Below are positions 1 through 64,000 of a stretch of 64,000 bases of DNA, in pieces. The position numbers were made by a program, and so were the translations under genes. The notes beneath the pieces were generated by a model that was given only the letters and a program-made list of their open reading frames with translations, was not told the origin of the DNA and searched no databases. How positions within the stretch are numbered: the first letter of the stretch is position 1; each line of letters begins with the position of its first letter. The stretch is from a virus: positions 1 to 64,000 of IMG/VR virus record IMGVR_UViG_3300020407_000003. The stretch is one strand, 5' to 3'.

Positions 1-5
1 CATCG

Positions 6-389
6 TTGGTGGGTCCAAGATACCTAATATTAGATATCTCGCATGCGCGTGCTACTGAGAATCATTTAAACGGTTCCCTTGCAACTTACAATCTTAAGTT
101 CACAGATTTATTAACAATGACAGTTGAGGCATTGACTAACCTTGAAGATTATTACACCAACGATGAAAAGGTCACCGATTACGGATTGATGTATCGGTGC
201 CTTAATCAATACAACGACAGACATCGTAAGGAGTACACCTTTGAGGATATTCATGACATCTGCACGATAGCGCTTAGAATATACAAGACCATTTACCCGG
301 CCATTGGTACATTCTTTCAGCAATATACGTTCAGTAGACTTATTGTCTCTCAGTGTCTTGGAGATGACCTATATGTTGAGTGCTGTTGA
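6..389 (+). CDS. Small hypothetical protein, possibly 5'-truncated
   Basis: The reading frame is open to the window edge, so the TTG at 6 or GTG at 9 may not be the true start. The product begins with a hydrophobic strand followed by D-I-S (YLILDIS), has a helical middle and ends shortly after LGDDLYVECC. The same plan (short strand with an acidic turn, helices, closing strand) recurs in the next genes, which suggests distant paralogues. Its stop lies inside the next gene, so translation is probably coupled. No function is recognised. Confidence 0.55.
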   Translation: MVGPRYLILDISHARATENHLNGSLATYNLKFTDLLTMTVEALTNLEDYYTNDEKVTDYGLMYRCLNQYNDRHRKEYTFEDIHDICTIALRIYKTIYPAIGTFFQQYTFSRLIVSQCLGDDLYVECC

Positions 390-783
390 ACCAGAAGATA
401 AATTCTTCATCATTGACGTTAGGCAATATATGTTAAAGCTTGATCAGCAAGATGTCCAAGCACTTAACAACATCAAGATGAATTATCATGATGTATTGCT
501 TTTAGCAGCGACTAGTGCATTAACTAGTCAGTTTGATAAAGTCAAGGTCAAGGATCACGTAGAAGGTGAGCTCTACACATTACTTGATGAATATGATGAG
601 CTGGGTGTGTCGGCCGATAACTACCATACGTTTATGCATGTTATCAATATCACGCTACAAGTAGCATGGCCAATAACCCAGTCTGTAGATAATCTACAAC
701 GTAACATTCCCAACATCGAGTTTGTAGATGTTAATATAGTGGGTGATACTACTGTTGTTTACACATACCACATGGTGGGATAA
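373..783 (+). CDS. Small hypothetical protein of the tandem array
   Basis: The start at 373 is chosen because GGAG at 359-362 is correctly spaced from it; this overlaps the upstream gene by 17 bases. The product (136 residues) opens with MLSAVEPEDKFFIIDV, has a helical centre and closes with strand-like segments (IEFVDVNIV, TTVVYTYH). It resembles its neighbours in plan but not clearly in sequence. No domain is recognised. Confidence 0.6.
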   Translation: MLSAVEPEDKFFIIDVRQYMLKLDQQDVQALNNIKMNYHDVLLLAATSALTSQFDKVKVKDHVEGELYTLLDEYDELGVSADNYHTFMHVINITLQVAWPITQSVDNLQRNIPNIEFVDVNIVGDTTVVYTYHMVG

Positions 784-794
784 GAGAATATACA

Positions 795-1166
795 ATGATA
801 GTGATTATCGATTTACCTATGGATAGGCCGCCCTATCCTCCTGATCCCTCGCTGACAGCCGCAGATATAATTGAAGCGGCTACTGCGTTATGGGTTAATC
901 AATTCATCGATGATGATAACTTTGATACACACACGGTTGATCAGGTTGTTGATCATATCTGTAGCCGTATGGGTTTGAGTAGCGGTAAAAGTGAAGTACA
1001 GGAAATGATGTGTCATTATGTTAATGACATTATACTGGAAACCTACGAAGCGGTGGACAAGTCTCTACGCCGCATCATGACAACCTTTGGCAATCGGCCA
1101 TTGATTGACTACGTAGGTACTAGCTTCCCTACACTGCTTGTCCAAGTTCATCTAGATGACCGCTAA
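795..1166 (+). CDS. Small hypothetical protein of the tandem array
   Basis: A 123-residue product beginning MIVIIDLPMDRPPYPPDP: a hydrophobic strand with an aspartate, then a proline-rich turn, then helices. A similar proline-rich turn (HQPYPPTSP) occurs in the gene at 1516. The stop overlaps the next start by 11 bases. Function unknown. Confidence 0.6.
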   Translation: MIVIIDLPMDRPPYPPDPSLTAADIIEAATALWVNQFIDDDNFDTHTVDQVVDHICSRMGLSSGKSEVQEMMCHYVNDIILETYEAVDKSLRRIMTTFGNRPLIDYVGTSFPTLLVQVHLDDR

Positions 1167-1512
1167 TATACTTCTTTTGGACTGTAGTAATTTACAGTCC
1201 ATTTATGACGTTATGATACCGATATGGCGTTATGAGACTAGACGTCCTATCCCCGCGTCGTTAGATAGCTTAACTTCTGAAATAATTAACTACTATAAAA
1301 CCTATAGGGTTAAACCCGCTACGAGTTACACATCAGTTGCTAGTTATCTACAGGAGCAATATGAGTTCCCGGTAATAACGCCTATTGTGGAACCTCACTT
1401 TGCGGCCTTTTGTAAAGAACTTTATAAATACCATAAACTAGCATTTGTATTGAGCTGTGACTATTACTATATATGTATCAAGCACAATACCATGTATTTA
1501 GAATTGGAATAA
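1156..1512 (+). CDS. Small hypothetical protein of the tandem array
   Basis: A 118-residue product opening MTANILLLDCSNLQ, the same strand-plus-aspartate start as its neighbours. The remainder is rich in tyrosine. Only three bases separate its stop from the next start, so the run is transcribed and translated together. Function unknown. Confidence 0.6.
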   Translation: MTANILLLDCSNLQSIYDVMIPIWRYETRRPIPASLDSLTSEIINYYKTYRVKPATSYTSVASYLQEQYEFPVITPIVEPHFAAFCKELYKYHKLAFVLSCDYYYICIKHNTMYLELE

Positions 1513-1515
1513 GTT

Positions 1516-1902
1516 ATGGATAATAATCATCAGCCCTACCCACCTACCAGTCCTGTGGTGTATATTGTCTCAGCAGAGCGTGGTGTCAAACGACTGTATG
1601 AGGCTATATCAGCTGAGGAAACCGTCGTTGAAGATTTTAAGAGACTAATAGCTATGGCTGTTAACGCAGCTTCGCTATCAGTAAACGATGTGGAAAACAA
1701 TCGCCATAATGCTATAAACGATTACCTCTATCCATTGCAACTAACCGTCCGTGAGAGAGAGAATTACATCGCTCACCTGGACGTGTTTATTCAGGATCTA
1801 ATAACAGGCTTTCACCAACTTGGTATACGTGATCTAGGAGGTGTTGAGTTTGTCGGATTTGATGGGATGGATATTGTCGTTAATGTCTATGCGCAGCAAT
1901 AA
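1516..1902 (+). CDS. Small hypothetical protein of the tandem array
   Basis: A 128-residue product. After a polar, proline-rich leader it has the strand VVYIVSAERG, then helices and a closing segment VEFVGFDGMDIVVNVYA, comparable to IEFVDVNIVGDTTVVYTY in the gene at 373. The shared ending is the best evidence that these genes are paralogues. Function unknown. Confidence 0.6.
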   Translation: MDNNHQPYPPTSPVVYIVSAERGVKRLYEAISAEETVVEDFKRLIAMAVNAASLSVNDVENNRHNAINDYLYPLQLTVRERENYIAHLDVFIQDLITGFHQLGIRDLGGVEFVGFDGMDIVVNVYAQQ

Positions 1903-1923
1903 TAACAAAAAGGAGCACGTGCA

Positions 1924-2268
1924 GTGCTTAAATTTATGATCCTAACCCTAGATAGCTTATCGGGGTTAATTGCTAGATACAGTGAAGAGATGAACCCAGA
2001 TTCACCTGTCGTTAATAATGAAACGCTGCATTGGTTAAATTCAGATATTGATGATTTGATTCAAGGTGGGTTTGAACAACAAACAGACGTCGTACACGCC
2101 ACGTTAACGTCGATCATTGATGATGTAAGCCGATACCTTAATAGATACAACATTGAGGTAGCTGATTTTAGAACAATAGAAATTGTCAATCGCGACGGTA
2201 CAATACTAATTTATTTTGGAGAGTTTAGTTATGGTGATATTCCCAAGTCACAATGTAAGCATACGTGA
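1924..2268 (+). CDS. Small hypothetical protein of the tandem array
   Basis: A GTG start at 1924 follows AAAGGAG with good spacing; an ATG four codons downstream is possible. The product (114 residues) opens LKFMILTLDS and has a late strand IEIVNRDGTILIYFG, matching the array plan. It overlaps the next gene. Function unknown. Confidence 0.6.
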   Translation: MLKFMILTLDSLSGLIARYSEEMNPDSPVVNNETLHWLNSDIDDLIQGGFEQQTDVVHATLTSIIDDVSRYLNRYNIEVADFRTIEIVNRDGTILIYFGEFSYGDIPKSQCKHT

Positions 2269-2641
2269 CGTTGTTAGCTTCTCGCTATATGACAATACCA
2301 CAATAGGTACTGTCTTTAGCAGAGTGCGTATTATTGGGGTGGTTGATTACGATACCGCCTCTAACGCCATCGATCCGGTAGCGCTACACGAGGATATCAT
2401 CACTAACCTACCTGAAGGTAGCATTGATGACCCTACGGCGTATAGCTACTTAAAGGTGCAGATGGAAAATGGCAATAAGACGTTTATCGGCATGCCGTGG
2501 GTTAACATGTCAACCCTTGAACGCGTTGGTAGTAGTAAGCTGCAGCTCACTATCGATGATGTTAATAGCGATGACGTCCCGCGCATCCTAGCTGCGTTAA
2601 CCTCAAATGGCTTTACTGTATCGGATACTAAGATCTTATAA
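2231..2641 (+). CDS. Small hypothetical protein, last full member of the array
   Basis: The start at 2231 is preferred because GGAGAG at 2218-2223 precedes it; an in-frame upstream start would lie on that ribosome site. The product (136 residues) looks mostly strand-forming (RVRIIGVVDYDT, KLQLTIDDVN) and differs from its neighbours in having little helix. It overlaps the preceding gene. Function unknown. Confidence 0.6.
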   Translation: MVIFPSHNVSIRDVVSFSLYDNTTIGTVFSRVRIIGVVDYDTASNAIDPVALHEDIITNLPEGSIDDPTAYSYLKVQMENGNKTFIGMPWVNMSTLERVGSSKLQLTIDDVNSDDVPRILAALTSNGFTVSDTKIL

Positions 2642-2679
2642 TACAAAGGTAAACTTTTACAGACCTCTGTTTATATAGT

Positions 2680-2781
2680 ATGAACGTTGTTGAGTTTGAG
2701 ACCCTCCTCAGTGTTCTTGATCTTGAGCCAGAAGATCGATCCCTAAAGGTAGTCACGCACCTTTATATTTGTCAAACGTAG
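2680..2781 (+). CDS. Very short ORF (33 residues), possible remnant
   Basis: ATG at 2680 opens a 33-residue frame containing LLSVLDLEPEDRSLK, which resembles LSAVEPEDKFF at the start of the gene at 373. No convincing ribosome site precedes it. It may be a small gene or the broken remains of another array member, ending just before the terminator. Confidence 0.3.
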   Translation: MNVVEFETLLSVLDLEPEDRSLKVVTHLYICQT

Positions 2782-2788
2782 TGTTTAC

Positions 2789-2840
2789 CCTTCCTACACC
2801 TTTCCTCTAGGGTGTAGGAAGGTTTTATGCCGTCTTTTTT
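2789..2840 (+). terminator. Hairpin terminator with TATGCCGTC tag
   Basis: A 12-base-pair stem (CCTTCCTACACC at 2789-2800 with its complement at 2811-2822) is followed by TTTTATGCCGTC and a run of T. It closes the tandem small-gene operon. This is one of the clearest copies of the recurring hairpin-plus-TATGCC arrangement. Confidence 0.85.
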
Positions 2841-2906
2841 TGTTTTCGTTTTTTACACCCTCAACCAATACCATGAGCAGAAGAATTAACTAAGACGAGT
2901 GTCAAT

Positions 2907-5042
2907 ATGGAAAACCCATTTGTTCTCCCTACCCAAGAGTATGGTCGAGATTTGAATATCCTGGAACGTTACTATCAGGATACCGCAAGATACCTAGCCT
3001 TAGAGACAGGTCGTTCACATGACGAGTGCTACCAGTGGGTTAAAGAAACCACCCACCCTTCAAGCGGTAAGTTGCCTTTAAAAGATCCAAAGGTGCTAAG
3101 CCTTAAACGAGACAAGCCAGGTGAGCGTGATAAGTGGGAAACTACATTCCTTGGCTACCTTCAAAAGGTGAACAACGAGAACTTAATCATCAGTCCTACA
3201 CTAGCAGCATATAGACACCCTGATCAGCACGAGTCTATACTTGCTAAGTATATCCGTAAGAACGTAGATAAGCGTAATGCTGTTAAGAAAAAGAAATTCC
3301 AGTCTACGATGGCAGGTAATGATGCTGAGGCTGGCTTTTACGACATCCTGCAATCTACATTTAAAATCAAGAACAACTCAGTAAGTGGTGGTCATGCATC
3401 AGCTTTCACACCGCTGTATAACAAATCAACCCACTCTACACTAACATCTACCTGCCGTTCGGCTACCGGGTATGCCAACGCCAACAACGAACGCTTCCTA
3501 TACGGTAACCGTCACTATTACGATGTGGATGTGGCAATCCAGAACATCATCTCAATAATCAACAATAGTGATTATAAGACAATAGCAGAAGCGGTAGAGA
3601 AATATAATCTACACGTCCCTAGTGTAGAGGAAGTCTGTGAAACGATTAAATATTCAACAGACCTATACTGGCGTAATCTGCAGTGGTCTAACCGTATCCA
3701 CAGTCTGATATCTAAACTGTCTGATATGGAACGTGTGGCTTATACTTACACGGGTAATTTCTACCATCTACGTGAATTAAACCCAGAGTTCACTAGAACG
3801 TTCCTAGATCGTTTTACTACGTGCTCAGACACCACGATAGACAACCCAGAAGCAGTCATCAGTGAGATGGATGGGGATCTTGAAGCGTATGTAGGCATTC
3901 TGCATGCTCACGATTTAAAGAATAAACCCATCTTTAAAATCAAAGAATCTGAACCTGAGACTTATGCACGCATTGCTAGTTCAGTTAACAATATCTTTGA
4001 CTTACTGAAAGAATATACAGTATTGTTTAAAGCGTTCTGGGTGACCCTCAACCCGCCCGCATCGGTAGCGGTATTACCCGATGCTATACGTCGTGGTGTA
4101 TTGGTGTCGGATACAGACTCTACCATCTTCACTGTTCAAGACTGGACTATGTGGTATAAGAATGGCGTGGTTGATTTCGATGCTAAAACAACGAGTGTAT
4201 GGGCGTTTGTTGTATACATTGCCCAGATGACTACCATGCATCTGCTTGCTTTGTTGTCATCTAACATGGGTGTGGCTAAACCTGATTTGTACAAGTTATC
4301 AATGAAGAACGAATACATGATGCCCGCGCTGTCATTGACAAGTCGTGCTAAACACTACGCCTATTACATTAGTGCGCAGGAAGGTAACGTCTATAAGAAG
4401 ATGAAAACGGATATCAAGGGGGTTGAGCTTAAATCTACTAAAGCCCCTAAAGAGATCATTGAAAAGCTACACAAGTACATCATGAAGCCGATGGACTGGA
4501 CGTTGGAAGGTAAGAAAATCCCTATTAAAGAAATGATGCAAGAAGTTGCTGACCAAGAGCACGCTATCATTGACAGCCTTAATCAGGGTAAGATCGATTA
4601 TCTAACCACCGCCGGTATTAAAGCTGCTGAGTCGTACGCTAACCCACAAGGATCTAATTACATCTATTACGATTTCTGGAATACTGTCTTTGGTCCTAAG
4701 TATGGTGAGGTACCACCACCACCGTATAGCACGGTAAAGGTATCGCTAAATGCTACGTCTAAGACAAAGGTATCAGAATGGATACGTAGTATCAAGGATG
4801 TTGAATTAGCAGAACGTCTTGAAGACTGGATGGGTAAGAATAACAAACTAGCAGGGATAACGCAGTTCTTAATCCCCATGGATGTTATTAGTACCAAAGG
4901 GATGCCTGAAGAAATAATCCAATGTATGGATATACGGAAGATTGTGTTCACCACCATGGCACCATTCTATCTGGTATTGGAGACGTATGGGGTGTATATG
5001 AAAGATAAGAATATCACTAAGCTTGTTAGCGATATCATGTAG
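2907..5042 (+). CDS. Family B DNA polymerase, C-terminal half (motifs B and C)
   Basis: This 711-residue protein carries the family B motif C as VLVSDTDSTIF (catalytic aspartates 402 and 404) and a motif-B-like segment KIKNNSVSGG (153-162, compare KxxxNSxYG). No exonuclease motif and no motif A are present. Those lie in the separate minus-strand gene at 48437-50350, which ends shortly after its motif A. The two products should assemble into one replicative polymerase. The 240 residues between motifs B and C exceed the usual spacing, so the region is diverged or carries an insertion. It is preceded by the terminator at 2789 and followed, nine bases on, by an unknown gene. Motif C is firm; motif B is a weaker match. 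Confidence 0.8.
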   Translation: MENPFVLPTQEYGRDLNILERYYQDTARYLALETGRSHDECYQWVKETTHPSSGKLPLKDPKVLSLKRDKPGERDKWETTFLGYLQKVNNENLIISPTLAAYRHPDQHESILAKYIRKNVDKRNAVKKKKFQSTMAGNDAEAGFYDILQSTFKIKNNSVSGGHASAFTPLYNKSTHSTLTSTCRSATGYANANNERFLYGNRHYYDVDVAIQNIISIINNSDYKTIAEAVEKYNLHVPSVEEVCETIKYSTDLYWRNLQWSNRIHSLISKLSDMERVAYTYTGNFYHLRELNPEFTRTFLDRFTTCSDTTIDNPEAVISEMDGDLEAYVGILHAHDLKNKPIFKIKESEPETYARIASSVNNIFDLLKEYTVLFKAFWVTLNPPASVAVLPDAIRRGVLVSDTDSTIFTVQDWTMWYKNGVVDFDAKTTSVWAFVVYIAQMTTMHLLALLSSNMGVAKPDLYKLSMKNEYMMPALSLTSRAKHYAYYISAQEGNVYKKMKTDIKGVELKSTKAPKEIIEKLHKYIMKPMDWTLEGKKIPIKEMMQEVADQEHAIIDSLNQGKIDYLTTAGIKAAESYANPQGSNYIYYDFWNTVFGPKYGEVPPPPYSTVKVSLNATSKTKVSEWIRSIKDVELAERLEDWMGKNNKLAGITQFLIPMDVISTKGMPEEIIQCMDIRKIVFTTMAPFYLVLETYGVYMKDKNITKLVSDIM

Positions 5043-5050
5043 GAGGATGT

Positions 5051-5440
5051 GTGGCAGATAATTTTCTAACATACCCTAGCCATAGAAAAGGAAGCAGTAT
5101 CAATAAAGTACTGTCTTCTTTTAAAGCAGGTCAACGAGTCATTGCTGTAGTTGATATTACAGAGGGTGAGTTCGATATGCCCTATGCAAAGGCAAATGAT
5201 GTATTGCGTATTAAAACAATTCATCTAGACGGTAGAGTAAATCCTATCGAGGTCTATCATGAGCTTGGGGCGGAAGAATATAGAACAGCACTGGAGATAC
5301 CTGAGGGTTTAGATTATAGCCTTGAGGATAAAGCGTTCTTTGTTAGCGAGCGAGAGATAGCCGCTACAGTTACCAATCCGTTTATGGATAGGCTTCCACC
5401 TACAGGCGGTCGATACGTTAACCCAGACTATCGTAAGTAA
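5051..5440 (+). CDS. Hypothetical protein downstream of DNA polymerase
   Basis: A GTG start at 5051 sits five bases after a perfect AGGAGG, which overlaps the stop of the polymerase gene, so the two are coupled. The 129-residue product looks globular and strand-rich (RVIAVVDITEGEF, VLRIKTIHLDG) and suggests a small beta-barrel fold. A polymerase accessory role is possible from position only. No family is recognised. Confidence 0.6.
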   Translation: MADNFLTYPSHRKGSSINKVLSSFKAGQRVIAVVDITEGEFDMPYAKANDVLRIKTIHLDGRVNPIEVYHELGAEEYRTALEIPEGLDYSLEDKAFFVSEREIAATVTNPFMDRLPPTGGRYVNPDYRK

Positions 5441-5490
5441 GACAGCATAACTAGGAAGATCTAGCATCGTGCTAGATCTTCCTGTATGCC
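5441..5490. terminator. Bidirectional terminator with tags on both strands
   Basis: A 14-base-pair stem (AGGAAGATCTAGCA at 5453-5466 with its complement at 5470-5483) separates two convergent genes. TATGCC follows on the plus strand (5485-5490), and GACAGCATA at 5441-5449 reads as TATGCTGTC on the minus strand. Confidence 0.8.
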
Positions 5491-5491
5491 G

Positions 5492-6580
5492 TTATATGAG
5501 GAGTTTAAGTCCCTCAAGCTCTATCTCTAAAAGATCCTTAATAACGCCGTGAGGAGCGACCAGTGTGGTCTTATCGCTACGAGCTCGTCTTAGTTCACGT
5601 TTGATTGCATTTTCAAAGTCTCTATCCTGACCTTGTTGTGTAGTTAGATACCATGATGTAGCATGTTTAATCCAAGGTAACCATATCAGCCAAAGTATCC
5701 AGCTTACTTGTCTGGTACTAACTAAACGGTTAAATGGTAACGCATCTCGCATGCATTGATCTAATCGTAATGGTACATTGTCTAACACATCATCTATAGA
5801 CGCATTCATTCTGATTAGCTCATCAATAACATCAGGGTATTCTTTATCAACGCTCCCATCAAAACTAGGAATAGCTAGAATAGGCTTAAGTGCACTTTTG
5901 GTTTGTGCTTCCCCAAGGTAGTGGCGTAAGTAACGGTTCATTAAGCTAATAGATAACTGATGATCTAACATATTTGCTAATACGTACTGATAGACAAATT
6001 GATTAGTAGAACCGCGTTGGTCTATAGGCTTAAGGTTTTCATAATGCGCCCATGTTCTGTACTGGACAGCAAGTAATGGGATGTCTACCGCAATGACACT
6101 ATAACCTACTTCTTCGTGTTGTTTTTGTCCGTCGGGGAGGTTCAAGTTTAAGTCACTGCTAGGATGATATAAGACACGCACTGCGTTGGCATTAGACCAA
6201 TCAGCAAGTAAACCATTGCTGGCCCACTGTGGTCGCGTTAACGTTGTAGCTACCAGGATGTCTACGATGTTACCACCATAAAACTCACCTTCCAAAGGTG
6301 GGTATGTAGATATCTCGGTACTAATCTGCTGACCATGTGCAATATCAGTTTCAATGTCTTCTAGGTAATCGTAATAGCGCATCATGTTCATGGCGTTCAT
6401 GGGCGGTAGGCTATCTAGAAGCTTAACAAGGGGCTGGGTGTCTTTTAAACGTCGAGGTGCGCTTATTGCCTTGGCTTTAACACGCTCTAAGGCTTTGTCT
6501 AATCCGCGTTGGGCTTGGAAAAGACCCGCAAAAACCTTTTGGTTGCGGTTAGGGGAATCTGGAGTAAAAAGCCGTTGCAT
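5492..6580 (-). CDS. Hypothetical protein, possible virion protein
   Basis: A 362-residue product starting MQRLFTPDSPNRNQ with an AGGTG ribosome site. It has a basic N-terminal region, a mixed middle (VGYSVIAVDIPLLAVQY) and a Trp-rich helix near residue 300 (WILWLIWLPWIKH) that could touch a membrane or a hydrophobic core. It is transcribed away from the chimallin gene. I recognise no domain; a virion role is only a guess from its size and place. Confidence 0.55.
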   Translation of the reverse strand: MQRLFTPDSPNRNQKVFAGLFQAQRGLDKALERVKAKAISAPRRLKDTQPLVKLLDSLPPMNAMNMMRYYDYLEDIETDIAHGQQISTEISTYPPLEGEFYGGNIVDILVATTLTRPQWASNGLLADWSNANAVRVLYHPSSDLNLNLPDGQKQHEEVGYSVIAVDIPLLAVQYRTWAHYENLKPIDQRGSTNQFVYQYVLANMLDHQLSISLMNRYLRHYLGEAQTKSALKPILAIPSFDGSVDKEYPDVIDELIRMNASIDDVLDNVPLRLDQCMRDALPFNRLVSTRQVSWILWLIWLPWIKHATSWYLTTQQGQDRDFENAIKRELRRARSDKTTLVAPHGVIKDLLEIELEGLKLLI

Positions 6581-6809
6581 GGGTCACCTGTGGATGAGTG
6601 AAGTGATGTAAAGTTTTAATGTTTTCGAGTCATACTATAGAGACAGGTAGCTGTCAGTGTACTTATACTTGGTATAGGTGCCTAACCTGTGTCCCTCTGT
6701 GAGGCGATTCAACCTAATTAAACACCTATATCATTCTAGTGGTCTATCCAGGAATGGAAGATCTATTAGCTAATTTTAAGTTTGACAACATAATAAAAGG
6801 TATACCATT
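6581..6809. promoter_or_regulatory. Divergent intergenic region before chimallin
   Basis: This 229-base gap separates two divergent genes. It holds ACACCTATATCATTC at 6723-6737, a variant of the early-promoter-like element seen elsewhere as CCTATATTAC, about 75 bases before the chimallin start. A second AT-rich stretch (CATACTATAGAGAC, about 6631-6644) could serve the minus-strand gene. The remaining sequence would form an unusually long leader for the chimallin mRNA. Confidence 0.5.
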
Positions 6810-8678
6810 ATGGCTGTAAATAAAGATAACAAGTCTACTCCGTCTAACCCTGCTATGGCAGAAGCAATGAAAGAGTCAGGCGCGCAGCAAAGCCGTTCAA
6901 CAAACCAAAACCAACCCAATCGAGGAAGAAACGTGGAAGGTCCAAAATCCCTAGCCGGTCTTAATTCTTTATTCAGCAACCCAATGACGCGTAGCACTGC
7001 AGGCGAAGTCACTGGTGAGCTAACTCAAACGCTTCGTAAGATCCTATCTTCAGAGCGTAACAGCGTACTTGAGAAAGTAACGATTGAACCTGTGGACGGC
7101 GATAGCCATTCACTAGCCCTTTCTGTAATTGTATTACAGTTCCCATTCAACGAGCACGTTGCCTGCTATACCTACATTGTAGAAGGTTCTGGTGACGGTC
7201 TTGCAGATCGCGTTCCAACTATTGCTGGACAGCAAGTAAACATCAAGACTGTTCCTGGTGACGTATACGACGATAACATGTGGGAACAAGTTAGCATGTA
7301 TCTTCGCAGCAAGTACGGTAACGAGCGCAGCTTCATCGATGTTGGCGCTAACGTAATTCCACGTACAGTTACAGCTGACCATGAGAAAGAAATCCGCAGC
7401 CTATTATACTTCGGTATCACTGCGTGTTACACTACTCTACTTAAAATCAATGGCGATACCAGCAACAGCATTAGCGTAGCTGATATCAACACCGGTGACG
7501 TGCTAGCAGCGCAGCTTCGCTACAATCCAGGCGACACGCAAACTGCTGCTGGTCAGACTGTACGTTCAGATCTATCTATCGCACTTCGCGGTATCATGCA
7601 AACAGGTGAAGCGGTATCTGCTAAGCAGACTATCCCACTAACAACTGTTGATGGTTACATGGATCTAACTTACGTTCCACGTCAGCAACAACAAATGGCG
7701 TATGGTCAGCCTGTTGATCACCGTCAATACGTACCGCGTCTAGTAATGACTAACGTATCTTCTGGTCTAAGCGTTAACACGCTAGAGCTTGAACTACTAG
7801 GTCTTTCTACTACGGTACTAGCAGCCCAGCACCACGCATGGGTTAAGTGCTTCAAGCCTGTATACGGTGCCAGTAAGAATGACATTCATGACATCGGCGC
7901 ACTAGGCTTTGAAGTTGACTTCGCAAACAATGGTGAGTACGGTCGTATCTCTACTAAGAGCGATTCATTCTCAGACCAAAGTCTGTTCGAGCTAGTACAA
8001 CGCAGCATGTACAACGAAGTACTGTTCTCTTGGGATATCCCTGAAACCGGTGACCTAAGCTGGTTACAAGAAACGTTCCTAGCCGCAGCGGCTGGTAACA
8101 GCAAAGCAATTAACACTCTGTTCAATGCAGCAGATACGTTAACTGGCGGTGCGTTTACTCGTAACTACGACGGTGCTCCTCCTCTAATGAGTGAGATTAC
8201 TCGTGTACATCTTGGTACTTACCTAGATGAAAATAATACTCCACGTGATCTACGTGATCTTGATTACCTAGCGATGCTAAACATCTACGGTGATAAAGAC
8301 CTAGGTCTAGTTGAAGCATTTGGTAACACTTACGACCAGACTGATCGTCCTCAAGAACTACGTCTGGCAGAGCGTGCTAAAATCATCGAAGCTACACTAG
8401 GTGATACAGTAACCATCACTGGTTACGCACGTCGTGTTACATTCAATCCTAAGTTCATCGAAGCGCTTGCTATGGCTTGTGCAGAAGCTGGACTTAAGAT
8501 CCGCCCTGAGGGTATCTACGGTAACGACATGGGTGCCATTCGTGGTAACACGTCAGCTGTTGGTATGGGTATTGGTCAAAACGCCGGTGGTGCTGTCTTC
8601 CAACAAGGTGGTGCTAACTGGGGCGGTTCTGGTATGGGTTACGGTGCTCGTAACTCTGGTGGACTTTGGAACCGCTAA
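6810..8678 (+). CDS. chmA: Chimallin, major phage-nucleus shell protein (by synteny)
   Basis: The 622-residue product is close in length to known chimallins (about 600-630). It lies upstream of the RNAP beta-prime N-terminal gene, as phiKZ gp54 lies before gp55. The order is visible here; the protein identity rests on that order plus length. In the sequence, residues 1-50 are polar and low-complexity, a long mixed alpha/beta body follows, and the last 45 residues are a Gly/Asn-rich tail ending GGLWNR. Flexible ends around a folded core fit the linker segments by which chimallin protomers join into a sheet around phage DNA. It has its own leader with an early-type promoter variant and its own terminator, as expected for a heavily made protein. 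An alternative is another abundant early or structural protein. Confidence 0.72.
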   Translation: MAVNKDNKSTPSNPAMAEAMKESGAQQSRSTNQNQPNRGRNVEGPKSLAGLNSLFSNPMTRSTAGEVTGELTQTLRKILSSERNSVLEKVTIEPVDGDSHSLALSVIVLQFPFNEHVACYTYIVEGSGDGLADRVPTIAGQQVNIKTVPGDVYDDNMWEQVSMYLRSKYGNERSFIDVGANVIPRTVTADHEKEIRSLLYFGITACYTTLLKINGDTSNSISVADINTGDVLAAQLRYNPGDTQTAAGQTVRSDLSIALRGIMQTGEAVSAKQTIPLTTVDGYMDLTYVPRQQQQMAYGQPVDHRQYVPRLVMTNVSSGLSVNTLELELLGLSTTVLAAQHHAWVKCFKPVYGASKNDIHDIGALGFEVDFANNGEYGRISTKSDSFSDQSLFELVQRSMYNEVLFSWDIPETGDLSWLQETFLAAAAGNSKAINTLFNAADTLTGGAFTRNYDGAPPLMSEITRVHLGTYLDENNTPRDLRDLDYLAMLNIYGDKDLGLVEAFGNTYDQTDRPQELRLAERAKIIEATLGDTVTITGYARRVTFNPKFIEALAMACAEAGLKIRPEGIYGNDMGAIRGNTSAVGMGIGQNAGGAVFQQGGANWGGSGMGYGARNSGGLWNR

Positions 8679-8700
8679 GTTAAAATTAGCTAAGTAGTTA

Positions 8701-8737
8701 GAAAGAGGGTCTTCGTATCCTCTTTCTTTTTTATGCC
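8701..8737 (+). terminator. Terminator of the chimallin gene, with TATGCC tag
   Basis: Stem GAAAGAGG (8701-8708) pairs with CCTCTTTC (8719-8726), followed by six T and TATGCCC (8732-8738). It isolates chimallin transcription from the following endonuclease gene. Confidence 0.85.
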
Positions 8738-8763
8738 CGTTTATAATAAAATAAGGACTTTTC

Positions 8764-9282
8764 GTGACAAAGCCTATGGTAGAATCAATTTTAACAATAA
8801 CAACACCTCGCCCATCAGATATCAAATTACTTGAAGAGCAGCAGGGTATTATTCTCAAACCCATTGTCGGCTTTAAAGACGCCTGGGTTAGTCGATGTGG
8901 TAAGGTCGTTAAGCTACACTACCCGCTAACAGGTGATGCGTGTTATTACTACGCCACCCTCACGGTGCGCCGACAAGATCAACGTTTGATGGTAACGCTC
9001 AAAAGTAGCGAAGGCTCTACCATGCGAACGCTATCTGGTTTAGTGGCTCGCGCCTATCTTGAAGCACCTAAAGACCCCTCGCGTTTTGATCTAATCAACA
9101 TTGATGAGGACAGAAGTAATTGTCATGCTGATAACCTAGCGTGGCAGCTTAAATCACACACCACCAACTATTATTACGAAGTGAAAGACACTCGTGATGG
9201 TTCAGTTATGGAGTTTGATACTAAGAAAGATTTTCATGATTGGGTAAATAAAACGTTTACGTTTAACAGAAAGAAAAGGTAG
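8764..9282 (+). CDS. HNH-type homing endonuclease, degenerate active site
   Basis: GTG start at 8764 after AAGGA. The 172-residue product has the layout of free-standing phage HNH endonucleases: an N-terminal segment (SRCGKVVKLHYPL) like the GxV repeats that precede HNH domains, then LVARAYLEAP and the HNH core LINIDEDRSNCHADNLAW. In active relatives that core normally reads HxDxDxxNN..NL; here the first histidine is replaced by asparagine, so catalysis may be lost or altered. It sits alone between the chimallin terminator and the promoter of RNAP beta-prime, typical of a selfish insertion beside an essential gene. Confidence 0.65.
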   Translation: MTKPMVESILTITTPRPSDIKLLEEQQGIILKPIVGFKDAWVSRCGKVVKLHYPLTGDACYYYATLTVRRQDQRLMVTLKSSEGSTMRTLSGLVARAYLEAPKDPSRFDLINIDEDRSNCHADNLAWQLKSHTTNYYYEVKDTRDGSVMEFDTKKDFHDWVNKTFTFNRKKR

Positions 9283-9334
9283 GATTTTACAGGGGTGAGT
9301 AACATTATGTTTATTATCTAAATGTAATATGCTT

Positions 9335-9347
9335 AGACCTATATTAC
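9335..9347 (+). promoter_or_regulatory. Early-type promoter element AGACCTATATTAC
   Basis: AGACCTATATTAC ends 44 bases before the RNAP beta-prime start. Its TATATTAC core equals the AT-rich element I know from phiKZ early promoters, which are served by the virion polymerase. Near-identical copies occur at 13033 and 47092. Confidence 0.65.
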
Positions 9348-9390
9348 TAAAAAAGAATAAGCCCTTAACAAATTAAAATAAGGAGAGATC

Positions 9391-10959
9391 ATGCAGGCTG
9401 ATATCAGTGCGGCGGCTGAGCCAATTACTGCATCCATCGATCAACTTAAAGGTCCTCTTAGTTGGAACTACGAAGATCGACAAGGCGGCGTTTATCTGGC
9501 GCTAGAAGATCATGATAAGATCTTTAATAACCTGTCCAATCCCCCTATCATTGTCAATGACGTCAACACGCTGTCTCAGGAAGACAAACAGAAATTCAAT
9601 GACCTAATATCTACGCGTTACGAGGGTGATTCATTGTCTATCGTACCGTCGTGTGATTGTGGTGAATTATCAGGCGGTTATAACTTAGGTAAGGTTTGTG
9701 GTGTCTGTCAGACTGAAGTCCAGCAGTCTACAGAGAAACGCATCGAGTCTACGTTATGGATGAAAGCACCAGATGGTGTTCATGGGTTTATTAATCCTAA
9801 CGTCTGGTTGATGTTTGAGAAGTATTTCTCAAGTAAGCAGTTGTGTCTTGTCGAGTGGTTGTGTAATCCTAATCTACGTTATGATAATGAGAAGAATGAG
9901 TCATTAAACCGCTTGAAGCGTTATAACTTTAAACGTGGTTATAATAACTTCATTGAAAACTTTGACACAATAATGAATGCGCTGTATGACATATTTGCTA
10001 TACACAAGCGATTAGAGATACAAGACTTTAAAACCACGATGCGTAAGTATAGACATTGTCTATTTAGTCAATACGTACCGGTGCCTTCTAAAGTTGCATT
10101 CGTAACAGAGAAAAACGATTCAACCGTTACCTCTGATACACAGACGTCGTTAGCGATGGATGCTATACGTACTATGTCGTCTATCAAACAGGCACTACGT
10201 CCTCTTATGCCTAAGCAGTTAGAGAACCGTACCCTTAAGTGTGTTAAACAGCTTGCTGTCTATTATGAAGAAACCTACAAGACACGTCTTGCCTCTAAAG
10301 ATGGTTTCATTCGTAAACACATGATCTCAGGTAGGTTACATTATACGGCACGTGCTGTTATTGTATCGTTAAGTGAACCCCACGAGTATGATGAGCTACA
10401 TCTTCCATGGGGGTTATCGGTAGGACTACTACGTACGCACCTGACTAATAAGTTGTTAAAGTTAGGGTATACACCTCGCGCTGCCGCCTGTCTATTACAA
10501 GAGTCTATTAGCCGCTATCATCCACTTGTAGATACGCTGTTAAATGAACTTATAGACGAGTCTCCGTGTCTATCGGAAATTGCAGAACACGAACTTACCG
10601 TGCCTAAGAAGAAAGGTCTGTATGTTATCATCCAACGTAACCCATCTTTACATAGACTGTCAGCACAGTTCATGCGGGTTACTAAGATCATTAAAGACCC
10701 TAGTATCCAGACTATATCAATGTCGGTATTATCATTGACTGGTCCGAATGCTGACTTCGACGGCGACGCTTTGAATATTCTCTTAATCACCGATAAAGAG
10801 ATGATGCGTAAGATGTATAGACTGTCACCCCATTATGGCATTTTGTCGCTTCAAGAACCATCCAAGGTCTCTGGTTGCGTAGGTATGCCTAAACCGGTGG
10901 TAAGTACTATTGATAACTGGTTGAAGAAAGGCCCTAAGGTTAAAGAAGAGGCGGTCTAA
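9391..10959 (+). CDS. Non-virion RNA polymerase, beta-prime N-terminal subunit
   Basis: The 522-residue protein contains NADFDGD at 453-459, the universal motif whose three aspartates hold the catalytic magnesium in multisubunit RNA polymerases. A Cys cluster at about 88-110 (CDCG...CGVC) matches the beta-prime N-terminal zinc site. The protein stops soon after the catalytic motif, so it is only the N half; the C half is at 29491-31467. It corresponds in place and content to phiKZ gp55. The ribosome site is AAGGAG, and an early-type promoter precedes it. The phage polymerase transcribes middle and late genes in the infected cell. Confidence 0.93.
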   Translation: MQADISAAAEPITASIDQLKGPLSWNYEDRQGGVYLALEDHDKIFNNLSNPPIIVNDVNTLSQEDKQKFNDLISTRYEGDSLSIVPSCDCGELSGGYNLGKVCGVCQTEVQQSTEKRIESTLWMKAPDGVHGFINPNVWLMFEKYFSSKQLCLVEWLCNPNLRYDNEKNESLNRLKRYNFKRGYNNFIENFDTIMNALYDIFAIHKRLEIQDFKTTMRKYRHCLFSQYVPVPSKVAFVTEKNDSTVTSDTQTSLAMDAIRTMSSIKQALRPLMPKQLENRTLKCVKQLAVYYEETYKTRLASKDGFIRKHMISGRLHYTARAVIVSLSEPHEYDELHLPWGLSVGLLRTHLTNKLLKLGYTPRAAACLLQESISRYHPLVDTLLNELIDESPCLSEIAEHELTVPKKKGLYVIIQRNPSLHRLSAQFMRVTKIIKDPSIQTISMSVLSLTGPNADFDGDALNILLITDKEMMRKMYRLSPHYGILSLQEPSKVSGCVGMPKPVVSTIDNWLKKGPKVKEEAV

Positions 10960-10969
10960 ACGCCTCTTC
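10945..10969 (+). terminator. Hairpin over the stop codon of RNAP beta-prime N
   Basis: GAAGAGGCG (10945-10953) pairs with CGCCTCTTC (10961-10969), with the stop codon in the loop. TTCTATGAGG follows, so there is a TATG but neither a full tag nor a long T run. It may be a weak terminator, a processing site or an mRNA 3' protector, and the next gene begins 15 bases later. Confidence 0.5.
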
Positions 10970-10984
10970 TTCTATGAGGTTATT

Positions 10985-11842
10985 ATGGAAGTTAAAAATG
11001 AAGTAACGTCGTTAGAAGTAGAAGAGTTACCCGAAGGGTACGCGGACGATATGTTATTAGAAAAATACCATACCTACCCTATAATACGGGACGAGTTTAA
11101 TATTATTCGTTGGGTACCGCTTAAAAGTCTTTTACCACCACCATTGGATATGTTAGATATTCCGTTTTCAAAACTAATACGGGATTCTAATTTAAAAGAT
11201 AATGAAATATGTAGAAGATTAGCCGAGAGGTTAGATGGTCGGTCTTTGAGTAGTTATGGTGATGCTTTTAACATGGAATGTAACAGAGTATCCGATGACT
11301 CATTTACCCCGCCAACTAGGGTTGAATTTCTCAATGCGGTATTTGATTTTATTGACGCTATTGCTTCTACTAAAAGTATAAAAGATATCAAATCGCAGAA
11401 TGACATCTTCTTACCCATTGCCGATGCAATATTAAGAAACCACCTAGGGGATGTTAATATACTAGAAGATCATCCAGATGACCTGGGAAGGCTCGCAGAG
11501 GTGGTTTATGAAGGCTGTTGTGTTGACTTCTATGCGTTATTGGGGCGTTTTATGGACGTCCTACAACAAGGTAAGATAATGATACTTTATCATGTCGGTG
11601 AATACAGCTTCACAATCACACTCGCTGCTGAATTGATATCCGGTCTAATGCACAAGTACGTGCGGAATGGTCGGGTGGTTTCGGTTCCAACAACAGGTGA
11701 GATTGTTGGTATATGTGTGGATAACGAACAGGTAAAATATTATCTAAAGACCGCTATTTCCTATATAGATGAAAATATAGGTAGAGAAGGTGAGATAAGT
11801 TTCATTAACTCGCTTGATGTTAGAATGGCGCTATCAATTTAA
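10985..11842 (+). CDS. Hypothetical protein after RNAP beta-prime N
   Basis: The 285-residue acidic product starts MEVKNEVTSLEVEELPEG and looks mainly helical, with a strand-like stretch near residue 200 (KIMILYHVGEYSFTITLAA). The short spacer implies cotranscription with the polymerase gene. No family is recognised. Confidence 0.6.
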   Translation: MEVKNEVTSLEVEELPEGYADDMLLEKYHTYPIIRDEFNIIRWVPLKSLLPPPLDMLDIPFSKLIRDSNLKDNEICRRLAERLDGRSLSSYGDAFNMECNRVSDDSFTPPTRVEFLNAVFDFIDAIASTKSIKDIKSQNDIFLPIADAILRNHLGDVNILEDHPDDLGRLAEVVYEGCCVDFYALLGRFMDVLQQGKIMILYHVGEYSFTITLAAELISGLMHKYVRNGRVVSVPTTGEIVGICVDNEQVKYYLKTAISYIDENIGREGEISFINSLDVRMALSI

Positions 11843-11952
11843 TTACAGGTTCGACTTGTATCTTAGGTAGCTCAGAAATTAAACGTTACGCGTTTAACAA
11901 ACAATAAAAGGATTGGCGTGTAGAATGGGTCTACATGCTTTATTAAAACCTA

Positions 11953-11986
11953 ATGCGGTAATTGCTCTCATTGAGAGCTTCGCATT
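11953..11986 (+). promoter_or_regulatory. Nested RNA hairpin just before the gene at 12005
   Basis: AATGCG (11952-11957) pairs with CGCATT (11981-11986), and inside it GCTCTC pairs with GAGAGC around a three-base loop. The structure ends seven bases before the GGAG of the next gene and no T run follows, so it looks like a leader structure rather than a terminator. Confidence 0.5.
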
Positions 11987-12004
11987 TAAAATGGAGTCAT
12001 TATA

Positions 12005-12439
12005 ATGACACGTAAGAAAAGTATCTACACTGTAGATCAAAAGAGACAACTCACCACTACACGTATGCTAATACGTCTAGCCATGCAACGTAAAACTATT
12101 TACTATAGTGAGTTAGCCGAACGCTTAGGGTACAATGTGCCAAACATGGCGTTAGGTAAGGTATTGAGCCCGACGCTTGAGCGGGTTAACCAGTGGTGCT
12201 GGGAGCGACAGCAACCATGGCTTACCGCGTTAGTCGTTAGAAGCTCAGGGAACCATACAGGGCTTCCTGGTGAAGGTTTCTTTAATGAGATGCAAGAGCT
12301 AGGTGCGTATACCCCTGAAGTTGATACCCATAAGGCACGTCGTACTTGGGCTGAACCGTATATTAAGAGTATATGGGATTTCTGGGGTCCTGATGATGCT
12401 GATATCTTGTGTAAAGCACGTGTACTGTCACCTAAATAA
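12005..12439 (+). CDS. Hypothetical protein with winged-helix-like segment
   Basis: The 144-residue basic product contains KTIYYSELAERLGY, a typical recognition-helix pattern, followed by ALGKVLSPTLERVNQWC and a TGLPGEGFF loop. The arrangement recalls small winged-helix domains of the alkyltransferase-like kind (YSELA..LG...LPGEGF), but no catalytic cysteine in a PCH motif is present. DNA binding is therefore possible and enzymatic repair unlikely. The next gene starts ten bases after its stop. Confidence 0.5.
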   Translation: MTRKKSIYTVDQKRQLTTTRMLIRLAMQRKTIYYSELAERLGYNVPNMALGKVLSPTLERVNQWCWERQQPWLTALVVRSSGNHTGLPGEGFFNEMQELGAYTPEVDTHKARRTWAEPYIKSIWDFWGPDDADILCKARVLSPK

Positions 12440-12449
12440 GGAGTTGATT

Positions 12450-12956
12450 ATGGATTTTGATAAAGGTATTGAAGCAGTTGAATTTATTGCGTCACAAAGA
12501 GAAACAGAGGGTAATGGTCTATACCTTGCTCATCTGTTAGCAAGGCGTGGATACATCTTTCCTCTAGATTCCTCGTTACTGTATCTGGCTACTAACAGTG
12601 ATTGGACAGTAGCGCATGAAATGGCGCGTGCTGGTTTTAACTTCCCCGAAGACCATCCAGCAATGGGTCGTACTAACGATTTAGGGGAAAGCGTGGCAAT
12701 GACGATGGCGGAGAGAGGCTATGTCTTTCCATTGGACAGTGCGTTTCTTACTTCTGCAAATAAAACAGGCTGGACCATTGCACACACTCAGGCTACTAAT
12801 GGTTGGGTTGTTGATGATATTGACATCCTATCCTTAAAGGATGATGTAGGAGTTACCGTCGCTCACCAGATGGCGCGATGCGGGCATAACTTTCCAGATG
12901 GTCCAATCTTGGACTTTGTCGATAATGCTGGGGTGACCGTAGCAGACTTAATGTAA
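12450..12956 (+). CDS. Ankyrin-like repeat protein
   Basis: The start at 12450 follows AAGGAG. The 168-residue product is almost entirely repeats of about 28-32 residues with the core G(V/W)T(V/I)AHxMAxxGxxFP, at least five copies (for example DWTVAHEMARAGFNFP, GESVAMTMAERGYVFP, GVTVAHQMARCGHNFP). The spacing and TxAH signature are like ankyrin repeats, which bind proteins. The partner is unknown; a host target or a phage assembly partner are both possible. Confidence 0.6.
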   Translation: MDFDKGIEAVEFIASQRETEGNGLYLAHLLARRGYIFPLDSSLLYLATNSDWTVAHEMARAGFNFPEDHPAMGRTNDLGESVAMTMAERGYVFPLDSAFLTSANKTGWTIAHTQATNGWVVDDIDILSLKDDVGVTVAHQMARCGHNFPDGPILDFVDNAGVTVADLM

Positions 12957-12968
12957 GACAATGTAACA

Positions 12969-13012
12969 ATGGCTGTCCCTAGGGACAGCCATCTATGCCG
13001 GATTCTTTTTTT
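12969..13012 (+). terminator. Terminator with TATGCCG tag
   Basis: A 12-base-pair hairpin without spare loop bases (ATGGCTGTCCCT at 12969-12980 and its complement to 12992) is followed by TATGCCG and then a run of seven T. Confidence 0.85.
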
Positions 13013-13032
13013 ATCAATATAACCTGATTACA

Positions 13033-13044
13033 GACCTATATTAC
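13033..13044 (+). promoter_or_regulatory. Early-type promoter element GACCTATATTAC
   Basis: Same core as at 9335 and 47092, ending 36 bases before the next start and placed just after a terminator, as a promoter of a new transcription unit should be. Confidence 0.65.
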
Positions 13045-13080
13045 CAACGTGTTAATAAACTATATATAGTGAGAACACCC

Positions 13081-13476
13081 ATGTCTGTTATTGATAATTT
13101 ACTTACGTCGTTTAAACGCCGCACCTTTAAACGTAGTGCTCGCACCCACTTACCCGCTATGAGTTACATTGTAAATAGCGTCAACTATGACGTTAGTAAC
13201 GTGGTAGGTCATTTTACTGTTGATACCGTGGTGTATTTAGGAGACAGCAGTATAAAAGAGACAGTTGATGTCTTTAGCCCAGAGACCCTTACATTAGAAA
13301 ACGACCCCCTAGATACCTATGGGTGGTTAGTAAGTTATCTCCAAGCATACGTTAGACGCGACCCTGCTATCCTGATTGTTATAGACAGACTTATGGATCA
13401 AGAAAACCATTCTCGATTTGTTAATCTGTGTAACGCCTATTCGGTTAAATTACTTATCCGAAAACCCATCATTTAA
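13081..13476 (+). CDS. Small hypothetical protein
   Basis: The 131-residue product starts MSVIDNLLTSFKRRTFKRS, a basic amphipathic N-terminus, followed by an alpha/beta region (HFTVDTVVYLG, AILIVIDRLMDQ). The ATG is chosen over a GTG 12 bases earlier, which would lie too near the weak GAG site. An early-type promoter precedes it. Function unknown. Confidence 0.55.
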   Translation: MSVIDNLLTSFKRRTFKRSARTHLPAMSYIVNSVNYDVSNVVGHFTVDTVVYLGDSSIKETVDVFSPETLTLENDPLDTYGWLVSYLQAYVRRDPAILIVIDRLMDQENHSRFVNLCNAYSVKLLIRKPII

Positions 13477-13499
13477 AGTATAAATAGAGGAACCCTTTT

Positions 13500-13907
13500 A
13501 TGATAGATTTATCTCAACCGTGTGTATTGAACATCAGCTTTGCAAGTCTGCTAAAGCGTCTTGAGTTTAACACACCTATGGGTTGGATAACCCAACCTAC
13601 CTTTAACATCAACCTACCTTATCCTGTAGACTTTAAAACTATCGGTGTGTATATCGAGCAAACTATACAAAAGGTAGAAGCAGTACCGCTGGCTAACGAT
13701 GCGGCATATCAAGAAATAGCAAATCTGGCTAATGAGCGTCTTGAGAAAATGGCGCTTGAGTTTGACCGTGAGGAGCTAGTAAAGAATCTTGAAGCGCAGA
13801 TGGAGTTAGAGTTAAAATCTCTTCGGTTAATATATGAAGTAGATGTTAACCGAACGGGTATGATTATATCAATCGAAATAGCGCCCCGTGACGATCTAGA
13901 TGAATAA
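13500..13907 (+). CDS. Small hypothetical protein
   Basis: A 135-residue product with AGGAA before the ATG. The N-terminal half is strand-like (FNINLPYPVDF), then comes a long charged helix (residues about 65-110, rich in Glu and Leu, possible coiled coil), then a closing strand RTGMIISIEI. Function unknown; cotranscribed with the preceding gene. Confidence 0.55.
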   Translation: MIDLSQPCVLNISFASLLKRLEFNTPMGWITQPTFNINLPYPVDFKTIGVYIEQTIQKVEAVPLANDAAYQEIANLANERLEKMALEFDREELVKNLEAQMELELKSLRLIYEVDVNRTGMIISIEIAPRDDLDE

Positions 13908-13917
13908 CCTTAATTTA

Positions 13918-13961
13918 AGCTAGGTGGATTATCCACCTAGCTCTTTACTATTTATTTTTTT
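13918..13961 (+). terminator. Rho-independent-type terminator
   Basis: AGCTAGGTGGAT at 13918-13929 pairs with ATCCACCTAGCT ending at 13942; a T-rich run follows at 13951-13961. No clear TATGCC tag is present here. Confidence 0.8.
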
Positions 13962-13978
13962 AATGGAAGGAGTACTCC

Positions 13979-14392
13979 ATGGACAAGTTTAATATACATG
14001 GTATCTTTGAGGCCCTTTGCTTTAACCCGTCGTATGAAGAGGCAGCTGGTATCACGTATCATGTAGGCTTAATCATGGCGGCTAAAGAAACAACCTTTAG
14101 AGGTGCGGAGACATTACGTAGCGTAGTGCATGACGGACCGTTAGATAGCGAATCAGTACCTAGCAAGGTAGAGCAGGGTTGGTTGCTTGAAAAGGATATG
14201 GTAGAGCAAATTTCAGTTGACGGCAAGCAAGGTTTTCAAAGTGCAACACCTAAGGGTCAGGCTGTTTGTAAAGTCTTAGATGTTGCTAAACACTTAAGTG
14301 AAATACGACCTATCGATGTTGTACGTGCAGTTAATACCTATTTAAAAGAACCATCGTATGTATATACCCCTAATTTAAGTAAGGAATGTTAA
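13979..14392 (+). CDS. Hypothetical protein
   Basis: The ATG at 13979 follows AAGGAG. The 137-residue product is helical with a short segment VEQISVDGKQGFQSATPKG that resembles the wing of a winged-helix domain, so DNA binding is possible. Its stop is followed at once by the next start. No family is recognised. Confidence 0.55.
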   Translation: MDKFNIHGIFEALCFNPSYEEAAGITYHVGLIMAAKETTFRGAETLRSVVHDGPLDSESVPSKVEQGWLLEKDMVEQISVDGKQGFQSATPKGQAVCKVLDVAKHLSEIRPIDVVRAVNTYLKEPSYVYTPNLSKEC

Positions 14393-14394
14393 CG

Positions 14395-15210
14395 ATGGTT
14401 ATCCCAGGTAAACTCTCTTTAAAGACACTAGCAGTTATTGCCTCGGTGGAAGCTAAAGCTGAAAGTAAGTCTTTCTTTAATCGAATCCCTCAGTTCTTAG
14501 AACAGTTACGTGAAAAGGTTGCAAGCGACATCACTATGACTAAAGGGGAAAGTCCTAGTGAACAGCTAAACCCGAAAGCATTTACTAAGATGCTTAAGGA
14601 TGTCAACTATGCGACAATCTCAGAGCTTGCTGTTTTTAGACCAACAGGCATGCGTGGTGGTTACCAAGACTACGTAGAGATGCTAGCTGAGTTTCAAGAG
14701 CAAATTGGTGGAATTGAAGAGCGCTTACTTACACCATTAAAACGTACCGTTGCGCAAATGCTAGTAGAGCCTAAACGTCTATCTCAGGCGTTCCCGGTTA
14801 ATTATAAAGTGGTTGACATAGAAAAGCTTCAGAAGTTATTTAACAAAGAAGTAGATCTTCAAGACTCAGGTGACAAGATTGCCTATAGTGATGCAGTTAA
14901 CCGTAATAAAGACTGGGAAGGTATTGTATCTACAGTAAACCTGTTAGATGACCAATATCAAAGAGAACCTAATAGTGATATCTTAAAATCAGTAGGTGAG
15001 TTAACAGAACACATCAATCTGTTGATCCAGCGTATCAGCGACCAGCCTGACGTTTATGTAGTTAAAGGTACGACTTTATCTGCACTGGTAGATGCTACCT
15101 ATCAAGCAGCTAAGGAAGTTGAACTCTACGCTGCACATGGTTTTAACCTAGCCACTGCTAAGAAAGCATTAGTTGACAGCTATCGTCAAGTTAAAGAAGC
15201 TATCGAGTAA
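14395..15210 (+). CDS. Hypothetical helical protein, possible processed virion protein
   Basis: The start at 14395 is preferred over 14386 because AAGGA at 14381-14385 is then well spaced. The 271-residue product is mostly helical. Near its N-terminus it has IASVEAKAES, which contains the Ser/Ala-X-Glu pattern known as the phiKZ-type head-protease site, followed by an amphipathic stretch SFFNRIPQFLEQLREKV. This recalls the inner-body-like proteins at 43237 and 61420, but the similarity is short. It could equally be a non-virion coiled-coil protein. Confidence 0.5.
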   Translation: MVIPGKLSLKTLAVIASVEAKAESKSFFNRIPQFLEQLREKVASDITMTKGESPSEQLNPKAFTKMLKDVNYATISELAVFRPTGMRGGYQDYVEMLAEFQEQIGGIEERLLTPLKRTVAQMLVEPKRLSQAFPVNYKVVDIEKLQKLFNKEVDLQDSGDKIAYSDAVNRNKDWEGIVSTVNLLDDQYQREPNSDILKSVGELTEHINLLIQRISDQPDVYVVKGTTLSALVDATYQAAKEVELYAAHGFNLATAKKALVDSYRQVKEAIE

Positions 15211-15218
15211 AGTACTGC

Positions 15219-15253
15219 ACCTAGAGTCATCCGACTCTAGGTGTTATGCCGTC
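15219..15253 (+). terminator. Terminator with TATGCCGTC tag
   Basis: Stem CACCTAGAGTC with GACTCTAGGTG (15219-15243) around four bases, followed by TTATGCCGTC (15244-15253). No long T run is present; the tag takes its place. Confidence 0.75.
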
Positions 15254-15284
15254 GTGTAAATTTATACACCGGAATGAGTATAAT

Positions 15285-15412
15285 ATGACCTACCCTATGA
15301 CATCACTAAACGCATTGCCTGCTTAGACAAGCATCTATGCCCATATGCCATAGCGTGGAAAAAAGCTATTCAACGTAATTTCAACTATACATTATCTAAT
15401 GGACTAAACTAA
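15285..15412 (+). pseudogene. Possible frameshifted microprotein gene
   Basis: ATG at 15285 starts MTYP and then runs into a short dead frame. The neighbouring frame is open from just there to 15412 and reads like protein (DITKRIACLDKHLCPYAIAW). One inserted base near 15296 would fuse them into a 40-odd-residue protein with two cysteines. It may be a decayed small gene or a base-call error; chance is possible at this length. Confidence 0.25.
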
Positions 15413-15454
15413 CATGCCATCGTCTTAAACGAGAACATTACCAAAGAGGTTAAC

Positions 15455-15913
15455 ATGAAAAATACATTTAAACCGATCCTTCAAGATCACAAACAAGTTA
15501 GTACTTTACTTTCGTCATTACCTAAAGGTGACGACAGTGATGCAATACATATCCAGGCCCTCAACCCTGAAACAATGAACAGAGGTCCGCAAGATGTTGT
15601 TATTATTTGCGATGCAGTAGGTTACACAGATGCGTTGATAAACGCGTTTAAAGGTTTACATGGATTATTTACTCGCCATGTTCCTCTCACTGCACGTGAA
15701 GTAATGAGTGAAATCAACAACACCGTTAATCCGGGCAAGTTGAACTTCACATTCCTACCTATTGATGCTAAAACCATCACTCAGCAGGAATTCATCGAAG
15801 CATTGCATGCTAAGGCCATTGATAGTCAGACTAAAGATCTGCAGTTAGTAACTATCGATTACTTAAAACAATTAGACGAAAAAGATATGGCATTCATTTT
15901 CAAGAGTGCCTAA
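15455..15913 (+). CDS. Hypothetical protein
   Basis: The 152-residue product has an alpha/beta look with a hydrophobic strand DVVIICDAVGYTDALINAF followed by helices, a pattern like a small Rossmann-type or receiver-like fold. No catalytic motif is identifiable. GAGG precedes the ATG. Confidence 0.55.
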   Translation: MKNTFKPILQDHKQVSTLLSSLPKGDDSDAIHIQALNPETMNRGPQDVVIICDAVGYTDALINAFKGLHGLFTRHVPLTAREVMSEINNTVNPGKLNFTFLPIDAKTITQQEFIEALHAKAIDSQTKDLQLVTIDYLKQLDEKDMAFIFKSA

Positions 15914-15916
15914 TAG

Positions 15917-15949
15917 ATGGGGTGGGGTGACCTGCCCTATCTATGCCGT
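15917..15949 (+). terminator. Weak hairpin with TATGCCGT tag
   Basis: GATGGGG near 15917-15923 can pair with CCCTATC near 15935-15941 around a G-rich loop, and TATGCCGT follows at 15942-15949. The stem is weaker than at other sites, but the tag is intact. Confidence 0.5.
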
Positions 15950-16026
15950 AAAGGACACGCTATCAAAACTTACATGCTAGCGTTACTTTATGAAACCCTT
16001 TAACCTAAATTTCAAGGAGCTAATCT

Positions 16027-16638
16027 ATGCCTGTGATTATAGAAGGCGGCGACGAAACATTCAGAGCCGTGGCCTATACTCCACCAAGCCCGTCCCTAAC
16101 CGGGTTCTTATCTCAGCAACTAGATCAGTTCTCAGCTCAGATTCACCAAGGTGCACAACACTACGTTGATCTAGCACGCCAGACTTTTGACTCATTTAAC
16201 AGTTCAGAAGCGATGCGGTTAGCTAAAGCAGTACGGCGTAAGGTAGACAGCCTGTGGACGCGGGAAGGTATTTTTGCAATGACTGATATCGGTCAAATAC
16301 AAAATGCCAACTTGACCATGCAGCGGTGGATTATGGCAGAGCCAACTATTCGTAACATGTATCATCAGCAGCGTTGTGAGGGCTTTGCTGACAGCTATGT
16401 GGATATGCATCCAGGGGATGTGGGTGAGAGCCATTACGATTACCGCAGGGTAATGGACGGCTTAGTCGTAGAGCAAGAAGACGAGCTAGTAAGTGTCCAA
16501 TACTTTGATGAGGTTCATGACGGAGACGAGCTTGATATTGACGAGCAGGTAGCCATCTTACGTACTTGGGATAGTGTCAAAAATGCTATTCACGAGAACA
16601 AAGAAGATCCTACCAGTCCCTTCAATGCGAGCCTGTAA
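16027..16638 (+). CDS. Hypothetical protein
   Basis: A 203-residue product with AAGGAG before the start. The N-terminal half is helical with aromatic and glutamine residues (SQQLDQFSAQIHQGAQHYV); the C-terminal third is strongly acidic (DELDIDEQ). Its own terminator follows. No family is recognised. Confidence 0.6.
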   Translation: MPVIIEGGDETFRAVAYTPPSPSLTGFLSQQLDQFSAQIHQGAQHYVDLARQTFDSFNSSEAMRLAKAVRRKVDSLWTREGIFAMTDIGQIQNANLTMQRWIMAEPTIRNMYHQQRCEGFADSYVDMHPGDVGESHYDYRRVMDGLVVEQEDELVSVQYFDEVHDGDELDIDEQVAILRTWDSVKNAIHENKEDPTSPFNASL

Positions 16639-16648
16639 TGATAAATCT

Positions 16649-16677
16649 AAAGATGGACTTCGGTCCATCTTTTTTTG
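16649..16677 (+). terminator. UUCG-loop terminator
   Basis: AGATGGAC pairs with GTCCATCT around a TTCG tetraloop (16651-16670), with a run of T to 16676. This canonical terminator has no TATGCC tag, showing that the tag is not universal. Confidence 0.9.
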
Positions 16678-16692
16678 TTAAGGATACTAGCA

Positions 16693-17094
16693 ATGTCACA
16701 GAAAGTCCTACCCACCCTTACGGTTGATGGCTTTGTAAAAACAGTCCCTCAAACGTGCGACTACCTTTTGGCTTATTTCTTCTTAAGCCAATACTCTCAA
16801 AGCAATATGTATTATGGTAAAATATCGTCACTGGCCTACATTATACAAGAACACGGTCATGACGAGCAAACCATGCTATTGCGTATTCAAAGTACATTGA
16901 CAACACTGTTTAATCGTTACTTTGATTCAGTAGAAGCCTCTGCAAGTATAGACAGAGATAAGGATAACGCTGCGCAGTATGAGATTATAACGAATCTAAA
17001 CGTACGGCGCGGTAATGTTAGTTATAGCGTAGGGCGACAGGTTAGTCTAATTAACTCTGTAGTACAGAAAATCGTGGAATTAAATAATGGATAA
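16693..17094 (+). CDS. Hypothetical protein
   Basis: The start at 16693 follows AAGGA. The 133-residue product is helical and tyrosine-rich (CDYLLAYFFLSQYSQSNMYY). The stop overlaps the next gene by eight bases, implying coupling with it. The C-terminal half carries GNVSYSVGRQVSLINSVVQK. Function unknown. Confidence 0.6.
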   Translation: MSQKVLPTLTVDGFVKTVPQTCDYLLAYFFLSQYSQSNMYYGKISSLAYIIQEHGHDEQTMLLRIQSTLTTLFNRYFDSVEASASIDRDKDNAAQYEIITNLNVRRGNVSYSVGRQVSLINSVVQKIVELNNG

Positions 17095-17656
17095 TTCAAA
17101 ATCAAAACAGCAAGAGATTAATGACAATATTTTGCTAAACAGTCACGTGCGTGACGCCATGAAGGTGTTGAACGAAGCAGCGGAAGAACACCCTACCATT
17201 GAGTTGGATTTGTTTGTTCGTACTTTCTTACCTGCCATAGGTCAAGAACATGACGAGGCGTTAAATATGGGACCGTGGCTAACAGTAGCAAAGAGCCCGT
17301 ACAATCCAGTTGATGTTGTTAGCAATGGACAAGTGGTCTTTACTGTACCACCGTTATTAAATCGACGACACACCCGCATCAACGAGCGTAGTCAAGATTC
17401 ATTAACTACCCTTGCTGTTGTAGCCCAACAGAAATCAGATGCGCATCCACTTATGGGTCAGACTTATCTACGAAACGGTCTGATGAACTACGTAGGTAAA
17501 ACACGTGTTAATCCTAACGCATTGGCAGAGTGGAATCGTGTATTGACTAAATATGGATACGAGCCAATAGAGACAGAAGCCGTACCCGAATCTGTTAAGC
17601 CTGCCTCTGTATCAACTGCATCTCTGTACGACCCTGATGATGTGGATGAATTATAA
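17087..17656 (+). CDS. Hypothetical protein upstream of the SbcD-like nuclease
   Basis: The 189-residue product overlaps the preceding gene. It has a folded-looking region around residues 40-150 and a disordered acidic tail ending DPDDVDEL. It is followed after 13 bases by the nuclease gene, so a link to DNA processing is possible but rests on position alone. Confidence 0.55.
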   Translation: MDNSKSKQQEINDNILLNSHVRDAMKVLNEAAEEHPTIELDLFVRTFLPAIGQEHDEALNMGPWLTVAKSPYNPVDVVSNGQVVFTVPPLLNRRHTRINERSQDSLTTLAVVAQQKSDAHPLMGQTYLRNGLMNYVGKTRVNPNALAEWNRVLTKYGYEPIETEAVPESVKPASVSTASLYDPDDVDEL

Positions 17657-17669
17657 GGATGTATAGCCT

Positions 17670-18815
17670 ATGCGTAGCAAAGGTAAACACTTAGAGATAG
17701 CCTGTCTATCCGATATACACCTAGGTCATGGTCTAGTCCCTACCAGCGATATTATCAATCGACTGTATAAAGCACTACCTAGCAATGCTGAGTCTGATAA
17801 ACTAGACATTATATTCCTTGCAGGTGATGTTTTTGATAAGCTGTTATTCCTACCTGACGCACCAGTATTAGATATTCAGATTTGGATAGCTGATTTGTTT
17901 GAGTTGTGTCACCGCCACAATATCGCACTTCGGGTATTAGAAGGCACGCCTAGTCACGACCGTGGGCAGGGTAAGCAGTTTGAAATGATTTACTTGACGG
18001 TAGGGTATGATAGGGATGATAAGTTTGTTGACTTTAAATACGTTCCTACATTGTCGATTGAATACATTGAGTTATTAGATATCAACGTACTCTACGTGCC
18101 AGATGAGTGGGACCATGACCCTGATATAACCTGGGAGTCGGTAAAGAACTTGCTGAAAGATCAAGGGTTAGAGCAGGTAGACTTTGCAGTCATGCATGGT
18201 AACTTTGAGTATCATCTACCTGACCATTTGAAAATACCCTGCCATCAGTCGGAGCGTTATCTAGAAGTTGTTAAACATTATATCTTCATAGGTCACTTTC
18301 ATACACACAGCGTGTATGATCGCATCATTACACAAGGGTCGTTTGATCGACTAGGTCATGGTGAAGAAGAACCTAAAGGTCACGTGAGGGTCAGGGTTAG
18401 CGAAGACGGCAATCACGATCGTGTTGAGTTTAGAATCAATCATGATGCCACCATGTTTGTTACTATAGATACAACCGGCATGGATGCAGCTGCGGTAATT
18501 AACAAAATCAAAGCACAAGACAACCTACCTAAGGGTAGTCACGTGCGTATTCAATGTACTAACGATGGCGATGTTAAAAATGCCATTAGTACACTCAGGG
18601 AACATTTTCCACACTACACAATAAAACTAAAAGTTGTCAGTGAGGAGAAAGTCGTTAACAGTGACGTTACAGGGTTAACCGCTAAATATGAAGCGGTGGA
18701 AATATCATCTTCTAACGTCACTAAACTATTAGAAGAAAAATGCATAACCATGGGGTTAGATACTAACCGTATTGAACAGGTTAAAGCATTGTTAGATAGA
18801 GTACAAGCCCAATGA
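17670..18815 (+). CDS. SbcD/Mre11-like metallophosphoesterase nuclease
   Basis: The 381-residue protein shows the calcineurin-like phosphoesterase motifs in order: SDIHLGH (15-21), LAGDVFD (about 50-56), a GNHD-like segment as EGTPSHDRG, MHGNFEY and GHFHTHS. Those residues bind two metal ions in Mre11/SbcD exonucleases, which trim DNA ends and hairpins. The second Asn of GNHD is replaced by Ser, though the catalytic His-Asp remains. The C-terminal third is an alpha/beta extension (VRIQCTNDGD...) like the SbcD capping domain. No SbcC ATPase gene is visible nearby. The role is probably replication-linked recombination or DNA end processing. Confidence 0.85.
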   Translation: MRSKGKHLEIACLSDIHLGHGLVPTSDIINRLYKALPSNAESDKLDIIFLAGDVFDKLLFLPDAPVLDIQIWIADLFELCHRHNIALRVLEGTPSHDRGQGKQFEMIYLTVGYDRDDKFVDFKYVPTLSIEYIELLDINVLYVPDEWDHDPDITWESVKNLLKDQGLEQVDFAVMHGNFEYHLPDHLKIPCHQSERYLEVVKHYIFIGHFHTHSVYDRIITQGSFDRLGHGEEEPKGHVRVRVSEDGNHDRVEFRINHDATMFVTIDTTGMDAAAVINKIKAQDNLPKGSHVRIQCTNDGDVKNAISTLREHFPHYTIKLKVVSEEKVVNSDVTGLTAKYEAVEISSSNVTKLLEEKCITMGLDTNRIEQVKALLDRVQAQ

Positions 18816-19351
18816 AACCAGAAACAAGATTAAAAATAGCCCTTCACCACACTATCATTACGTGTTCTAATTTTAAAGACAAAGATATTGATAAAATCCT
18901 TATCATGTTATCGAATTGGGACCTTGAAGTAGGTAAGCCGGTAGGTGGCGTTTACAGCAAAGTAGATGCCCTATTCCAAAAGACATTCCCAACCCCTGAC
19001 TCACTTGTTGAGTTTGTGGTGTCGGTAGAATACGGGTACATTAACCAGCACAATCTAAATCACTACAGAAACATCATTGAGTTCTTAATGAGGACGTATG
19101 GTGAGTCTTTAGAGAGCATGACTGAAATCAAAACGTTTCTTAAAGTCATTGAGCGTAAAGCAGAAGGACCAAGAGAAAACTACTGCTGGGATAGTGAGAC
19201 AATCCTACTGGATAAGCCTGCTTATAAAAGCGAGATAGGGTGGTTGTTGTTAGGACCTGGATTTAAATTGCGTCAGGGCCAACTATCTAAAGAAGCAATG
19301 CATGCGCGTATAGATGCGTTGCTAGGAGAAAACAATGGATCTAACACGTGA
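18812..19351 (+). CDS. Hypothetical protein coupled to the SbcD-like gene
   Basis: The 179-residue product starts on an ATGA overlap with the nuclease stop. It is helical, with a Trp/Leu segment SEIGWLLLGPGFKLRQG. It also overlaps the next gene, so three genes are coupled. It is far too small to be SbcC, and no ATPase motif is seen. Confidence 0.6.
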   Translation: MKPETRLKIALHHTIITCSNFKDKDIDKILIMLSNWDLEVGKPVGGVYSKVDALFQKTFPTPDSLVEFVVSVEYGYINQHNLNHYRNIIEFLMRTYGESLESMTEIKTFLKVIERKAEGPRENYCWDSETILLDKPAYKSEIGWLLLGPGFKLRQGQLSKEAMHARIDALLGENNGSNT

Positions 19352-20135
19352 GTTAGGTGAGTATGGTATTAACATAGGTACGTCAGTTGCTTTAGAGGAA
19401 GGTTTTAGTCAACTAGAGACATTCCCTAAAACCTTTTGGGTAAACATACGTACCTTGCTCAGAAACACCTACGGTGCTATCAGCGATAACGTGGGTATTA
19501 GCGACATTGCTTTAATTGAAGCGATGGATGAAGAAATGGAAGGATTGGAAGCCGCCATTGTTGCATTGAGTAAAGAACAAACCTCAGTGGTATTCTACCA
19601 TACGTCACATGCGACAATAGATAAACAGTTTCCTAAAGCTCAGCTTAAGAAGTTAAAGACACCTGGACAGTTGCAATATCGCGTCATAGAACGTTCAGTG
19701 TGTAAGAAGCTTCTTTCGCAAAACACTAACATCCGCCAGTTTGACGTTGCTGTAAGAGGTGACAGATCAACAGCCATGATGTTAAGTCATTACCCTATCG
19801 ACTTGTTATCCCACACTTACTTTGATCGCCTAAGTCTTATAGAGAGCCATACAGGTGCGATAAAGAAAAAGGACAAATGGAATACCAAGTTGACCGGAGG
19901 TAAGCAGTTAACTCACATGCCTTTCAACAGCATGACGTTACAGGTGTATGGGGATGGTGCAACTAATTTTAACACCATGCCACATCGTATTAAGGTCACG
20001 CTTAATGAGTTAGCTAAGGAGAAACGTTGGCACGCGTTAACTACCAAAGATAAAATGCTGTATGATATCAACACCTTAACGGATAAGATAGCAGCCAGTT
20101 TTTACAAGCAACTGCTGGCTGTGAGTGTCAGATAA
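19335..20135 (+). CDS. Hypothetical protein, third gene of the nuclease operon
   Basis: The 266-residue product overlaps the previous gene and has AGGAG before its ATG. The middle contains basic segments (KAQLKKLKTPGQLQYRV, SVCKKLLSQN) suited to nucleic acid contact. A conserved-looking RGDRSTAMMLSHYP follows. I recognise no family; its place between a nuclease and SSB suggests DNA metabolism. Confidence 0.55.
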   Translation: MDLTRELGEYGINIGTSVALEEGFSQLETFPKTFWVNIRTLLRNTYGAISDNVGISDIALIEAMDEEMEGLEAAIVALSKEQTSVVFYHTSHATIDKQFPKAQLKKLKTPGQLQYRVIERSVCKKLLSQNTNIRQFDVAVRGDRSTAMMLSHYPIDLLSHTYFDRLSLIESHTGAIKKKDKWNTKLTGGKQLTHMPFNSMTLQVYGDGATNFNTMPHRIKVTLNELAKEKRWHALTTKDKMLYDINTLTDKIAASFYKQLLAVSVR

Positions 20136-20188
20136 TACATAGACCAGCAATAACATGAAGACAAATTAGCCCATAAAGGAACCCTCTA

Positions 20189-20890
20189 ATGGCCGATAAT
20201 AACTTTCGCCGTCCACCTCGCAAGAAGAATGTGTTGGACGAGACAAAACTACGCCTTAGCGCCGATCCCGTATCTGGTTCTAAGCGTCGCCCTTCTCTTG
20301 CGTTTAGTGTGGTAAAGAACAACCCACGTATTGACATCTATACCAATGTAGAGGGTGATAAGAACAACGGTAACATCCGTGCAGCAATGGACGCGCCAGT
20401 ATTCTTTGCTCTAATTGGATTGGTTGAAAAGGCCATTGAATCAGAACCAGGTCAGCGTTTTGTAATTCAAAACAAGAACTATAAATGGTTCGGCCAAGGT
20501 AAGAAATCTGATGCACCGGTAAACCTAAGCGATACCTTAGTAGGTAAGGATGCTGAAGGTCGTATCTTTATCAGCGTTATTGATAAAGAAGATAATAGCC
20601 GTCCTAAGATCAAGTTTATCTTTAGCTCAGGTTACTGGCATGACTTATTCCATGGTGATGGTTCACCATTTAGCGAAGCGGAAGATAGCGTACTGTGTGC
20701 CAAGGCATTTACTGAAATGCTTAAAGGTCTAGTACCGTTAGTTATGGCTAACGAATATACCCCACCACCACCTCGCGATCAACAAGGTGGATCTGGTTAT
20801 GGCGGCGGCAATAAAGGCGGCGGCAATAACTACAATGGCGGCGGTCAGTCTTCGTCACCAACCATTGACTTTGATGATGATATCTTTTAA
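20189..20890 (+). CDS. ssb: Single-stranded DNA binding protein
   Basis: The 233-residue protein has the SSB layout: a basic N-terminus, a beta-rich core of about 160 residues (LAFSVVKNNPRIDIYTNV, RPKIKFIFSSGYWHDLF), a Pro/Gly/Asn-rich linker (PPPPRD then GGGN repeats) and an acidic tip DFDDDIF. The bacterial SSB tip is DFDDDIPF, which recruits partner proteins; here only the proline is missing. The core differs in sequence from bacterial SSB, as usual for jumbo phages. It coats single-stranded DNA during replication and recombination. Confidence 0.85.
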   Translation: MADNNFRRPPRKKNVLDETKLRLSADPVSGSKRRPSLAFSVVKNNPRIDIYTNVEGDKNNGNIRAAMDAPVFFALIGLVEKAIESEPGQRFVIQNKNYKWFGQGKKSDAPVNLSDTLVGKDAEGRIFISVIDKEDNSRPKIKFIFSSGYWHDLFHGDGSPFSEAEDSVLCAKAFTEMLKGLVPLVMANEYTPPPPRDQQGGSGYGGGNKGGGNNYNGGGQSSSPTIDFDDDIF

Positions 20891-20910
20891 TCATCACGGT
20901 TAATTATTTA

Positions 20911-20940
20911 AAAGGTAGGCGTTGGCCTACCTTTTATGCC
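20911..20940 (+). terminator. Terminator of ssb with TATGCC tag
   Basis: AAAGGTAGGC (20911-20920) pairs with GCCTACCTTT (20925-20934), then TATGCCC at 20935-20941. Confidence 0.85.
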
Positions 20941-20954
20941 CATTAGTGTATGCC

Positions 20955-20977
20955 AAACAACTTAACACCTACATTAT
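20955..20977 (+). promoter_or_regulatory. Early-type promoter, long repeat copy 1
   Basis: A 23-base sequence ending AACACCTACATTAT is repeated exactly at 25778-25800. It ends 39 bases before the fifth-subunit gene, while the second copy ends 46 bases before RNAP beta C. It is a variant of the CCTATATTAC element, and its extra conserved upstream part (AAACAACTT) may mark a subclass for polymerase genes. Confidence 0.7.
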
Positions 20978-21016
20978 TTAATCGAACCTTTCCCCTAACG
21001 ATCAAAAGAGGTATAT

Positions 21017-22579
21017 ATGAAAATCACTATTGCACAGCGCAAGCCAAACGGAATAGCGTCTGTACTGACTAGCCATGGTGATCGTAGTCATGAGTGGATG
21101 TTAAGCCCGTATGAGCGTACGTCCTTTCAAAACCCTGATAACATTTTCAACAATGCCAATGCGTACTTAGAAAAACTAGATAAAGAAACGCAGCATCGCA
21201 TTTGGTCCATCTATGACGATATCTATTTAGCATTTGAAGAAATAGAAAACATAGATGTACTTCAAGAAACAGTAACGGAACTTGTAAACCGGTTATACTC
21301 ATTTATTGACGTAGATGCGCTGCGTCTATGGTGTAACCTCTACGGTGTGTATAACATGCCGCCTGATCTACAAGATACGTATAGTGAGGGCTTTACACGA
21401 GAACTTACTTATCTAAGAAGTGACTATAAAGGTCTATTGTTCTTAACTACCGCATTGCGTTACATGGTACCTATTTGGGGTGAATACATTAAACGTAATA
21501 AGGCAGAGATAGGTACAGCATATAAGGAATACATGGCAACAGCGTTAATAGGTCAGTCTGATTTATACGAGACACCTGAGATCGCCCGACTAATCGAATA
21601 CATCGAAGCACGTATCGGTAACCAAGATACATTGAAGCCTACTACCATACATGGTGGTCTAGGTAGCGTGCAGCAGACAGATTGGTTATTGTCACGTACT
21701 CTACTAGGTCGTATTGCTGTAGCGGAAACTGATAAACCCGATGGGTCTATCATCTCTACTATCTATAACGTTATTACCAATCTCATTGAGAACATGGATA
21801 AAACGTTTGGTTCAGGTGGGATGATATTAGACATAGATCGTTATCGACCTAAGCGTGGTGAGGAGCGTGAGGATAATGATTCAGTTGCAGAGAACCTGCA
21901 AGTGTCGCAGCGTGTATCAGATGTACATCCTATCATAGCCGAGACCTATGTATCTAAGTACGTGGACATGGCTAAGGAGCTTTCTCCAACAGTACCGATA
22001 CGGTTGGTAAAGGAATGTGTAGTAAGGTTAACCAAAGCGGACGATTTAGACATTGAACCGTTCAGAGTTAACCTGGTGGCGATAATTGCATCAGAGGCAG
22101 TCTCTATACGTTCTCTGCATTCACTACACCACCCGGAGTTATTGCGACTAATAGGTGTTGCACAGGCTATATTGATCCATCATGGGTTTGATGATCTAGC
22201 CCATGTGTTAACAGCTCGTTGTCAGCCGCAAGACCCAACCATTATTAAAGGTGATACGTATAGTAATAATACGCGTTCACGACTTACTAAAGACAATGTA
22301 GATGCGTTGATGAGACTTTATCCACATTACAAGTTAAAGACTCGTCCAGGTGAACGTAAGAAAACAGATTGCGAGGGTGTTGAATTTATAGAGGGATTCA
22401 ATAAACATACCCAGGCGTATGATTGGTTCTACAATTCACCTGACACATTGTTACAAAAGTCTACCCCGCCAGCAGTAAATGGCAAGCCGTTATTGATCTC
22501 TACAGATATTAGAAACCAACTGGCTAGTATGCTTCTAACATTCTTAGATCGACCGGTACAGTCTGAGCAGACTGTTTAA
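21017..22579 (+). CDS. Non-virion RNA polymerase fifth subunit candidate (gp68-like)
   Basis: The 520-residue, mostly helical protein matches phiKZ gp68 in length and in place: it precedes two mid-size genes and then the beta C and beta-prime C genes, as gp68 precedes gp69, gp70, gp71-73 and gp74. Gp68 is the extra subunit that the phiKZ non-virion polymerase needs for promoter-specific transcription. No sigma-like motif is readable. Sharing an exact promoter repeat with the beta C gene supports a common complex. The identity is by synteny and size, not by motif. Confidence 0.6.
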   Translation: MKITIAQRKPNGIASVLTSHGDRSHEWMLSPYERTSFQNPDNIFNNANAYLEKLDKETQHRIWSIYDDIYLAFEEIENIDVLQETVTELVNRLYSFIDVDALRLWCNLYGVYNMPPDLQDTYSEGFTRELTYLRSDYKGLLFLTTALRYMVPIWGEYIKRNKAEIGTAYKEYMATALIGQSDLYETPEIARLIEYIEARIGNQDTLKPTTIHGGLGSVQQTDWLLSRTLLGRIAVAETDKPDGSIISTIYNVITNLIENMDKTFGSGGMILDIDRYRPKRGEEREDNDSVAENLQVSQRVSDVHPIIAETYVSKYVDMAKELSPTVPIRLVKECVVRLTKADDLDIEPFRVNLVAIIASEAVSIRSLHSLHHPELLRLIGVAQAILIHHGFDDLAHVLTARCQPQDPTIIKGDTYSNNTRSRLTKDNVDALMRLYPHYKLKTRPGERKKTDCEGVEFIEGFNKHTQAYDWFYNSPDTLLQKSTPPAVNGKPLLISTDIRNQLASMLLTFLDRPVQSEQTV

Positions 22580-22621
22580 ACCCCCTTTTAAAAAATAACT
22601 ACGTAAATAGGAAGTGTGAAA

Positions 22622-24112
22622 ATGCTACAATCTAACATGACAGTACAACGTTTGATGTTCTTCGAGATGGGCAGCTACCATGCGTTAGCTCTCCGCCCAT
22701 ACCAAACACACACGGATGCTCAGTCTATAGGTATTTTCAATGACGTGACTAACGGTGGTACTAACCTAAGTACCAATGCAGTAGCGCAAGGTTGTGATGG
22801 CTTGGTAAGACCATCAGCACAGGCTGCTGGAATGGCAAACATAGCAGGAGGATGGGATGAACGTCGCTTTGTATTCCTCATGCATGTCTCTTTTGAGAAA
22901 ATGGGTGTCACTATTTATCAAGTATTATCTGGTTACACTGACCGTTTTGACCTTAGTCTAAATGGGACATTGAGCCCTGACATGATGCTGCACTTCAATA
23001 ACTCTGTTGAAATTAGACAGAGTGCTATATTAGGTGCAAACGGCCGACAAATGCAAATGTCAGTACGCGATGCGTCACACATCCTTACAGATAGCGTTGG
23101 TGGTGTTAACCAAAATGGATATCCAGGAGGCTGGGGTGCAGGTACGCAGAGTCTGAACTATTCGTGTAGTATGCGTCCAATGGATATCTTCCATAGAAGT
23201 GGAGTTCCTAGTGTGCTTCACGAAAGCTCTTATACCAACAATGCTGTTGATGGTCGTGTGAGCTTCCTACAAGGACCTAAGAAGAGCCGACGCTCTAACT
23301 CATCAGCCCCTGTGTATCTAAGTCGTCTGCTAACTGCACAGCAAACAGCAGAAAGAAACAGCTTAGACGCAATGGACGATGACCAAACGATCCACAACGC
23401 AGCAGCAGGTCAGGTAATTGAGCAAAGCATGATGGATGATGGTTTCATCTCAACACTAGATAATCACAGCCAGATCATGTCAACCGCAGCAATTAGTTAT
23501 GGCGAGTTATGCTCATTTAACCCCCACGTAGATGGTATTACTCAAGTTATTAAACGTAAAGCTGGTGCTCCAATGCGTCACGGTCGTGATTCAAACCACT
23601 GGAACGGTGCTAACAATGAAACACTTATTGCTACAATCCTAAGTCACTCAGTACCTGCGCTGATGCTAGATTTGATGCTATTAGGTGTAGAGTTTACAGC
23701 AACTAACAGTACAATAGATAGCGATTACGCAGTTGCCGTAACTGGTGCTAACAGTTTTGCTGAAGGTATTGACTTACAGCCATATGTAACACGTTTCATT
23801 GACCGTTTGAAGTTTGAGATACTATCGGATATTTCGCGCCGTAACCGCATCTCATTTGGCATCCACATGCGCTGTGATGTGGTAGCAGACACAACCATAG
23901 ATATCACGTTAGACGGCAATACAGAGCGTTTCACGATGCCTAGCTTCTGCGACGCATTAGCAACACCTGTATTTACCACACAACGTACCGATCTAGATAA
24001 CGTTGCTAATGACATTATGTCAATTAGTAACAACCTAGAGGCCACGGCAGCAATGCACTACGACCATGGTCAATCGCCTATAGTAACCCCCTTTGACAAT
24101 CAAGGAGTATAA
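22622..24112 (+). CDS. gp69-like protein, possible nuclear import factor
   Basis: ATG at 22622 is correctly spaced from AGGAAG; a GTG two codons earlier would be too close. The 496-residue product starts MLQSNMTVQRLMFFEM and is rich in Asn, Ser and Met without transmembrane segments. By position (between the gp68-like gene and the beta C gene) it corresponds to phiKZ gp69, which I recall being implicated in selecting proteins for entry into the phage nucleus (PicA/Imp1). That assignment is an inference from order only; a structural role is the main alternative. Confidence 0.45.
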   Translation: MLQSNMTVQRLMFFEMGSYHALALRPYQTHTDAQSIGIFNDVTNGGTNLSTNAVAQGCDGLVRPSAQAAGMANIAGGWDERRFVFLMHVSFEKMGVTIYQVLSGYTDRFDLSLNGTLSPDMMLHFNNSVEIRQSAILGANGRQMQMSVRDASHILTDSVGGVNQNGYPGGWGAGTQSLNYSCSMRPMDIFHRSGVPSVLHESSYTNNAVDGRVSFLQGPKKSRRSNSSAPVYLSRLLTAQQTAERNSLDAMDDDQTIHNAAAGQVIEQSMMDDGFISTLDNHSQIMSTAAISYGELCSFNPHVDGITQVIKRKAGAPMRHGRDSNHWNGANNETLIATILSHSVPALMLDLMLLGVEFTATNSTIDSDYAVAVTGANSFAEGIDLQPYVTRFIDRLKFEILSDISRRNRISFGIHMRCDVVADTTIDITLDGNTERFTMPSFCDALATPVFTTQRTDLDNVANDIMSISNNLEATAAMHYDHGQSPIVTPFDNQGV

Positions 24113-24114
24113 CC

Positions 24115-25335
24115 ATGAGCCGCCTAATAAATCTTTATAAAACCATACTGACCTCGGCGGGTCTTGAGTCTGATGCGCAAGGACGTATCTATCAAAAGTT
24201 AGCAGGGGAGTCAATCCCCTGTACAGTAGGTGAGAAATCGCTATTGCTGCCAACCAAAGAAGTATTGAAAGATACGGACTGGACAAGCGCTATTGCATTT
24301 CATCCACTTAGTGAGAACGTGGCTCGTGGTGAGTCACCTATTATCAAGAAGCTTAAAGAGCTACTACTTACGCGTGCTACTCGTGTATTAGATGGTTTAG
24401 CGTTTCAACTGCTATCAATGGCGGCGAATACGCAAACGCACGAGAAGTTCTCACCGGCACAACTTGAATACCTGACGTACCTTAAAGATGCAGATGGTAA
24501 GATGGTAGATGCTTATCGCAAGATGATAGGTTCGGTGACCATTGATGGTAAGCACCGTTTGATTAACATGTACCTAAAACGCTCAGGTACACTCAACGGT
24601 ACTAAGTACGCCCGTCTTTGTATTACCAGCTTACCAATACTGGATAAGTCTGATGAGAGTGAGCGAACGTTGTTTGGCCATAAGGTGAGAAAACGTGACT
24701 TTACCTCTATTCCTCAGTTATTTGAATACATCCTACCTGGTGTTAACGAAAACGCATACAGCTACGGTACGCATAACAAAACGGCACCGTTCTTCCATGC
24801 GCTAATGCTAAGTTACCTTAACATCGCTAAACAACTTAACCAGCGTGTTGAGATGTTTAAAGAGCATCTAGTAGATGTGGATGACTTGCTAATTGATGTA
24901 AGCTTTGAAGCTGAAATGGGTTGTCTATCGGACATGCGTGATGAGATCCCACCACTAGAAGGTAATCAGGGTGATGTTGAAAACAAAGCCCCAGATACTA
25001 CAGCTAGCGTGGCTAAGCCTGGTAATGCACCAGCATCAACGCCTAAGCCAGTGGAATCTAAGCCATCGGCTCCTGCTAAGTCAGGCGGTGCTCGTGAATG
25101 GAATACCATATCAGGAAACCGTGGTCATGGTAACGGCTACCAACCAGCAAACACTGGATGGAGTAATGCAGCGTATGCACCACCACCAAGTGGTCGTGCT
25201 GCGGCAATGCAGAAACAACGCCAGGTTGCTTATAACAATTCACCTTGGAATCAGGGTCAGAATGCTGGATGGGGTAACCCGCAACCACAGAACACAGGTT
25301 GGAACCAAGGTGGTTCCAACGGTGGTGGTGTTTAA
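24115..25335 (+). CDS. gp70-like hypothetical protein with low-complexity tail
   Basis: The 406-residue protein has a folded N-terminal part of about 280 residues and a disordered tail: a Pro/Ala/Lys stretch, then Trp/Asn/Gly/Gln-rich repeats (NTGWSN, SPWNQGQNAGWGN, NTGWNQGGSN). Such tails favour multivalent binding or condensation. It is coupled to the preceding gene by AGGAG. It has no recognisable catalytic motif. The position matches phiKZ gp70. Confidence 0.55.
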   Translation: MSRLINLYKTILTSAGLESDAQGRIYQKLAGESIPCTVGEKSLLLPTKEVLKDTDWTSAIAFHPLSENVARGESPIIKKLKELLLTRATRVLDGLAFQLLSMAANTQTHEKFSPAQLEYLTYLKDADGKMVDAYRKMIGSVTIDGKHRLINMYLKRSGTLNGTKYARLCITSLPILDKSDESERTLFGHKVRKRDFTSIPQLFEYILPGVNENAYSYGTHNKTAPFFHALMLSYLNIAKQLNQRVEMFKEHLVDVDDLLIDVSFEAEMGCLSDMRDEIPPLEGNQGDVENKAPDTTASVAKPGNAPASTPKPVESKPSAPAKSGGAREWNTISGNRGHGNGYQPANTGWSNAAYAPPPSGRAAAMQKQRQVAYNNSPWNQGQNAGWGNPQPQNTGWNQGGSNGGGV

Positions 25336-25343
25336 ATAATAAA

Positions 25344-25393
25344 GACGGCATAAGTAGAGGGGTCAAACCCTCTACTTGTCTTTTTTTGCCGTC
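25344..25393. terminator. Bidirectional terminator flanked by inverted tags
   Basis: AAGTAGAGGG pairs with CCCTCTACTT (25352-25377), followed by a seven-T run and TGCCGTC. On the left, GACGGCATA (25344-25352) is the same tag on the minus strand, so the outer parts can also pair. It lies between convergent genes. Confidence 0.9.
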
Positions 25394-25429
25394 AGGCTGT
25401 CGATTTTTACATAGTAAACAGATAATATG

Positions 25430-25765
25430 TTAAACTCTATTAGCTAAATGCATAGACTTTAAACGTTCTATTTCTTCTATAGCAGGCATGATAACCGTGT
25501 TCTTGTCTTTATAGTCACTAGGGTGCTCATAGCCGTTTACACGCAGCATGATCCAATGGTACTTAGTGGCTACATCTAACTCTAACATAAGACCATAGAA
25601 GTCGGACTCCTGTCTATATACACGGTGTTCGTCAATCACAGCAGTTTGGGTCTTTTCATGATTACGTAGATACTTTAAATGCGTTTCAATCATGATGCGA
25701 AAATCAGGGTCATAGTAAACATCAGCGCCATTAGTTCGCTGTAGTTCATGAATTTTTAACGTCAT
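25430..25765 (-). CDS. Small hypothetical protein
   Basis: The start at 25765 (MTLKIHELQR) follows AGGAG on the minus strand, which favours it over an in-frame TTG six codons upstream that overlaps the ribosome site. The 111-residue product is helical and charged, with DYKDKNTVIMPAIEEIERL near its end. It is a single minus-strand gene inside the plus-strand transcription block, and its 5' end faces the beta C promoter. Function unknown. Confidence 0.55.
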   Translation of the reverse strand: MTLKIHELQRTNGADVYYDPDFRIMIETHLKYLRNHEKTQTAVIDEHRVYRQESDFYGLMLELDVATKYHWIMLRVNGYEHPSDYKDKNTVIMPAIEEIERLKSMHLANRV

Positions 25766-25777
25766 CGAGCTTCTCCT

Positions 25778-25800
25778 AAACAACTTAACACCTACATTAT
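25778..25800 (+). promoter_or_regulatory. Early-type promoter, long repeat copy 2
   Basis: Exact 23-base copy of 20955-20977, ending 46 bases before the RNAP beta C gene. It lies almost against the ribosome site of the divergent minus-strand gene. Confidence 0.7.
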
Positions 25801-25846
25801 CTTAGAGCAACAAATAACATAAGCCCTTTACATAGGATAATTAACC

Positions 25847-27035
25847 ATGTCCAATAATAATACATCCGAATTACATCCGGAGTTAATGGGTCTAGGTAAT
25901 AACTTAGATTCATTTGGTAAACATAACTCAGCCTCTCGTAGAAAGATGTTCTCATCTCACTTGAGTCAGGCATTGGTTATTGAGGGTTCGACCCCTAAGC
26001 GCATTCAGACAGGTGCTGAGCGCGAGCTTGGTAAATACACTAAAGCTATAAAGATGCCGGTTGATGCATCTATAATTAAAGTCATTCAGCGTTATCCTCG
26101 CCGACCAGGTGCTGATTCTATCAAAGAGAACCCAGCCACGGCTATTATTTACGAAGATGTCAATACACAGGAAGTTGATATCTTGATGGTTGAGAACTAT
26201 TGTTCCGATCATAACACGTTTGGGTTTCAGTATTACTCCACACCGGCAATGGAGAAAATCTATCCAGGAATGCAGGTTCCTAAGGGTACAGTACTTGCTA
26301 AATCCAAGTCGCTTAAGGATGACGGTAACTATGCTTATGGCTTAGAAGCAAACGTTGCCTATATGTCTTTACCGGCTACCATTGAGGATGGTTTTATTAT
26401 CAGTGAGTCTATGGCGGAAAGACTTACTACTACCATGACCGGTTCTCGCGTAGCTAGCTGGGGTAAGGAGTATTACCCGCTTAACTTATACGGTGATGAA
26501 AACAACTACAAGCCATTCCCAGACATTGGTGATAAAATACGTGAAGATGGGCTACTGTTCGCTCTGCGTAAATACGATCCAGCACTTGGGATGGTAGAGA
26601 TGACACCTAGGGCGTTGATGACACCAGACTACACGTATGATAAACTAACGTATGTTTCACCTGCAGCCGGTGCGACGGTTTATGACGTCGTGGTCGATAT
26701 GGATCACAACCTACCTTACAGCATTACGCCTGTGGGGATGAATGCGCAGCCTGATAAATACATGCGTCTGCGTGATCAGTTCTACGAATCTATTTACAAT
26801 GAATATCGTCGTCTTGCCAAACATCGTGGTAAGGGTCTTCAATTGTCAGGTAGATTTACTAACTGGGTAACACAGGCCATTGCTAATAAGCCTAATGCTT
26901 CACCCCATAAGGTCACACGTAAGTATCGCTATACCCCACTTGACGATCGTCGCGTAGAAATTAAATATGCGAAGAAAGTAAAAGCCACTAAAGGGTTTAA
27001 GCTTACTGATAGTTCAGGAAGTAAAGGGGTTAACT
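25847..27035 (+). CDS. Non-virion RNAP beta C-terminal subunit, exon 1
   Basis: This frame ends GFKLTDSSGSKGVN then stop at 27035-27037. It aligns with the bacterial beta segment GDKMAGRHGNKGV: both active-site lysines (E. coli K1065 and K1073) are present with the same eight-residue spacing. The missing remainder of beta follows 1.6 kb later at 28633, separated by a group I intron. Joining after T27035 to T28633 is in frame and yields GSKGVNLEVWSDSQMP, where E. coli has GNKGVISKINPIEDMP, with no gap. The spliced protein would have 686 residues. It corresponds to phiKZ gp71-73, whose gene is likewise interrupted. Confidence 0.88.
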
Positions 27036-28632
27036 AAACATTATAGGAAAATAAATGAAGAAACAGGCTTATATCGATTTAGGTCGTGGTAAGTATGGGG
27101 ATCAGTTCGATTACTCATTACTACCTACCACGGTTCCTAAGAGAGGGCCTGTGGATATAATTTGTAAAACACACGGTAAATTCACGGTAATATCTAGAGA
27201 CCATTTGCGCACTAAATACGGTTGCCCCCGTTGCGCTTGTGAATCTAGAGGCAACGTTAAGACAAAGGATACAATAAAAGCTTGCAAGCTTAAGTTTAAT
27301 GACAAGTTTGATTACTCTCAGGTGAGTGAAAAGGCTAGTCAATCTGACGCTGTAATAATAGTCTGTCCAAGACACGGCAGCTTAACTACTACATTAAGGA
27401 AACATTTACATTCATTAACGGGATGTGAGCGGTGTGGTAGGGAGCAGCGTAGTGAAACGGTACGCAAGTACGACTCTATAGAAACACTATCAAAGTTAAT
27501 TGATAGTAAATACACTTTGAGTAATTTTAATATTGCGAAAGCAACAGTTGATTTTACATGTCCTGAACATGGTACTGTGACCCGTAGCGTTACAAGTATT
27601 AGTGAAGGTAGAGGCTGCATGCCTTGTTTCTACGATAGATTGAGAATAACAAGATCACAGTTTTTAAGAAGAGCCGCTAAGGTACATGGTAAAGAATACA
27701 TCTATTGCATTGGTGAATTGAAAACCACTAACCACTGGATGACCATGAAACACTTGAAATGTGGTATTGTTAGTAAAGTTAGAGTCAGTAATCATCTATC
27801 TGGTCAGTCTTGCATGAAATGCAAAGTTTCATCGCTGGCTGAGGTGCGTATTGCTGACTTCTTAAAAAGAAACAAGATACGCTACAAAGAGCAGTTTAAA
27901 ATAAAAGGTCACCTTTACAGGTACGACTTTTTCATACCTGGCATAAATCTACTTATTGAATACGATGGCGAGCAACACTTTAGACCCGTTGACTTCTTTG
28001 GTGGATTAATCGCTTGGGAGAAAACTGTAGAGCGGGATAAAGAAAAAGACCATCTCGCAAAAAGTCACGGCTACAACCTTATACGTATCTCGTATAAGAG
28101 TTTTGATACTGTGGAAAAGACGCTGTCTAGGGCAATAGACAGTAAATTTAAATACCGTGTTAATAATAAGTTTTACAGAAACTTCATTGAACTTTGCAAT
28201 GCTTTAAAACTTTCACCGGATACTTCAGTGAAAGACGTAGAGCATTATCGAAGCTATAATGTTTTATCAGCCTGCTTAGATAGTAATGTCTAAGTAATCC
28301 TCCTTTAACTGCGGGGACGTCCTTAGAGACTATACTACCAACCTGTCCTAGTAATAGAGGCGGGGGCGTTGCTAACTACAACGATACGGTAAAAAGGTAT
28401 AGTATTGGATAATCCGCATCCAAGCACCCTACCTACGTACGTAGAGGGTGAAGGTTCAACGACTAAGGCCTACCAAGCCTGTACTGTGCAAGCGCATGGG
28501 AAATGGGGAGCTACCTTTAGTAAAACCTATATTACTAAAGGTAGAAGATATAGTCTAGTCTGCATGGAAACATGCAGGAGTTCATAAGAGAACCGGTCTA
28601 CCGTAGCGAGGTAGATTGAATATAACGAGTCG
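27036..28632 (+). ncRNA. Self-splicing group I intron in the RNAP beta gene
   Basis: The catalytic core lies at about 28300-28620. Conserved elements are readable: Q-like AATCCGCATCCAAGC (28411-28425), R-like GTTCAACGACTA (28454-28465) and S-like AAGATATAGTCT (28545-28556), so that GACTA and TAGTC form P7. CACCCTAC with its complement forms P6, CCTTTAGTAA with TTACTAAAGG (28514-28541) forms P8, and CTGCATG-GAAA-CATGCAG (28560-28577) forms a P9 stem with a GNRA loop. TCTACC with GGTAGA forms a further P9 helix. The intron ends in G28632. The endonuclease ORF lies before the core, in the P1-P2 region. The exact 5' site is inferred from the reading frame, since I could not find a convincing guide pairing. 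Confidence 0.88.
27055..28293 (+). CDS. Intron-encoded PD-(D/E)XK-type homing endonuclease
   Basis: The 412-residue protein has four N-terminal repeats of about 65 residues, each with paired cysteines and a CxxHG turn (CKTHGKF..CPRC, CPRHGSL..CERC, CPEHGTV..CMPC, then KCGIV..CMKC), likely zinc-binding DNA readers. The C-terminal nuclease domain shows AEVRIADFL, YDFFIPG and LLIEYDGEQHF, the acidic set of very-short-patch-repair-like (PD-(D/E)XK) nucleases, then RDKEKDHLAKSHGYNLIRI. Free AT-rich codon use differs from its flanks. It should cut intronless copies of the RNAP gene and so spread the intron. Confidence 0.85.
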   Translation: MKKQAYIDLGRGKYGDQFDYSLLPTTVPKRGPVDIICKTHGKFTVISRDHLRTKYGCPRCACESRGNVKTKDTIKACKLKFNDKFDYSQVSEKASQSDAVIIVCPRHGSLTTTLRKHLHSLTGCERCGREQRSETVRKYDSIETLSKLIDSKYTLSNFNIAKATVDFTCPEHGTVTRSVTSISEGRGCMPCFYDRLRITRSQFLRRAAKVHGKEYIYCIGELKTTNHWMTMKHLKCGIVSKVRVSNHLSGQSCMKCKVSSLAEVRIADFLKRNKIRYKEQFKIKGHLYRYDFFIPGINLLIEYDGEQHFRPVDFFGGLIAWEKTVERDKEKDHLAKSHGYNLIRISYKSFDTVEKTLSRAIDSKFKYRVNNKFYRNFIELCNALKLSPDTSVKDVEHYRSYNVLSACLDSNV

Positions 28633-29504
28633 TAGAAGTGTGGTCAGATAGTCAAATGCCTGTGGGTCAAAATGGTTTACGTGCAGATGTTATCATGGAT
28701 CCTATCTCGCCGGTTAAGCGTATTAACTTGTCTCAGCTTTACGAGCAATATGTTAATGCAACTAGCCATATGGTGACATGTGTAGTTAGAGATCTGATGG
28801 GTAATGGCGAGCACCAGCAAGCGTGGGAGTATTTGAAAGAGTACTACAGTGTGGTATCACCGCCAATGATTCAAACTATCAACGAGGTGTTAAACAACGA
28901 TCGCCGGATAGCTACGCATTTAGACATCATTGCTGCTGAGGGTATTTATCTCTACCTTCCTGTAGATAGCATACACATTGGACCTAAATTAATCCAAGAC
29001 CTCCGCACTAAGTTTCCAGTGGATATACAGCCGGTTACTTATTCGCCCGATGGTGTTAACCAGGTAACTACAATTGATCCTGTATTAATAGGGTCTAAGT
29101 ACATGATGTTATTAGAAGCAGCACCAGATAACTGGTCATCTGTATCTACCGCTAAACTACAGCATCATGGTTTACCTGCTAAAGCATCTAAGAGCGATCG
29201 TTATGGTTCACCTAACCGTGAACTACCTGTGCGTATCATGGGTGAGGATGAAGTTAGACTACTTAATGCTGCTCTAGGATCTGACGTAACGGCTGATCTA
29301 TTAGATCGCTCTGCATCCCCAACCACACAGAAAGCTATTATTCGTTCAATATTAAACTCCGATAAACCAAGCAATGTTGAAAGTAACGTTAATCGTCGCA
29401 AATTCCCAATGGATAACGCGCGACCATTGGTATACGTTAAACACTTATTAAGTTGCGCAGGTGTTAAATTTGTAAGAGGGACGTACGATCATGAGAAAGT
29501 TTAA
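28633..29504 (+). CDS. Non-virion RNAP beta C-terminal subunit, exon 2
   Basis: The frame from T28633 reads LEVWSDSQMPVGQNGLRADVIMDP and then SPVKRINLSQLYE, aligning with the beta segment that ends NPLGVPSRMNIGQ, where beta contacts the active centre and beta-prime. Without splicing it has no good ribosome site (a GTG at 28638 would be the first start), so it depends on intron removal. It overlaps the beta-prime C gene by 14 bases. Confidence 0.88.
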
Positions 29505-31467
29505 TGTAAGAGAATTACAAAAGCTTAGCTCTGAAGAAATGTGGGCGATGGGCGACGAAGTATTTACTATTATCTTTGACGATGGTGAATTAGTTACCTC
29601 TACCCGTCCTACCATTCTAAGTCATTACTACTGGGAGATGCAACGTCATTTCCCAAATGCAACTATACTCAAGCGCCATCATGTCGGCAATGGTCATTAC
29701 ACCCCTAAGCTTCATGAGGAAATCTTAAGTAATGTGTTGTTCGATACGTATTATGCGTTGAATGAAGTAGTTGACATCATGCTACTCAGTCGTATTGCTT
29801 ATGAGATTACTAATAAGCTCTACAACGATGCGACTAATCAATTAGCTGGGTTTGTATCAACGGTAAGTATTTTAGATTACATTGAGATACACAACCACCC
29901 AATAACCGCAAAGGTTAGGGATGAATTTAGACCCAACGAACGGGCTATTGAGCGTGGCTATGAACAGATTAAAGATCTACTGTATAAGAAAGAAGAAGAA
30001 CTACCTAACAACAACGTTGCTGGGTTCTGTCATTCTAACGTCTTAAGTGTAGGTCAGATTGTTCAGTCGGTCGCTGCACGTGGGTTTGTAACAGATATTG
30101 ATAGTCATATCCCACCTAACCCAATCCCAACTAGCTACACAGAAGGGATGAATACGCTACATGATTCGATGATTGAATCACGTTCAGGCTCCAAAGCATC
30201 GTTAGCACAGAAAGATCCACTACAGACCACGCAGTATTATAACCGCCGTATGCAGTTGGGTTGTGCGATAATACAAAATCTTCATAAAGGGGATTGTGGA
30301 ACAACGCGTACCGTGAAGTTCCGTGTATTGCCGCAAAGTGTCAAGGTGTTGGTAGGTAAGTATTACTACGACAGTGACAACGAGCTAAAAGTATTCATGG
30401 GTAATGAAGATCATCTGATCGGCGAGACGATTAAACTGCGTTCACCGCTGGCGTGTGAGCATCCAGACCCTTACGGTATATGTAGTAAGTGTATGGGTAC
30501 GGTGGCGGCATCTGTTCCACCAGGTGCTAATCTAGGTCACGTAGCGGCGGTAGAACTATGTGCGGTTATCTCGCAAAGCGTACTCTCTATTAAACACTTA
30601 GAGGTAAGCTCCGTTGCCATTGAGATTAGTCTAGATGATCACCATCGTCGTTATCTGCGCCTCAATGCTAAAGGTGATAAGGTATTCATTAGAGATCAAG
30701 ACCGTTACGACCGTATGGAGCTGGTGCTTAACCACAACGATGTTAAACATATTGGCGATATCAACACAATCGAAGATATTACTGATTTATCATCGAGCCG
30801 TATTTCATCGTGTCGTGATATTGTACTTAATGGGTATCGTGGAGATGAGTTTGAAGATGTGTTATTGTCTGTGTCATCAGGTAAGAACTATTCTTCATTA
30901 TCAGGTGCAATGTTAAACTACCTAAAAGAACATGGTTGGTCTCTAAACGAGAAAGGGTTCTACGTATGTGACCTCAGCCATTGGGACTTCAATGAGCCTG
31001 CATTTATTCTTCCAATGAAACACATGAACATGTTGGAGTACATGGACGTTATTAAGACGTTCATTGAGTCATCAAGTTCTCAGGAAGATAAGAGTGCAAG
31101 CATGTCTAGCCGTACAACGAAGAAGCCTAAAGACGATAAGCGTAGCCGTATCGTTAATTGTGATTCAGTGTCACAGGCTTTGATGGACTTGCATGTGTTG
31201 GTGTCTGAGAAGTTGGGTGTTAACGTGGTGCATCTGGAAATTATCATCCTGTCAATTTTAGCACGCGACCCTGATCGTATGGATCACCGTCTGCCGCGTC
31301 CTCAAGATCAAAAGGTCTTTGGAACGTATAAGCAGAATATGGAACTTAGATCGTTAACAGGCCAGGCTGCATGGATGAACCAGGCGCAGATGATGATATC
31401 ACCAACGTCGTTTGCTCTGACTAATCGACCTAAGCATCCAATGGATACGGTGTTCATGGGTAAATAA
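29491..31467 (+). CDS. Non-virion RNAP beta-prime C-terminal subunit
   Basis: The 658-residue protein carries LRSPLACEHPDPYGICSKCMG (a Cys-rich zinc-type site) followed by GHVAAVELCAVISQSVLSIKHL, the equivalent of the bacterial [25 protein letters not shown] trigger-loop region. A later segment, ENNVVHLE-like (GVNVVHLEIIILSILA), fits the beta-prime C-terminal end. The catalytic NADFDGD half is separate at 9391. It overlaps the end of the beta gene and corresponds to phiKZ gp74. Its C-terminal part contains a Ser/Lys-rich linker (SSSSQEDKSASMSS). Confidence 0.92.
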   Translation: MRKFNVRELQKLSSEEMWAMGDEVFTIIFDDGELVTSTRPTILSHYYWEMQRHFPNATILKRHHVGNGHYTPKLHEEILSNVLFDTYYALNEVVDIMLLSRIAYEITNKLYNDATNQLAGFVSTVSILDYIEIHNHPITAKVRDEFRPNERAIERGYEQIKDLLYKKEEELPNNNVAGFCHSNVLSVGQIVQSVAARGFVTDIDSHIPPNPIPTSYTEGMNTLHDSMIESRSGSKASLAQKDPLQTTQYYNRRMQLGCAIIQNLHKGDCGTTRTVKFRVLPQSVKVLVGKYYYDSDNELKVFMGNEDHLIGETIKLRSPLACEHPDPYGICSKCMGTVAASVPPGANLGHVAAVELCAVISQSVLSIKHLEVSSVAIEISLDDHHRRYLRLNAKGDKVFIRDQDRYDRMELVLNHNDVKHIGDINTIEDITDLSSSRISSCRDIVLNGYRGDEFEDVLLSVSSGKNYSSLSGAMLNYLKEHGWSLNEKGFYVCDLSHWDFNEPAFILPMKHMNMLEYMDVIKTFIESSSSQEDKSASMSSRTTKKPKDDKRSRIVNCDSVSQALMDLHVLVSEKLGVNVVHLEIIILSILARDPDRMDHRLPRPQDQKVFGTYKQNMELRSLTGQAAWMNQAQMMISPTSFALTNRPKHPMDTVFMGK

Positions 31468-31486
31468 AACAATAAAGGAGGGCATC

Positions 31487-34048
31487 GTGCCAACTCAGTA
31501 TTACGCACATGTGGATGTAAAAAGTCACCATGTACGGTTCCACACCATGATGCCAGAGTGTAAACGCGCCCTCTATGATTATTGCGAGCGGTTAATCGAT
31601 TATGACCAAGGGTACGATCCTCGTACCCACAGTTACTATAAGATACCTAAGCGTGTCTTTGCCGCATCACCGCATGATCGTAGAGAGTTGCGTTTCCATA
31701 TTAACCAGTATAAAGATATACTTACACACCTTAACGTAAAGGGAATCAAAACCGAACAATTATTAATTGAGCATTTTACTCCGGTAGAAGGTGATGATGT
31801 TACTAGTTTTGTAATAGATGACGACATTCAACCTTACGAGTACCAATTGCCAGTTATTGACCATTTCCTTACACCGGGTGTAAGTAAGATAACCAATGCG
31901 CCAACGGGTAGTGGTAAGATGCAACCATTAGACAGTCTAATTAAGATACCTGGTGGTTGGAAACGAATGGGAGATATACAGGTAGGAGATAAGATCACAG
32001 CACCTGACGGACACGACACTTTTGTAAATGGCGTATTCCCTCAAGGGAAAATGCAGATTTATAAGGTTACGTTTGCAGATGGTCGGTCAACTGAAGTTGG
32101 AGGTGAGCATCTTTGGAAGATGTTTATTGCTAACTACCATGATGTCGATAAGCGGTGGCGTATAGGTGATACCTTTGAAATGATGCGTGAACTTAAACGC
32201 TCACAACCTAGAGTGTATATACCGCTAATTCAACCTGAACAAGGTAAGTACAAAGAACTACCCATTCACCCATGGACCCTCGGCGCTATGTTGGGTGACG
32301 GTTGCTTTACTACCACGACTCCCACATTCACCACTACCTACGTGGATGTCTTCCATAAGCTGTCAACTCTGTTACCAGAACACGTTACATTAAGTTGTGG
32401 TGCTAACGGGCGAACTATTGGTTTTGGAAATAGTCATGTGTTTAGAGATTACTTCAAGCACTTAGGACTATGGGGTTGTCGTTCCGCTGATAAATTCATC
32501 CCTAAGATTTATTTAGAAGCTTCCGTAGAGCAGCGTTACGCGTTACTTCAGGGTCTGATGGATACCGATGGAGGTATTGATGTCAATTCATCCATGGACT
32601 ACTCAAGCGTATCTGAACAACTAGCCAAAGACGTTCAATACTTAGTCAGAAGTCTAGGAGGTATTGCAAAAATATCTAAACGTCAAACCTACTACACCTA
32701 CAAGGGAGAAAAGAAACCTGGACAGCCTAGCTTCAGGGTTAACATTCGCCATCCTAAACCATCTTCACTCTTTACTGTACCACATAAGCTCGAAAGGGCT
32801 AATGATGATAATCAGTATTCTAAAGGATTGAAGTTAAAGGTTGTAAGTGTAGAACCATCCCGAATGGCTGAAGCACAGTGTATATCGGTTACACACAAAG
32901 ATCATCTTTATGTGACTGATGATTTTGTGGTTACACACAACACCATGATGTCTTTATATTCCACATGGATGATAAAGAAAAGAACCATCTTGGTTGTTCC
33001 TGCTAAGTACATCACCGAAGGTAAATGGATTGGTGATATCACTAAGACATTAAATGTACCTAGGGAAAAACTGTGTGTGGTGAAAGGATCTAAAGCCATG
33101 CGGACGCTTATCGATTTAGGATTAGCAGATGCCTTGGAATATGATTTTATCATTATATCAGCGACTACCATGTACAACTTCTACAAGGCGTATGAGGAAG
33201 GAAAGCTGGAGGAAGAAGGGTATAACTGCGACCCCGATGAATTGTACACGGTTACTAAAACAGGACTACGCGTAATAGATGAAGTACATGAGAACTTCCA
33301 TCTCAACTTTACGCAGGATCTGTACGGTCATGTGGCTAAGACGATTTACATGTCGGCGACGTTAGTTTCTGATAATGCTTTCATTAATTCAATGTTAGAA
33401 GTTGCCTATCCTGTTGGCGAACGTATAACACCGGATTATGATGGCAAATATATCGCCTGTACAGCCCTCACATACCGTTGTAACAAGGTAGAGCTACTAT
33501 CGCATAAGCGACGTAAGATGTACTCTCAGATGCTCTTTGAGGCGTCTATATTGAAGAAGAAGTTTCGTAGTGAAGCTTACGCTGAAATGATCTATGATAT
33601 CGTGCTTAATGAATACATCAGTATCCGTGAGCCGGGGCAAAAGATGATGATCTTTGCTGATACCATAGAGATGTGTACCTATCTAACATCGTTTATAAAG
33701 CCACGTTTGACTGACTTAACTGTCAATAGGTTTGTGGGTGAGGATCCAGATGAGTATCTTTATGAATCTGATGTAATCATTACTACACCTAAGTCTGCAG
33801 GCACTGCGGTAGATATCAAAGGGCTTAAAGTTACCTTACTGACATCTGCAATTGGCTCACGTCAATTAAACGCGCAGATACTGGGTCGTTTGAGAAAGCT
33901 AAGAGGCTTTAAAGATAACGTACCACGTTTCTTTTACTTAGTTTGCGAAGATATAGATTCTCATGTTAAGTACCATGAAAGAAAACTTGCTACTTTCTCA
34001 GATAAAGTTAAAACTCACCGTACGCTGCAAACTGCGTATGTGCTATAA
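31487..34048 (+). CDS. Superfamily 2 (UvsW-like) helicase interrupted by an intein
   Basis: GTG start after AAAGGAGG. The 853-residue precursor has PYEYQLPVIDHFL (Q-motif region), then Walker A APTGSGK at 138-144, which is cut there by a 341-residue intein and resumes with TMMSLYS. After excision the host protein has 512 residues with motif II IDEVH (about 598-602 of the precursor), motif III SATL, and motif VI-like NAQILGRLRKLRG. The closest known style is T4 UvsW, which unwinds branched DNA and R-loops. It probably helps recombination-dependent replication. It follows RNAP beta-prime C by 19 bases and must splice to bind ATP. Confidence 0.88.
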   Translation: MPTQYYAHVDVKSHHVRFHTMMPECKRALYDYCERLIDYDQGYDPRTHSYYKIPKRVFAASPHDRRELRFHINQYKDILTHLNVKGIKTEQLLIEHFTPVEGDDVTSFVIDDDIQPYEYQLPVIDHFLTPGVSKITNAPTGSGKMQPLDSLIKIPGGWKRMGDIQVGDKITAPDGHDTFVNGVFPQGKMQIYKVTFADGRSTEVGGEHLWKMFIANYHDVDKRWRIGDTFEMMRELKRSQPRVYIPLIQPEQGKYKELPIHPWTLGAMLGDGCFTTTTPTFTTTYVDVFHKLSTLLPEHVTLSCGANGRTIGFGNSHVFRDYFKHLGLWGCRSADKFIPKIYLEASVEQRYALLQGLMDTDGGIDVNSSMDYSSVSEQLAKDVQYLVRSLGGIAKISKRQTYYTYKGEKKPGQPSFRVNIRHPKPSSLFTVPHKLERANDDNQYSKGLKLKVVSVEPSRMAEAQCISVTHKDHLYVTDDFVVTHNTMMSLYSTWMIKKRTILVVPAKYITEGKWIGDITKTLNVPREKLCVVKGSKAMRTLIDLGLADALEYDFIIISATTMYNFYKAYEEGKLEEEGYNCDPDELYTVTKTGLRVIDEVHENFHLNFTQDLYGHVAKTIYMSATLVSDNAFINSMLEVAYPVGERITPDYDGKYIACTALTYRCNKVELLSHKRRKMYSQMLFEASILKKKFRSEAYAEMIYDIVLNEYISIREPGQKMMIFADTIEMCTYLTSFIKPRLTDLTVNRFVGEDPDEYLYESDVIITTPKSAGTAVDIKGLKVTLLTSAIGSRQLNAQILGRLRKLRGFKDNVPRFFYLVCEDIDSHVKYHERKLATFSDKVKTHRTLQTAYVL
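31919..32941 (+). mobile_element. Class 3 intein with LAGLIDADG endonuclease
   Basis: The insert begins with Met (MQPLDSLIKIPGG), not Cys or Ser, and ends VVTHN before Thr of the host protein. It carries the class 3 signature: Trp in block B (EHLW, intein residue 66), Cys in block F (QCISV, residue 321) and Thr as first extein residue. In class 3 inteins the block F cysteine replaces the N-terminal nucleophile. LGAMLGDGCF and LLQGLMDTDGGID are the two LAGLIDADG motifs, so the homing function looks intact. Confidence 0.92.
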
Positions 34049-34057
34049 GGAGAGATC

Positions 34058-34162
34058 ATGCCAACAACAGGTAGTAGTAATCGTCCCTATAAGACAACCT
34101 CAAAACAATTAAGTCCCAAGGTGCTAGCCATGCTTAACCGTAGACTTAGAAAGTTAAAGTAG
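34058..34162 (+). CDS. Microprotein (34 residues), basic
   Basis: A strong AAGGAG precedes the ATG, nine bases after the helicase stop. The product is short and basic, starting MPTTGSSNRPYK and ending MLNRRLRKLK, with a helical cationic end suited to nucleic acid or membrane contact. A hairpin follows directly. The ribosome site makes it more credible than a chance frame. Confidence 0.5.
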   Translation: MPTTGSSNRPYKTTSKQLSPKVLAMLNRRLRKLK

Positions 34163-34170
34163 ACGTATCT

Positions 34171-34203
34171 AGGCTCGCCTCCTTTTGGGGGTGAGCCTAT
34201 GAC
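34171..34203 (+). terminator. Hairpin followed by TATGACC
   Basis: AGGCTCGCCTCC pairs with GGGGGTGAGCCT (12 pairs, TTTT loop, 34171-34198) and is followed by TATGACC. It has no T run. It resembles the tagged terminators but with a variant tag. Confidence 0.6.
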
Positions 34204-34219
34204 CTATAAGGAGTTTTTT

Positions 34220-35044
34220 ATGTTGTATCATCTTGTTAATGGTGAGCAGGTTTCAGATCCTGAACCGTTCCCAGGTGAAGACATCTGTGTAATGATGATA
34301 GACAGTGACGTTTGCAAAATAGAAACCGTACCCTTTAATTCATTATTTACCATTGATAACTATAACGGCCTCTATACGGTTATAAAAGTAAATGAGGTAG
34401 CCGCTATCTCCCAGGTAGAAGGTATTGCTATACCTGATAAAATTTACGATGTCATGCAGTTAGATGATCTAGTTACTGTACTTTACATGTCGGGTAATGA
34501 AGTAAGGTATAGAAAACTAATTATAAGTGACTCTTATTCCGAATGTATGTTGCTTAAAGACGGGTTGGTGGCGCTAAACAACCAACCGTTTCCTACTTTA
34601 GAAACAGTAGATAGCGTTAGAGTATATAAGCGATTAAATCATGATGGCTTTACGTCACAAAGCTTTAAGTTATCTACTAAAGAACGAATCAGCGATAACC
34701 ACCCATTGCGTCCACGTGGGATAAATTCAATCACGACCTATCAGGATGGTTATATAGTAGATGTTGAGTTTACTAATGGAATCAAGGTTTATAGAAGAGA
34801 ATTGATTGTTTACCCTAACCATAAAACTAATAAAGTACATGCAAGTATGGAGGAGATGGTGTCGTGGCAGTCTGACTACATATATAAATCTAATTTAGCT
34901 TCTGTTAAGGCGCACGGTATGGCGGTGTTATTCACCTATGCAGATATAGATGCGAAAGGAAATATCAATACTAATTCATTTAGACTAGAATATGTCATAG
35001 AAGGTCAGGTATTTGTAAAAGAGTTTAATACAACAACGTCTTGA
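34220..35044 (+). CDS. Hypothetical protein
   Basis: The start at 34220 is chosen for the AAGGAG ahead of it; an in-frame ATG at 34199 lies in the hairpin tail. The 274-residue product appears all-beta, with repeated strand-turn-strand units (DDLVTVLYMSGNEVRYRKL, DGYIVDVEFTNGIKVYRREL, YVIEGQVFVKEF). It could be a repeat beta-propeller or sandwich. Function unknown. Confidence 0.6.
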   Translation: MLYHLVNGEQVSDPEPFPGEDICVMMIDSDVCKIETVPFNSLFTIDNYNGLYTVIKVNEVAAISQVEGIAIPDKIYDVMQLDDLVTVLYMSGNEVRYRKLIISDSYSECMLLKDGLVALNNQPFPTLETVDSVRVYKRLNHDGFTSQSFKLSTKERISDNHPLRPRGINSITTYQDGYIVDVEFTNGIKVYRRELIVYPNHKTNKVHASMEEMVSWQSDYIYKSNLASVKAHGMAVLFTYADIDAKGNINTNSFRLEYVIEGQVFVKEFNTTTS

Positions 35045-35092
35045 CGGCATAGAGGAAGAGCTAGCGTAGCGCTAGCTCTTCCTCGTTATGCG
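35043..35092. terminator. Bidirectional terminator flanked by tags
   Basis: GAGGAAGAGCTAGC pairs with GCTAGCTCTTCCTC (35052-35084) around five bases. TATGCG and a T run follow on plus; GACGGCATA (35043-35051) gives TATGCCGTC on minus. It lies between convergent genes. Confidence 0.9.
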
Positions 35093-35102
35093 CTTTCTTT
35101 TT

Positions 35103-35513
35103 TTATTTAAATATCTTACCTAACAGCATCTTAATGGCAACCATCAGGATGTTGTTAATTAGATAGCCACTGAAGTGATGAGACATCTCGTCTTTCTTCA
35201 GCCATTTCAAATAAATATTGTCAATGGCCTCGCCATCGTATTCTAACACTAAATGACCAATGTAATCTTTCTCGGTCAAACAACGCCAGAACTTAGCTTT
35301 AAACAACAATATACCTGTCCAGAACTTCCAGTAGCTCTCCCCACAGATGTACCACCATACAGTAACTGCAAAATCATCACAGTCACCACGATAGTGTCCG
35401 GTTTCATCCATCTCTAATATACGCCAACTGTCAACCTTAGAGTCGTATTTATATTTAAAACGATTAATAAGGTTTTTAATTTTACGTTGCGCTTCTTCAC
35501 TAATACGCGGCAT
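35103..35513 (-). CDS. Transglutaminase-like cysteine peptidase candidate
   Basis: The 136-residue product has GDCDDFAVTVWWY (Cys45), HLVLEYDG (His87) and a following Asp, the Cys-His-Asp order of bacterial transglutaminase-like cysteine peptidases, where GDCDDFA is a hallmark. After the core there is a C-terminal hydrophobic amphipathic stretch (NNILMVAIKMLLGKIF) that may bind a membrane. The role could be processing a host or phage protein. Only motifs support it. Confidence 0.65.
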   Translation of the reverse strand: MPRISEEAQRKIKNLINRFKYKYDSKVDSWRILEMDETGHYRGDCDDFAVTVWWYICGESYWKFWTGILLFKAKFWRCLTEKDYIGHLVLEYDGEAIDNIYLKWLKKDEMSHHFSGYLINNILMVAIKMLLGKIFK

Positions 35514-35526
35514 GTGTGTTTCCTCG

Positions 35527-35832
35527 TTATAATAATTCTAATGTTAATTCAACATAGATACCCGGCCTATGGCTAGGTATCTGACGTATCCACTTTAATT
35601 CAGGTGTTCTTAACATCGTTCCTAAGGTAATAGGGTCTTCTGTTAACAACTCTTTAATTAAGGCACTTATATAGAACTGATCACGTATAACAATCCAGCG
35701 TTTTACGTGTAGCTCTATCATGGAACTTAGTTTACCTATAGGGTCGGTTACTAGTTCATCTTTTTCAAAAAACTGACGGTGGGTGCGTACTTCTTTAGCA
35801 CCCTTTAACTCATAATCGAGTTTAATTTTCAT
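35527..35832 (-). CDS. Small hypothetical protein
   Basis: The 101-residue product opens MKIKLDYELKGAKEV and closes IYVELTLELL, with a helical centre, a compact alpha/beta plan. It lies between the SNF2-like gene and the peptidase-like gene with short gaps, so it belongs to the same minus-strand operon. Function unknown. Confidence 0.55.
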   Translation of the reverse strand: MKIKLDYELKGAKEVRTHRQFFEKDELVTDPIGKLSSMIELHVKRWIVIRDQFYISALIKELLTEDPITLGTMLRTPELKWIRQIPSHRPGIYVELTLELL

Positions 35833-35845
35833 TTATCTATTCCAA

Positions 35846-37846
35846 TTACCAACTTAACGATGCAGTACCACTATCCTTGCTACTCGATGCTACGAGTGGG
35901 ACGACATCACCCTCAGTTAATGATTCCATATTAACTTCTAAAGTTTCACCCATGAGACGGTCTACTTCCGCTTTTGACCATTTCATTATGTCAAGATTAC
36001 GTGTACTTAAATTTTGCTTATCACCCGTATCTAAAAGAATATTGATAACGTAAGTTTGCGTATCCTGCCCAAGACGATCAACCCGACTCACTGCTTGATT
36101 TTTCTCATAATCTCTAAATGGATTGTTAAGAAACACCACCGTATTAGCACTGATGACTGGGATGGCGGTGGATAGGGATTTAAGTGTAGCTACCAGGGGA
36201 TTGACTTTAGAGTCATTGTCAAACCTTTCCATGATGTTAACAATGTTCTTGTTGGTATCACCGTATACGATAGCGGGTTTATAAGTCGGCTTTAAATGTT
36301 CGACAGCAATATCTACGACTTCGACAAAACTAGAAAAGATAAGTACTTTCTTCTTACTTGCTTTAATTATACCATCGTAGTCAACAACCTTGGCAATCTC
36401 TTTAAAACACTCTATACGTCTTCTACCTAAAACCCGACCTAGCGCCTCACCACGAATTACCAACTCCACATACTTCACCACCCCTTTCACCCGTTTAAAT
36501 TCTTTACGATTTTCAGCAGATAATCTAGGATATATAACACTATCTTCGTAAGCGTTGACGTCCCTTATCAATTCAGCTAAAGGGCGATAGTCACTGGTGG
36601 ATTTTAATACGTCTATCTTTTGAAGATAATTATTAAAGTCGCTACGTTCACCATCCCGAAGTGTTTGTTCAAACACAGTCAAAACCTTCTCAAAATCCTG
36701 AAGGTACGAGTTGTAATGTTCCTTATAGAAGGCAAGTCGTTCGGTAATGAATTCTAACATTTCCTGTTTGACGTGCTCCAACGTAAAACGATCAGAATCC
36801 TTTACTTGAACTTTGATATCTTCTTCAATCGGATCATCAGTTCTGACTACAGTCTTATCAACATTGAATACACTCTTACCTATTCTTCTGGCAAGTATGT
36901 CATTAGCTCTTGATGAACTTACACCAAAGATACCTTTGAATCGCTTCTCGACCTCTGGTGTAAACAAGGGATCACAGGCTCGTAAGAAACTAACCATCTC
37001 CGTCGCTAGTGCCTTAAATGGCGTGCCTGACGACCAGAGTATATGCCGACATGCAGTCTGCCTGCATAACTCAATAAAGGACAACGTCCGCGCCGAAGTA
37101 ACTTCATTGAAATGATGGCTCTCGTCAAGGTCAATGAATACGTCTTTTCGCTTGAAAATGTCGACATTATTTAACAGGACGGGTAGTGCCTCGTAGTGAC
37201 AGATATAGTAATCCATACCTTTGGGTGGTGGTGTGCCTGAATCGGACAACCAGCATTCCTTATCACCCTTAACGTATTTTTCAATGTTATCTAACCATAC
37301 CTCACGTATCGCGTTTTTAGGACAGACTATTATCATCGTGTCTAACTCCAACAACCCATGGAGTAAAAGACCTGAGAATGTCTTACCCGACCCAGGTGGA
37401 GATGCCAAGTAGTAGCCGTTAAGACCCATCTTAACGGTATTGATGGCATAGCTCTCAATGAAGCTACTTTGATGGTCAAGCGGTTTAAGATTGAAGTTTC
37501 TAAGACGTCTGTAATTAACAACATCACCCACCTCCACCTCTCTACCAAGCCAGGTGTTTTCTTTAAGTAATTCCATTATCTTTAGAATAACACCCCTTGA
37601 CAGATAAGTCTTACTTTGCTCAGATAGTATATCAAGAGCATTGTAAAACTCATAGGCAAAGAACGAATCTAGACTTACTTCCGCTGCGCCTTGACTAATA
37701 AAAAGATTATTAGGAATTCTAACACTATTCCACATATTCTTCATATCTGAAACAACGGCTCTAGTTTTAATCCCGGAGACCGTTATCACCCCATCCTTTT
37801 CTTCCACACTAATGTGGCCTATAAGTCTCTGTAAAATACTTATCAT
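35846..37846 (-). CDS. SNF2-like superfamily 2 helicase/ATPase
   Basis: The 666-residue protein has Walker A ASPPGSGKT (148-156), IIVCPKNAIREVW (motif Ia region), DLDESHH (motif II), WSSGTPF (motif III), VLIFSSFVEVVDIA (motif IV) and NQAVSRVDRLGQDTQTYV (motif VI, very close to the SNF2 Q..GR..R.GQ pattern). Such enzymes move along double-stranded DNA to displace proteins, for instance stalled polymerases. It is the second SF2 ATPase in the window and has no intein. It lies downstream of the virion RNAP fragment with a 12-base gap. Confidence 0.9.
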   Translation of the reverse strand: MISILQRLIGHISVEEKDGVITVSGIKTRAVVSDMKNMWNSVRIPNNLFISQGAAEVSLDSFFAYEFYNALDILSEQSKTYLSRGVILKIMELLKENTWLGREVEVGDVVNYRRLRNFNLKPLDHQSSFIESYAINTVKMGLNGYYLASPPGSGKTFSGLLLHGLLELDTMIIVCPKNAIREVWLDNIEKYVKGDKECWLSDSGTPPPKGMDYYICHYEALPVLLNNVDIFKRKDVFIDLDESHHFNEVTSARTLSFIELCRQTACRHILWSSGTPFKALATEMVSFLRACDPLFTPEVEKRFKGIFGVSSSRANDILARRIGKSVFNVDKTVVRTDDPIEEDIKVQVKDSDRFTLEHVKQEMLEFITERLAFYKEHYNSYLQDFEKVLTVFEQTLRDGERSDFNNYLQKIDVLKSTSDYRPLAELIRDVNAYEDSVIYPRLSAENRKEFKRVKGVVKYVELVIRGEALGRVLGRRRIECFKEIAKVVDYDGIIKASKKKVLIFSSFVEVVDIAVEHLKPTYKPAIVYGDTNKNIVNIMERFDNDSKVNPLVATLKSLSTAIPVISANTVVFLNNPFRDYEKNQAVSRVDRLGQDTQTYVINILLDTGDKQNLSTRNLDIMKWSKAEVDRLMGETLEVNMESLTEGDVVPLVASSSKDSGTASLSW

Positions 37847-37857
37847 GCCCGTATAAC

Positions 37858-39123
37858 CTATTGTATAAAATCTAAACCCTGAAGCTCTTCTGTTTGAATA
37901 TTGCTCTGGTGAAACTTACTTAAGAATAACGAAAGAAAGGCACTACCTGTAGCAGATGCAAGTAACGACAACGCTTTATCGTTATCAGCAATAGCATCAC
38001 CCATACACACTTTACAATAGTCGGTGAAAGGTACTTTACACGCCATGGGACTTCTAAGTGTAAGTGTCTTACCGATGCTTGCTTTTAATGCAGCTTCACT
38101 TAAGGGTTTATCAGGTGCTGATACCAGACGACGACCCTCAAACGCTTTGTAGTTCATGTTGGTAATAGCCATTGGCATGCCTACTTTATCCTTACAGTCG
38201 TCTTGAGAGATAAAGCTATTTTGGAATACACGAGTGATAGTTTTAACAGCCTCACCACCTAGCGCCGTCTGTGTAGAACGCGCGTAAGAGCCATCACGCA
38301 ATGAGTTGATTAATGCAGGGAGATCTTCAACGTTCCACCCATCTTGCAGCGAGCGAGGGATAACGTCGATCTTAGATGGGTCTTCAAACGAGGACTCACC
38401 ACCATGCATTATATACGCCTGCTTACGAGTAACGTTAAATGCTTTAGCTGACTTATAGAAGCCTGACGATGGATCATCTTTGATATACTCGCGGTCCATG
38501 TCAATGAGTTCTTTCTCAATCTTAGCAATAACTGCGGGGTTATCTAACTCATCTTTGTGTTGCTTAAGCAATTCGTCACGACGTTTAACAATTGCCGGGC
38601 TTGTGGTGATAGATTTCTCAGAAGCAGACGGCACCCACAGTGATGTTAACGATGAAAGAAAGTACAGCTGTTTGAAATAGACAGAGACTTGTTCAGGTGT
38701 GATGATATCATCTTTAAGCGCTACTGCTACCTGGTCTCCTACCTTACCTGCTTTAACTTCTTCGTTGATATAAGGAATTACATCCCCAAAGGGATACGAC
38801 AATAGCATAGCGTTGGCTAGCAGTCGACCTACGGTTGTTTCTGTCTTACCCTTAATGTTTTTAAGGGTATCCTTTTCAACAGTTATTACATCACTTGCTG
38901 TGAATAATGGTTGATCTTCTTTATAGCCAACTACAGGTCCAGCGATGCTACCTTGTTCGTCGATGTAGTGTAATTCACCTTCCACATCTAATAACATACC
39001 GACGTATTGAGATTCACGTGGTTTAGGTGAGAAGATGCCAAATACACTTAAATGCCAGTGTTTTTGTATAAAGGCATTATGCTTGATAGCAAACGCTAAA
39101 TAAGTGTTTTTATCTATACTCAT
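37858..39123 (-). CDS. Virion RNA polymerase, beta-prime C-terminal fragment
   Basis: Near the end of this 421-residue protein, TLTLRSPMACKVPFTDYCKV and CMGDA parallel LRSPLACEHPDPYGICSKC of the non-virion subunit, and LASATGSAFLSLFLSKFHQS occupies the trigger-loop position (compare VAAVELCAVISQSVLSIKHL). It stops soon after that region, so it lacks the rest of beta-prime. The duplication with divergence fits phiKZ, where a separate virion polymerase is packaged (gp80 carries this part) and transcribes early genes after injection. It overlaps the next upstream gene by four bases. Confidence 0.82.
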   Translation of the reverse strand: MSIDKNTYLAFAIKHNAFIQKHWHLSVFGIFSPKPRESQYVGMLLDVEGELHYIDEQGSIAGPVVGYKEDQPLFTASDVITVEKDTLKNIKGKTETTVGRLLANAMLLSYPFGDVIPYINEEVKAGKVGDQVAVALKDDIITPEQVSVYFKQLYFLSSLTSLWVPSASEKSITTSPAIVKRRDELLKQHKDELDNPAVIAKIEKELIDMDREYIKDDPSSGFYKSAKAFNVTRKQAYIMHGGESSFEDPSKIDVIPRSLQDGWNVEDLPALINSLRDGSYARSTQTALGGEAVKTITRVFQNSFISQDDCKDKVGMPMAITNMNYKAFEGRRLVSAPDKPLSEAALKASIGKTLTLRSPMACKVPFTDYCKVCMGDAIADNDKALSLLASATGSAFLSLFLSKFHQSNIQTEELQGLDFIQ

Positions 39124-39977
39124 TGTATACGTCCCGGATAGATAGTTTGATTAAGTTCACGCATGATTGCGGCGGCTAACACCTCGTCACCAATTTCGGT
39201 ATTGACAAGTAATTGTGTCGTCTCTTGAAGTAGATGATCTTCAACATCGCTAATCAAGACGCAGCCATAGATAAGTGCGGCGAGAGGAACAATAGCTTTA
39301 GATTCTATTAGAGTATCTACGGTGCTATTGGCATGTAGCCAGAGTGTGTCTAAAGGCAGACCGTAATCGATGCCGCGTTCTAACATGCCGCGTAATGGGT
39401 TAGCTGGATAAGTCGCTACAGGGTGGATCTCATAGCGCTGTTTAGCGCGTTCTTTAGTAGCAGTAGTATTTACGATTAAGTTATCAATCTTACCATTGGC
39501 TATCTCTACCAAACGATCCATTAACGCTTCATCAACATGCGTTACTGCTTGCGTTACCGTCGACCAGGTAACTACATCACCCTGAGTACTTACAGACTCT
39601 ACCAGCATGGCTAGAGCTTCTATGTTATCTTCACTTCCCGTCAATGTGTCGATAATCATTTGCGCATCTTCAATTTGAGGAAGTAACCACAACGTTTCCA
39701 AAATAGCAAGGTAAGTAAAAGAATCTGGTGACTGTTCATCATCTACCACCACACCATGGCTGGCTAGTAGGTTGATCAGATACTCGTTATACATCAACGT
39801 CACTTCATCAATGATGTACGTATTCGTCTGTGTGTTGCTTGCCAGTACAAACGCATCGATGGTTTCAACAAAACCGACCACTTGCATGTCGAAGAATAAC
39901 TGATTGCATCCTATATAGAATGCCTGACGCGGTTCAGGTAGGGTGGATGTCAGGGCATCGGCGTCGGTTATATACAT
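39120..39977 (-). CDS. Hypothetical protein, coupled to the virion RNAP fragment
   Basis: The 285-residue acidic, helical product starts MYITDADALTSTLPEPRQ and its stop overlaps the next start (ATGA). Sequences such as IEDAQMIIDTLTGSEDNIEALAMLVES suggest helical repeats. Being coupled to a virion polymerase gene it may itself be a virion component. No family is recognised. Confidence 0.55.
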   Translation of the reverse strand: MYITDADALTSTLPEPRQAFYIGCNQLFFDMQVVGFVETIDAFVLASNTQTNTYIIDEVTLMYNEYLINLLASHGVVVDDEQSPDSFTYLAILETLWLLPQIEDAQMIIDTLTGSEDNIEALAMLVESVSTQGDVVTWSTVTQAVTHVDEALMDRLVEIANGKIDNLIVNTTATKERAKQRYEIHPVATYPANPLRGMLERGIDYGLPLDTLWLHANSTVDTLIESKAIVPLAALIYGCVLISDVEDHLLQETTQLLVNTEIGDEVLAAAIMRELNQTIYPGRIQ

Positions 39978-40019
39978 GGTATCTACCTTATGTAATGGTT
40001 GCTACGTTAATTAATACAG

Positions 40020-40041
40020 CGTCTTGTAATTATACAAGACG
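40020..40041. repeat. Palindrome in a divergent gene gap
   Basis: CGTCTTGTA and TACAAGACG flank four bases (ATTA) between two divergent genes. It has no T run after it. It could be an operator or a paused-transcript structure at the start of the plus-strand virion operon. Confidence 0.5.
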
Positions 40042-40078
40042 TGTTATTCATATTTTATCAGACAGGAATATAAATAAA

Positions 40079-40645
40079 ATGGCCAAGTCCCCAAAGAACC
40101 AACGTAAAAATAAAGCACCAGCGAAGTCTACTGCAAAGAAAACGGACGCATGGGCTGAGTTAAGATCACTAAGTGGTGCAGCGTCAACTATGCTGGCAGC
40201 GGCTACTCAAGTATCTCAATTATTTAAAAATCCAGATGCGCTTCGTAAGGTACAGGATAAACAAAAGCTTAACGCGCTAGGTCGCGTTCTGCTCAACGAC
40301 CTTACTAACTTCAATACACGTCTTACTGCCATTCGCGATAGACATATTAACCGCGAAGCTCCAAAAGATGAGATGGAAGCAAACTTCATTGCAATTGATA
40401 TTGGTCAAGACTACCAACAGTGGATGGAGGATTATAACACCGTTGTACCTATTACCACGGCACAGATTTTAGAACTCACCGAAGGGCGTTCGGTAGAGGA
40501 AGTCGAAGAAAACGCTAATCAGGCTCGTGTTGAGATTGAGAAGCAGAAAAAACAACCACCGGTCAAACAACGTCGCTTAGGTGCTACAGCCACACCTAAG
40601 AAAACGTTAGACCTGATGGCAATGGCTAAAGGAGGTAGAAAGTAA
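40079..40645 (+). CDS. Hypothetical basic protein before the baseplate-hub-like gene
   Basis: ATG at 40079 is the natural start: the frame is open further upstream but crosses the palindrome and has no ribosome site. The 188-residue product has a Lys/Pro/Ala-rich N-terminus (MAKSPKNQRKNKAPAKS), a helical core and a basic tail. It shares its last base with the next start, so the genes are coupled. It may be an assembly chaperone for the tail, judged from position only. Confidence 0.55.
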   Translation: MAKSPKNQRKNKAPAKSTAKKTDAWAELRSLSGAASTMLAAATQVSQLFKNPDALRKVQDKQKLNALGRVLLNDLTNFNTRLTAIRDRHINREAPKDEMEANFIAIDIGQDYQQWMEDYNTVVPITTAQILELTEGRSVEEVEENANQARVEIEKQKKQPPVKQRRLGATATPKKTLDLMAMAKGGRK

Positions 40646-42201
40646 TGAGTCATGACGAACAAGATCCTCGTAACGTAGATCACAATGAGCAACCAAGAAC
40701 ACGAGTAACTGACCACTACGACCAACATGAGTTAGGTCAGGCTGAAGAACCAGAAGAAACGATAAAGCCTACCTTTACACAAACAGGTGATTATAGTACG
40801 CCGTTAGATGAGTCTAAGAATACCGATGTTCCACTGGCTCTTCCCAGCGCCAACATGTCTAATATGTTTGATGTCTTATCTGACATGGCAAAGGTGTCTG
40901 TATCATCTGACTCAGCGCAGTTATGGAAAGATACGCTAGAGCTTAGTCTAGGTGAAGACATCATGCCTTACTCTAAAATGTTTGCTAAGCCTTTCTTTGA
41001 AGAGAGATTAGCATCTGAGGGCAGTGATTTTAGACAATACGTTGATAGCGACTCTGGGCGTTTGTCTGCTGTTAAGCCTAGGATTGGCAAAACAAACCCA
41101 GGCGGTACCATTAGTGGTGAAGCGGCTTTATTGAAAGTTAACGCTATGTTAACTATGGGTACGTCGGTTCAGATACCTTTGTGGCATTCTGGTATGTGGG
41201 TCAGTATCAAAGCTCCCTCAGAAGGCGCTCTAATTGAGTTAGACGAACGTATTGCTCTTGAGAAAGGAAAACTAGGTAGGAGTACACGCGGTACCGCTTT
41301 TAGCCACTCAGGCGTTTATATACGCGGTCACCTATTTAACTTTATTATCGATCACATCTACGATTGTAATGTTAAAGACTGGAATGAGCAAATGTTACGC
41401 GAGAATATCTTAGTAACAGACTACTCATTGTTAATATGGGGGCTAAGTTGTGCAGTCTTCCCTAAAGGTTATCCGTTTACTCGTGCCTGTATGTCGGACA
41501 TTAGCGAGTGTCAACACGTCATTAAAGAAACGTTAAACATTCCTAAGCTATTATGGACTGATAACAGTGTACTTAGTGAGAAACAACGTACTCATATGGC
41601 GCAGCGTAGTAGTAAGGTAACGCTAGAGCGTGTTAAGTGGTATCAGGAAGAGTTTACACATCCTAATGCAAAAGCACTTCGTATAAATGCAGCGGTAAGT
41701 ATGGATCTTCGTGTGCCTACTATGCTTGAGACTATCTCATCAGGTGTGCGTTGGGCAGAAGACATCGAACGCATGACTGAAGAAGGGTTAGGTAAAGACA
41801 TCAAATATGAGAAACGTGCTCGCTATATGCAAGAACAGAGTAAGTTGATCATGTTACGTCGTTACTCACATTGGGTAGGTCGTTTTGTGATAGGCGAGGG
41901 TGATGATGCTGCTGTTGTAGCAGGAAACGATCGTGAAACTATCGATAAGCTTTGTGAACAACTGTCTGCAGATACGGATACTATCAAGACATTCAGAAAC
42001 CACATGCAAACTTTCATTGACAACGCAGCCTTTAGCATTGTAGGTATTCCTACTTACACATGCCCATCGTGCGGTGGTGAACAGAAAGATGCGCACGGTC
42101 GTTCGCCTTATCTAATTCCACTTGAGATTGAACAGCTTTTTATTATCCTCGTAGCGTTCAAACGGAGCAAGAGGATAAACGAGCGCAGCGAGGTAGATTA
42201 A
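40645..42201 (+). CDS. Structural protein, baseplate-hub (T4 gp26) like ending
   Basis: The 518-residue product has an acidic disordered N-terminus of about 70 residues and a folded body. Its end, CPSCGGEQKDAHGRS followed by LIPLEIEQLF, is the zinc-knuckle-plus-IPLEIE pattern found at the ends of T4 gp26-type hub and related tail proteins. The last residues (FKRSKRINERSEVD) look unlike folded protein. A -1 slip at the run of five T (42137-42141) would continue into the next gene and give a 677-residue product. The hub assignment is tentative. Confidence 0.6.
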   Translation: MSHDEQDPRNVDHNEQPRTRVTDHYDQHELGQAEEPEETIKPTFTQTGDYSTPLDESKNTDVPLALPSANMSNMFDVLSDMAKVSVSSDSAQLWKDTLELSLGEDIMPYSKMFAKPFFEERLASEGSDFRQYVDSDSGRLSAVKPRIGKTNPGGTISGEAALLKVNAMLTMGTSVQIPLWHSGMWVSIKAPSEGALIELDERIALEKGKLGRSTRGTAFSHSGVYIRGHLFNFIIDHIYDCNVKDWNEQMLRENILVTDYSLLIWGLSCAVFPKGYPFTRACMSDISECQHVIKETLNIPKLLWTDNSVLSEKQRTHMAQRSSKVTLERVKWYQEEFTHPNAKALRINAAVSMDLRVPTMLETISSGVRWAEDIERMTEEGLGKDIKYEKRARYMQEQSKLIMLRRYSHWVGRFVIGEGDDAAVVAGNDRETIDKLCEQLSADTDTIKTFRNHMQTFIDNAAFSIVGIPTYTCPSCGGEQKDAHGRSPYLIPLEIEQLFIILVAFKRSKRINERSEVD

Positions 42202-42260
42202 TCTCTCCTCGTTTTGGGCTTGAGCGTGAACAAAACGCTGACTCCCCGTTAAACCAAGCA

Positions 42261-42677
42261 ATGATGACGTTACCTGCCTTAGATAGTATTGGGGCCCAGA
42301 TAGCGTTGACAGAGGCTTACGATCACACTTACGGTATCTTCAACTATGATGGCATCGATTATAATCCTTTAAGTATTGTAGCCATGCATCCGGTAGAGGA
42401 TACCCTTAAAGTGGGGTTGAAACCTTTCATGATTAAACGTTTTAGGATGTATGACATTCACAAACGTTATGGCTTGTCGTTAACGGAGCTTCTTGCCTTA
42501 CCTCGTGATACGGTTACTGATATATTTGATGATGCTGCTAAAGCCATTGCTGAAGAAGAAGAGCAGATGCAGGAGATTCAAAATGAAATGCGTGAAGCTA
42601 TTAACGAGCAGAAGGCAGCTAAGCGTAAAACCATGCGAGCTCAGAAACAAAAGAAAGTAAAGAAGGCTGGGAAGTAA
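42261..42677 (+). CDS. Hub-associated protein, probably made as a -1 frameshift fusion
   Basis: As a separate gene it would begin at ATG 42261, but no ribosome site precedes it, unlike nearly every gene here. Its frame is open back to 42132 and reads like protein (YYPRSVQTEQEDKRAQRG), which joins the upstream gene after LEIEQLF. The body has DYNPLSIVAMHPVED and the end is a charged helix with a Lys-rich tail. In many myophages the gene in this position encodes a tail assembly factor. A terminator overlaps its stop. Confidence 0.55.
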   Translation: MMTLPALDSIGAQIALTEAYDHTYGIFNYDGIDYNPLSIVAMHPVEDTLKVGLKPFMIKRFRMYDIHKRYGLSLTELLALPRDTVTDIFDDAAKAIAEEEEQMQEIQNEMREAINEQKAAKRKTMRAQKQKKVKKAGK

Positions 42678-42695
42678 TTCCTGGCCTTATGCCGT
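42663..42695 (+). terminator. Terminator over the stop codon, with TATGCCGT tag
   Basis: AAGGCTGGGAA pairs with TTCCTGGCCTT (42663-42688, with a small mismatch) and TATGCCGT follows at 42688-42695. The stop codon is in the loop. Confidence 0.75.
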
Positions 42696-42755
42696 TTCGT
42701 CTATAATTACGTCGTGGTGTAACTATATAGAGGTAAAAGGTGAGATAATAAAACA

Positions 42756-43208
42756 ATGATATTAGAATTTGTACATGCAGATTTATTTCAATTAGAAGCA
42801 GACACCATAGTCTGTCCTGTGAACTGTGACGGGACCATGGGGAATGGATTAGCGTTAGCGTTTAAATTCAAATACCCAGATGATCTGTTTAATCAATACC
42901 ACTATTTGTGTGGCGAGCGTAAACTCAACCCAGGTCATAGTTGGCTTTATCGTCATCCATATAAAAACGTATTGTGCTTTGCAACTAAAGACAGATGGCG
43001 TAATGACTCTAAGTTAGAATGGATATCTAGGGGACTTTATGCCTGCCTAGATAATCTCCCACGTTTAGGTGTGAGACATATCGGCTTTCCTTTATTAGGA
43101 TGTGGTAAGGGTAATTTAAATAAACATGATGTGATTGAGTTATTTAGAGAGGTCTTTGATCCTGATATAGTAGAAGGGGTCGATTTAAAAGTCACGGTAT
43201 GTTTATGA
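42756..43208 (+). CDS. Macrodomain protein of the DarG type (ADP-ribosyl hydrolase)
   Basis: The 150-residue protein is a complete single macrodomain: DTIVCPVNCDGTMGNGLALAF (17-36) carries the ADP-ribose loop with Asn23 and the GxMGxGLA run of DarG, CFATKDRWRNDSKLEWI (74-90) matches the DarG (I/V)xFPTKxxWRxxS pattern including the active-site Lys78, and FPLLGCGKGNL (111-121) is the phosphate loop. DarG removes ADP-ribose from thymidine or guanosine that its partner toxin DarT adds to DNA. No DarT toxin lies beside it. A phage copy may undo ADP-ribosylation of its DNA by a host DarT defence; regulation of a phage or host protein is the alternative. Confidence 0.88.
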   Translation: MILEFVHADLFQLEADTIVCPVNCDGTMGNGLALAFKFKYPDDLFNQYHYLCGERKLNPGHSWLYRHPYKNVLCFATKDRWRNDSKLEWISRGLYACLDNLPRLGVRHIGFPLLGCGKGNLNKHDVIELFREVFDPDIVEGVDLKVTVCL

Positions 43209-43236
43209 TCAATTAACAGAATATAAGGAGCACGCT

Positions 43237-44535
43237 GTGTCTATTTTAAACCCAGCTGTAGCGGCAAGGATGGTAGAGATCATCGAATTAGATACTATTA
43301 TGGTCTCTGTGGAACGCCTGACGTTAGACGTTGAGGGTTTCTTTAAAACCATTACCGATCACTTCGATCGATTAGTTCTATTAGATAGAACGGTTACTGC
43401 TTTAGAAGAAAACAATGAAACAACTGTATCGGCAGAACACTTAGAGTATTTTCGCTCACTAGGTATAACCGAAGAGACAGTGAGTGTTGAAAGTATACGT
43501 AATCAAGTTAAATCCCTTTGGAAAGGTATCGTTAAATACATTGTGGAGGGGATGAAGAAAGTAAAACTTTGGGCTAAGAAAATAGCACTGGCTATACCTA
43601 ACTTGCGTAAGTTAATCGAATCTGTCAGTAAACTAGACCGTGATCGCCGCTACAACGAAGTCGTGTCTTTACGTGATGAATTAAACTACCTAGGTGGTGA
43701 TACTATCACTCGTGATCAATTGTTAAAAGACTTTAACAATACCGTTGTCATTATGCGTGATTGTTTTGAAGTGGATTTCCCATCTGTACTTAGCAGCGTT
43801 GAGAATACCTCTAATATCCTTAAGAACATTCCCATTGTTTTCAATAAAGGCATTGGTGAGTACGGTGACGCGGGGTATAGTGAATTAAGAGACATGATTA
43901 AATCGCTATGGACTACGTGTCATATTGCACCTGACGTAGGTGAATCTAATCCACCTAATGGGATCTGGCACGAGTCGCTTAAAATACGCGGGATTACCAG
44001 CGATAGCCATTTAACTTTTTCCCCTAGAGCTGTTCCAGTAGTAGGAGGTCGTTATCCCTTAATGCGTTACCCACGTTTTAATAAGGAGCCAGCTCACGCC
44101 GCAATGTTGAAAAACCTCCCTACAGTGATCAACTACTCGCGTCTAGGTACAGCGCATCTGTCAAGTACGCATGTAGATGTCTATAGTAAGACAGCTAATA
44201 CTTCAGGTGACGCTGCGGAGATAGATGCGCTCACCGACGATCAAGTAATTGAGGTGTGTAGAAACTGCCTAGCGATATTGGACTCATTTGAAATCTACTA
44301 CGAGCAGTTTGATGAGATTGAGAAATGTAAAGAAGATCTCATTAGAACAGGTAATAAAGCGGTAGGTATCATTACTGATGAAGAAGATGAAACGCGTCAG
44401 TCTGTTTCTGAGTTCATTAGAAACGTAGTAAGATTTCAAGCCGTGAGATTAGACAAACCGTATGTATCACTTATAGGTCATGGTGTAAGATCCATGTATG
44501 CTCTAATGTCATACTGTCAAAAATCATTAGCCTAG
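43237..44535 (+). CDS. Inner-body-like virion protein, family member 1
   Basis: GTG start after AAGGAG. The 432-residue product has the family plan: an acidic N-terminal part, then TVSVES at 81-86 with the Ser-X-Glu cut pattern, then IRNQVKSLWKGIVKYIVEGM, a basic amphipathic helix that lines up with the same region in the genes at 50423, 61420 and 62817. In phiKZ such paralogues are matured by the head protease and many build the inner body or are ejected with DNA. The rest is helical and unremarkable. The cut position (after Glu85) is a prediction. Confidence 0.65.
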   Translation: MSILNPAVAARMVEIIELDTIMVSVERLTLDVEGFFKTITDHFDRLVLLDRTVTALEENNETTVSAEHLEYFRSLGITEETVSVESIRNQVKSLWKGIVKYIVEGMKKVKLWAKKIALAIPNLRKLIESVSKLDRDRRYNEVVSLRDELNYLGGDTITRDQLLKDFNNTVVIMRDCFEVDFPSVLSSVENTSNILKNIPIVFNKGIGEYGDAGYSELRDMIKSLWTTCHIAPDVGESNPPNGIWHESLKIRGITSDSHLTFSPRAVPVVGGRYPLMRYPRFNKEPAHAAMLKNLPTVINYSRLGTAHLSSTHVDVYSKTANTSGDAAEIDALTDDQVIEVCRNCLAILDSFEIYYEQFDEIEKCKEDLIRTGNKAVGIITDEEDETRQSVSEFIRNVVRFQAVRLDKPYVSLIGHGVRSMYALMSYCQKSLA

Positions 44536-44558
44536 TTTTAATCTACCGGAGTACTATT

Positions 44559-44789
44559 ATGGAAGCATTTCTATATCCTATTTTGTTTGCTATCAGTAAG
44601 AAACTTATCGCAGCAGCGTTAGTGTTGATCTTTTGGTTTACGTCTTTACGTATTGCAGATAAATTATTGGACATTAGGTTCAAAGAAGAGTGGGATTTGA
44701 TCGAAGATGATAAAGCAAAAGTGAGTTATTGGAATACGCGGATGATTGCGTTTGCCATTATGTTACTGGGATGCTTTGCCCTAGTATAG
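44559..44789 (+). CDS. Small membrane protein with two transmembrane segments
   Basis: GGAG precedes the ATG. The 76-residue product has hydrophobic segments at about 7-27 (ILFAISKKLIAAALVLIFWF) and 62-76 (MIAFAIMLLGCFALV), separated by a charged loop (RFKEEWDLIEDDKAKVSYW). Size and topology fit a holin-like or accessory membrane protein. It is followed ten bases on by a lipoprotein transglycosylase, which makes a lysis or envelope-entry function plausible. Confidence 0.6.
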   Translation: MEAFLYPILFAISKKLIAAALVLIFWFTSLRIADKLLDIRFKEEWDLIEDDKAKVSYWNTRMIAFAIMLLGCFALV

Positions 44790-44798
44790 GAGGTCACC

Positions 44799-45530
44799 AT
44801 GCGTTATTTGACCATTATACTTGTTATCCTTCTATGGGGGTGTGGGGAATCTATCCCACCCCCTGATACAGATAAGACCGAGCCTTTACCTGTGGAGATA
44901 GTTGAAGAGGTGGAGGTTGTTGAGGTCGAAGAGCCTGTTGAAGAACCCGATCCTATTGCGGAAGAAAAGGATGAGATTAAAGAGAACACGTACCAAGTAG
45001 TAGATGCCAGCAAGTTAAAGGGTTTGCAATCTATTAAATACGATCTTTTCTTTAAATCAGCCATGAGCTGGCATATGCCTCAGATAGACTGGCGTTGGCT
45101 CAAAGCTCAATGTTGGCAGGAGAGTCGTTTTAATCCTAAAGCGGTTAGTCCGGTCGGGGCTGGCGGTGTGTGTCAGTTTATGCCAGGGACGTTTGATGGG
45201 GTTCCCGAATCTGTTAAACAAGGTAGGGATGTGTGGGATGCACGTACTAACATCGAAGCTGGTGCGTGGTATATGAATACCCGCTATAACTTCTGGACGT
45301 CACCCCGCCCTCAGTTAGACAGGATATGGTTAGCCCAGGCGTGTTATAATGCTGGTTGTGGTCATGTACTTAATGCACAAAAGGCATGTGGTAATCCAAG
45401 TGGTTACAATGACATTATCAAGTGCTTACCGCAAATAACCGGTAAGCACTCTAAAGAGACTATTAGTTATGTAATATTAATTGATGGTTTTAGAAAGGAA
45501 TTAGGGGTGCCTGACCCTATCAGTTATTAG
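44799..45530 (+). CDS. Lipoprotein lytic transglycosylase
   Basis: AGGAGG precedes the ATG. The first 15 residues form a lipoprotein signal peptide ending LLWGC, with Cys15 as lipid anchor. An acidic Glu/Val/Pro linker (about 20-62) follows. The catalytic domain (about 85-243) has the SLT set: CWQESRFNPKAVSPVGAGG with catalytic Glu108, VCQFMPGTF (usual GLMQ-MP), NIEAGAWYM and QACYNAGCG. It cleaves peptidoglycan between sugars. A lipid anchor is unusual for a phage lysin and suggests envelope-bound action rather than a free endolysin. The cysteines at 105, 125 and later could form disulphides in the periplasm. Confidence 0.88.
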   Translation: MRYLTIILVILLWGCGESIPPPDTDKTEPLPVEIVEEVEVVEVEEPVEEPDPIAEEKDEIKENTYQVVDASKLKGLQSIKYDLFFKSAMSWHMPQIDWRWLKAQCWQESRFNPKAVSPVGAGGVCQFMPGTFDGVPESVKQGRDVWDARTNIEAGAWYMNTRYNFWTSPRPQLDRIWLAQACYNAGCGHVLNAQKACGNPSGYNDIIKCLPQITGKHSKETISYVILIDGFRKELGVPDPISY

Positions 45531-45557
45531 GAGGCTTCGGCCTCCTTTTATGCCGTC
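45529..45557 (+). terminator. UUCG-loop terminator with TATGCCGTC tag
   Basis: AGGAGGC-TTCG-GCCTCCT (45529-45546) is followed by TTTATGCCGTC (to 45557). The hairpin overlaps the stop codon of the transglycosylase gene by one base. Confidence 0.88.
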
Positions 45558-45617
45558 AGAGAAAACATTATCTCTTAATTACATAGACAGTGATAAGTGA
45601 TTACAAAGTAGAATAAC

Positions 45618-46133
45618 ATGATTAAAGATACTATCAACGCATTCATACAAGACTATAAACAGCTGATGGATGTGCAAGATAAGACGCTTAGGCATTCTAA
45701 GCGTCTAGTAGAAGCTATTAGCAGACACCCGGTGGAAATACAAAGTACATTGGAACTTATCAATTCAGGGGATTGTGGATTAGCGGCGCTAGCTATAGGC
45801 ATACGTCTAAAGCGTGCAGGTTACAATATATCGTTCTTTGAAAACTCACAACACGCCTATTTTGGCGTAGATGGTTATTACTACGACACGCTTATACCAG
45901 AAGGAACTGATGACCATAAAAAGATGTATGGCTACACCGTAGATAAGCCCGTTAAAGAACAAACCGTTAAGCAAATGCATATGTCCTTTATGCCATACGA
46001 CAGCTTAGGTGAGGGTATTGCTAATTACTTTTTAGTTAAACATACACAGATGCGCTATCCGTATAAGAGTCTAGATGCTAGCGTGCAAACACGTGTTATA
46101 GATGGGCGCATTAAAGAGTACCCTGTAGTCTGA
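45618..46133 (+). CDS. Papain-like cysteine peptidase candidate
   Basis: The 171-residue product has NSGDCGLAALAIGIRLKRAGY with Cys53 and NSQHAYFGVDGYYYDT with His79 and Asp85 or Asp90: a Cys-(Asn/Ser context)-His-Asp order common to papain-like and transglutaminase-like folds. The lone N-terminal helix may be a regulatory part. Catalysis is not proved; a non-peptidase relative is possible. It is separated from neighbours by longer gaps and lacks an obvious strong ribosome site. Confidence 0.5.
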   Translation: MIKDTINAFIQDYKQLMDVQDKTLRHSKRLVEAISRHPVEIQSTLELINSGDCGLAALAIGIRLKRAGYNISFFENSQHAYFGVDGYYYDTLIPEGTDDHKKMYGYTVDKPVKEQTVKQMHMSFMPYDSLGEGIANYFLVKHTQMRYPYKSLDASVQTRVIDGRIKEYPVV

Positions 46134-46236
46134 TAGTATGATTGAGTTTAAACCAACCAAGTCGTGTACGAATAAATGACTTATTGTCTATTCTATGCAC
46201 AACTTCATCCATCCCATCTAACAAGGTGAAAGAAAT

Positions 46237-47001
46237 ATGACTGACCAAAAAACTAAGCGCCAATCATCACGCCGTGGCGCTGCTAAGAAGACAACGGCAG
46301 CTCCTGCTCCATCTAAAGCAGAACAAGAAAAGGTAGAGGCTGCTAAAGAAGCAGAAGCAAAACAACAGCAAGCTGACGACAAGCCAGTCGATCCGGCGGT
46401 AGTTGAAGGTTCTACGGAAGTTCAAGGTGCGCAGACACCAGAGGCCGGTGAGGGTGAAGAATCTGACGGCGCTGATAAAGGCGAGACTCAACCTGAAGCA
46501 TCTCAGGATGACCAAGCTAAAGATCAACAGTCTGAAGACAAAGCTGAAGACAAAGCTAGATTTACCATGCCTGAAGGTCTGTCAGCGCAAGCAGAAGGCG
46601 CTGTGGCGACTGTTGCTACCTATGCTGAGAAAATGGCTAAGGGTCGACCAATGTCGGCACTAGAAGGCTCTCAGCAGCAATTGCTTCTATACCGTGCTAT
46701 CCAGCGCATCTTAACCTTGGACGGTAAAGAACTATACGCCAGCCTTAACAGCGTACTTGCTATCATCAACGAAAACCGTGATAGCGCGTTCCACGAAAAA
46801 CGTTTATATCGCTTCATTGACCAAGTTAAACTTTCTGGTCAAGATCGTAAGTGTTTTGAGCGTCTACTTAACCTTTTCATCACGGTATGCGACCCAGCCA
46901 CCCGTGAACAAGCGCTTAAGCAGACTGACCTTGAACTGGTTGCCTCTACACTTCGTAACGGCGAAAAAGAGCAGAAGTTGATTGCTTTCTTTGGGAAGTA
47001 A
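46237..47001 (+). CDS. Hypothetical protein with long acidic disordered N-terminus
   Basis: Residues 1-105 are low-complexity, starting basic (MTDQKTKRQSSRRGAAKK) then Glu/Gln/Ala/Asp-rich. The remaining 150 residues are helical and well ordered (MSALEGSQQQLLLYRAIQRIL). The split into a charged tail and a helical domain fits an adaptor or scaffold-like protein. No family is recognised. The ribosome site is AAGGTG. Confidence 0.6.
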   Translation: MTDQKTKRQSSRRGAAKKTTAAPAPSKAEQEKVEAAKEAEAKQQQADDKPVDPAVVEGSTEVQGAQTPEAGEGEESDGADKGETQPEASQDDQAKDQQSEDKAEDKARFTMPEGLSAQAEGAVATVATYAEKMAKGRPMSALEGSQQQLLLYRAIQRILTLDGKELYASLNSVLAIINENRDSAFHEKRLYRFIDQVKLSGQDRKCFERLLNLFITVCDPATREQALKQTDLELVASTLRNGEKEQKLIAFFGK

Positions 47002-47028
47002 TTAACCTTTGCGCACATGCGCCCCACT

Positions 47029-47070
47029 CCACGACCAGTCCCTCCAGGCTGGTCGTGGTTTTATGCCGTC
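47029..47070 (+). terminator. Terminator with TATGCCGTC tag
   Basis: CCACGACCAG (47029-47038) pairs with CTGGTCGTGG (47049-47058), then TTTTATGCCGTC to 47070. Confidence 0.88.
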
Positions 47071-47091
47071 TAGATGATAGTAAAAGTTTAT

Positions 47092-47104
47092 AGACCTATA
47101 TTAC
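47092..47104 (+). promoter_or_regulatory. Early-type promoter element AGACCTATATTAC
   Basis: Same element as at 9335 and 13033, ending 60 bases before the next start and just downstream of a terminator. Confidence 0.65.
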
Positions 47105-47164
47105 TATTGTGACTCAATGCCCTTATTGAGTAGCGCTAAATAACTAATATAAGAGAATTAACTA

Positions 47165-47542
47165 ATGAAAAACAAACTAGACGTTTTAAATCAATACCAC
47201 AATAACTACTGGGTTAAATATAAAATTGGCCAGGCGTTAATTGATGCTGGTGAAGTCCATTCCATGGTACATACACGTCTTGAAGGTTTACGCTCTATTT
47301 TCCAAAGTATAGGTCACCCATACGCTACCCTAGCCGTTGCTTTCTTTGACCGCTATACTTGTATCCTTAAACGTGGGTTAATCGAGTTAGGTAATCAGCC
47401 TGGCGCTGTCACTGAACGCGCGGGTTATATGTCTGATATCGAACAGCAGTTAATTGATCGCATTGTCCAAGCGGTGGATGAGGGGATTGGCGAGCAACAA
47501 GCATGTGAATCTATTATCCATGCATTATCTTTTAATCAATAA
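47165..47542 (+). CDS. Small hypothetical protein, early-type unit
   Basis: A 125-residue helical product starting MKNKLDVLNQYHNN, with an early-type promoter before it. Helical segments such as EVHSMVHTRLEGLRSIFQSIG and IEQQLIDRIVQAVDEGIGE suggest a small bundle. Early placement hints at host takeover, but nothing in the sequence proves it. Confidence 0.55.
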   Translation: MKNKLDVLNQYHNNYWVKYKIGQALIDAGEVHSMVHTRLEGLRSIFQSIGHPYATLAVAFFDRYTCILKRGLIELGNQPGAVTERAGYMSDIEQQLIDRIVQAVDEGIGEQQACESIIHALSFNQ

Positions 47543-47557
47543 ATCGAAGGACTGTTA

Positions 47558-48046
47558 ATGGATAACCACATAGTTGACATTACGGGAAAAAACCATAACC
47601 CCGATGAGGTAAGTAACGTCGGTAGAAAGAAAGAGCTGGCAATGGACCTAGGATCACTTCACGATAACCTAGCCAGTCCGGTTCCGTTCTTTATCCATTG
47701 CGTCTATGAAAGATCCATCGATAAGAAAACTACCAAGCCCTTTAAGCTTTCAGCTTTAGACTGTCTGGATATAGCAGCTTTAATGAAAGACAAAACCGAT
47801 CTCACTGATAAAGAGTTGTTATCATTTGTAAAAGGTGTAATAGGGCTTTATAATTCTGACTTTACGTCCCTGATGCTAACAATAGGCTATGGGTGGGTTG
47901 AAGGTAGAGAACTCGTTATTGATACCTTCAATAGCTATTATGAGATAACAGGTGCTGATCTTATACCTAATACCGGAGAAACCCTGGTTTTTGGTAGTTG
48001 GGATATACCTGATGATGCTATTACGGTAATCATCCCACTAGACTAA
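47558..48046 (+). CDS. Small hypothetical protein, early-type unit
   Basis: A 162-residue acidic product (GAAGGA before the ATG). It contains FIHCVYERSIDKKTTKPFKLSALDC and a strand-rich end (ETLVFGSWDIPDDAITVII). Cotranscribed with the preceding gene. No family is recognised. Confidence 0.55.
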   Translation: MDNHIVDITGKNHNPDEVSNVGRKKELAMDLGSLHDNLASPVPFFIHCVYERSIDKKTTKPFKLSALDCLDIAALMKDKTDLTDKELLSFVKGVIGLYNSDFTSLMLTIGYGWVEGRELVIDTFNSYYEITGADLIPNTGETLVFGSWDIPDDAITVIIPLD

Positions 48047-48090
48047 TAACCTTTTTGTAACCATGTGTATATATTTGAGGAATCTATAAT

Positions 48091-48372
48091 ATGCCATCAG
48101 CAAAAGAAGTAGTAGAACGCGCTAAGCGTTGGAGAAATGCCACTGTCGTCTTTGATGACGATAATTTTAGCGTGGTAGAAGGTGAGTATCGTCACGATGA
48201 CGGTAACTGGTCTAAGACAATGGGCGTGCGGTGGAACGGCGAGGCCGATGGTCCTGGATATCCAAAGTTATTTGGAAACGGTGTATTCATGGTTGTCCCC
48301 GATTGGATGGCACCTGCCATTAAAGAAGCTTGTGTTGAATACATCTTCACTAGTGTAAAAGATACAAATTAA
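48091..48372 (+). CDS. Small hypothetical protein, early-type unit
   Basis: A 93-residue product with GAGGAA before the start. The sequence (VVFDDDNFSVVEGEYRHDDGNW) suggests a small beta-sheet protein with tryptophans on its surface (RWNGEADGPGYPK). Last gene before a bidirectional terminator. Function unknown. Confidence 0.55.
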   Translation: MPSAKEVVERAKRWRNATVVFDDDNFSVVEGEYRHDDGNWSKTMGVRWNGEADGPGYPKLFGNGVFMVVPDWMAPAIKEACVEYIFTSVKDTN

Positions 48373-48378
48373 AGTAAC

Positions 48379-48427
48379 GCATAAAAACCCTACCTCTACC
48401 CGCGATAGGTAGAGGTAGGCTATGCCC
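48379..48427. terminator. Bidirectional terminator with tags on both strands
   Basis: CCTACCTCTACC pairs with GGTAGAGGTAGG around four bases (to 48419). TATGCCC then a T run follow on plus, and CGCATA near 48378-48383 gives TATGCG on minus, followed there by TTACTTT. It lies between convergent genes. Confidence 0.88.
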
Positions 48428-48436
48428 TTTCTTTTT

Positions 48437-50350
48437 TTATCTGTTTACAGGATGTTCAATCCCTTTCTCTTTGGTAAATTCAGCAAGTAGCGTATTCATA
48501 CTCGGCATGGATAACACTTCCCTACACACCTCTACTGCATTAGTCTGAGCAGCCGTCATGTTAATAGCAGCACGTCTATATACATCTTCACTCTTACCTT
48601 GTATACGACAAAACTCTAAGATAGTAGTCTCACGTGAGGCGTTAGTAATGATGCCGATGTTTGGATAACCTGCTGCAACGTCTAAGTCAGATACTGCAAC
48701 AGATAACCCTGTTTCAATGGACGGGTCTTCTTCTATAAGGTTAAGACCACGCTTGTGAATCAAATGACTAGGTAGGGTACAGATCCATCCTTGTAGTGAG
48801 GGTAGTAGATGATCTACCTCAGCTACCATCTCATTACTCGTTGAACCCATTACCTTGTTCTCTTCTTCTTCACAGACGAAATGTAAATCATCAGCCAAAC
48901 GTCTAGGAGTAGAAGGAAACTTAATAATATCAGAGTGACCTAGCAAGATGCGCATCTTCTTAATATCAGTCTGGTCCTCATCTAGCAACTCAACGGCAAT
49001 GCAGTCAAAGGCGTTATAGATAAGGTATTCAGCAGGGTAGTTAGTCTGCATGAATTGATGCCATTCTAAACCTTTGTATGCATCAGCTTCTTCAAACTTC
49101 AATTTAGATAAGTTCAGATGCCTACCTAAGATAGCATCTAAGCTATAAGATGGTTGTTGGGCTTCGGTTACACGTAGTTTCTTATAAAGACACATAGAGT
49201 CAATAAAGTAAAAGCTAGCAGGTGCTATGACGCTATGCCATAAATCTGCAACGTGCTGCGAGTAGGTCTTACCATCCGCCTTGGTCTTCTGTAATTGCCC
49301 TTCTTTATACTTAAAGTATTTGTACTCAGGTGGGATCTTAGGATCACTGAAGACGTATGCAGGATCTTGATTGTGACGCTTGCACGACTCTATCATCTTT
49401 GGAATATCAAAGTTCATGTTCCATATTAAGATAAAATCAGGACGCCACGCATGTGCCCTATCTAATAGCGCTTTTGTTACACCAAAGTCATTATCAACAA
49501 CTTCAATTTCTAACTTGATGTTGCGTTCTTTCTTATATTTTTCCAAATAAAGATCAAACAACCCGTCCACGATAGAAACCGCATCTCCTTGTATTCTGTC
49601 AGCGAAGCGTTTAGTCACTGCAATGAACACTTTATCTTTCATGGTTAATGAACCAGATATAATAGGCTGTTCGTAAGGTTTGCGCTCTGCCTGTAAGCTA
49701 ACAATTTCATCACGTGCTAGTTTTAACTGCTCGCTGATACGTTTGGCCTGCTTAGCCCCTTTCTTATCTTTATTAGCTTCTTCAAGCTGCATACGCATGA
49801 AATCCATACGACGCTGTACTTCACCTATCTTATCGTCATACTTAAGACACATGGCTTTGTCATCTGGATGTAGATGATCAAAAACAGTATTGGTTTCTAA
49901 ATCCAGTACCGCGTTGTCAGCGTCATAACGCGCATCGTTATACTCTGGGTAGTCTTTCATGTATTTGTGTTTTACTAACACAGTAGGCATGATATCCGTA
50001 CCGTAAACATACGGGCTTTGGTTCAACATACCCAGATGTCCCATACCTGGCGTTCTACCCAACGCCATCGCGACTTTATCAGCTAGCAGTACTTGAGTAG
50101 ACTCGTAACGCTGGACACGGTTACGCTCTTCCCATTCTTTTTTCTCGTGATGTGTCTGATAGCCCTCTCGTGTAATATAGAAGGCTTTCTTTACATTAAT
50201 CTTCGGTACCATGCGCGATATGCGTCTGCCATCTTTTAAATGTACACGTTCTTTTACTAACACCAAGTCATCGCGACGTGTGTGTTGATTAACAAAATAA
50301 TTAGCGTGAATACACTCAATTCCAGCAATATCGTCTTTTGTTATACCCAT
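48437..50350 (-). CDS. Family B DNA polymerase, N-terminal half (exonuclease and motif A)
   Basis: The start at 50350 is set by AAGGAG spacing; an upstream GTG would sit on that site. The 637-residue protein has the three proofreading exonuclease motifs: AVLDLETN (Asp150, Glu152), IWNMNFDIPKM (Asn311 to Asp315) and YNAFDC (Tyr445 to Asp449). Motif A of the polymerase palm is SDLDVAAGYPN (Asp557, Tyr562). Motifs B and C are absent and lie in the gene at 2907-5042, 43 kb away on the other strand. A Lys-rich helix (about 172-225) lies between exonuclease motifs I and II. The break falls inside the palm, so both parts must associate for activity. Confidence 0.85.
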   Translation of the reverse strand: MGITKDDIAGIECIHANYFVNQHTRRDDLVLVKERVHLKDGRRISRMVPKINVKKAFYITREGYQTHHEKKEWEERNRVQRYESTQVLLADKVAMALGRTPGMGHLGMLNQSPYVYGTDIMPTVLVKHKYMKDYPEYNDARYDADNAVLDLETNTVFDHLHPDDKAMCLKYDDKIGEVQRRMDFMRMQLEEANKDKKGAKQAKRISEQLKLARDEIVSLQAERKPYEQPIISGSLTMKDKVFIAVTKRFADRIQGDAVSIVDGLFDLYLEKYKKERNIKLEIEVVDNDFGVTKALLDRAHAWRPDFILIWNMNFDIPKMIESCKRHNQDPAYVFSDPKIPPEYKYFKYKEGQLQKTKADGKTYSQHVADLWHSVIAPASFYFIDSMCLYKKLRVTEAQQPSYSLDAILGRHLNLSKLKFEEADAYKGLEWHQFMQTNYPAEYLIYNAFDCIAVELLDEDQTDIKKMRILLGHSDIIKFPSTPRRLADDLHFVCEEEENKVMGSTSNEMVAEVDHLLPSLQGWICTLPSHLIHKRGLNLIEEDPSIETGLSVAVSDLDVAAGYPNIGIITNASRETTILEFCRIQGKSEDVYRRAAINMTAAQTNAVEVCREVLSMPSMNTLLAEFTKEKGIEHPVNR

Positions 50351-50422
50351 GGGTGAAGGCTCCTTAATTAACACGGCTATACTATTTCTATGACGTGTTA
50401 TTAATAAAATATAGGATTGACC
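50351..50422. promoter_or_regulatory. Divergent promoter gap
   Basis: A 72-base gap between divergent genes holds CACG...CGTG arms about CTATACTATTTCTATGA and an AT-rich run (TTATTAATAAAATATAGGA). Each direction has its own ribosome site. It is probably two back-to-back promoters, but no consensus element is exact. Confidence 0.4.
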
Positions 50423-51796
50423 GTGAGAAAAGTATTATTAGATAATTTATTAAACGAGCAATCTAACGTTGCCGTTGAGTCCCCATCTAAGGGCGAGGTA
50501 TTGTCGCTACTATCAGAGGCAGCATTCACCAATGCAGAAGTTGCATATATGGGTGTGGAAGATAGCCAGTTTGATATTGAGAGGCTAGTAGATATCGCTG
50601 CAGGTCTTGAATCCATTAACGAGTCTCTCCCTGTAAATGAGATTGACGATGTAGTGTTGGCAGGTGTAAACGCCGTAGTAGGCGAGGTTGGTCTGGAGGC
50701 CAAGGGTGTAGTAGAGGATATAAAAGAAACCATACGTCGAGTATGGCGGGCTATAATCGGAGCTATACGCAAGGGTGTCAGACAGGTCAAGATCTGGCTA
50801 AAGGTACTTTTTGATGGAACAGAAAAGTTTAAACAACACGTCGATATGCTTAGCGGTAAGATCACTACCCTTGCCAAGATACCAAAAGACAAAAAAGATA
50901 TCACCGCACCTTTAGTTTCGGGCGCGTTAGATATTGATGGAGAGATTAGCCCAGTATTGATTAAAGACCGATTATCGCTAGTTACCCCACTGTTCAGTAA
51001 GCAAATGGTAGCAAATGTAGAGGCTATTACTGCAATGGTAGAGGGGATGGCTGGTGTAGACGTCACTAATATCAAAGAAGACTCTGTCTCTACTGACTCC
51101 TATAGGGTCAAGAAAAAGGTCAGTCAGGTTTTAGGTGGGATTGTTTTATCGAAGAAAGACTTACCTATCAAAGATAGAATTATGAATAACTTGTTTCCAA
51201 CCACCCCCATTGTTTCAGATTTATTTGAGTTCGCTGATAGCGCACGTCAGATTCATTCGACTGAGACATTGCCGGGTAATAAGGCGTTTTATGTCCTGTC
51301 AAGTCGCTTTATGGGCAAGCATGAGAAAATAAAAGTTGATAGCGGTGCGTTAAATTTCTTAGGGCGTTTAGGTAGTTTATCTTTGATAAATCCCGGGATT
51401 AAGTTTAAAGAAAACAAGCTCCCTGTATTGACTATTGCTGAGATGACCGACCTTTGTAACTTTGTGTCTTCAAAATTAGACGATGTCATTTATTTCAACG
51501 ACTATTACACTAAACGTTCTTTGAAATCGTCAGAGAAAATGTTTGACGCTGTCGATAAATTGTCAAAAGACATTTACGATAAAATTGACGATGAAGATAA
51601 TGCCATTACCGCGCAAGATGTATTTAGACATATATCTGGTATAAGTCGAGAAGTATATGGCCTTAGCGGCGCTGTTACTCTAGACGTTGTCCGTTATACC
51701 GTTAAAACTTGTCGAAGCATAATTAAATATGTTGAGCTATCTTCAACTCGCTATGAAGATGATCTTGACGAAAGCACGCTATTAGAGAGTAAATAA
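50423..51796 (+). CDS. Inner-body-like virion protein, family member 2
   Basis: GTG at 50423 is properly spaced from AGGA; a TTG two codons earlier is too close. The 457-residue product has VAVES (16-20), DIERLVDIAAGLESI (51-65), EVGLEAKG near a likely cut (after Glu92) and then VVEDIKETIRRVWRAIIGAI followed by RQVKIWLKVLFDGTEKFKQH. The same blocks in the same order are present in the gene at 61420 (VAVES, MEIAAGLESI, SVEGIKETIQRVWEAV, AWFAKFFINAEKIK). These are clear paralogues. Injected or inner-body roles follow from the phiKZ family, not from a motif. Confidence 0.7.
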   Translation: MRKVLLDNLLNEQSNVAVESPSKGEVLSLLSEAAFTNAEVAYMGVEDSQFDIERLVDIAAGLESINESLPVNEIDDVVLAGVNAVVGEVGLEAKGVVEDIKETIRRVWRAIIGAIRKGVRQVKIWLKVLFDGTEKFKQHVDMLSGKITTLAKIPKDKKDITAPLVSGALDIDGEISPVLIKDRLSLVTPLFSKQMVANVEAITAMVEGMAGVDVTNIKEDSVSTDSYRVKKKVSQVLGGIVLSKKDLPIKDRIMNNLFPTTPIVSDLFEFADSARQIHSTETLPGNKAFYVLSSRFMGKHEKIKVDSGALNFLGRLGSLSLINPGIKFKENKLPVLTIAEMTDLCNFVSSKLDDVIYFNDYYTKRSLKSSEKMFDAVDKLSKDIYDKIDDEDNAITAQDVFRHISGISREVYGLSGAVTLDVVRYTVKTCRSIIKYVELSSTRYEDDLDESTLLESK

Positions 51797-51797
51797 C

Positions 51798-53099
51798 ATG
51801 AATCGCTTATCCCAGTTTTTTAATGTCTCAAACGAGGCAATCGACCATCAGTTTAACGGCGTCTTTAAGGCTGCTGTTATTAAACACATTAACACCCTAC
51901 GTGCAGGTACTTTACCTAAGGTAGGTGACGTTGATACCCAGTTAACTAAGATCATCAAAACCCACACCGGTAAGGGTAACGAAGGCTTAAACATAGGTGT
52001 TAAGTTTGTTGAAGGTTTAAATGCATTTATTAACCTGCCTGACTTAAGCGCTAACAACCCGATTGTAAATGAATGGCGTCGTGGACCATGGATGAATAAG
52101 AAAGGCTTAGAACTTATTAAAGCATCTAATAAAGCCCCTATGGGTGAAGTTGATCTTAATCGAGGTCATGTTTCAGGTGTATTCTCAGAAACCACCCAAA
52201 CCCTTCACTTAGGGTTAGAGTTATTTAAACACCCTTTGGTCGCGCTTAACGATGAAGAACTTGCCGCTTATGTATTTCACGAGATAGGTCATGTCTTCAC
52301 TTACTACGAGATGATAGCAAAGACAACGTCAACTAACTACATCATTCGTGGTACACTTGAACAATTGGATACCAGCAGCGATAGAAAACAACGCATTCAG
52401 CTATATAAAGACGTTGAATCAATTGCCGGGTTAGATTTAGGCAACCTGGACGAGTTAGCTGATTTGAATGATCGAAAAGCAGTAGCCATTACGCTGGTTG
52501 ATCGCATAGATAAAAGCACACGTCAAGAAATCAGTTATAGTGAATACGATACCACTGGTGCTGAATCACTTGCTGATCAATACGCCGCTCGACATGGTCT
52601 TGCATTAGCGTTGGTTACAGGTCTTGACAAAGTTTCACGTGTTAGCGGTAACCCTAGCTTTCTAGCAACCCGCACCCAGGTGTTTGTCAAAATAGGCGTG
52701 TATTCTACCATGCTAGTCACTGCTATGGTCTTACCTATTGTTGGCCTGCCCATCCTAACATTATTCCTAGCCGTTAGAACGTTAGTTGCTTTAACTGGCG
52801 TACAGGAATATGATGAATTGCCACAGCGCTATAAGCGCATACGCCATCAGCTAGTAGATGGTCTTAAGAAAGTTAAAGATGATACTATCGCTAAGTCTAT
52901 CACGGCAGACATCGCCCAGATCGACCAAGCCATCGAGCAGGTAAACGAGCATCCATCTTTTGCAATGTTCATCATGAACCACCTTATCCCTAGTAAGAAA
53001 GCGGCTAGCCGTTCTAAACTGTTCCAGCAGGATCTAGAAGCGATGCTGGCTAACGATCTATTCATTAAAGCCGTCGAGCTTAAACAAGTAAACGTCTAA
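51798..53099 (+). CDS. M48-like zinc metalloprotease, virion cluster
   Basis: The 433-residue protein has HEIGH at 161-165 (the HEXXH zinc site) and GAESLADQYAARHG with Glu256 as probable third ligand, the E-x-x-AD-x-x-A pattern of M48 (HtpX/STE24) peptidases. Two closely spaced hydrophobic segments (302-332) could anchor it in a membrane. It starts two bases after an inner-body-like gene, so it may be packaged and ejected to act on the host envelope or on ejected proteins. Substrate unknown. Confidence 0.8.
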   Translation: MNRLSQFFNVSNEAIDHQFNGVFKAAVIKHINTLRAGTLPKVGDVDTQLTKIIKTHTGKGNEGLNIGVKFVEGLNAFINLPDLSANNPIVNEWRRGPWMNKKGLELIKASNKAPMGEVDLNRGHVSGVFSETTQTLHLGLELFKHPLVALNDEELAAYVFHEIGHVFTYYEMIAKTTSTNYIIRGTLEQLDTSSDRKQRIQLYKDVESIAGLDLGNLDELADLNDRKAVAITLVDRIDKSTRQEISYSEYDTTGAESLADQYAARHGLALALVTGLDKVSRVSGNPSFLATRTQVFVKIGVYSTMLVTAMVLPIVGLPILTLFLAVRTLVALTGVQEYDELPQRYKRIRHQLVDGLKKVKDDTIAKSITADIAQIDQAIEQVNEHPSFAMFIMNHLIPSKKAASRSKLFQQDLEAMLANDLFIKAVELKQVNV

Positions 53100-53109
53100 G
53101 GACCCCAAC

Positions 53110-53550
53110 ATGAAACAATTAAAGAAGTCCGCCATGCTAATTGGTGAATTTACGCAACTATTCAACGGTTGTTCAATTGCACCACAAGAGCGTAAGGCGG
53201 TAATGACGCTAGGTATTGCTCGATATGTAGGCTACGAGTGTGAACTGCCTACTAGTGAAGTACATAACACACGTACGTACTTCCTTGAAACCTACAAACA
53301 TGAAGTGGATGAATTCCTATCATCGCTTAATGAACAGTTTGTTATCGATGTGGCGGCGGCAAGTGATCTGGCATTTAAAATCTGGACAACGCGCTATAAC
53401 CTAGTGTTCCATCCTCGTTCTTTATCACTTGAAACGTTGATGTCAATGCATAGTAGCAAAACGTTCAGCGACGTTGAATACAAAGAGAAGTGGAATACCT
53501 TCGCCGTACGTCTTGGTTCAACGCTGGCAAACTTCACCCAAGCGGAGTAA
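53110..53550 (+). CDS. Hypothetical protein between virion genes
   Basis: The 146-residue helical product begins MKQLKKSAMLIGEFTQLF. It is coupled to its neighbours by gaps of a few bases. A virion or assembly role is likely from context only. No domain is recognised. Confidence 0.55.
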   Translation: MKQLKKSAMLIGEFTQLFNGCSIAPQERKAVMTLGIARYVGYECELPTSEVHNTRTYFLETYKHEVDEFLSSLNEQFVIDVAAASDLAFKIWTTRYNLVFHPRSLSLETLMSMHSSKTFSDVEYKEKWNTFAVRLGSTLANFTQAE

Positions 53551-53553
53551 ACT

Positions 53554-54825
53554 ATGTTAGTACCTTTAGACGATCATGCGCTAATAGATGACGAACGTGT
53601 TGTTACGAGTCTTACACAACAAGCGGTGGAAGGTATTTGTTTGTTAAAAGAAATAACAAACAGACTAAACAAGGAAGGAGCGTCTCAAGAGATAGCCATC
53701 ATGATTGAGTCTATCGATCCAGAGGCCCTCCCTGAACGTTACCCACGTGAAAGCTTTACACAGGACCCATCACCTACCAACTTAGCAGTTGCGCTTGAGA
53801 GCGCCGTACAGGCTGCTTTAAAGGCGGTGAACAAAGCAGCGAAGGCTGTCATTGAATTTATTGTTAAACTTTATAACGCCGTTCTTGAGGCTATCTCTAA
53901 ACTATTTGATAAAGTAGCCAGGGTAGTCAAAGGTCAAAAGCGTGCTGATGAGTTACAAGCCAAAAGCAATGAGATGGGTGCGGAGTTAGACGGTGAAGCC
54001 ATTGAAGGCTATAAGCCGGAAGACGGTAGCTACCAGTTAAACGACCGTGTTGAATTTGACGATGGTGAATACAAGCTCACTTTACATTACGACATTATTA
54101 AAGAAGCATTGTCTCCTCTAGTAGTTCGTGTGTTTGAGCAAAACTTGACACCAGGTATCATTCAACAAAACATCATTGCCGCCTTACAAGATGCTAAGAG
54201 CACTAATGCGCGTTACGAGCAGTTTGTAGAAGTTGTTAATAACTTTAATGACGATCCAACTGATGCGACTTTGCAAGAGTTAGTAAGCTGGCTACGTAAT
54301 GAAGAAGAGCGTGAACATTTCCATGATATTAAACCATTAGCAGCTTTGGTAGATCAAGATAAAGATCTACATAAAGACTTACCTAATCTAATGGGTCATG
54401 GTTTGGGTCCGGTTATCACCTTGTTAAATCAAGAAGATAAAATGCGTTACGAGGGTGAAGCGGCAACTGACCCTATTTTTAAACGCATGGTGCGTAGTCG
54501 CTACGACCTTGAGCAACTTTCTGCGTTTGGTGATTTTGAAAAACAAATCAAGAAGCTAGACAAAGGTATCAATGGTATCCATAAATCCACCTTTACATTA
54601 GTTGAGCGTGGATGGTCACCTGAGGTCAGAGAGAAAGTACAACAGTCAGTGAATATCTATCTAGAGTATTTCAGAAACCGCAGTCGTTTCAATACCCAGA
54701 TCGTTACTACATGCGCTGTTGTGGTTAATGCGTTAACACGCTTTACACATGCTCAGCAACAGTTTGAAAGTAAACTCTACGGTGAACTACTCACTGTAAA
54801 AGAACTTTACAAAATGGCCACTTAG
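53554..54825 (+). CDS. Inner-body-like virion protein, family member 3 (diverged)
   Basis: The 423-residue product carries AVALESAVQ at 78-86 (Ala-X-Glu cut pattern after Glu82), followed by ALKAVNKAAKAVIEFIVKLY and NAVLEAISKLFDKVARVVKG, a basic amphipathic helix pair as in the other members. The N-terminal part is acidic. The remainder (EALSPLVVRVFEQNLTPG...) is helical. The MEIAAGLES block of the other members is not seen, so it is a more distant relative. Confidence 0.6.
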   Translation: MLVPLDDHALIDDERVVTSLTQQAVEGICLLKEITNRLNKEGASQEIAIMIESIDPEALPERYPRESFTQDPSPTNLAVALESAVQAALKAVNKAAKAVIEFIVKLYNAVLEAISKLFDKVARVVKGQKRADELQAKSNEMGAELDGEAIEGYKPEDGSYQLNDRVEFDDGEYKLTLHYDIIKEALSPLVVRVFEQNLTPGIIQQNIIAALQDAKSTNARYEQFVEVVNNFNDDPTDATLQELVSWLRNEEEREHFHDIKPLAALVDQDKDLHKDLPNLMGHGLGPVITLLNQEDKMRYEGEAATDPIFKRMVRSRYDLEQLSAFGDFEKQIKKLDKGINGIHKSTFTLVERGWSPEVREKVQQSVNIYLEYFRNRSRFNTQIVTTCAVVVNALTRFTHAQQQFESKLYGELLTVKELYKMAT

Positions 54826-54880
54826 ACAGCATAAAAGCCTAACCACCCGGCCTCACGGCTAGGTGGTTAGCTTATGCCGT
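54825..54880. terminator. Bidirectional terminator with tags on both strands
   Basis: GCCTAACCACC pairs with GGTGGTTAGC across an inner GCCTCACGGC-type loop (about 54838-54871). TATGCCGT follows on plus (54873-54880), and GACAGCATA (54825-54833) is the minus-strand tag. It lies between convergent genes. Confidence 0.85.
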
Positions 54881-54881
54881 A

Positions 54882-57773
54882 TTATTGATGTAAGATAAAG
54901 TTGATAGTGATGTCATCCACCACCGTCAGCGTACCATCCGTTGATAATGACAAACGATTTGCAATAGTGCTGATACCGTTAGCATCTAACACTGTATACG
55001 CATCGATGTTATTATCAGGACCTAAACCATCGATGGCGACTGATACAACCTCAGAACCGCCTGCAGTTAGAAGTGCACGTTCAATACCTAAGGTAGTTAC
55101 CGTGTCATTGTCTAAAGCTTCAGCTATCAGCGTACGTGTCTGGCGCTCGATGGCATTTCTTAGATCACTGTTCCCACTGCCATCTGCTGTCATGTAGTAC
55201 GTCACCACAAAGCTCTGAGCGGCTGGAATAGTCTGTTTTATCCCATCACTCACTGTGATAGTTAAATCACCTAGCGTCTGACGTGGTGCAAAGCTAATAT
55301 CTGTACGTTCAAGCAGCAAATCATCTAAACTAGCGATGTCTTCTTCCAAATACTTAATAATAGTATCAGGAATGCTGTCGCGATAAGTTACTACATCGCT
55401 AGCTGTTGCAAAGCGATACTTAGCGTCAAAGCATACTAGCGTAATGACGTTATTAATAGCACGTTCATTATCAATGATGGGGTTGCCGTTATTATCTAAC
55501 TTAGTCTCACCTGCCCGATGGCGGATGATCGGACTACCATCTTTTAATACCAACTCACCTTTGTTGTGCAGTAGATTAAACTTCACATTGCCTTCATCAT
55601 CCACGGTATAGGTTCTAGCCCCATACTCATCTACCTCGTAGACATCTTGGTCGTATTTTGCATAGACTGGCTCTTCATACGTCTCATAGCGTAATGATGA
55701 GACAATAGAACGTGAGTCTGAGCGCAGCAATGACATGGCTGTACCAAACTTAAAAGTAATACCTTCTTGCAATAAGCCAACGTAATTACCATCAAGCATA
55801 TTTACGTTAATTTGACCTGAGAATGCATTCACTTCTTGAGCGGTAGGTGTCGTACCTGTCAGAATGTAGGTTAGTCGTAACTCACTTACCAGATCAATGT
55901 AGTAAACCTGTAGATCTTCTTCGTACTGTTTAAATCCAGTCATGGCTATTCTATCTTCAACGGTTACATCAAAGTTAGTGGTTAGCATAAAAGAATACAC
56001 AGGACGATCGTCTACCAGCCCCTCATAGCGACCATGTTGTACACTTAAGTTGACATCGCCCGGTGGGTTAAAGCCTAACTGTAAGACAAGTTGACTAATG
56101 TCAATATCATCACCTAGATCACGTACATCTACGGTTACCAATAAACGATACCCTTCCTTAACACGTTCAAAAGACAACGCGTAGGTTGACGCTTGTTGTG
56201 TAATAAGGTTGTTATCTTCGTAGAAACGACGAGTAACAATAGATGGGTTATCTAAGTAATACGGCCTGCAATCAAACGCATTCTCAGTGGTGTCTAACAC
56301 ATAGTGAAACGGCGTGTACAAGAACGTATTGTTGTTCATGGCTGATATCAATGAGTCTGATGCTAATGACTCGTAGATTGCCTGCTCGTCTGAGGGCAGA
56401 TAGCGTAACAACCCATCGTCTAAGCGATATAGCGTATCAGGTCCAATGGTTAGTCTGTTGATATTATCATAACAGGTATCCAACTCAGCCAACGCCTGCA
56501 TGTTAACCTGCATGGTCCGCGTCAATGCACCAATAGGTGAAGTAAGCGATGACAGATTCGGTGACGGAAGTAGACGAGTGGCCTGGTAGATTCTATCTGT
56601 AACATTATCTAGACGCTTAACGACTTTATACCCCAAATCACTTAACGTTGTGGTTAGCGCAGTATCAGTAATAGGAACGTCTTGACGATTGTCATTATAA
56701 ATGACACGCTGTTTAAGTTCATCAATGGTTAGCGAGCCTCTACCATTTCGTGTTGTGTCTTCTGAGAAGATAGAGATATTAGCCAGCGAGCTAAGCGGTG
56801 CCACCCAAGGTGCGTTAGCAATATTGTCAATGTCACGCCACTCTACCGCATATTCGCTTGTTGGGAAGTTGTCCAGAATAAGGCTAAGTTCACCTTCCGT
56901 AGTATAGATATCAACCCGGATATTAGATTGCAGCAAAGCGCTGGTGTAATAGATCTCAGGGATTGTCACCGTTAATGACTGATCCGCTACTGTTAATAAT
57001 GCAGTGACCGTATCACTGGCAAATACTTGATCTGAATGCGTTGTGTGGATCTCAGTATAATTACCTTGACCGTCACCCATCCAAACACGCGCATGATAAA
57101 ACTGACCATTAAACGTATAACGCTGACTTAATCCAGTAGAGACGGTAGTAGCAAAGTATTTCGGTGTCAGGCGGAATTGGAACACTTGAGCATCAATACG
57201 TAAGTAATCTACTCCGCTAATATTAACAATCTCGCTGTCAACTACGTTAGTGGTCAATGTCTGCAGTGGGTTTTCTTCCGACGTATCGTAGAGTACCTGT
57301 ACTGCGTTGTTTTCCAATACACGAATATCAATCGGATAGTGTAATCCAAAATACGTTTCAGATACAACAAACACGGTATTACGCGGAATAGTAATCTTCC
57401 TTAAACCAGTATTACCATCTACTACTGCTTGAGAGACAATCTCTTCCTTACTAAATAACAAGCTAAAGGTAGCGGTCGAGGGAAGAGCAAAACGTCCAAT
57501 GTAATCTTCATCAGCCATATGGCGATAAAGGTCTTCTTCAGTCTCAGCTAAAGTAGGATACAGCTTACGTAAAGCAATATCATTTTGAATACCTGCAGAG
57601 GCGGCTTGTACGGCGGAGGCTTCTAACAGAAAGATAAACGGATTGGTAGGGTCAGTTAGATCGTAAGTGCCATCATACGCCTCTTCAAGCGCATCTAGCG
57701 TGGTGCGCTGAATGTTACCTGGATCAAAACGAAAACGACCCAGTTTAGACATTACGTTATTAAGCGTCGACAT
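54882..57773 (-). CDS. Large virion protein, baseplate wedge (gp6-like) candidate
   Basis: At 963 residues this is the longest gene here. AGGAG precedes the start. It opens with helical MSTLNNVMSKLGRFRFDPGN and LDALEEAYDGTYDLTDPTNP, continues as mostly beta-sheet, and includes SIFSEDTTRNGRGSLTIDEL then DLGYKVVKRLDNVTDRIYQA, which recalls the T4 gp6 / P2 J wedge region that lies between an N-terminal helix and a repeated beta domain. No transmembrane segment. It is followed by another virion-like gene in the same direction. The wedge role is a reasoned guess. Confidence 0.55.
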   Translation of the reverse strand: MSTLNNVMSKLGRFRFDPGNIQRTTLDALEEAYDGTYDLTDPTNPFIFLLEASAVQAASAGIQNDIALRKLYPTLAETEEDLYRHMADEDYIGRFALPSTATFSLLFSKEEIVSQAVVDGNTGLRKITIPRNTVFVVSETYFGLHYPIDIRVLENNAVQVLYDTSEENPLQTLTTNVVDSEIVNISGVDYLRIDAQVFQFRLTPKYFATTVSTGLSQRYTFNGQFYHARVWMGDGQGNYTEIHTTHSDQVFASDTVTALLTVADQSLTVTIPEIYYTSALLQSNIRVDIYTTEGELSLILDNFPTSEYAVEWRDIDNIANAPWVAPLSSLANISIFSEDTTRNGRGSLTIDELKQRVIYNDNRQDVPITDTALTTTLSDLGYKVVKRLDNVTDRIYQATRLLPSPNLSSLTSPIGALTRTMQVNMQALAELDTCYDNINRLTIGPDTLYRLDDGLLRYLPSDEQAIYESLASDSLISAMNNNTFLYTPFHYVLDTTENAFDCRPYYLDNPSIVTRRFYEDNNLITQQASTYALSFERVKEGYRLLVTVDVRDLGDDIDISQLVLQLGFNPPGDVNLSVQHGRYEGLVDDRPVYSFMLTTNFDVTVEDRIAMTGFKQYEEDLQVYYIDLVSELRLTYILTGTTPTAQEVNAFSGQINVNMLDGNYVGLLQEGITFKFGTAMSLLRSDSRSIVSSLRYETYEEPVYAKYDQDVYEVDEYGARTYTVDDEGNVKFNLLHNKGELVLKDGSPIIRHRAGETKLDNNGNPIIDNERAINNVITLVCFDAKYRFATASDVVTYRDSIPDTIIKYLEEDIASLDDLLLERTDISFAPRQTLGDLTITVSDGIKQTIPAAQSFVVTYYMTADGSGNSDLRNAIERQTRTLIAEALDNDTVTTLGIERALLTAGGSEVVSVAIDGLGPDNNIDAYTVLDANGISTIANRLSLSTDGTLTVVDDITINFILHQ

Positions 57774-57776
57774 GTA

Positions 57777-58805
57777 TTATACTCCTGCTATAGCGACTTG
57801 TTCGTCGATAGTAAGTTGGTAGGTGTCTTTAGCTACCCACCATTCTAATTCGTTGTCTTCTGCTATCCTTGGATAACCTTGATAGTTAAATAAAGACAAT
57901 TCTGATTTGGTCAATTTAGTAAACAGCTGCTCTCTGGTTGCATCAGCCATTTCTGGATTAAAGTAAACAACGGTTGCGTTAAACTCTTGAATACTTATAG
58001 GGTCATTGTACTCAACCCCTATGCATTGAAACGGGATAGAGATTTGTTCGTTATCGTTAGCCAAAGGACTATCGGCTGTATAGTTAAAGGCAGCACCCAT
58101 GGGAACCGCTGTTGGAAATGCAGCCCCGCAGTTCGCTATTTTTTGAACATAGGTTCTCGTTGGATCCAAGACTAAACGATAGATACGCGTCATGTAGTCT
58201 ATCTCATTTTCAACGATCATCTCTGGATAAGGTACAAGCTCACCTCGACCTACCGCCATAGCGTAATGTGTCCAGGCGTAAAACAATGCAGAGATCGGGT
58301 CACCTATGATGTTACGAAAGTTTGCAGTCAATGAATACGTACCATAATTACGCGGTATGTCATCAATCATCGACCAGCTTTCTTTTGCTATACCTTCTTG
58401 TGAAGTATAGGTATCGACATCCACATCAGGCCAACCACTGATGGATAATAAATTATTAGTTAGCATGGGGATGAATGCGCTACGTTCATCAACTAAACCA
58501 GGTGCTTTCACTGAACGCGGTGATTTAGTACCATCGGGATCTAATAAAACTCGTATCAAACGCTGTTGCGTTAACTCTGATTGAGTGAGGAGAGGGGCAA
58601 GTATACGGCTGGCGCTTAAGTTATCGTATGACAAATTTAATCTAGGCCGTGTGAAAAACGTCAGGCCGTGATTATCCGTATTCTGGGTAACCGGGTTCCC
58701 AACGCCTCGGTGGTTAATGCCTTTATGGACATTAGTTGCTGTTGCTGACAAATTCCCAAGCCCACTCCCTTTCGAGATAAGGTTAATCGTTTCACGATTT
58801 GACAT
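57777..58805 (-). CDS. Putative virion structural protein
   Basis: The 342-residue product has GGGAGAG before its start and ends three bases before the large gene at 57773. It is neutral, with no signal or transmembrane segment (PRLNLSYDNLSASRILAPLL, IYRLVLDPTRTYVQKIA). It is presumably a tail or baseplate component co-produced with its neighbour. No domain is recognised. Confidence 0.55.
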   Translation of the reverse strand: MSNRETINLISKGSGLGNLSATATNVHKGINHRGVGNPVTQNTDNHGLTFFTRPRLNLSYDNLSASRILAPLLTQSELTQQRLIRVLLDPDGTKSPRSVKAPGLVDERSAFIPMLTNNLLSISGWPDVDVDTYTSQEGIAKESWSMIDDIPRNYGTYSLTANFRNIIGDPISALFYAWTHYAMAVGRGELVPYPEMIVENEIDYMTRIYRLVLDPTRTYVQKIANCGAAFPTAVPMGAAFNYTADSPLANDNEQISIPFQCIGVEYNDPISIQEFNATVVYFNPEMADATREQLFTKLTKSELSLFNYQGYPRIAEDNELEWWVAKDTYQLTIDEQVAIAGV

Positions 58806-58838
58806 TCTAATTACTCTCCCATTATAGGACTTGTTATC

Positions 58839-59888
58839 ATGATTAAAGACACGGCCGATACCACTATTTCAGTGGTGAGCAAACTAGCCGGTATAATTGA
58901 ATCTGCTAAAGGCTCAACGCTAACGGATGTAACGCGATCAACACGTGTTGAACCCATTGTGATGATGGAATCGCGTTTACGCAATGAACCGTTTATGACA
59001 GATGTACTTCAAACGCTTACTTCAATATTCACTGGCTACTATTTACAAGCCGTTGCGGTATTGACTAAAGTAAATGGCGTTGAAGTTGTCCGCACGCTAG
59101 ATCGCCTAGCAACAGAACGCTCACCGGTTGACGCAATTGGGACTGAAGCGTATAAATACGCATTGCCAAACTACGAAACTAAAACGGTAGGTAATGTTGC
59201 AGTTTCTTTACTGCCAAGCGTTGAAGATCGTGGGCTTAATGAGTTAACCACTGTCAATAACCTAGCAGTAGGTAAATTGTTCGAGGTGAGTGTAGGTGTA
59301 GGTGAGCAGAAAGTCACCATCCCTATGTCTGTTCGTCTTAACGTAAAAGACATTAACACTCAAGGTTTGGTTCATATTTTAGCCGCCGGGGTTAAGGATA
59401 ACAGCGCTAAAGAACGTTTCTACCGCTGGCGTGCAGGTGAACTTAAGTTTATCCAAGATTTGATTTTGTGCCAGGACATCATCGATGCTCGTAAGCAAGC
59501 TATGTTGGAAGATAAAACTGACACATTAGCACGTATTGAACAGCGTCGTAATAAAAACCGCCTATCCGGTATCCTATCAGGGAAAGCGTCACTTAATGAT
59601 GCCTCTGGTATTGTTGTAGTATCAAGTGATACGGCTGCTGATATCGAAAAAGAAATCGGTGGTAAGTTAAGCAAGTTCAAACATCGTGAAGCATTGTTTA
59701 AAAATGCATTCGTCATGTTGATGGTTGTTGTTGATACTGAGTGGGAACGTGTCACAATCTATCATCGTGGTATTGAAGATGAGTCTGAGCTTAGCTATCG
59801 TGACTTGCAGACTGCTAACAAGCGTACTGGTCCTGATGTTGTTGAACTGCTTAAAGCTTTTCAAGCAGGTAACACCCCTCGTTATTAA
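58839..59888 (+). CDS. Putative virion protein
   Basis: The 349-residue product has AGGA before its ATG. It has an alpha/beta middle (FEVSVGVGEQKVTIPMSVRLNV), a long charged helix (RKQAMLEDKTDTLARIEQRRNKN) and a strand AFVMLMVVVDTEWERVTIYHRG. Three genes with gaps of about 10 bases follow in the same direction, implying one operon. No family is recognised. Confidence 0.55.
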   Translation: MIKDTADTTISVVSKLAGIIESAKGSTLTDVTRSTRVEPIVMMESRLRNEPFMTDVLQTLTSIFTGYYLQAVAVLTKVNGVEVVRTLDRLATERSPVDAIGTEAYKYALPNYETKTVGNVAVSLLPSVEDRGLNELTTVNNLAVGKLFEVSVGVGEQKVTIPMSVRLNVKDINTQGLVHILAAGVKDNSAKERFYRWRAGELKFIQDLILCQDIIDARKQAMLEDKTDTLARIEQRRNKNRLSGILSGKASLNDASGIVVVSSDTAADIEKEIGGKLSKFKHREALFKNAFVMLMVVVDTEWERVTIYHRGIEDESELSYRDLQTANKRTGPDVVELLKAFQAGNTPRY

Positions 59889-59900
59889 GGAAACGAATTT

Positions 59901-60788
59901 ATGAAACTGACAGCCCTTTTCTCATCGCTGTTACCGTCTACTTCTAAAGAGACGCTATTGGGTGATATTAACCTAATCCGTGAGTCTATCAACTTACACA
60001 CGCTGCCTGTCTATAAGACGGCAGCTGACCTAACTCGCAAAGCACCACTTAAAGGTGAGATTGCTGAGGAGTTTGAACGTAAGGCTAAGCGCAATCTAGA
60101 GCTTTACAAAGACAACGCTATCCAGACAGTGCATACATCGCTTACACGCGCTGTAGCTAACCTGTCAGTTGTTGAAGAACTCATCCGTAAGAACATTGAA
60201 CAAGATAGCTTAATGCGTGATGCCATGACATACACGCAGGCTAGCCTAATTCAATACGTTCAGGTTGCACGCTTCTGTTCTTCTTATGCACGTCGTCTTC
60301 TGCTGGTTATGACTGAAGAAGCATCAGAAGTATTGTCTGACGATTACAGCAAGTCAAGTAACCGCGAGATGGAATACGTCAAGCAGTACATGGATGGTTT
60401 CATTCGTGGTATTAACGCGATTGGTGGTAAGAAACAAGATACTGTAGAAGCCTTTGAAAAGATTCCAGATATCTTGTTAAACCCTGAAACGGTAGATGTG
60501 ACCAAACAGACTGTGGGTATCAACCGCATGGATCCCTTTAAGTTTAACTTGATCCCTTATCGTTGGAATCCGATCTATCACCTTCGCATGGCGATTGCTA
60601 ACTATCAAGTCCAAAATGCAAAACTTGCACAAGAAGAACTTGAGTCATTAGAGCTTCGCTTACTCCACCTTAAACAACGTCGAGACGGTAAAGAAAATGC
60701 AAGTATCGAACAGCAGATTAACCACACCCAAGGACGCATCGATAAGTTGCGCTACAAACTCCATCGAGATGAAGAGAAGGCTGCCTAA
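59901..60788 (+). CDS. Putative virion or assembly protein with coiled-coil end
   Basis: The 295-residue product is helical throughout. The last 70 residues (LAQEELESLELRLLHLKQRRD and IEQQINHTQGRIDKLRYKLH) form a strongly predicted coiled coil, so it should oligomerise. It is preceded by AAGGAAA. Its stop lies ten bases before the next start. Function unknown. Confidence 0.6.
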   Translation: MKLTALFSSLLPSTSKETLLGDINLIRESINLHTLPVYKTAADLTRKAPLKGEIAEEFERKAKRNLELYKDNAIQTVHTSLTRAVANLSVVEELIRKNIEQDSLMRDAMTYTQASLIQYVQVARFCSSYARRLLLVMTEEASEVLSDDYSKSSNREMEYVKQYMDGFIRGINAIGGKKQDTVEAFEKIPDILLNPETVDVTKQTVGINRMDPFKFNLIPYRWNPIYHLRMAIANYQVQNAKLAQEELESLELRLLHLKQRRDGKENASIEQQINHTQGRIDKLRYKLHRDEEKAA

Positions 60789-60798
60789 CCGCCCACGC

Positions 60799-61356
60799 AT
60801 GTATCGTAACTACAACGCCACGGTTTTTCAAAGTGGCTTAGTACAACCGTTCATCATGCGTGATGACGATACTTACTATAGTATCGAAGAAATCCATAAT
60901 ACGCTTCATGACTTTATGGAGAAAGTTGTTTATCGTCGCACCGATAACATCCCAATGGAGTTGGTGAATGAGTTTGTAAAGTATGCAATCTGGTTAACAG
61001 GTGGCAGTCACTTTTACGACGTGTTGATCACACAGTGTGATAATAACATGCTGAAAGATCAAACGCGTGACTTCTTAGTTGACACAGTTGAGATGCTTTC
61101 TACTGGCTCACGTAAAATGAACGTGTATACCTGGTTGCGTCTTACTACGGCATCTACCACAGAGTGGGGTGCGTCTAAGAAAGGACCTATCTCGGATCAC
61201 TCTTTATATGACGCGTTAAAAACAACGTTGCCCGCTAACCCTATAGCGACATGGCTTGCCATGGATGGCGGTTTTGAAGACCTCCTGACAACGCTGTATA
61301 TCTTATTTGCCCAAGCGAACTATGATCCTTGGCAGGTTACCCCTAACCGGGTGTAG
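60799..61356 (+). CDS. Putative virion protein
   Basis: The start at 60799 (MYRNYNATVF) is chosen because it avoids a long overlap with the preceding gene; the frame itself is open further upstream. The 185-residue product is mixed alpha/beta with FMEKVVYRRTDNIPMELVNEF and TWLRLTTASTTEWGASKKGP. No family is recognised. Confidence 0.55.
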   Translation: MYRNYNATVFQSGLVQPFIMRDDDTYYSIEEIHNTLHDFMEKVVYRRTDNIPMELVNEFVKYAIWLTGGSHFYDVLITQCDNNMLKDQTRDFLVDTVEMLSTGSRKMNVYTWLRLTTASTTEWGASKKGPISDHSLYDALKTTLPANPIATWLAMDGGFEDLLTTLYILFAQANYDPWQVTPNRV

Positions 61357-61369
61357 TTTTACGTAAAAC
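61354..61369. repeat. Perfect palindrome after the virion operon
   Basis: AGTTTTACGTAAAACT (16 bases) begins at the stop of the preceding gene, and GTTTAATTAAAC follows about 12 bases later. With no T run, these may be weak terminators or operator-like sites before the next virion gene. Confidence 0.4.
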
Positions 61370-61419
61370 TATCCAAACGTTTAATTAAACAAAAAACTTA
61401 ATATGGGAGTAAGACAATT

Positions 61420-62730
61420 ATGTCTAACCGTTTAAAAACATTACTAGCCTCTACTGCACCAACAGTAGCAGTAGAAAGCCAGAAAGACAAGCCAGTAGAG
61501 AAAGCACCTGTTGTTGATCTTACCGGCCCTGCTCTAGAGCACGCTGAAGCAAACCTAGCGCTTGCTACCGTTGGTGTTGAACATGCTGATAGCGATGTAA
61601 ACGAACTAATGGAAATCGCTGCAGGTCTTGAATCTATCTGTGGTGCTGCTTCTGCAACTATCCCTGAAGGCGGTCTTAAGCGTTCTGGCGCTGCTATGCT
61701 ACACGTAGCGGTTGAAGGCTATGCTAACCGTTTAGGTTTGGAAGAGTCTTTCGTTCCAGGCATCGAGTCTTTCGGTTCTGAAGGCGAAGCTATCACAGCA
61801 ACTCAAGTATCAGTTGAAGGTATCAAAGAAACTATTCAACGTGTTTGGGAAGCGGTTAAAGCAGCGGTACTTAAAGCGATTGAAGCAGTTAAGGCATGGT
61901 TTGCTAAGTTCTTCATCAACGCTGAGAAAATCAAAGCACGCGCTGAAGCAATCAAAGCAGGTGTTAAAGACAAAACTGGCGATGCGAAAGAATCAAAAGT
62001 TAGCGTTGGCTCTGCGGTAGCTAAATTGCACAAAGGCGGCAAGCTTGCTTCTGTTTCTACTGTAGCGGCTGAAGTTAAAACTGTACTTGGCAACGTAGTA
62101 ACAGCACAAACTGAACTTACTAAAACTGCTGGTGAACTTGGCGATATCGTAGGTAAGGTTGCAAAAGAAAATGCTGAGAAAGGCGCTGAGCTATTAGTTG
62201 AAGCAGGTCTTAAGCTAGTTGAAGCACCTCAAGCATTCAAAGGCACGCTGGATCTTAAAGAAAGCACCGTTGATGGCGAGAAAGCTTACTTCTCAGACGA
62301 GTTGTTTGGCGGTAAAGTTATCAAGATGGTAGCGAATGAAAAGAGCTACTCTGCGTCACTTCAAGATAAGGCTGACGTGAAGCTTGACGATGCTGACAAA
62401 GAAGTATCAACGCTTGCAGTTGCTGACATCGAGTCATTGTGTGACCTGGTAATCGATTGTGCTGACGAACTAGCCGGTGCTAAAGATACTGTCTTTGATA
62501 AAGGTAGCGACGTTAAGAACGACCTACTTAAAGCCGGTAAAGATGCATCAGCTGCGTTAGGCGATGACGCTGATAAAGCAGTAGCATCTAACACTCAAGC
62601 AATGGTTCGCATGCTACCTACGTTTACACGTATGGTTGACCAGCCTTCAATGGCGCTTCTTGCACACTCTGCAAAAGCACTTGGTGGCGTTCTAGACATC
62701 GCAGCTGCTTCTTCAAAGCAGTACGAGTAA
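61420..62730 (+). CDS. Inner-body-like virion protein, family member 4
   Basis: The 436-residue product starts MSNRLKTLLASTAPTVAVES. It shows DVNELMEIAAGLESI (59-73), VAVEGY (96-101), and TQVSVEGIKETIQRVWEAV, where Ser131-Val-Glu133 is the likely protease cut, then AIEAVKAWFAKFFINAEKIK. Codon choice is more regular than in neighbouring genes, as expected for an abundant protein. It is the clearest paralogue of the gene at 50423 and is followed by its own terminator. An inner-body or ejected role follows from the phiKZ paralogue family. Confidence 0.75.
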   Translation: MSNRLKTLLASTAPTVAVESQKDKPVEKAPVVDLTGPALEHAEANLALATVGVEHADSDVNELMEIAAGLESICGAASATIPEGGLKRSGAAMLHVAVEGYANRLGLEESFVPGIESFGSEGEAITATQVSVEGIKETIQRVWEAVKAAVLKAIEAVKAWFAKFFINAEKIKARAEAIKAGVKDKTGDAKESKVSVGSAVAKLHKGGKLASVSTVAAEVKTVLGNVVTAQTELTKTAGELGDIVGKVAKENAEKGAELLVEAGLKLVEAPQAFKGTLDLKESTVDGEKAYFSDELFGGKVIKMVANEKSYSASLQDKADVKLDDADKEVSTLAVADIESLCDLVIDCADELAGAKDTVFDKGSDVKNDLLKAGKDASAALGDDADKAVASNTQAMVRMLPTFTRMVDQPSMALLAHSAKALGGVLDIAAASSKQYE

Positions 62731-62741
62731 GTTAAATCGTA

Positions 62742-62765
62742 AGGTGGGCTTCGGTCCACCTTATT
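62742..62765 (+). terminator. Terminator between inner-body-like genes
   Basis: AAGGTGG pairs with CCACCTT around a short GCTTCGGT loop (62742-62763). No TATGCC tag follows, only TATTCCC. Confidence 0.7.
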
Positions 62766-62816
62766 CCCTGTTAAGTTAGTTTATTAACAAACCCAACACG
62801 TAATTAGGATAGAATA

Positions 62817-64000
62817 ATGCGTAACTTTTTTAAAGAACCTGTAGCGGTTAAACCAGCGCCAGTAGCGCTGAGTGTTGAAGAACAAGAAGATGCGCTAATC
62901 GCATCTGAAGAAAGCTTTCACGAATTCATTAAATTAGACGTTGAAAACCAACGCGCAATGGAAATTGCTGCGGGCTTAGAAAACCTAGCAACCGTTGCAG
63001 GTCATGTATCTGAAGCACGTAACACTGATCTTGCTTTCTTTGACGCTGGCCTTGAGCTTGCACTAGTAGGTACTGGTATCGGTACTGAAGAGATTGAGCC
63101 TGGTCTTGAAGACATGCAGGGTAAAACCATTTCAACTGAAGCGGTTAACCAAACAGTTGAGAAGATCTGGGAAGCGATTAAGAAAGTTATCGCTAACATG
63201 TGGAAGCAGATCCAAATCTTCTGGGGCAACCTAACCAAAGCAGCACCTGGTCTTAAGCTACGTGCTGAAGCGCTAACTGAAAAGGTAGCGGAAATGGGAT
63301 CAGCTACTGCAGAAGGCAAAACCTTCTCTGCAGGTCGTTCTCTTAAAGTACTATCGGTTGACGGTGCAGTACCTAAGAAAGGTTCTGACGTTATCGAAGG
63401 TCTTTCTTTGGTTGAGTCTATTACTACTCACCTTTACGGTAAGTACAAAGAGCAGCTAATTAAAGCTGGTAAAGACATCGACGCTGCGCTAGGCGAATTC
63501 GATGTAACGTCTATCGAAACAGCACGCAGCTCACTTGACGCTGTTAGTAACGCATTTGCTACCATCCACGAGATGAGCGAGTTCAAAGGCGTTAAGATGG
63601 TTAAAGTAGGTCGCGATACACGTTTCAATCGTTCAGAATCTGTTGAAGCGGTTCACCTGCCAACTGACATGGCTATCTTCCACGTTGAAGCGCCGGTTGA
63701 AGAAAACGAAGATGTATTGGGTCGTGCCGAGCGTATCCGTAAGTCTTCTTTGGTTGTAATGCAGTCAAGCGAGCAAGAGTCTAAAGCGAAAGATAAAGAA
63801 GCCGAGATGGAAATCTTTGCAACATCTGACGTAGTAACTATTGCTGAGCGTTCTATTGCTATCTGCGACATGATTGCAGAACATGACGCTAAAGCGCTTA
63901 AGTCTATTGCTGACAACATCGTTAAGGCATCTGACGCGGTTAACAAGAAGTTTAAAGCAGCAAGCAAAGACGAAGCGGGCATCAGCTCTGCGTCTAGCTA
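62817..64000 (+). CDS. Inner-body-like virion protein, family member 5 (runs off window)
   Basis: The frame from ATG 62817 is open to the window end (394 residues seen), so the gene is 3'-partial. It starts MRNFFKEPVAVKPAPVALSV and shows QRAMEIAAGLENLATV (45-60), GKTISTEAV with Ser-Thr-Glu108 as likely cut, and VNQTVEKIWEAIKKVIANMW then KLRAEALTEKVAEMG, matching members at 50423 and 61420. The AGGATA ribosome site is modest. Confidence 0.75.
   Translation, partial: MRNFFKEPVAVKPAPVALSVEEQEDALIASEESFHEFIKLDVENQRAMEIAAGLENLATVAGHVSEARNTDLAFFDAGLELALVGTGIGTEEIEPGLEDMQGKTISTEAVNQTVEKIWEAIKKVIANMWKQIQIFWGNLTKAAPGLKLRAEALTEKVAEMGSATAEGKTFSAGRSLKVLSVDGAVPKKGSDVIEGLSLVESITTHLYGKYKEQLIKAGKDIDAALGEFDVTSIETARSSLDAVSNAFATIHEMSEFKGVKMVKVGRDTRFNRSESVEAVHLPTDMAIFHVEAPVEENEDVLGRAERIRKSSLVVMQSSEQESKAKDKEAEMEIFATSDVVTIAERSIAICDMIAEHDAKALKSIADNIVKASDAVNKKFKAASKDEAGISSASS

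Follow-up and report, generated by a model that had tools for sequence, protein, structure and literature searches.

A TATG-cored tag beside terminator hairpins of the phiKZ family, a likely 3' half of nvRNAP terminators

Introduction

Across a large part of the phiKZ family, whose members are giant phages that form a nucleus, many terminator hairpins are followed on the transcribed strand by a short tag with the core TATG. We consider it likely (probability roughly 0.68, in the absence of RNA 3'-end data) that this tag makes up the 3' half of an intrinsic terminator that is specific to one strand, serves the late polymerase of the nucleus, the non-virion RNA polymerase (nvRNAP), and has the tag in place of the U-tract. 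In the putative element, the stop codon is directly followed by a GC-rich hairpin, then by 0-5 nt that are mostly T, and then by TATG(C/T)CGT(C/T). The window, i.e., the whole stretch of 64,000 nt that was analyzed, is the first part of a 76.6-kb viral record; its features are collected in Table 1.

Results

The tag at the hairpins of the window

A first-pass annotation of the window had listed TATGCC at twelve coordinates, each after a hairpin. All twelve copies are present as stated, and a separate scan found all twelve to be hairpin-adjacent. Concerning two reported variants, TATGCG at 35087 was confirmed and also adjoins a hairpin; TTGCCGTC at 25386 was confirmed too, but it is without TATG. 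The claim that both strands are tagged at five convergent junctions held when either the tag or a variant is counted per strand, and our own gene calls give no convergent junction in the window beyond these five. At the counterpart of the 5.4-kb junction in L008, L011, and L014, both strands are tagged. The hairpin called at 25347-25382 takes in part of the minus-strand tag.

The bare word TATGCC is not enriched in the window, with 35 copies observed, 29.96 expected, and 22 of 100 shuffles reaching 35. Since this enrichment is not significant, our argument rests on the position of the tag. TATGCCGTC with one mismatch is modestly over-represented (19 versus 10.4 expected). The non-random feature is position and not word frequency: in the 76.6-kb record, all seven exact copies of TATGCCGTC are hairpin-adjacent, and C follows TATG at 23 of 24 hairpin-adjacent intergenic sites versus 10 of 48 sites elsewhere (p = 5e-10).

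Automatic calling yielded 26 terminator ends in this record, a hairpin common to two strands being scored once per strand. They meet the membership test of a GC-rich hairpin directly after the stop codon and outside genes. Twenty are tagged with TATGY, and the number of 5'-side copies is zero. Two of the six ends without TATGY have the TTGCCGTC form (25347 on the plus strand, and 73887); the remaining four (13918, 16648, 28594, and 62739) have nothing similar. Terminators matching 13918 in L009, L011, L012, and L014 also look untagged, where orthology was judged by gene order and position only. The calling rule overlooked three tagged sites (2826, 42688, and 69717). The counterpart of the 42664 hairpin in a sister contig (L149) has a folding energy of -15.3 kcal/mol. 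The record continues for 12.6 kb beyond the window, and there TATGCC follows hairpins at 64196, 64483, 69693, 72818, and 76192, and the hairpin at 73887 is followed by TTTGCCGTC. Weaker hairpins at 64225 and 64525 overlap or follow neighbouring tags and are themselves untagged.

As a separate observation, GACGTGT is over-represented (6 versus 0.3 expected) and adjoins TATG at two sites.

Table 1. Tagged and untagged terminators and RNA polymerase-related genes of the window
Feature	Location	Strand	Details
Tagged hairpin	2789..2834	+	Hairpin 2789-2822; tag TATGCCGTC 2826-2834; before DNA polymerase gene
Bidirectional terminator	5441..5493	both	Hairpin 5452-5484; + tag TATGCCGTT 5485-5493; - tag TATGCTGTC 5441-5449
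Tagged hairpin	8697..8737	+	After chimallin gene; T-run, then TATGCCC 8732
RNA polymerase beta-like subunit	9391..10959	+	phrog_2987; nvRNAP type inferred from gene order shared with phiKZ
Tagged hairpin	12969..12999	+	Hairpin 12969-12992; TATGCCG 12994; T-run further downstream
Untagged terminator hairpin	13918..13965	+	T-run ~12 nt past stem
Tagged hairpin	15217..15253	+	Hairpin 15217-15244; TATGCCGTC 15245-15253
Tagged hairpin	15913..15950	+	Hairpin 15913-15944; TATGCCGTA 15942-15950; called stem overlaps tag
Tagged hairpin	20909..20940	+	Hairpin 20909-20936; TATGCCC 20935; called stem overlaps tag
phrog_3209 protein	21017..22579	+	In place of phiKZ gp68 (sigma-like nvRNAP subunit); gene order only
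Bidirectional terminator	25344..25393	both	- tag TATGCCGTC 25344-25352; hairpin called 25347-25382; + variant TTTGCCGTC 25385-25393
RNA polymerase beta-like subunit	29491..31467	+	phrog_3015; nvRNAP type inferred from gene order shared with phiKZ
Bidirectional terminator	35043..35092	both	- tag TATGCCGTC 35043-35051; hairpin 35052-35084; + variant TATGCG 35087
Tagged hairpin	42664..42696	+	Hairpin ~42664-42687 (by eye); TATGCCGTT 42688-42696
Tagged hairpin	45528..45557	+	Hairpin 45528-45550; TATGCCGTC 45549-45557
Tagged hairpin	47029..47070	+	Hairpin 47029-47058; TATGCCGTC 47062-47070
Bidirectional terminator	48378..48426	both	- variant TATGCG 48378-48383; hairpin 48389-48419; + tag TATGCCC 48421
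Bidirectional terminator	54825..54881	both	- tag TATGCTGTC 54825-54833; hairpin 54839-54870; + tag TATGCCGTA 54873-54881

Distribution across the phiKZ family

The tag recurs in relatives. TATGY lies at the 3' base of the stem at 251 of 624 deduplicated terminator ends, versus a mean of 36.6 and a maximum of 54 in 300 Markov shuffles, and at the 5' base of the same ends only 12 times. In a 190-kb sister contig, TATGYCGTY is hairpin-adjacent in 25 of 27 cases and TATGCCGTY in 25 of 25, compared with 37 of 1000 random positions of the window record. Most sites differ in stem sequence; certain hairpins recur in sister contigs. Two sister contigs in which the major head gene was identified have a doubled tag behind that gene. 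Measured from the final G-C pair of the stem, the T of TATG is 0-5 nt downstream in 242 of 302 cases, and the sixth tag base 6-9 nt downstream in 132 of 176. The latter spacing matches where intrinsic release occurs; that RNA is released here, near the CC of the tag, is inferred without RNA-end data.

Many ends are untagged, 69 of 114 in phiKZ alone. EL (0/9), SPN3US (1/14), pTD1 (2/15), FishSpeaker (3/16), Goslar (2/9), and pVa-21 (2/8) are tag-poor; the idea that all of the DNA-polymerase family share one terminator code was rejected on account of such members. In AR9, which has a different promoter code, 1 of 28 ends is tagged.

The phiKZ units that contain the early motif TATATTAC are tagged in 6 of 24 cases versus 39 of 90 without it, which is the expected direction (p = 0.16). 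Early-rich regions of phiKZ, which were chosen after seeing the data, are tagged at 5 of 36 ends versus 40 of 78 elsewhere. When the last gene is structural, 17 of 29 phiKZ ends are tagged, versus 28 of 85 for non-structural genes (p = 0.017). At the convergent junction on the DNA-polymerase side, the tag is present on the minus strand, where in phiKZ gp52, a structural gene, ends, in 32 of 42 cases and on the other strand in 19 (discordant 15 versus 2, p = 0.002). The contrasts at the early-rich regions and at this junction, together with the doubled tag behind the major head gene, speak for a late bias of the tag.

Strand logic at convergent and tandem ends

Pooled over all genomes, 133 of 268 convergent ends are tagged versus 112 of 345 tandem ends. 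The excess is carried by minus-strand ends (convergent 80/124 versus tandem 12/37), while plus-strand ends show no difference (53/144 versus 100/308, p = 0.39); more frequent tagging of convergent ends was therefore rejected as a general rule. Convergent ends are, in any case, not depleted in tags. At a junction of L008 with two different hairpins (3558/3640), each strand has its own tag.

These counts bear on the possibility that the tag is an nvRNAP late promoter after each terminator, from which the next gene restarts, perhaps by polymerase recycling. Late promoters of phiKZ contain TATG with G as the start site (+1), and in vitro nvRNAP acts specifically on these promoters (PMC4666361). 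In the window record, the tags at tandem junctions lie 30-210 nt ahead of the next gene, and the co-variation with the GP123 pocket described below fits this explanation equally well. We nevertheless regard it as unlikely. Because tags are no rarer at convergent than at tandem ends, a promoter role is disfavoured: 133 of the 251 tags, those at convergent ends, point into a gene of opposite direction from its 3' side, while 112 tandem tags do face a gene, so that the test of lying upstream of, and pointing to, a served gene is not met overall. The tags are tied to hairpins and continue with YCGTY, whereas the published promoter shows no conservation past TATG; of the remaining membership tests, the TATG core is met, while independence from a hairpin together with absence of conservation beyond TATG is not. 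The sole TATG before phiKZ gene 119, which we take to be P119L, reads TATGTAG and has no adjacent hairpin, only one of -7 kcal/mol far upstream. Finally, divergent intergenic DNA is poorer in TATGYC than sense terminator zones (1.01/kb versus 3.80/kb, total of six genomes). Exceptions are given by FLC9 and SNUABM_54, two of these six, with about 3/kb in short divergent stretches; in SNUABM_54, taken alone, TATGYC is no more frequent in terminator zones than in the rest of the intergenic DNA. The first-pass preference for termination or 3'-end formation over a promoter is thus supported by the larger sample, and the shared TATG, raised there as a rival, may instead be a mechanistic clue.

Alternatively, the tag could be recognized as DNA by another phage protein, one that blocks polymerase, marks DNA, or aids replication or packaging. 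A conserved intergenic 9-mer could be bound, and convergent junctions present it as an inverted repeat. However, its orientation tracks the hairpin of the transcribed strand itself, with 12 of 624 ends on the wrong side, and a mark on the DNA would have no need to follow either hairpins or strand. We hold this explanation to be very unlikely.

T-runs and the U-tract

Proximal T-runs are scarce at tagged ends. A T6 run within 6 nt of the stem occurs at 10 of 251 tagged versus 54 of 373 untagged ends (p = 1e-5), which supports the earlier suggestion that the tag may replace the T-run; the membership test of a U-tract immediately after the stem is accordingly not met by tagged ends. Several tagged sites do carry a T-run, either near the stem or 12-17 nt off. 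A distant T-run (7-24 nt past the stem), considered as a second element for the virion polymerase, is seen in some ends and is not clearly class-specific.

A third rival holds that the tag is an RNA signal: transcription would continue beyond the hairpin and an RNase, of either the phage or the host, would cut at UAUGCC, or else a bound protein would recognize hairpin plus UAUGCC and guard the 3' end. Strand specificity and hairpin adjacency fit processing or protection equally well, and cutting of early transcripts has been offered as a possible source of middle phiKZ transcripts (PMC10612078). This rival leaves unexplained that the core is the nvRNAP promoter word, that proximal T-runs are rare, and that the spacing is release-like. 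These points are not decisive, and we consider the rival unlikely; between termination and processing, a choice that the first-pass annotation had left open, the sequence evidence does not separate.

The GP123 pocket and the promoter word

The beta-like subunit GP123 binds non-template TATG at late promoters; once the complex is transcribing, its pocket is reported to be incomplete (PMC12809450). Of the 14 named pocket positions, seven are conserved in 23 sampled phages, in which 145 of 339 ends are tagged, and at least one of the seven is broken in five phages with 8 of 62 tagged ends. The other seven named positions vary in both groups, and the seven-position signature was selected after seeing the data. 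FishSpeaker and pTD1 depart from it at position 406 alone. The five altered-pocket phages form two clades; pocket change thus amounts to about two independent events and is confounded with overall divergence. Goslar, named above, and L081 (0/5) keep the signature yet are tag-poor.

In AR9, predicted terminators coincide with strong RNA-seq drop-off (PMC5312081); termination at such sites by this kind of polymerase is therefore plausible.

Discussion

Proposed mechanism

What the data show is where the tag sits, how it follows the strand, that it returns in relatives, and that nearby T-runs are rare. In the preferred reading, that of a terminator, both the stop of transcription at the tag and nvRNAP as its reader are inferred. 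The elongating nvRNAP would meet TATG in the exposed non-template strand, GP123 would grip it with its late-promoter pocket, and the enzyme would pause, after which the hairpin would bring release to completion. T-rich terminators would instead serve the early virion polymerase. A bolder version, likewise inferred and in our view more apt to fail than to hold, is that in this multisubunit RNA polymerase one TATG word and one GP123 pocket serve both start and stop, a TATG contact in the elongation phase beside an RNA hairpin triggering termination.

Comparison with known systems

Bacterial intrinsic (Rho-independent) terminators resemble the tagged ends in three ways: a GC-rich hairpin closely follows the stop codon, the 3' element is specific to the strand, and the spacing of 6-9 nt is release-like. 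The phage ends differ in mostly swapping the U-tract for the word TATGYCGTY. The phiKZ late promoter (PMC4666361, PMC12809450) has the same TATG core, bound by GP123 on the non-template strand of the open promoter; the tag differs in being hairpin-tied, in its YCGTY extension, and in facing opposing genes at convergent junctions. Along the same line, in promoter-like pausing by retained sigma70 of E. coli (PMC7876045) a promoter-reading part grips a promoter-like word during elongation, as the phage enzyme would, although the phage reader would be a beta-like subunit and the outcome termination with a hairpin, which has not been demonstrated. RNA polymerase III terminates on non-template oligo-dT (PMC8531034) and so also works via the non-template strand, with oligo-dT in place of the mixed word and hairpin of the phages. 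DNA uptake sequence terminators (PMC1852404) likewise tie a repeated word to terminators. In these terminators the word itself forms the stem. The phage tag, in contrast, usually lies 3' of stems of differing sequence, and the stem-forming test is not met.

Novelty and meaning

Such a tag was not found described in the literature searched; our coverage of phiKZ transcriptome work is incomplete, a prior description is possible, and novelty remains provisional. The texts searched do not deal with termination by the phage nvRNAP: no word beginning with "terminat-" occurs in the main text of the nvRNAP structure papers PMC7618050 and PMC12809450 or of a 2026 jumbo-phage review (PMC13282480), and the three occurrences in PMC4666361 all concern stopping an infection or a reaction.

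A conserved stop word that copies the start word opens nvRNAP termination to direct tests, for which a purified enzyme of solved structure is available. If the bolder reading is true, promoter code and terminator code evolve together, and the stop codes are separate, T-rich for the virion polymerase and TATGYCGT for the nuclear one. The tag would offer a simple marker of operon ends in metagenomic jumbo phages, and it is a possible means for two polymerases in one infection to keep separate stop signals.

Position of the tag in the window and its record

All twelve tag sites that the first-pass annotation had listed in the window were recovered in place and adjoin a hairpin (12/12), and its claim of a tag or variant on each strand held at all five convergent junctions (5/5). 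The bare word TATGCC is not enriched in the window (35 found, 30.0 expected), and hence the argument is one of position. In the 76.6-kb record, start codons being excluded, TATG is followed by C at 23 of 24 hairpin-adjacent intergenic sites versus 10 of 48 other intergenic sites, and the exact word TATGCCGTC is hairpin-adjacent in 7/7 cases. The pattern repeats in the last 12.6 kb of the record, outside the window. The TATG-then-C contrast is weaker in phiKZ (31/99 hairpin-adjacent vs 32/234 elsewhere, p = 4e-4), and in the PhiPA3 stretch it falls short of significance (8/17 vs 3/18, p = 0.08). Among the record's 26 automatically called terminator ends, 20 bear TATGY in the span from the last 8 nt of the stem to 16 nt beyond it; the 5' side bears it in no case. 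Two of the six remaining ends bear the TTGCCGTC form; the calling rule overlooked three tagged sites.

The window makes up 64 kb of this record. The source is a phiKZ-like, nucleus-forming jumbo phage, since the window encodes a divergent family-B DNA polymerase (PF20286), chimallin (PF25677) and RNA polymerase beta-like subunits. No near-identical phage was found for the first 24 kb of the window in the 'phages' collection. The top listed DNA-polymerase match among named phages is 42.1% identical, and nine metagenomic sister loci reach 81-100% DNA-polymerase identity. The window also holds a helicase-like gene that, judging from its LAGLIDADG_3 match, might carry an intein.

Distribution across the family

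An alignment of seven DNA polymerases retrieved 218 IMG/VR relatives, the best 80 of which were kept. A single rule called terminator ends: the hairpin had to reach -10 kcal/mol or better, begin at most 60 nt from a stop codon and lie at most half inside another gene. The 760 ends were reduced to 624 from 79 sources once repeated hairpins were removed, i.e., about 529 hairpins, some 95 of them serving both strands. This pool comprises the IMG/VR loci and the sources marked in the table below.

TATGY occurs at 251 of the 624 ends versus 36.6 expected under a first-order Markov model (maximum 54 in 300 shuffles), TATGYC at 176 versus 8, and TATGY on the 5' side at 12. The aligned consensus reads stem, YTT, TATG, C, C, G, T, then T or C. 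In the DNA-polymerase tree (54 rows), the tag is present over most of the main clade. Low-tag groups include SPN3US/pVa-21 and EL/pTD1/FishSpeaker, low single rows include L081 (0/5), L034 (1/8), L057 (1/11) and L093 (1/7), and the tag is also missing from L040 (0/4), L066 (0/5) and L067 (0/5). In the tag-poor EL (L102) and FishSpeaker (L106), hairpins are often long and highly stable, reaching about -30 kcal/mol; the likewise tag-poor SPN3US (L103) has shorter hairpins, several with T-runs.

Tag counts per source: called ends with TATGY, and genome-wide matches to TATGYCGTY and to the reversed pattern on both strands (counts from pVa-21 to T4 are low for TATGY)
Source	In 624-end pool	TATGY/ends	TATGYCGTY/reversed
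Window record	yes	20/26	
PhiPA3	yes	12/17	39/10
LucasX	yes	8/14	17/15
201phi2-1	yes	6/12	27/9
FLC9	yes	6/12	28/3
phiKZ	yes	45/114	15/7
SNUABM_54	yes	6/18	22/11
pVa-21	yes	2/8	7/5
Goslar	no	2/9	21/13
FishSpeaker	no	3/16	4/5
pTD1	no	2/15	5/3
SPN3US	no	1/14	3/12
EL	no	0/9	2/6
AR9	no	1/28	3/1
Staphylococcus PB50	no	0/10	0/4
T4	no	0/11	3/8
Contig G002			34/6
Contig G003			16/0
Contig G014			6/9

A search for TATGYCGTY in the 190-kb sister contig G001, blind to genes and hairpins, yielded 27 matches versus 6 for the reversed pattern. The surrounding DNA of all 27 was read: 25 adjoin a hairpin of -8 kcal/mol or better, and both exceptions are TATGTCGTC. Random positions are hairpin-adjacent in 37 of 1000 cases in the window record and in 56 of 400 inside 40 short stretches, themselves hairpin-rich. 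Eight of the 13 matches read in G003 (16 listed) are hairpin-adjacent, as are both matches read in G002 (the double-tag pair only, of 34). Identical or near-identical units of hairpin and tag recur at two or three places per genome, in G001 (L136, L141, L161 and also L153, L160) and in G003 (L162, L168), as if terminator cassettes were copied or recombining.

Proposed replacement of the U-tract

A T6 run starting within 6 nt of the stem is found at 10 of 251 tagged ends, compared with 54 of 373 ends without a tag (p = 1e-5). Counted from the last G-C pair, base six of TATGYC falls at 6-9 nt in 132 of 176 cases. Bacterial intrinsic terminators release RNA at 6-9 nt past the stem. The tag has this release-like spacing and would stand in for the U-tract; release by the late, nucleus-resident non-virion polymerase (nvRNAP) is inferred. 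In AR9, a related phage whose polymerases are of this kind, RNA-seq showed strong termination at predicted terminators (PMC5312081).

Some window sites carry a distant T-run, spaced 12-17 nt past the stem across the window clade. These runs are too far away for a normal U-tract and could conceivably be an element for the virion polymerase.

Terminator or promoter

Alternatively, the tag could be a promoter, which predicts its depletion at convergent ends. No depletion was seen on either strand, and we consider this reading unlikely. In the pooled ends, 133 of 268 convergent versus 112 of 345 tandem ends are tagged (11 of the 624 had no classified neighbour, and two ends that share a hairpin are mutually dependent). 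With loci from DNA-polymerase searches oriented such that the polymerase is on the plus strand, the excess is confined to the minus strand (convergent 80/124 vs tandem 12/37, p = 7e-4); the plus strand shows none (53/144 vs 100/308, p = 0.39). One locus, L008, has an own tag per strand between two facing hairpins.

Summed over six genomes or parts, sense terminator zones contain 3.80 TATGYC per kb, compared with 1.01 per kb in divergent intergenic DNA and 0.34 per kb in coding DNA. SNUABM_54 alone lacks the excess (zones 2.13, divergent 2.80, tandem sense 2.66), and the divergent value of 3.04 in FLC9 stems from 2 matches. Outside zones, the tandem sense DNA of the window record has ten TATGYC, of which five coincide with start codons and three belong to tagged terminators missed by the rule.

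TATG occurs only once ahead of phiKZ gene 119; this copy, which we take to be P119L, reads TATGTAG and has no hairpin beside it, and the same holds for the 201phi2-1 site at the equivalent gene order, for which we saw no experimental mapping. At two sites of the record TATG is followed by ACGTGTT, directly or after AG, and the next genes start 28 and 68 nt further on. The word GACGTGT is commoner between genes than expected (6 vs 0.3). These sites are candidates for late promoters of this phage.

Coordinates of individual features
Feature	Location	Observation
Tandem double tag	G001:138307-138324 (L154)	read directly 3' of hairpin
Tandem double tag	G002:182229-182246 (L175)	read directly 3' of hairpin
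Tandem double tag	G004:162304-162321 (L177)	3' of identified major head gene
Facing hairpins	L008 3558/3640	hairpin 1 - TATGCCGTCACGGCATA - hairpin 2
Distant T-runs	window 2826, 12994, 13918, 35087, 48421	at least six T, about 12-13 nt past stem
TATG-ACGTGTT	window 50389-50399	no hairpin
TATG-ACGTGTT	record 70815-70827 (L018)	no hairpin
DNA helicase-like gene	window 31487-34048	853 aa; LAGLIDADG_3 match at residues 349-403

The polymerase inferred to read the tag

The virion polymerase of phiKZ, responsible for early transcription, is excluded from the nucleus, within which nvRNAP works (PMC10612078, PMC13282480). Three tests point to nvRNAP as the inferred reader, each with a weakness. First, the early-rich regions of phiKZ (198.5-264 kb and 0-12.1 kb) cover 28% of the genome and contain 14 of the 29 matches to an early-promoter-like motif, three places being counted twice. 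They have 5 of 36 ends tagged versus 40 of 78 elsewhere (p = 1.6e-4); their bounds were drawn after looking at the listed tagged and untagged ends, and the early motif per unit gave no significant difference in phiKZ (6/24 tagged vs 39/90, p = 0.16). When the last gene is structural, 17 of 29 phiKZ ends are tagged versus 28 of 85 otherwise (p = 0.017).

Second, at the first convergent junction past the DNA polymerase gene, the minus strand is tagged in 32 and the plus strand in 19 of 42 rows (discordant rows 15 minus only vs 2, p = 0.002). These are 42 of the 54 tree rows, seven being of odd length and five without junction. The minus-strand gene is the structural gene gp52 in phiKZ, with matching annotations in PhiPA3, pTD1 and FishSpeaker; for other rows orthology was assumed by position. 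The tag rule was loose here, and at least two pairs of rows are near-duplicates. Third, in the two sister contigs where the major head protein gene was identified, G001 and G004 (28% and 26% identity to phiKZ gp120, respectively), this gene is followed by two tags in tandem, TATGCCGTCTATGCCGT(C/T).

Homologues of GP123, the beta-like nvRNAP subunit whose pocket binds non-template TATG at late promoters, were compared at the 14 pocket residues named in PMC12809450 (26 of 30 searched records plus phiKZ and 201phi2-1, i.e., 28). Seven positions (Ser144, Phe151, His/Tyr185, His331, Ser334, Phe/Tyr406, Gln466) are retained in 23 phages, namely phiKZ and 22 more of 24-66% overall identity, some mutually close relatives. 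One or more of these seven positions are broken in pVa-21, SPN3US, EL, pTD1 and FishSpeaker, the last two differing solely at 406. The other seven residues vary in both groups. Phe151 and His331 are kept in 28/28. Position 406, which stacks on T-3/A-2 (PMC12809450), is Phe or Tyr in 23/23 keepers and Trp or His in 5/5 altered phages. Ends are tagged in 145 of 339 cases with an intact signature versus 8 of 62 with an altered one (Mann-Whitney by phage, p = 0.002). The seven positions were chosen after seeing the alignment, and the five altered phages represent two clades. We infer from sequence alone that tag and pocket are linked by co-variation. The promoter reading would equally predict this link, and it is the convergent geometry, not the pocket, that separates the two.

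Implications

We provisionally regard the tag-bearing hairpin as a strand-specific intrinsic terminator for nvRNAP (probability roughly 0.68), with a specific word in place of the U-tract. A hairpin with a sequence-specific, promoter-like word replacing the U-tract was not found in the literature searched, which did not cover the main phiKZ transcriptome paper. The GP123 pocket is incomplete in the transcribing complex (PMC12809450), and therefore recognition of the stop by the pocket would require a lobe movement at the pause. If this mechanism is true, it would mean that a multisubunit polymerase can recognise a stop in a novel manner.
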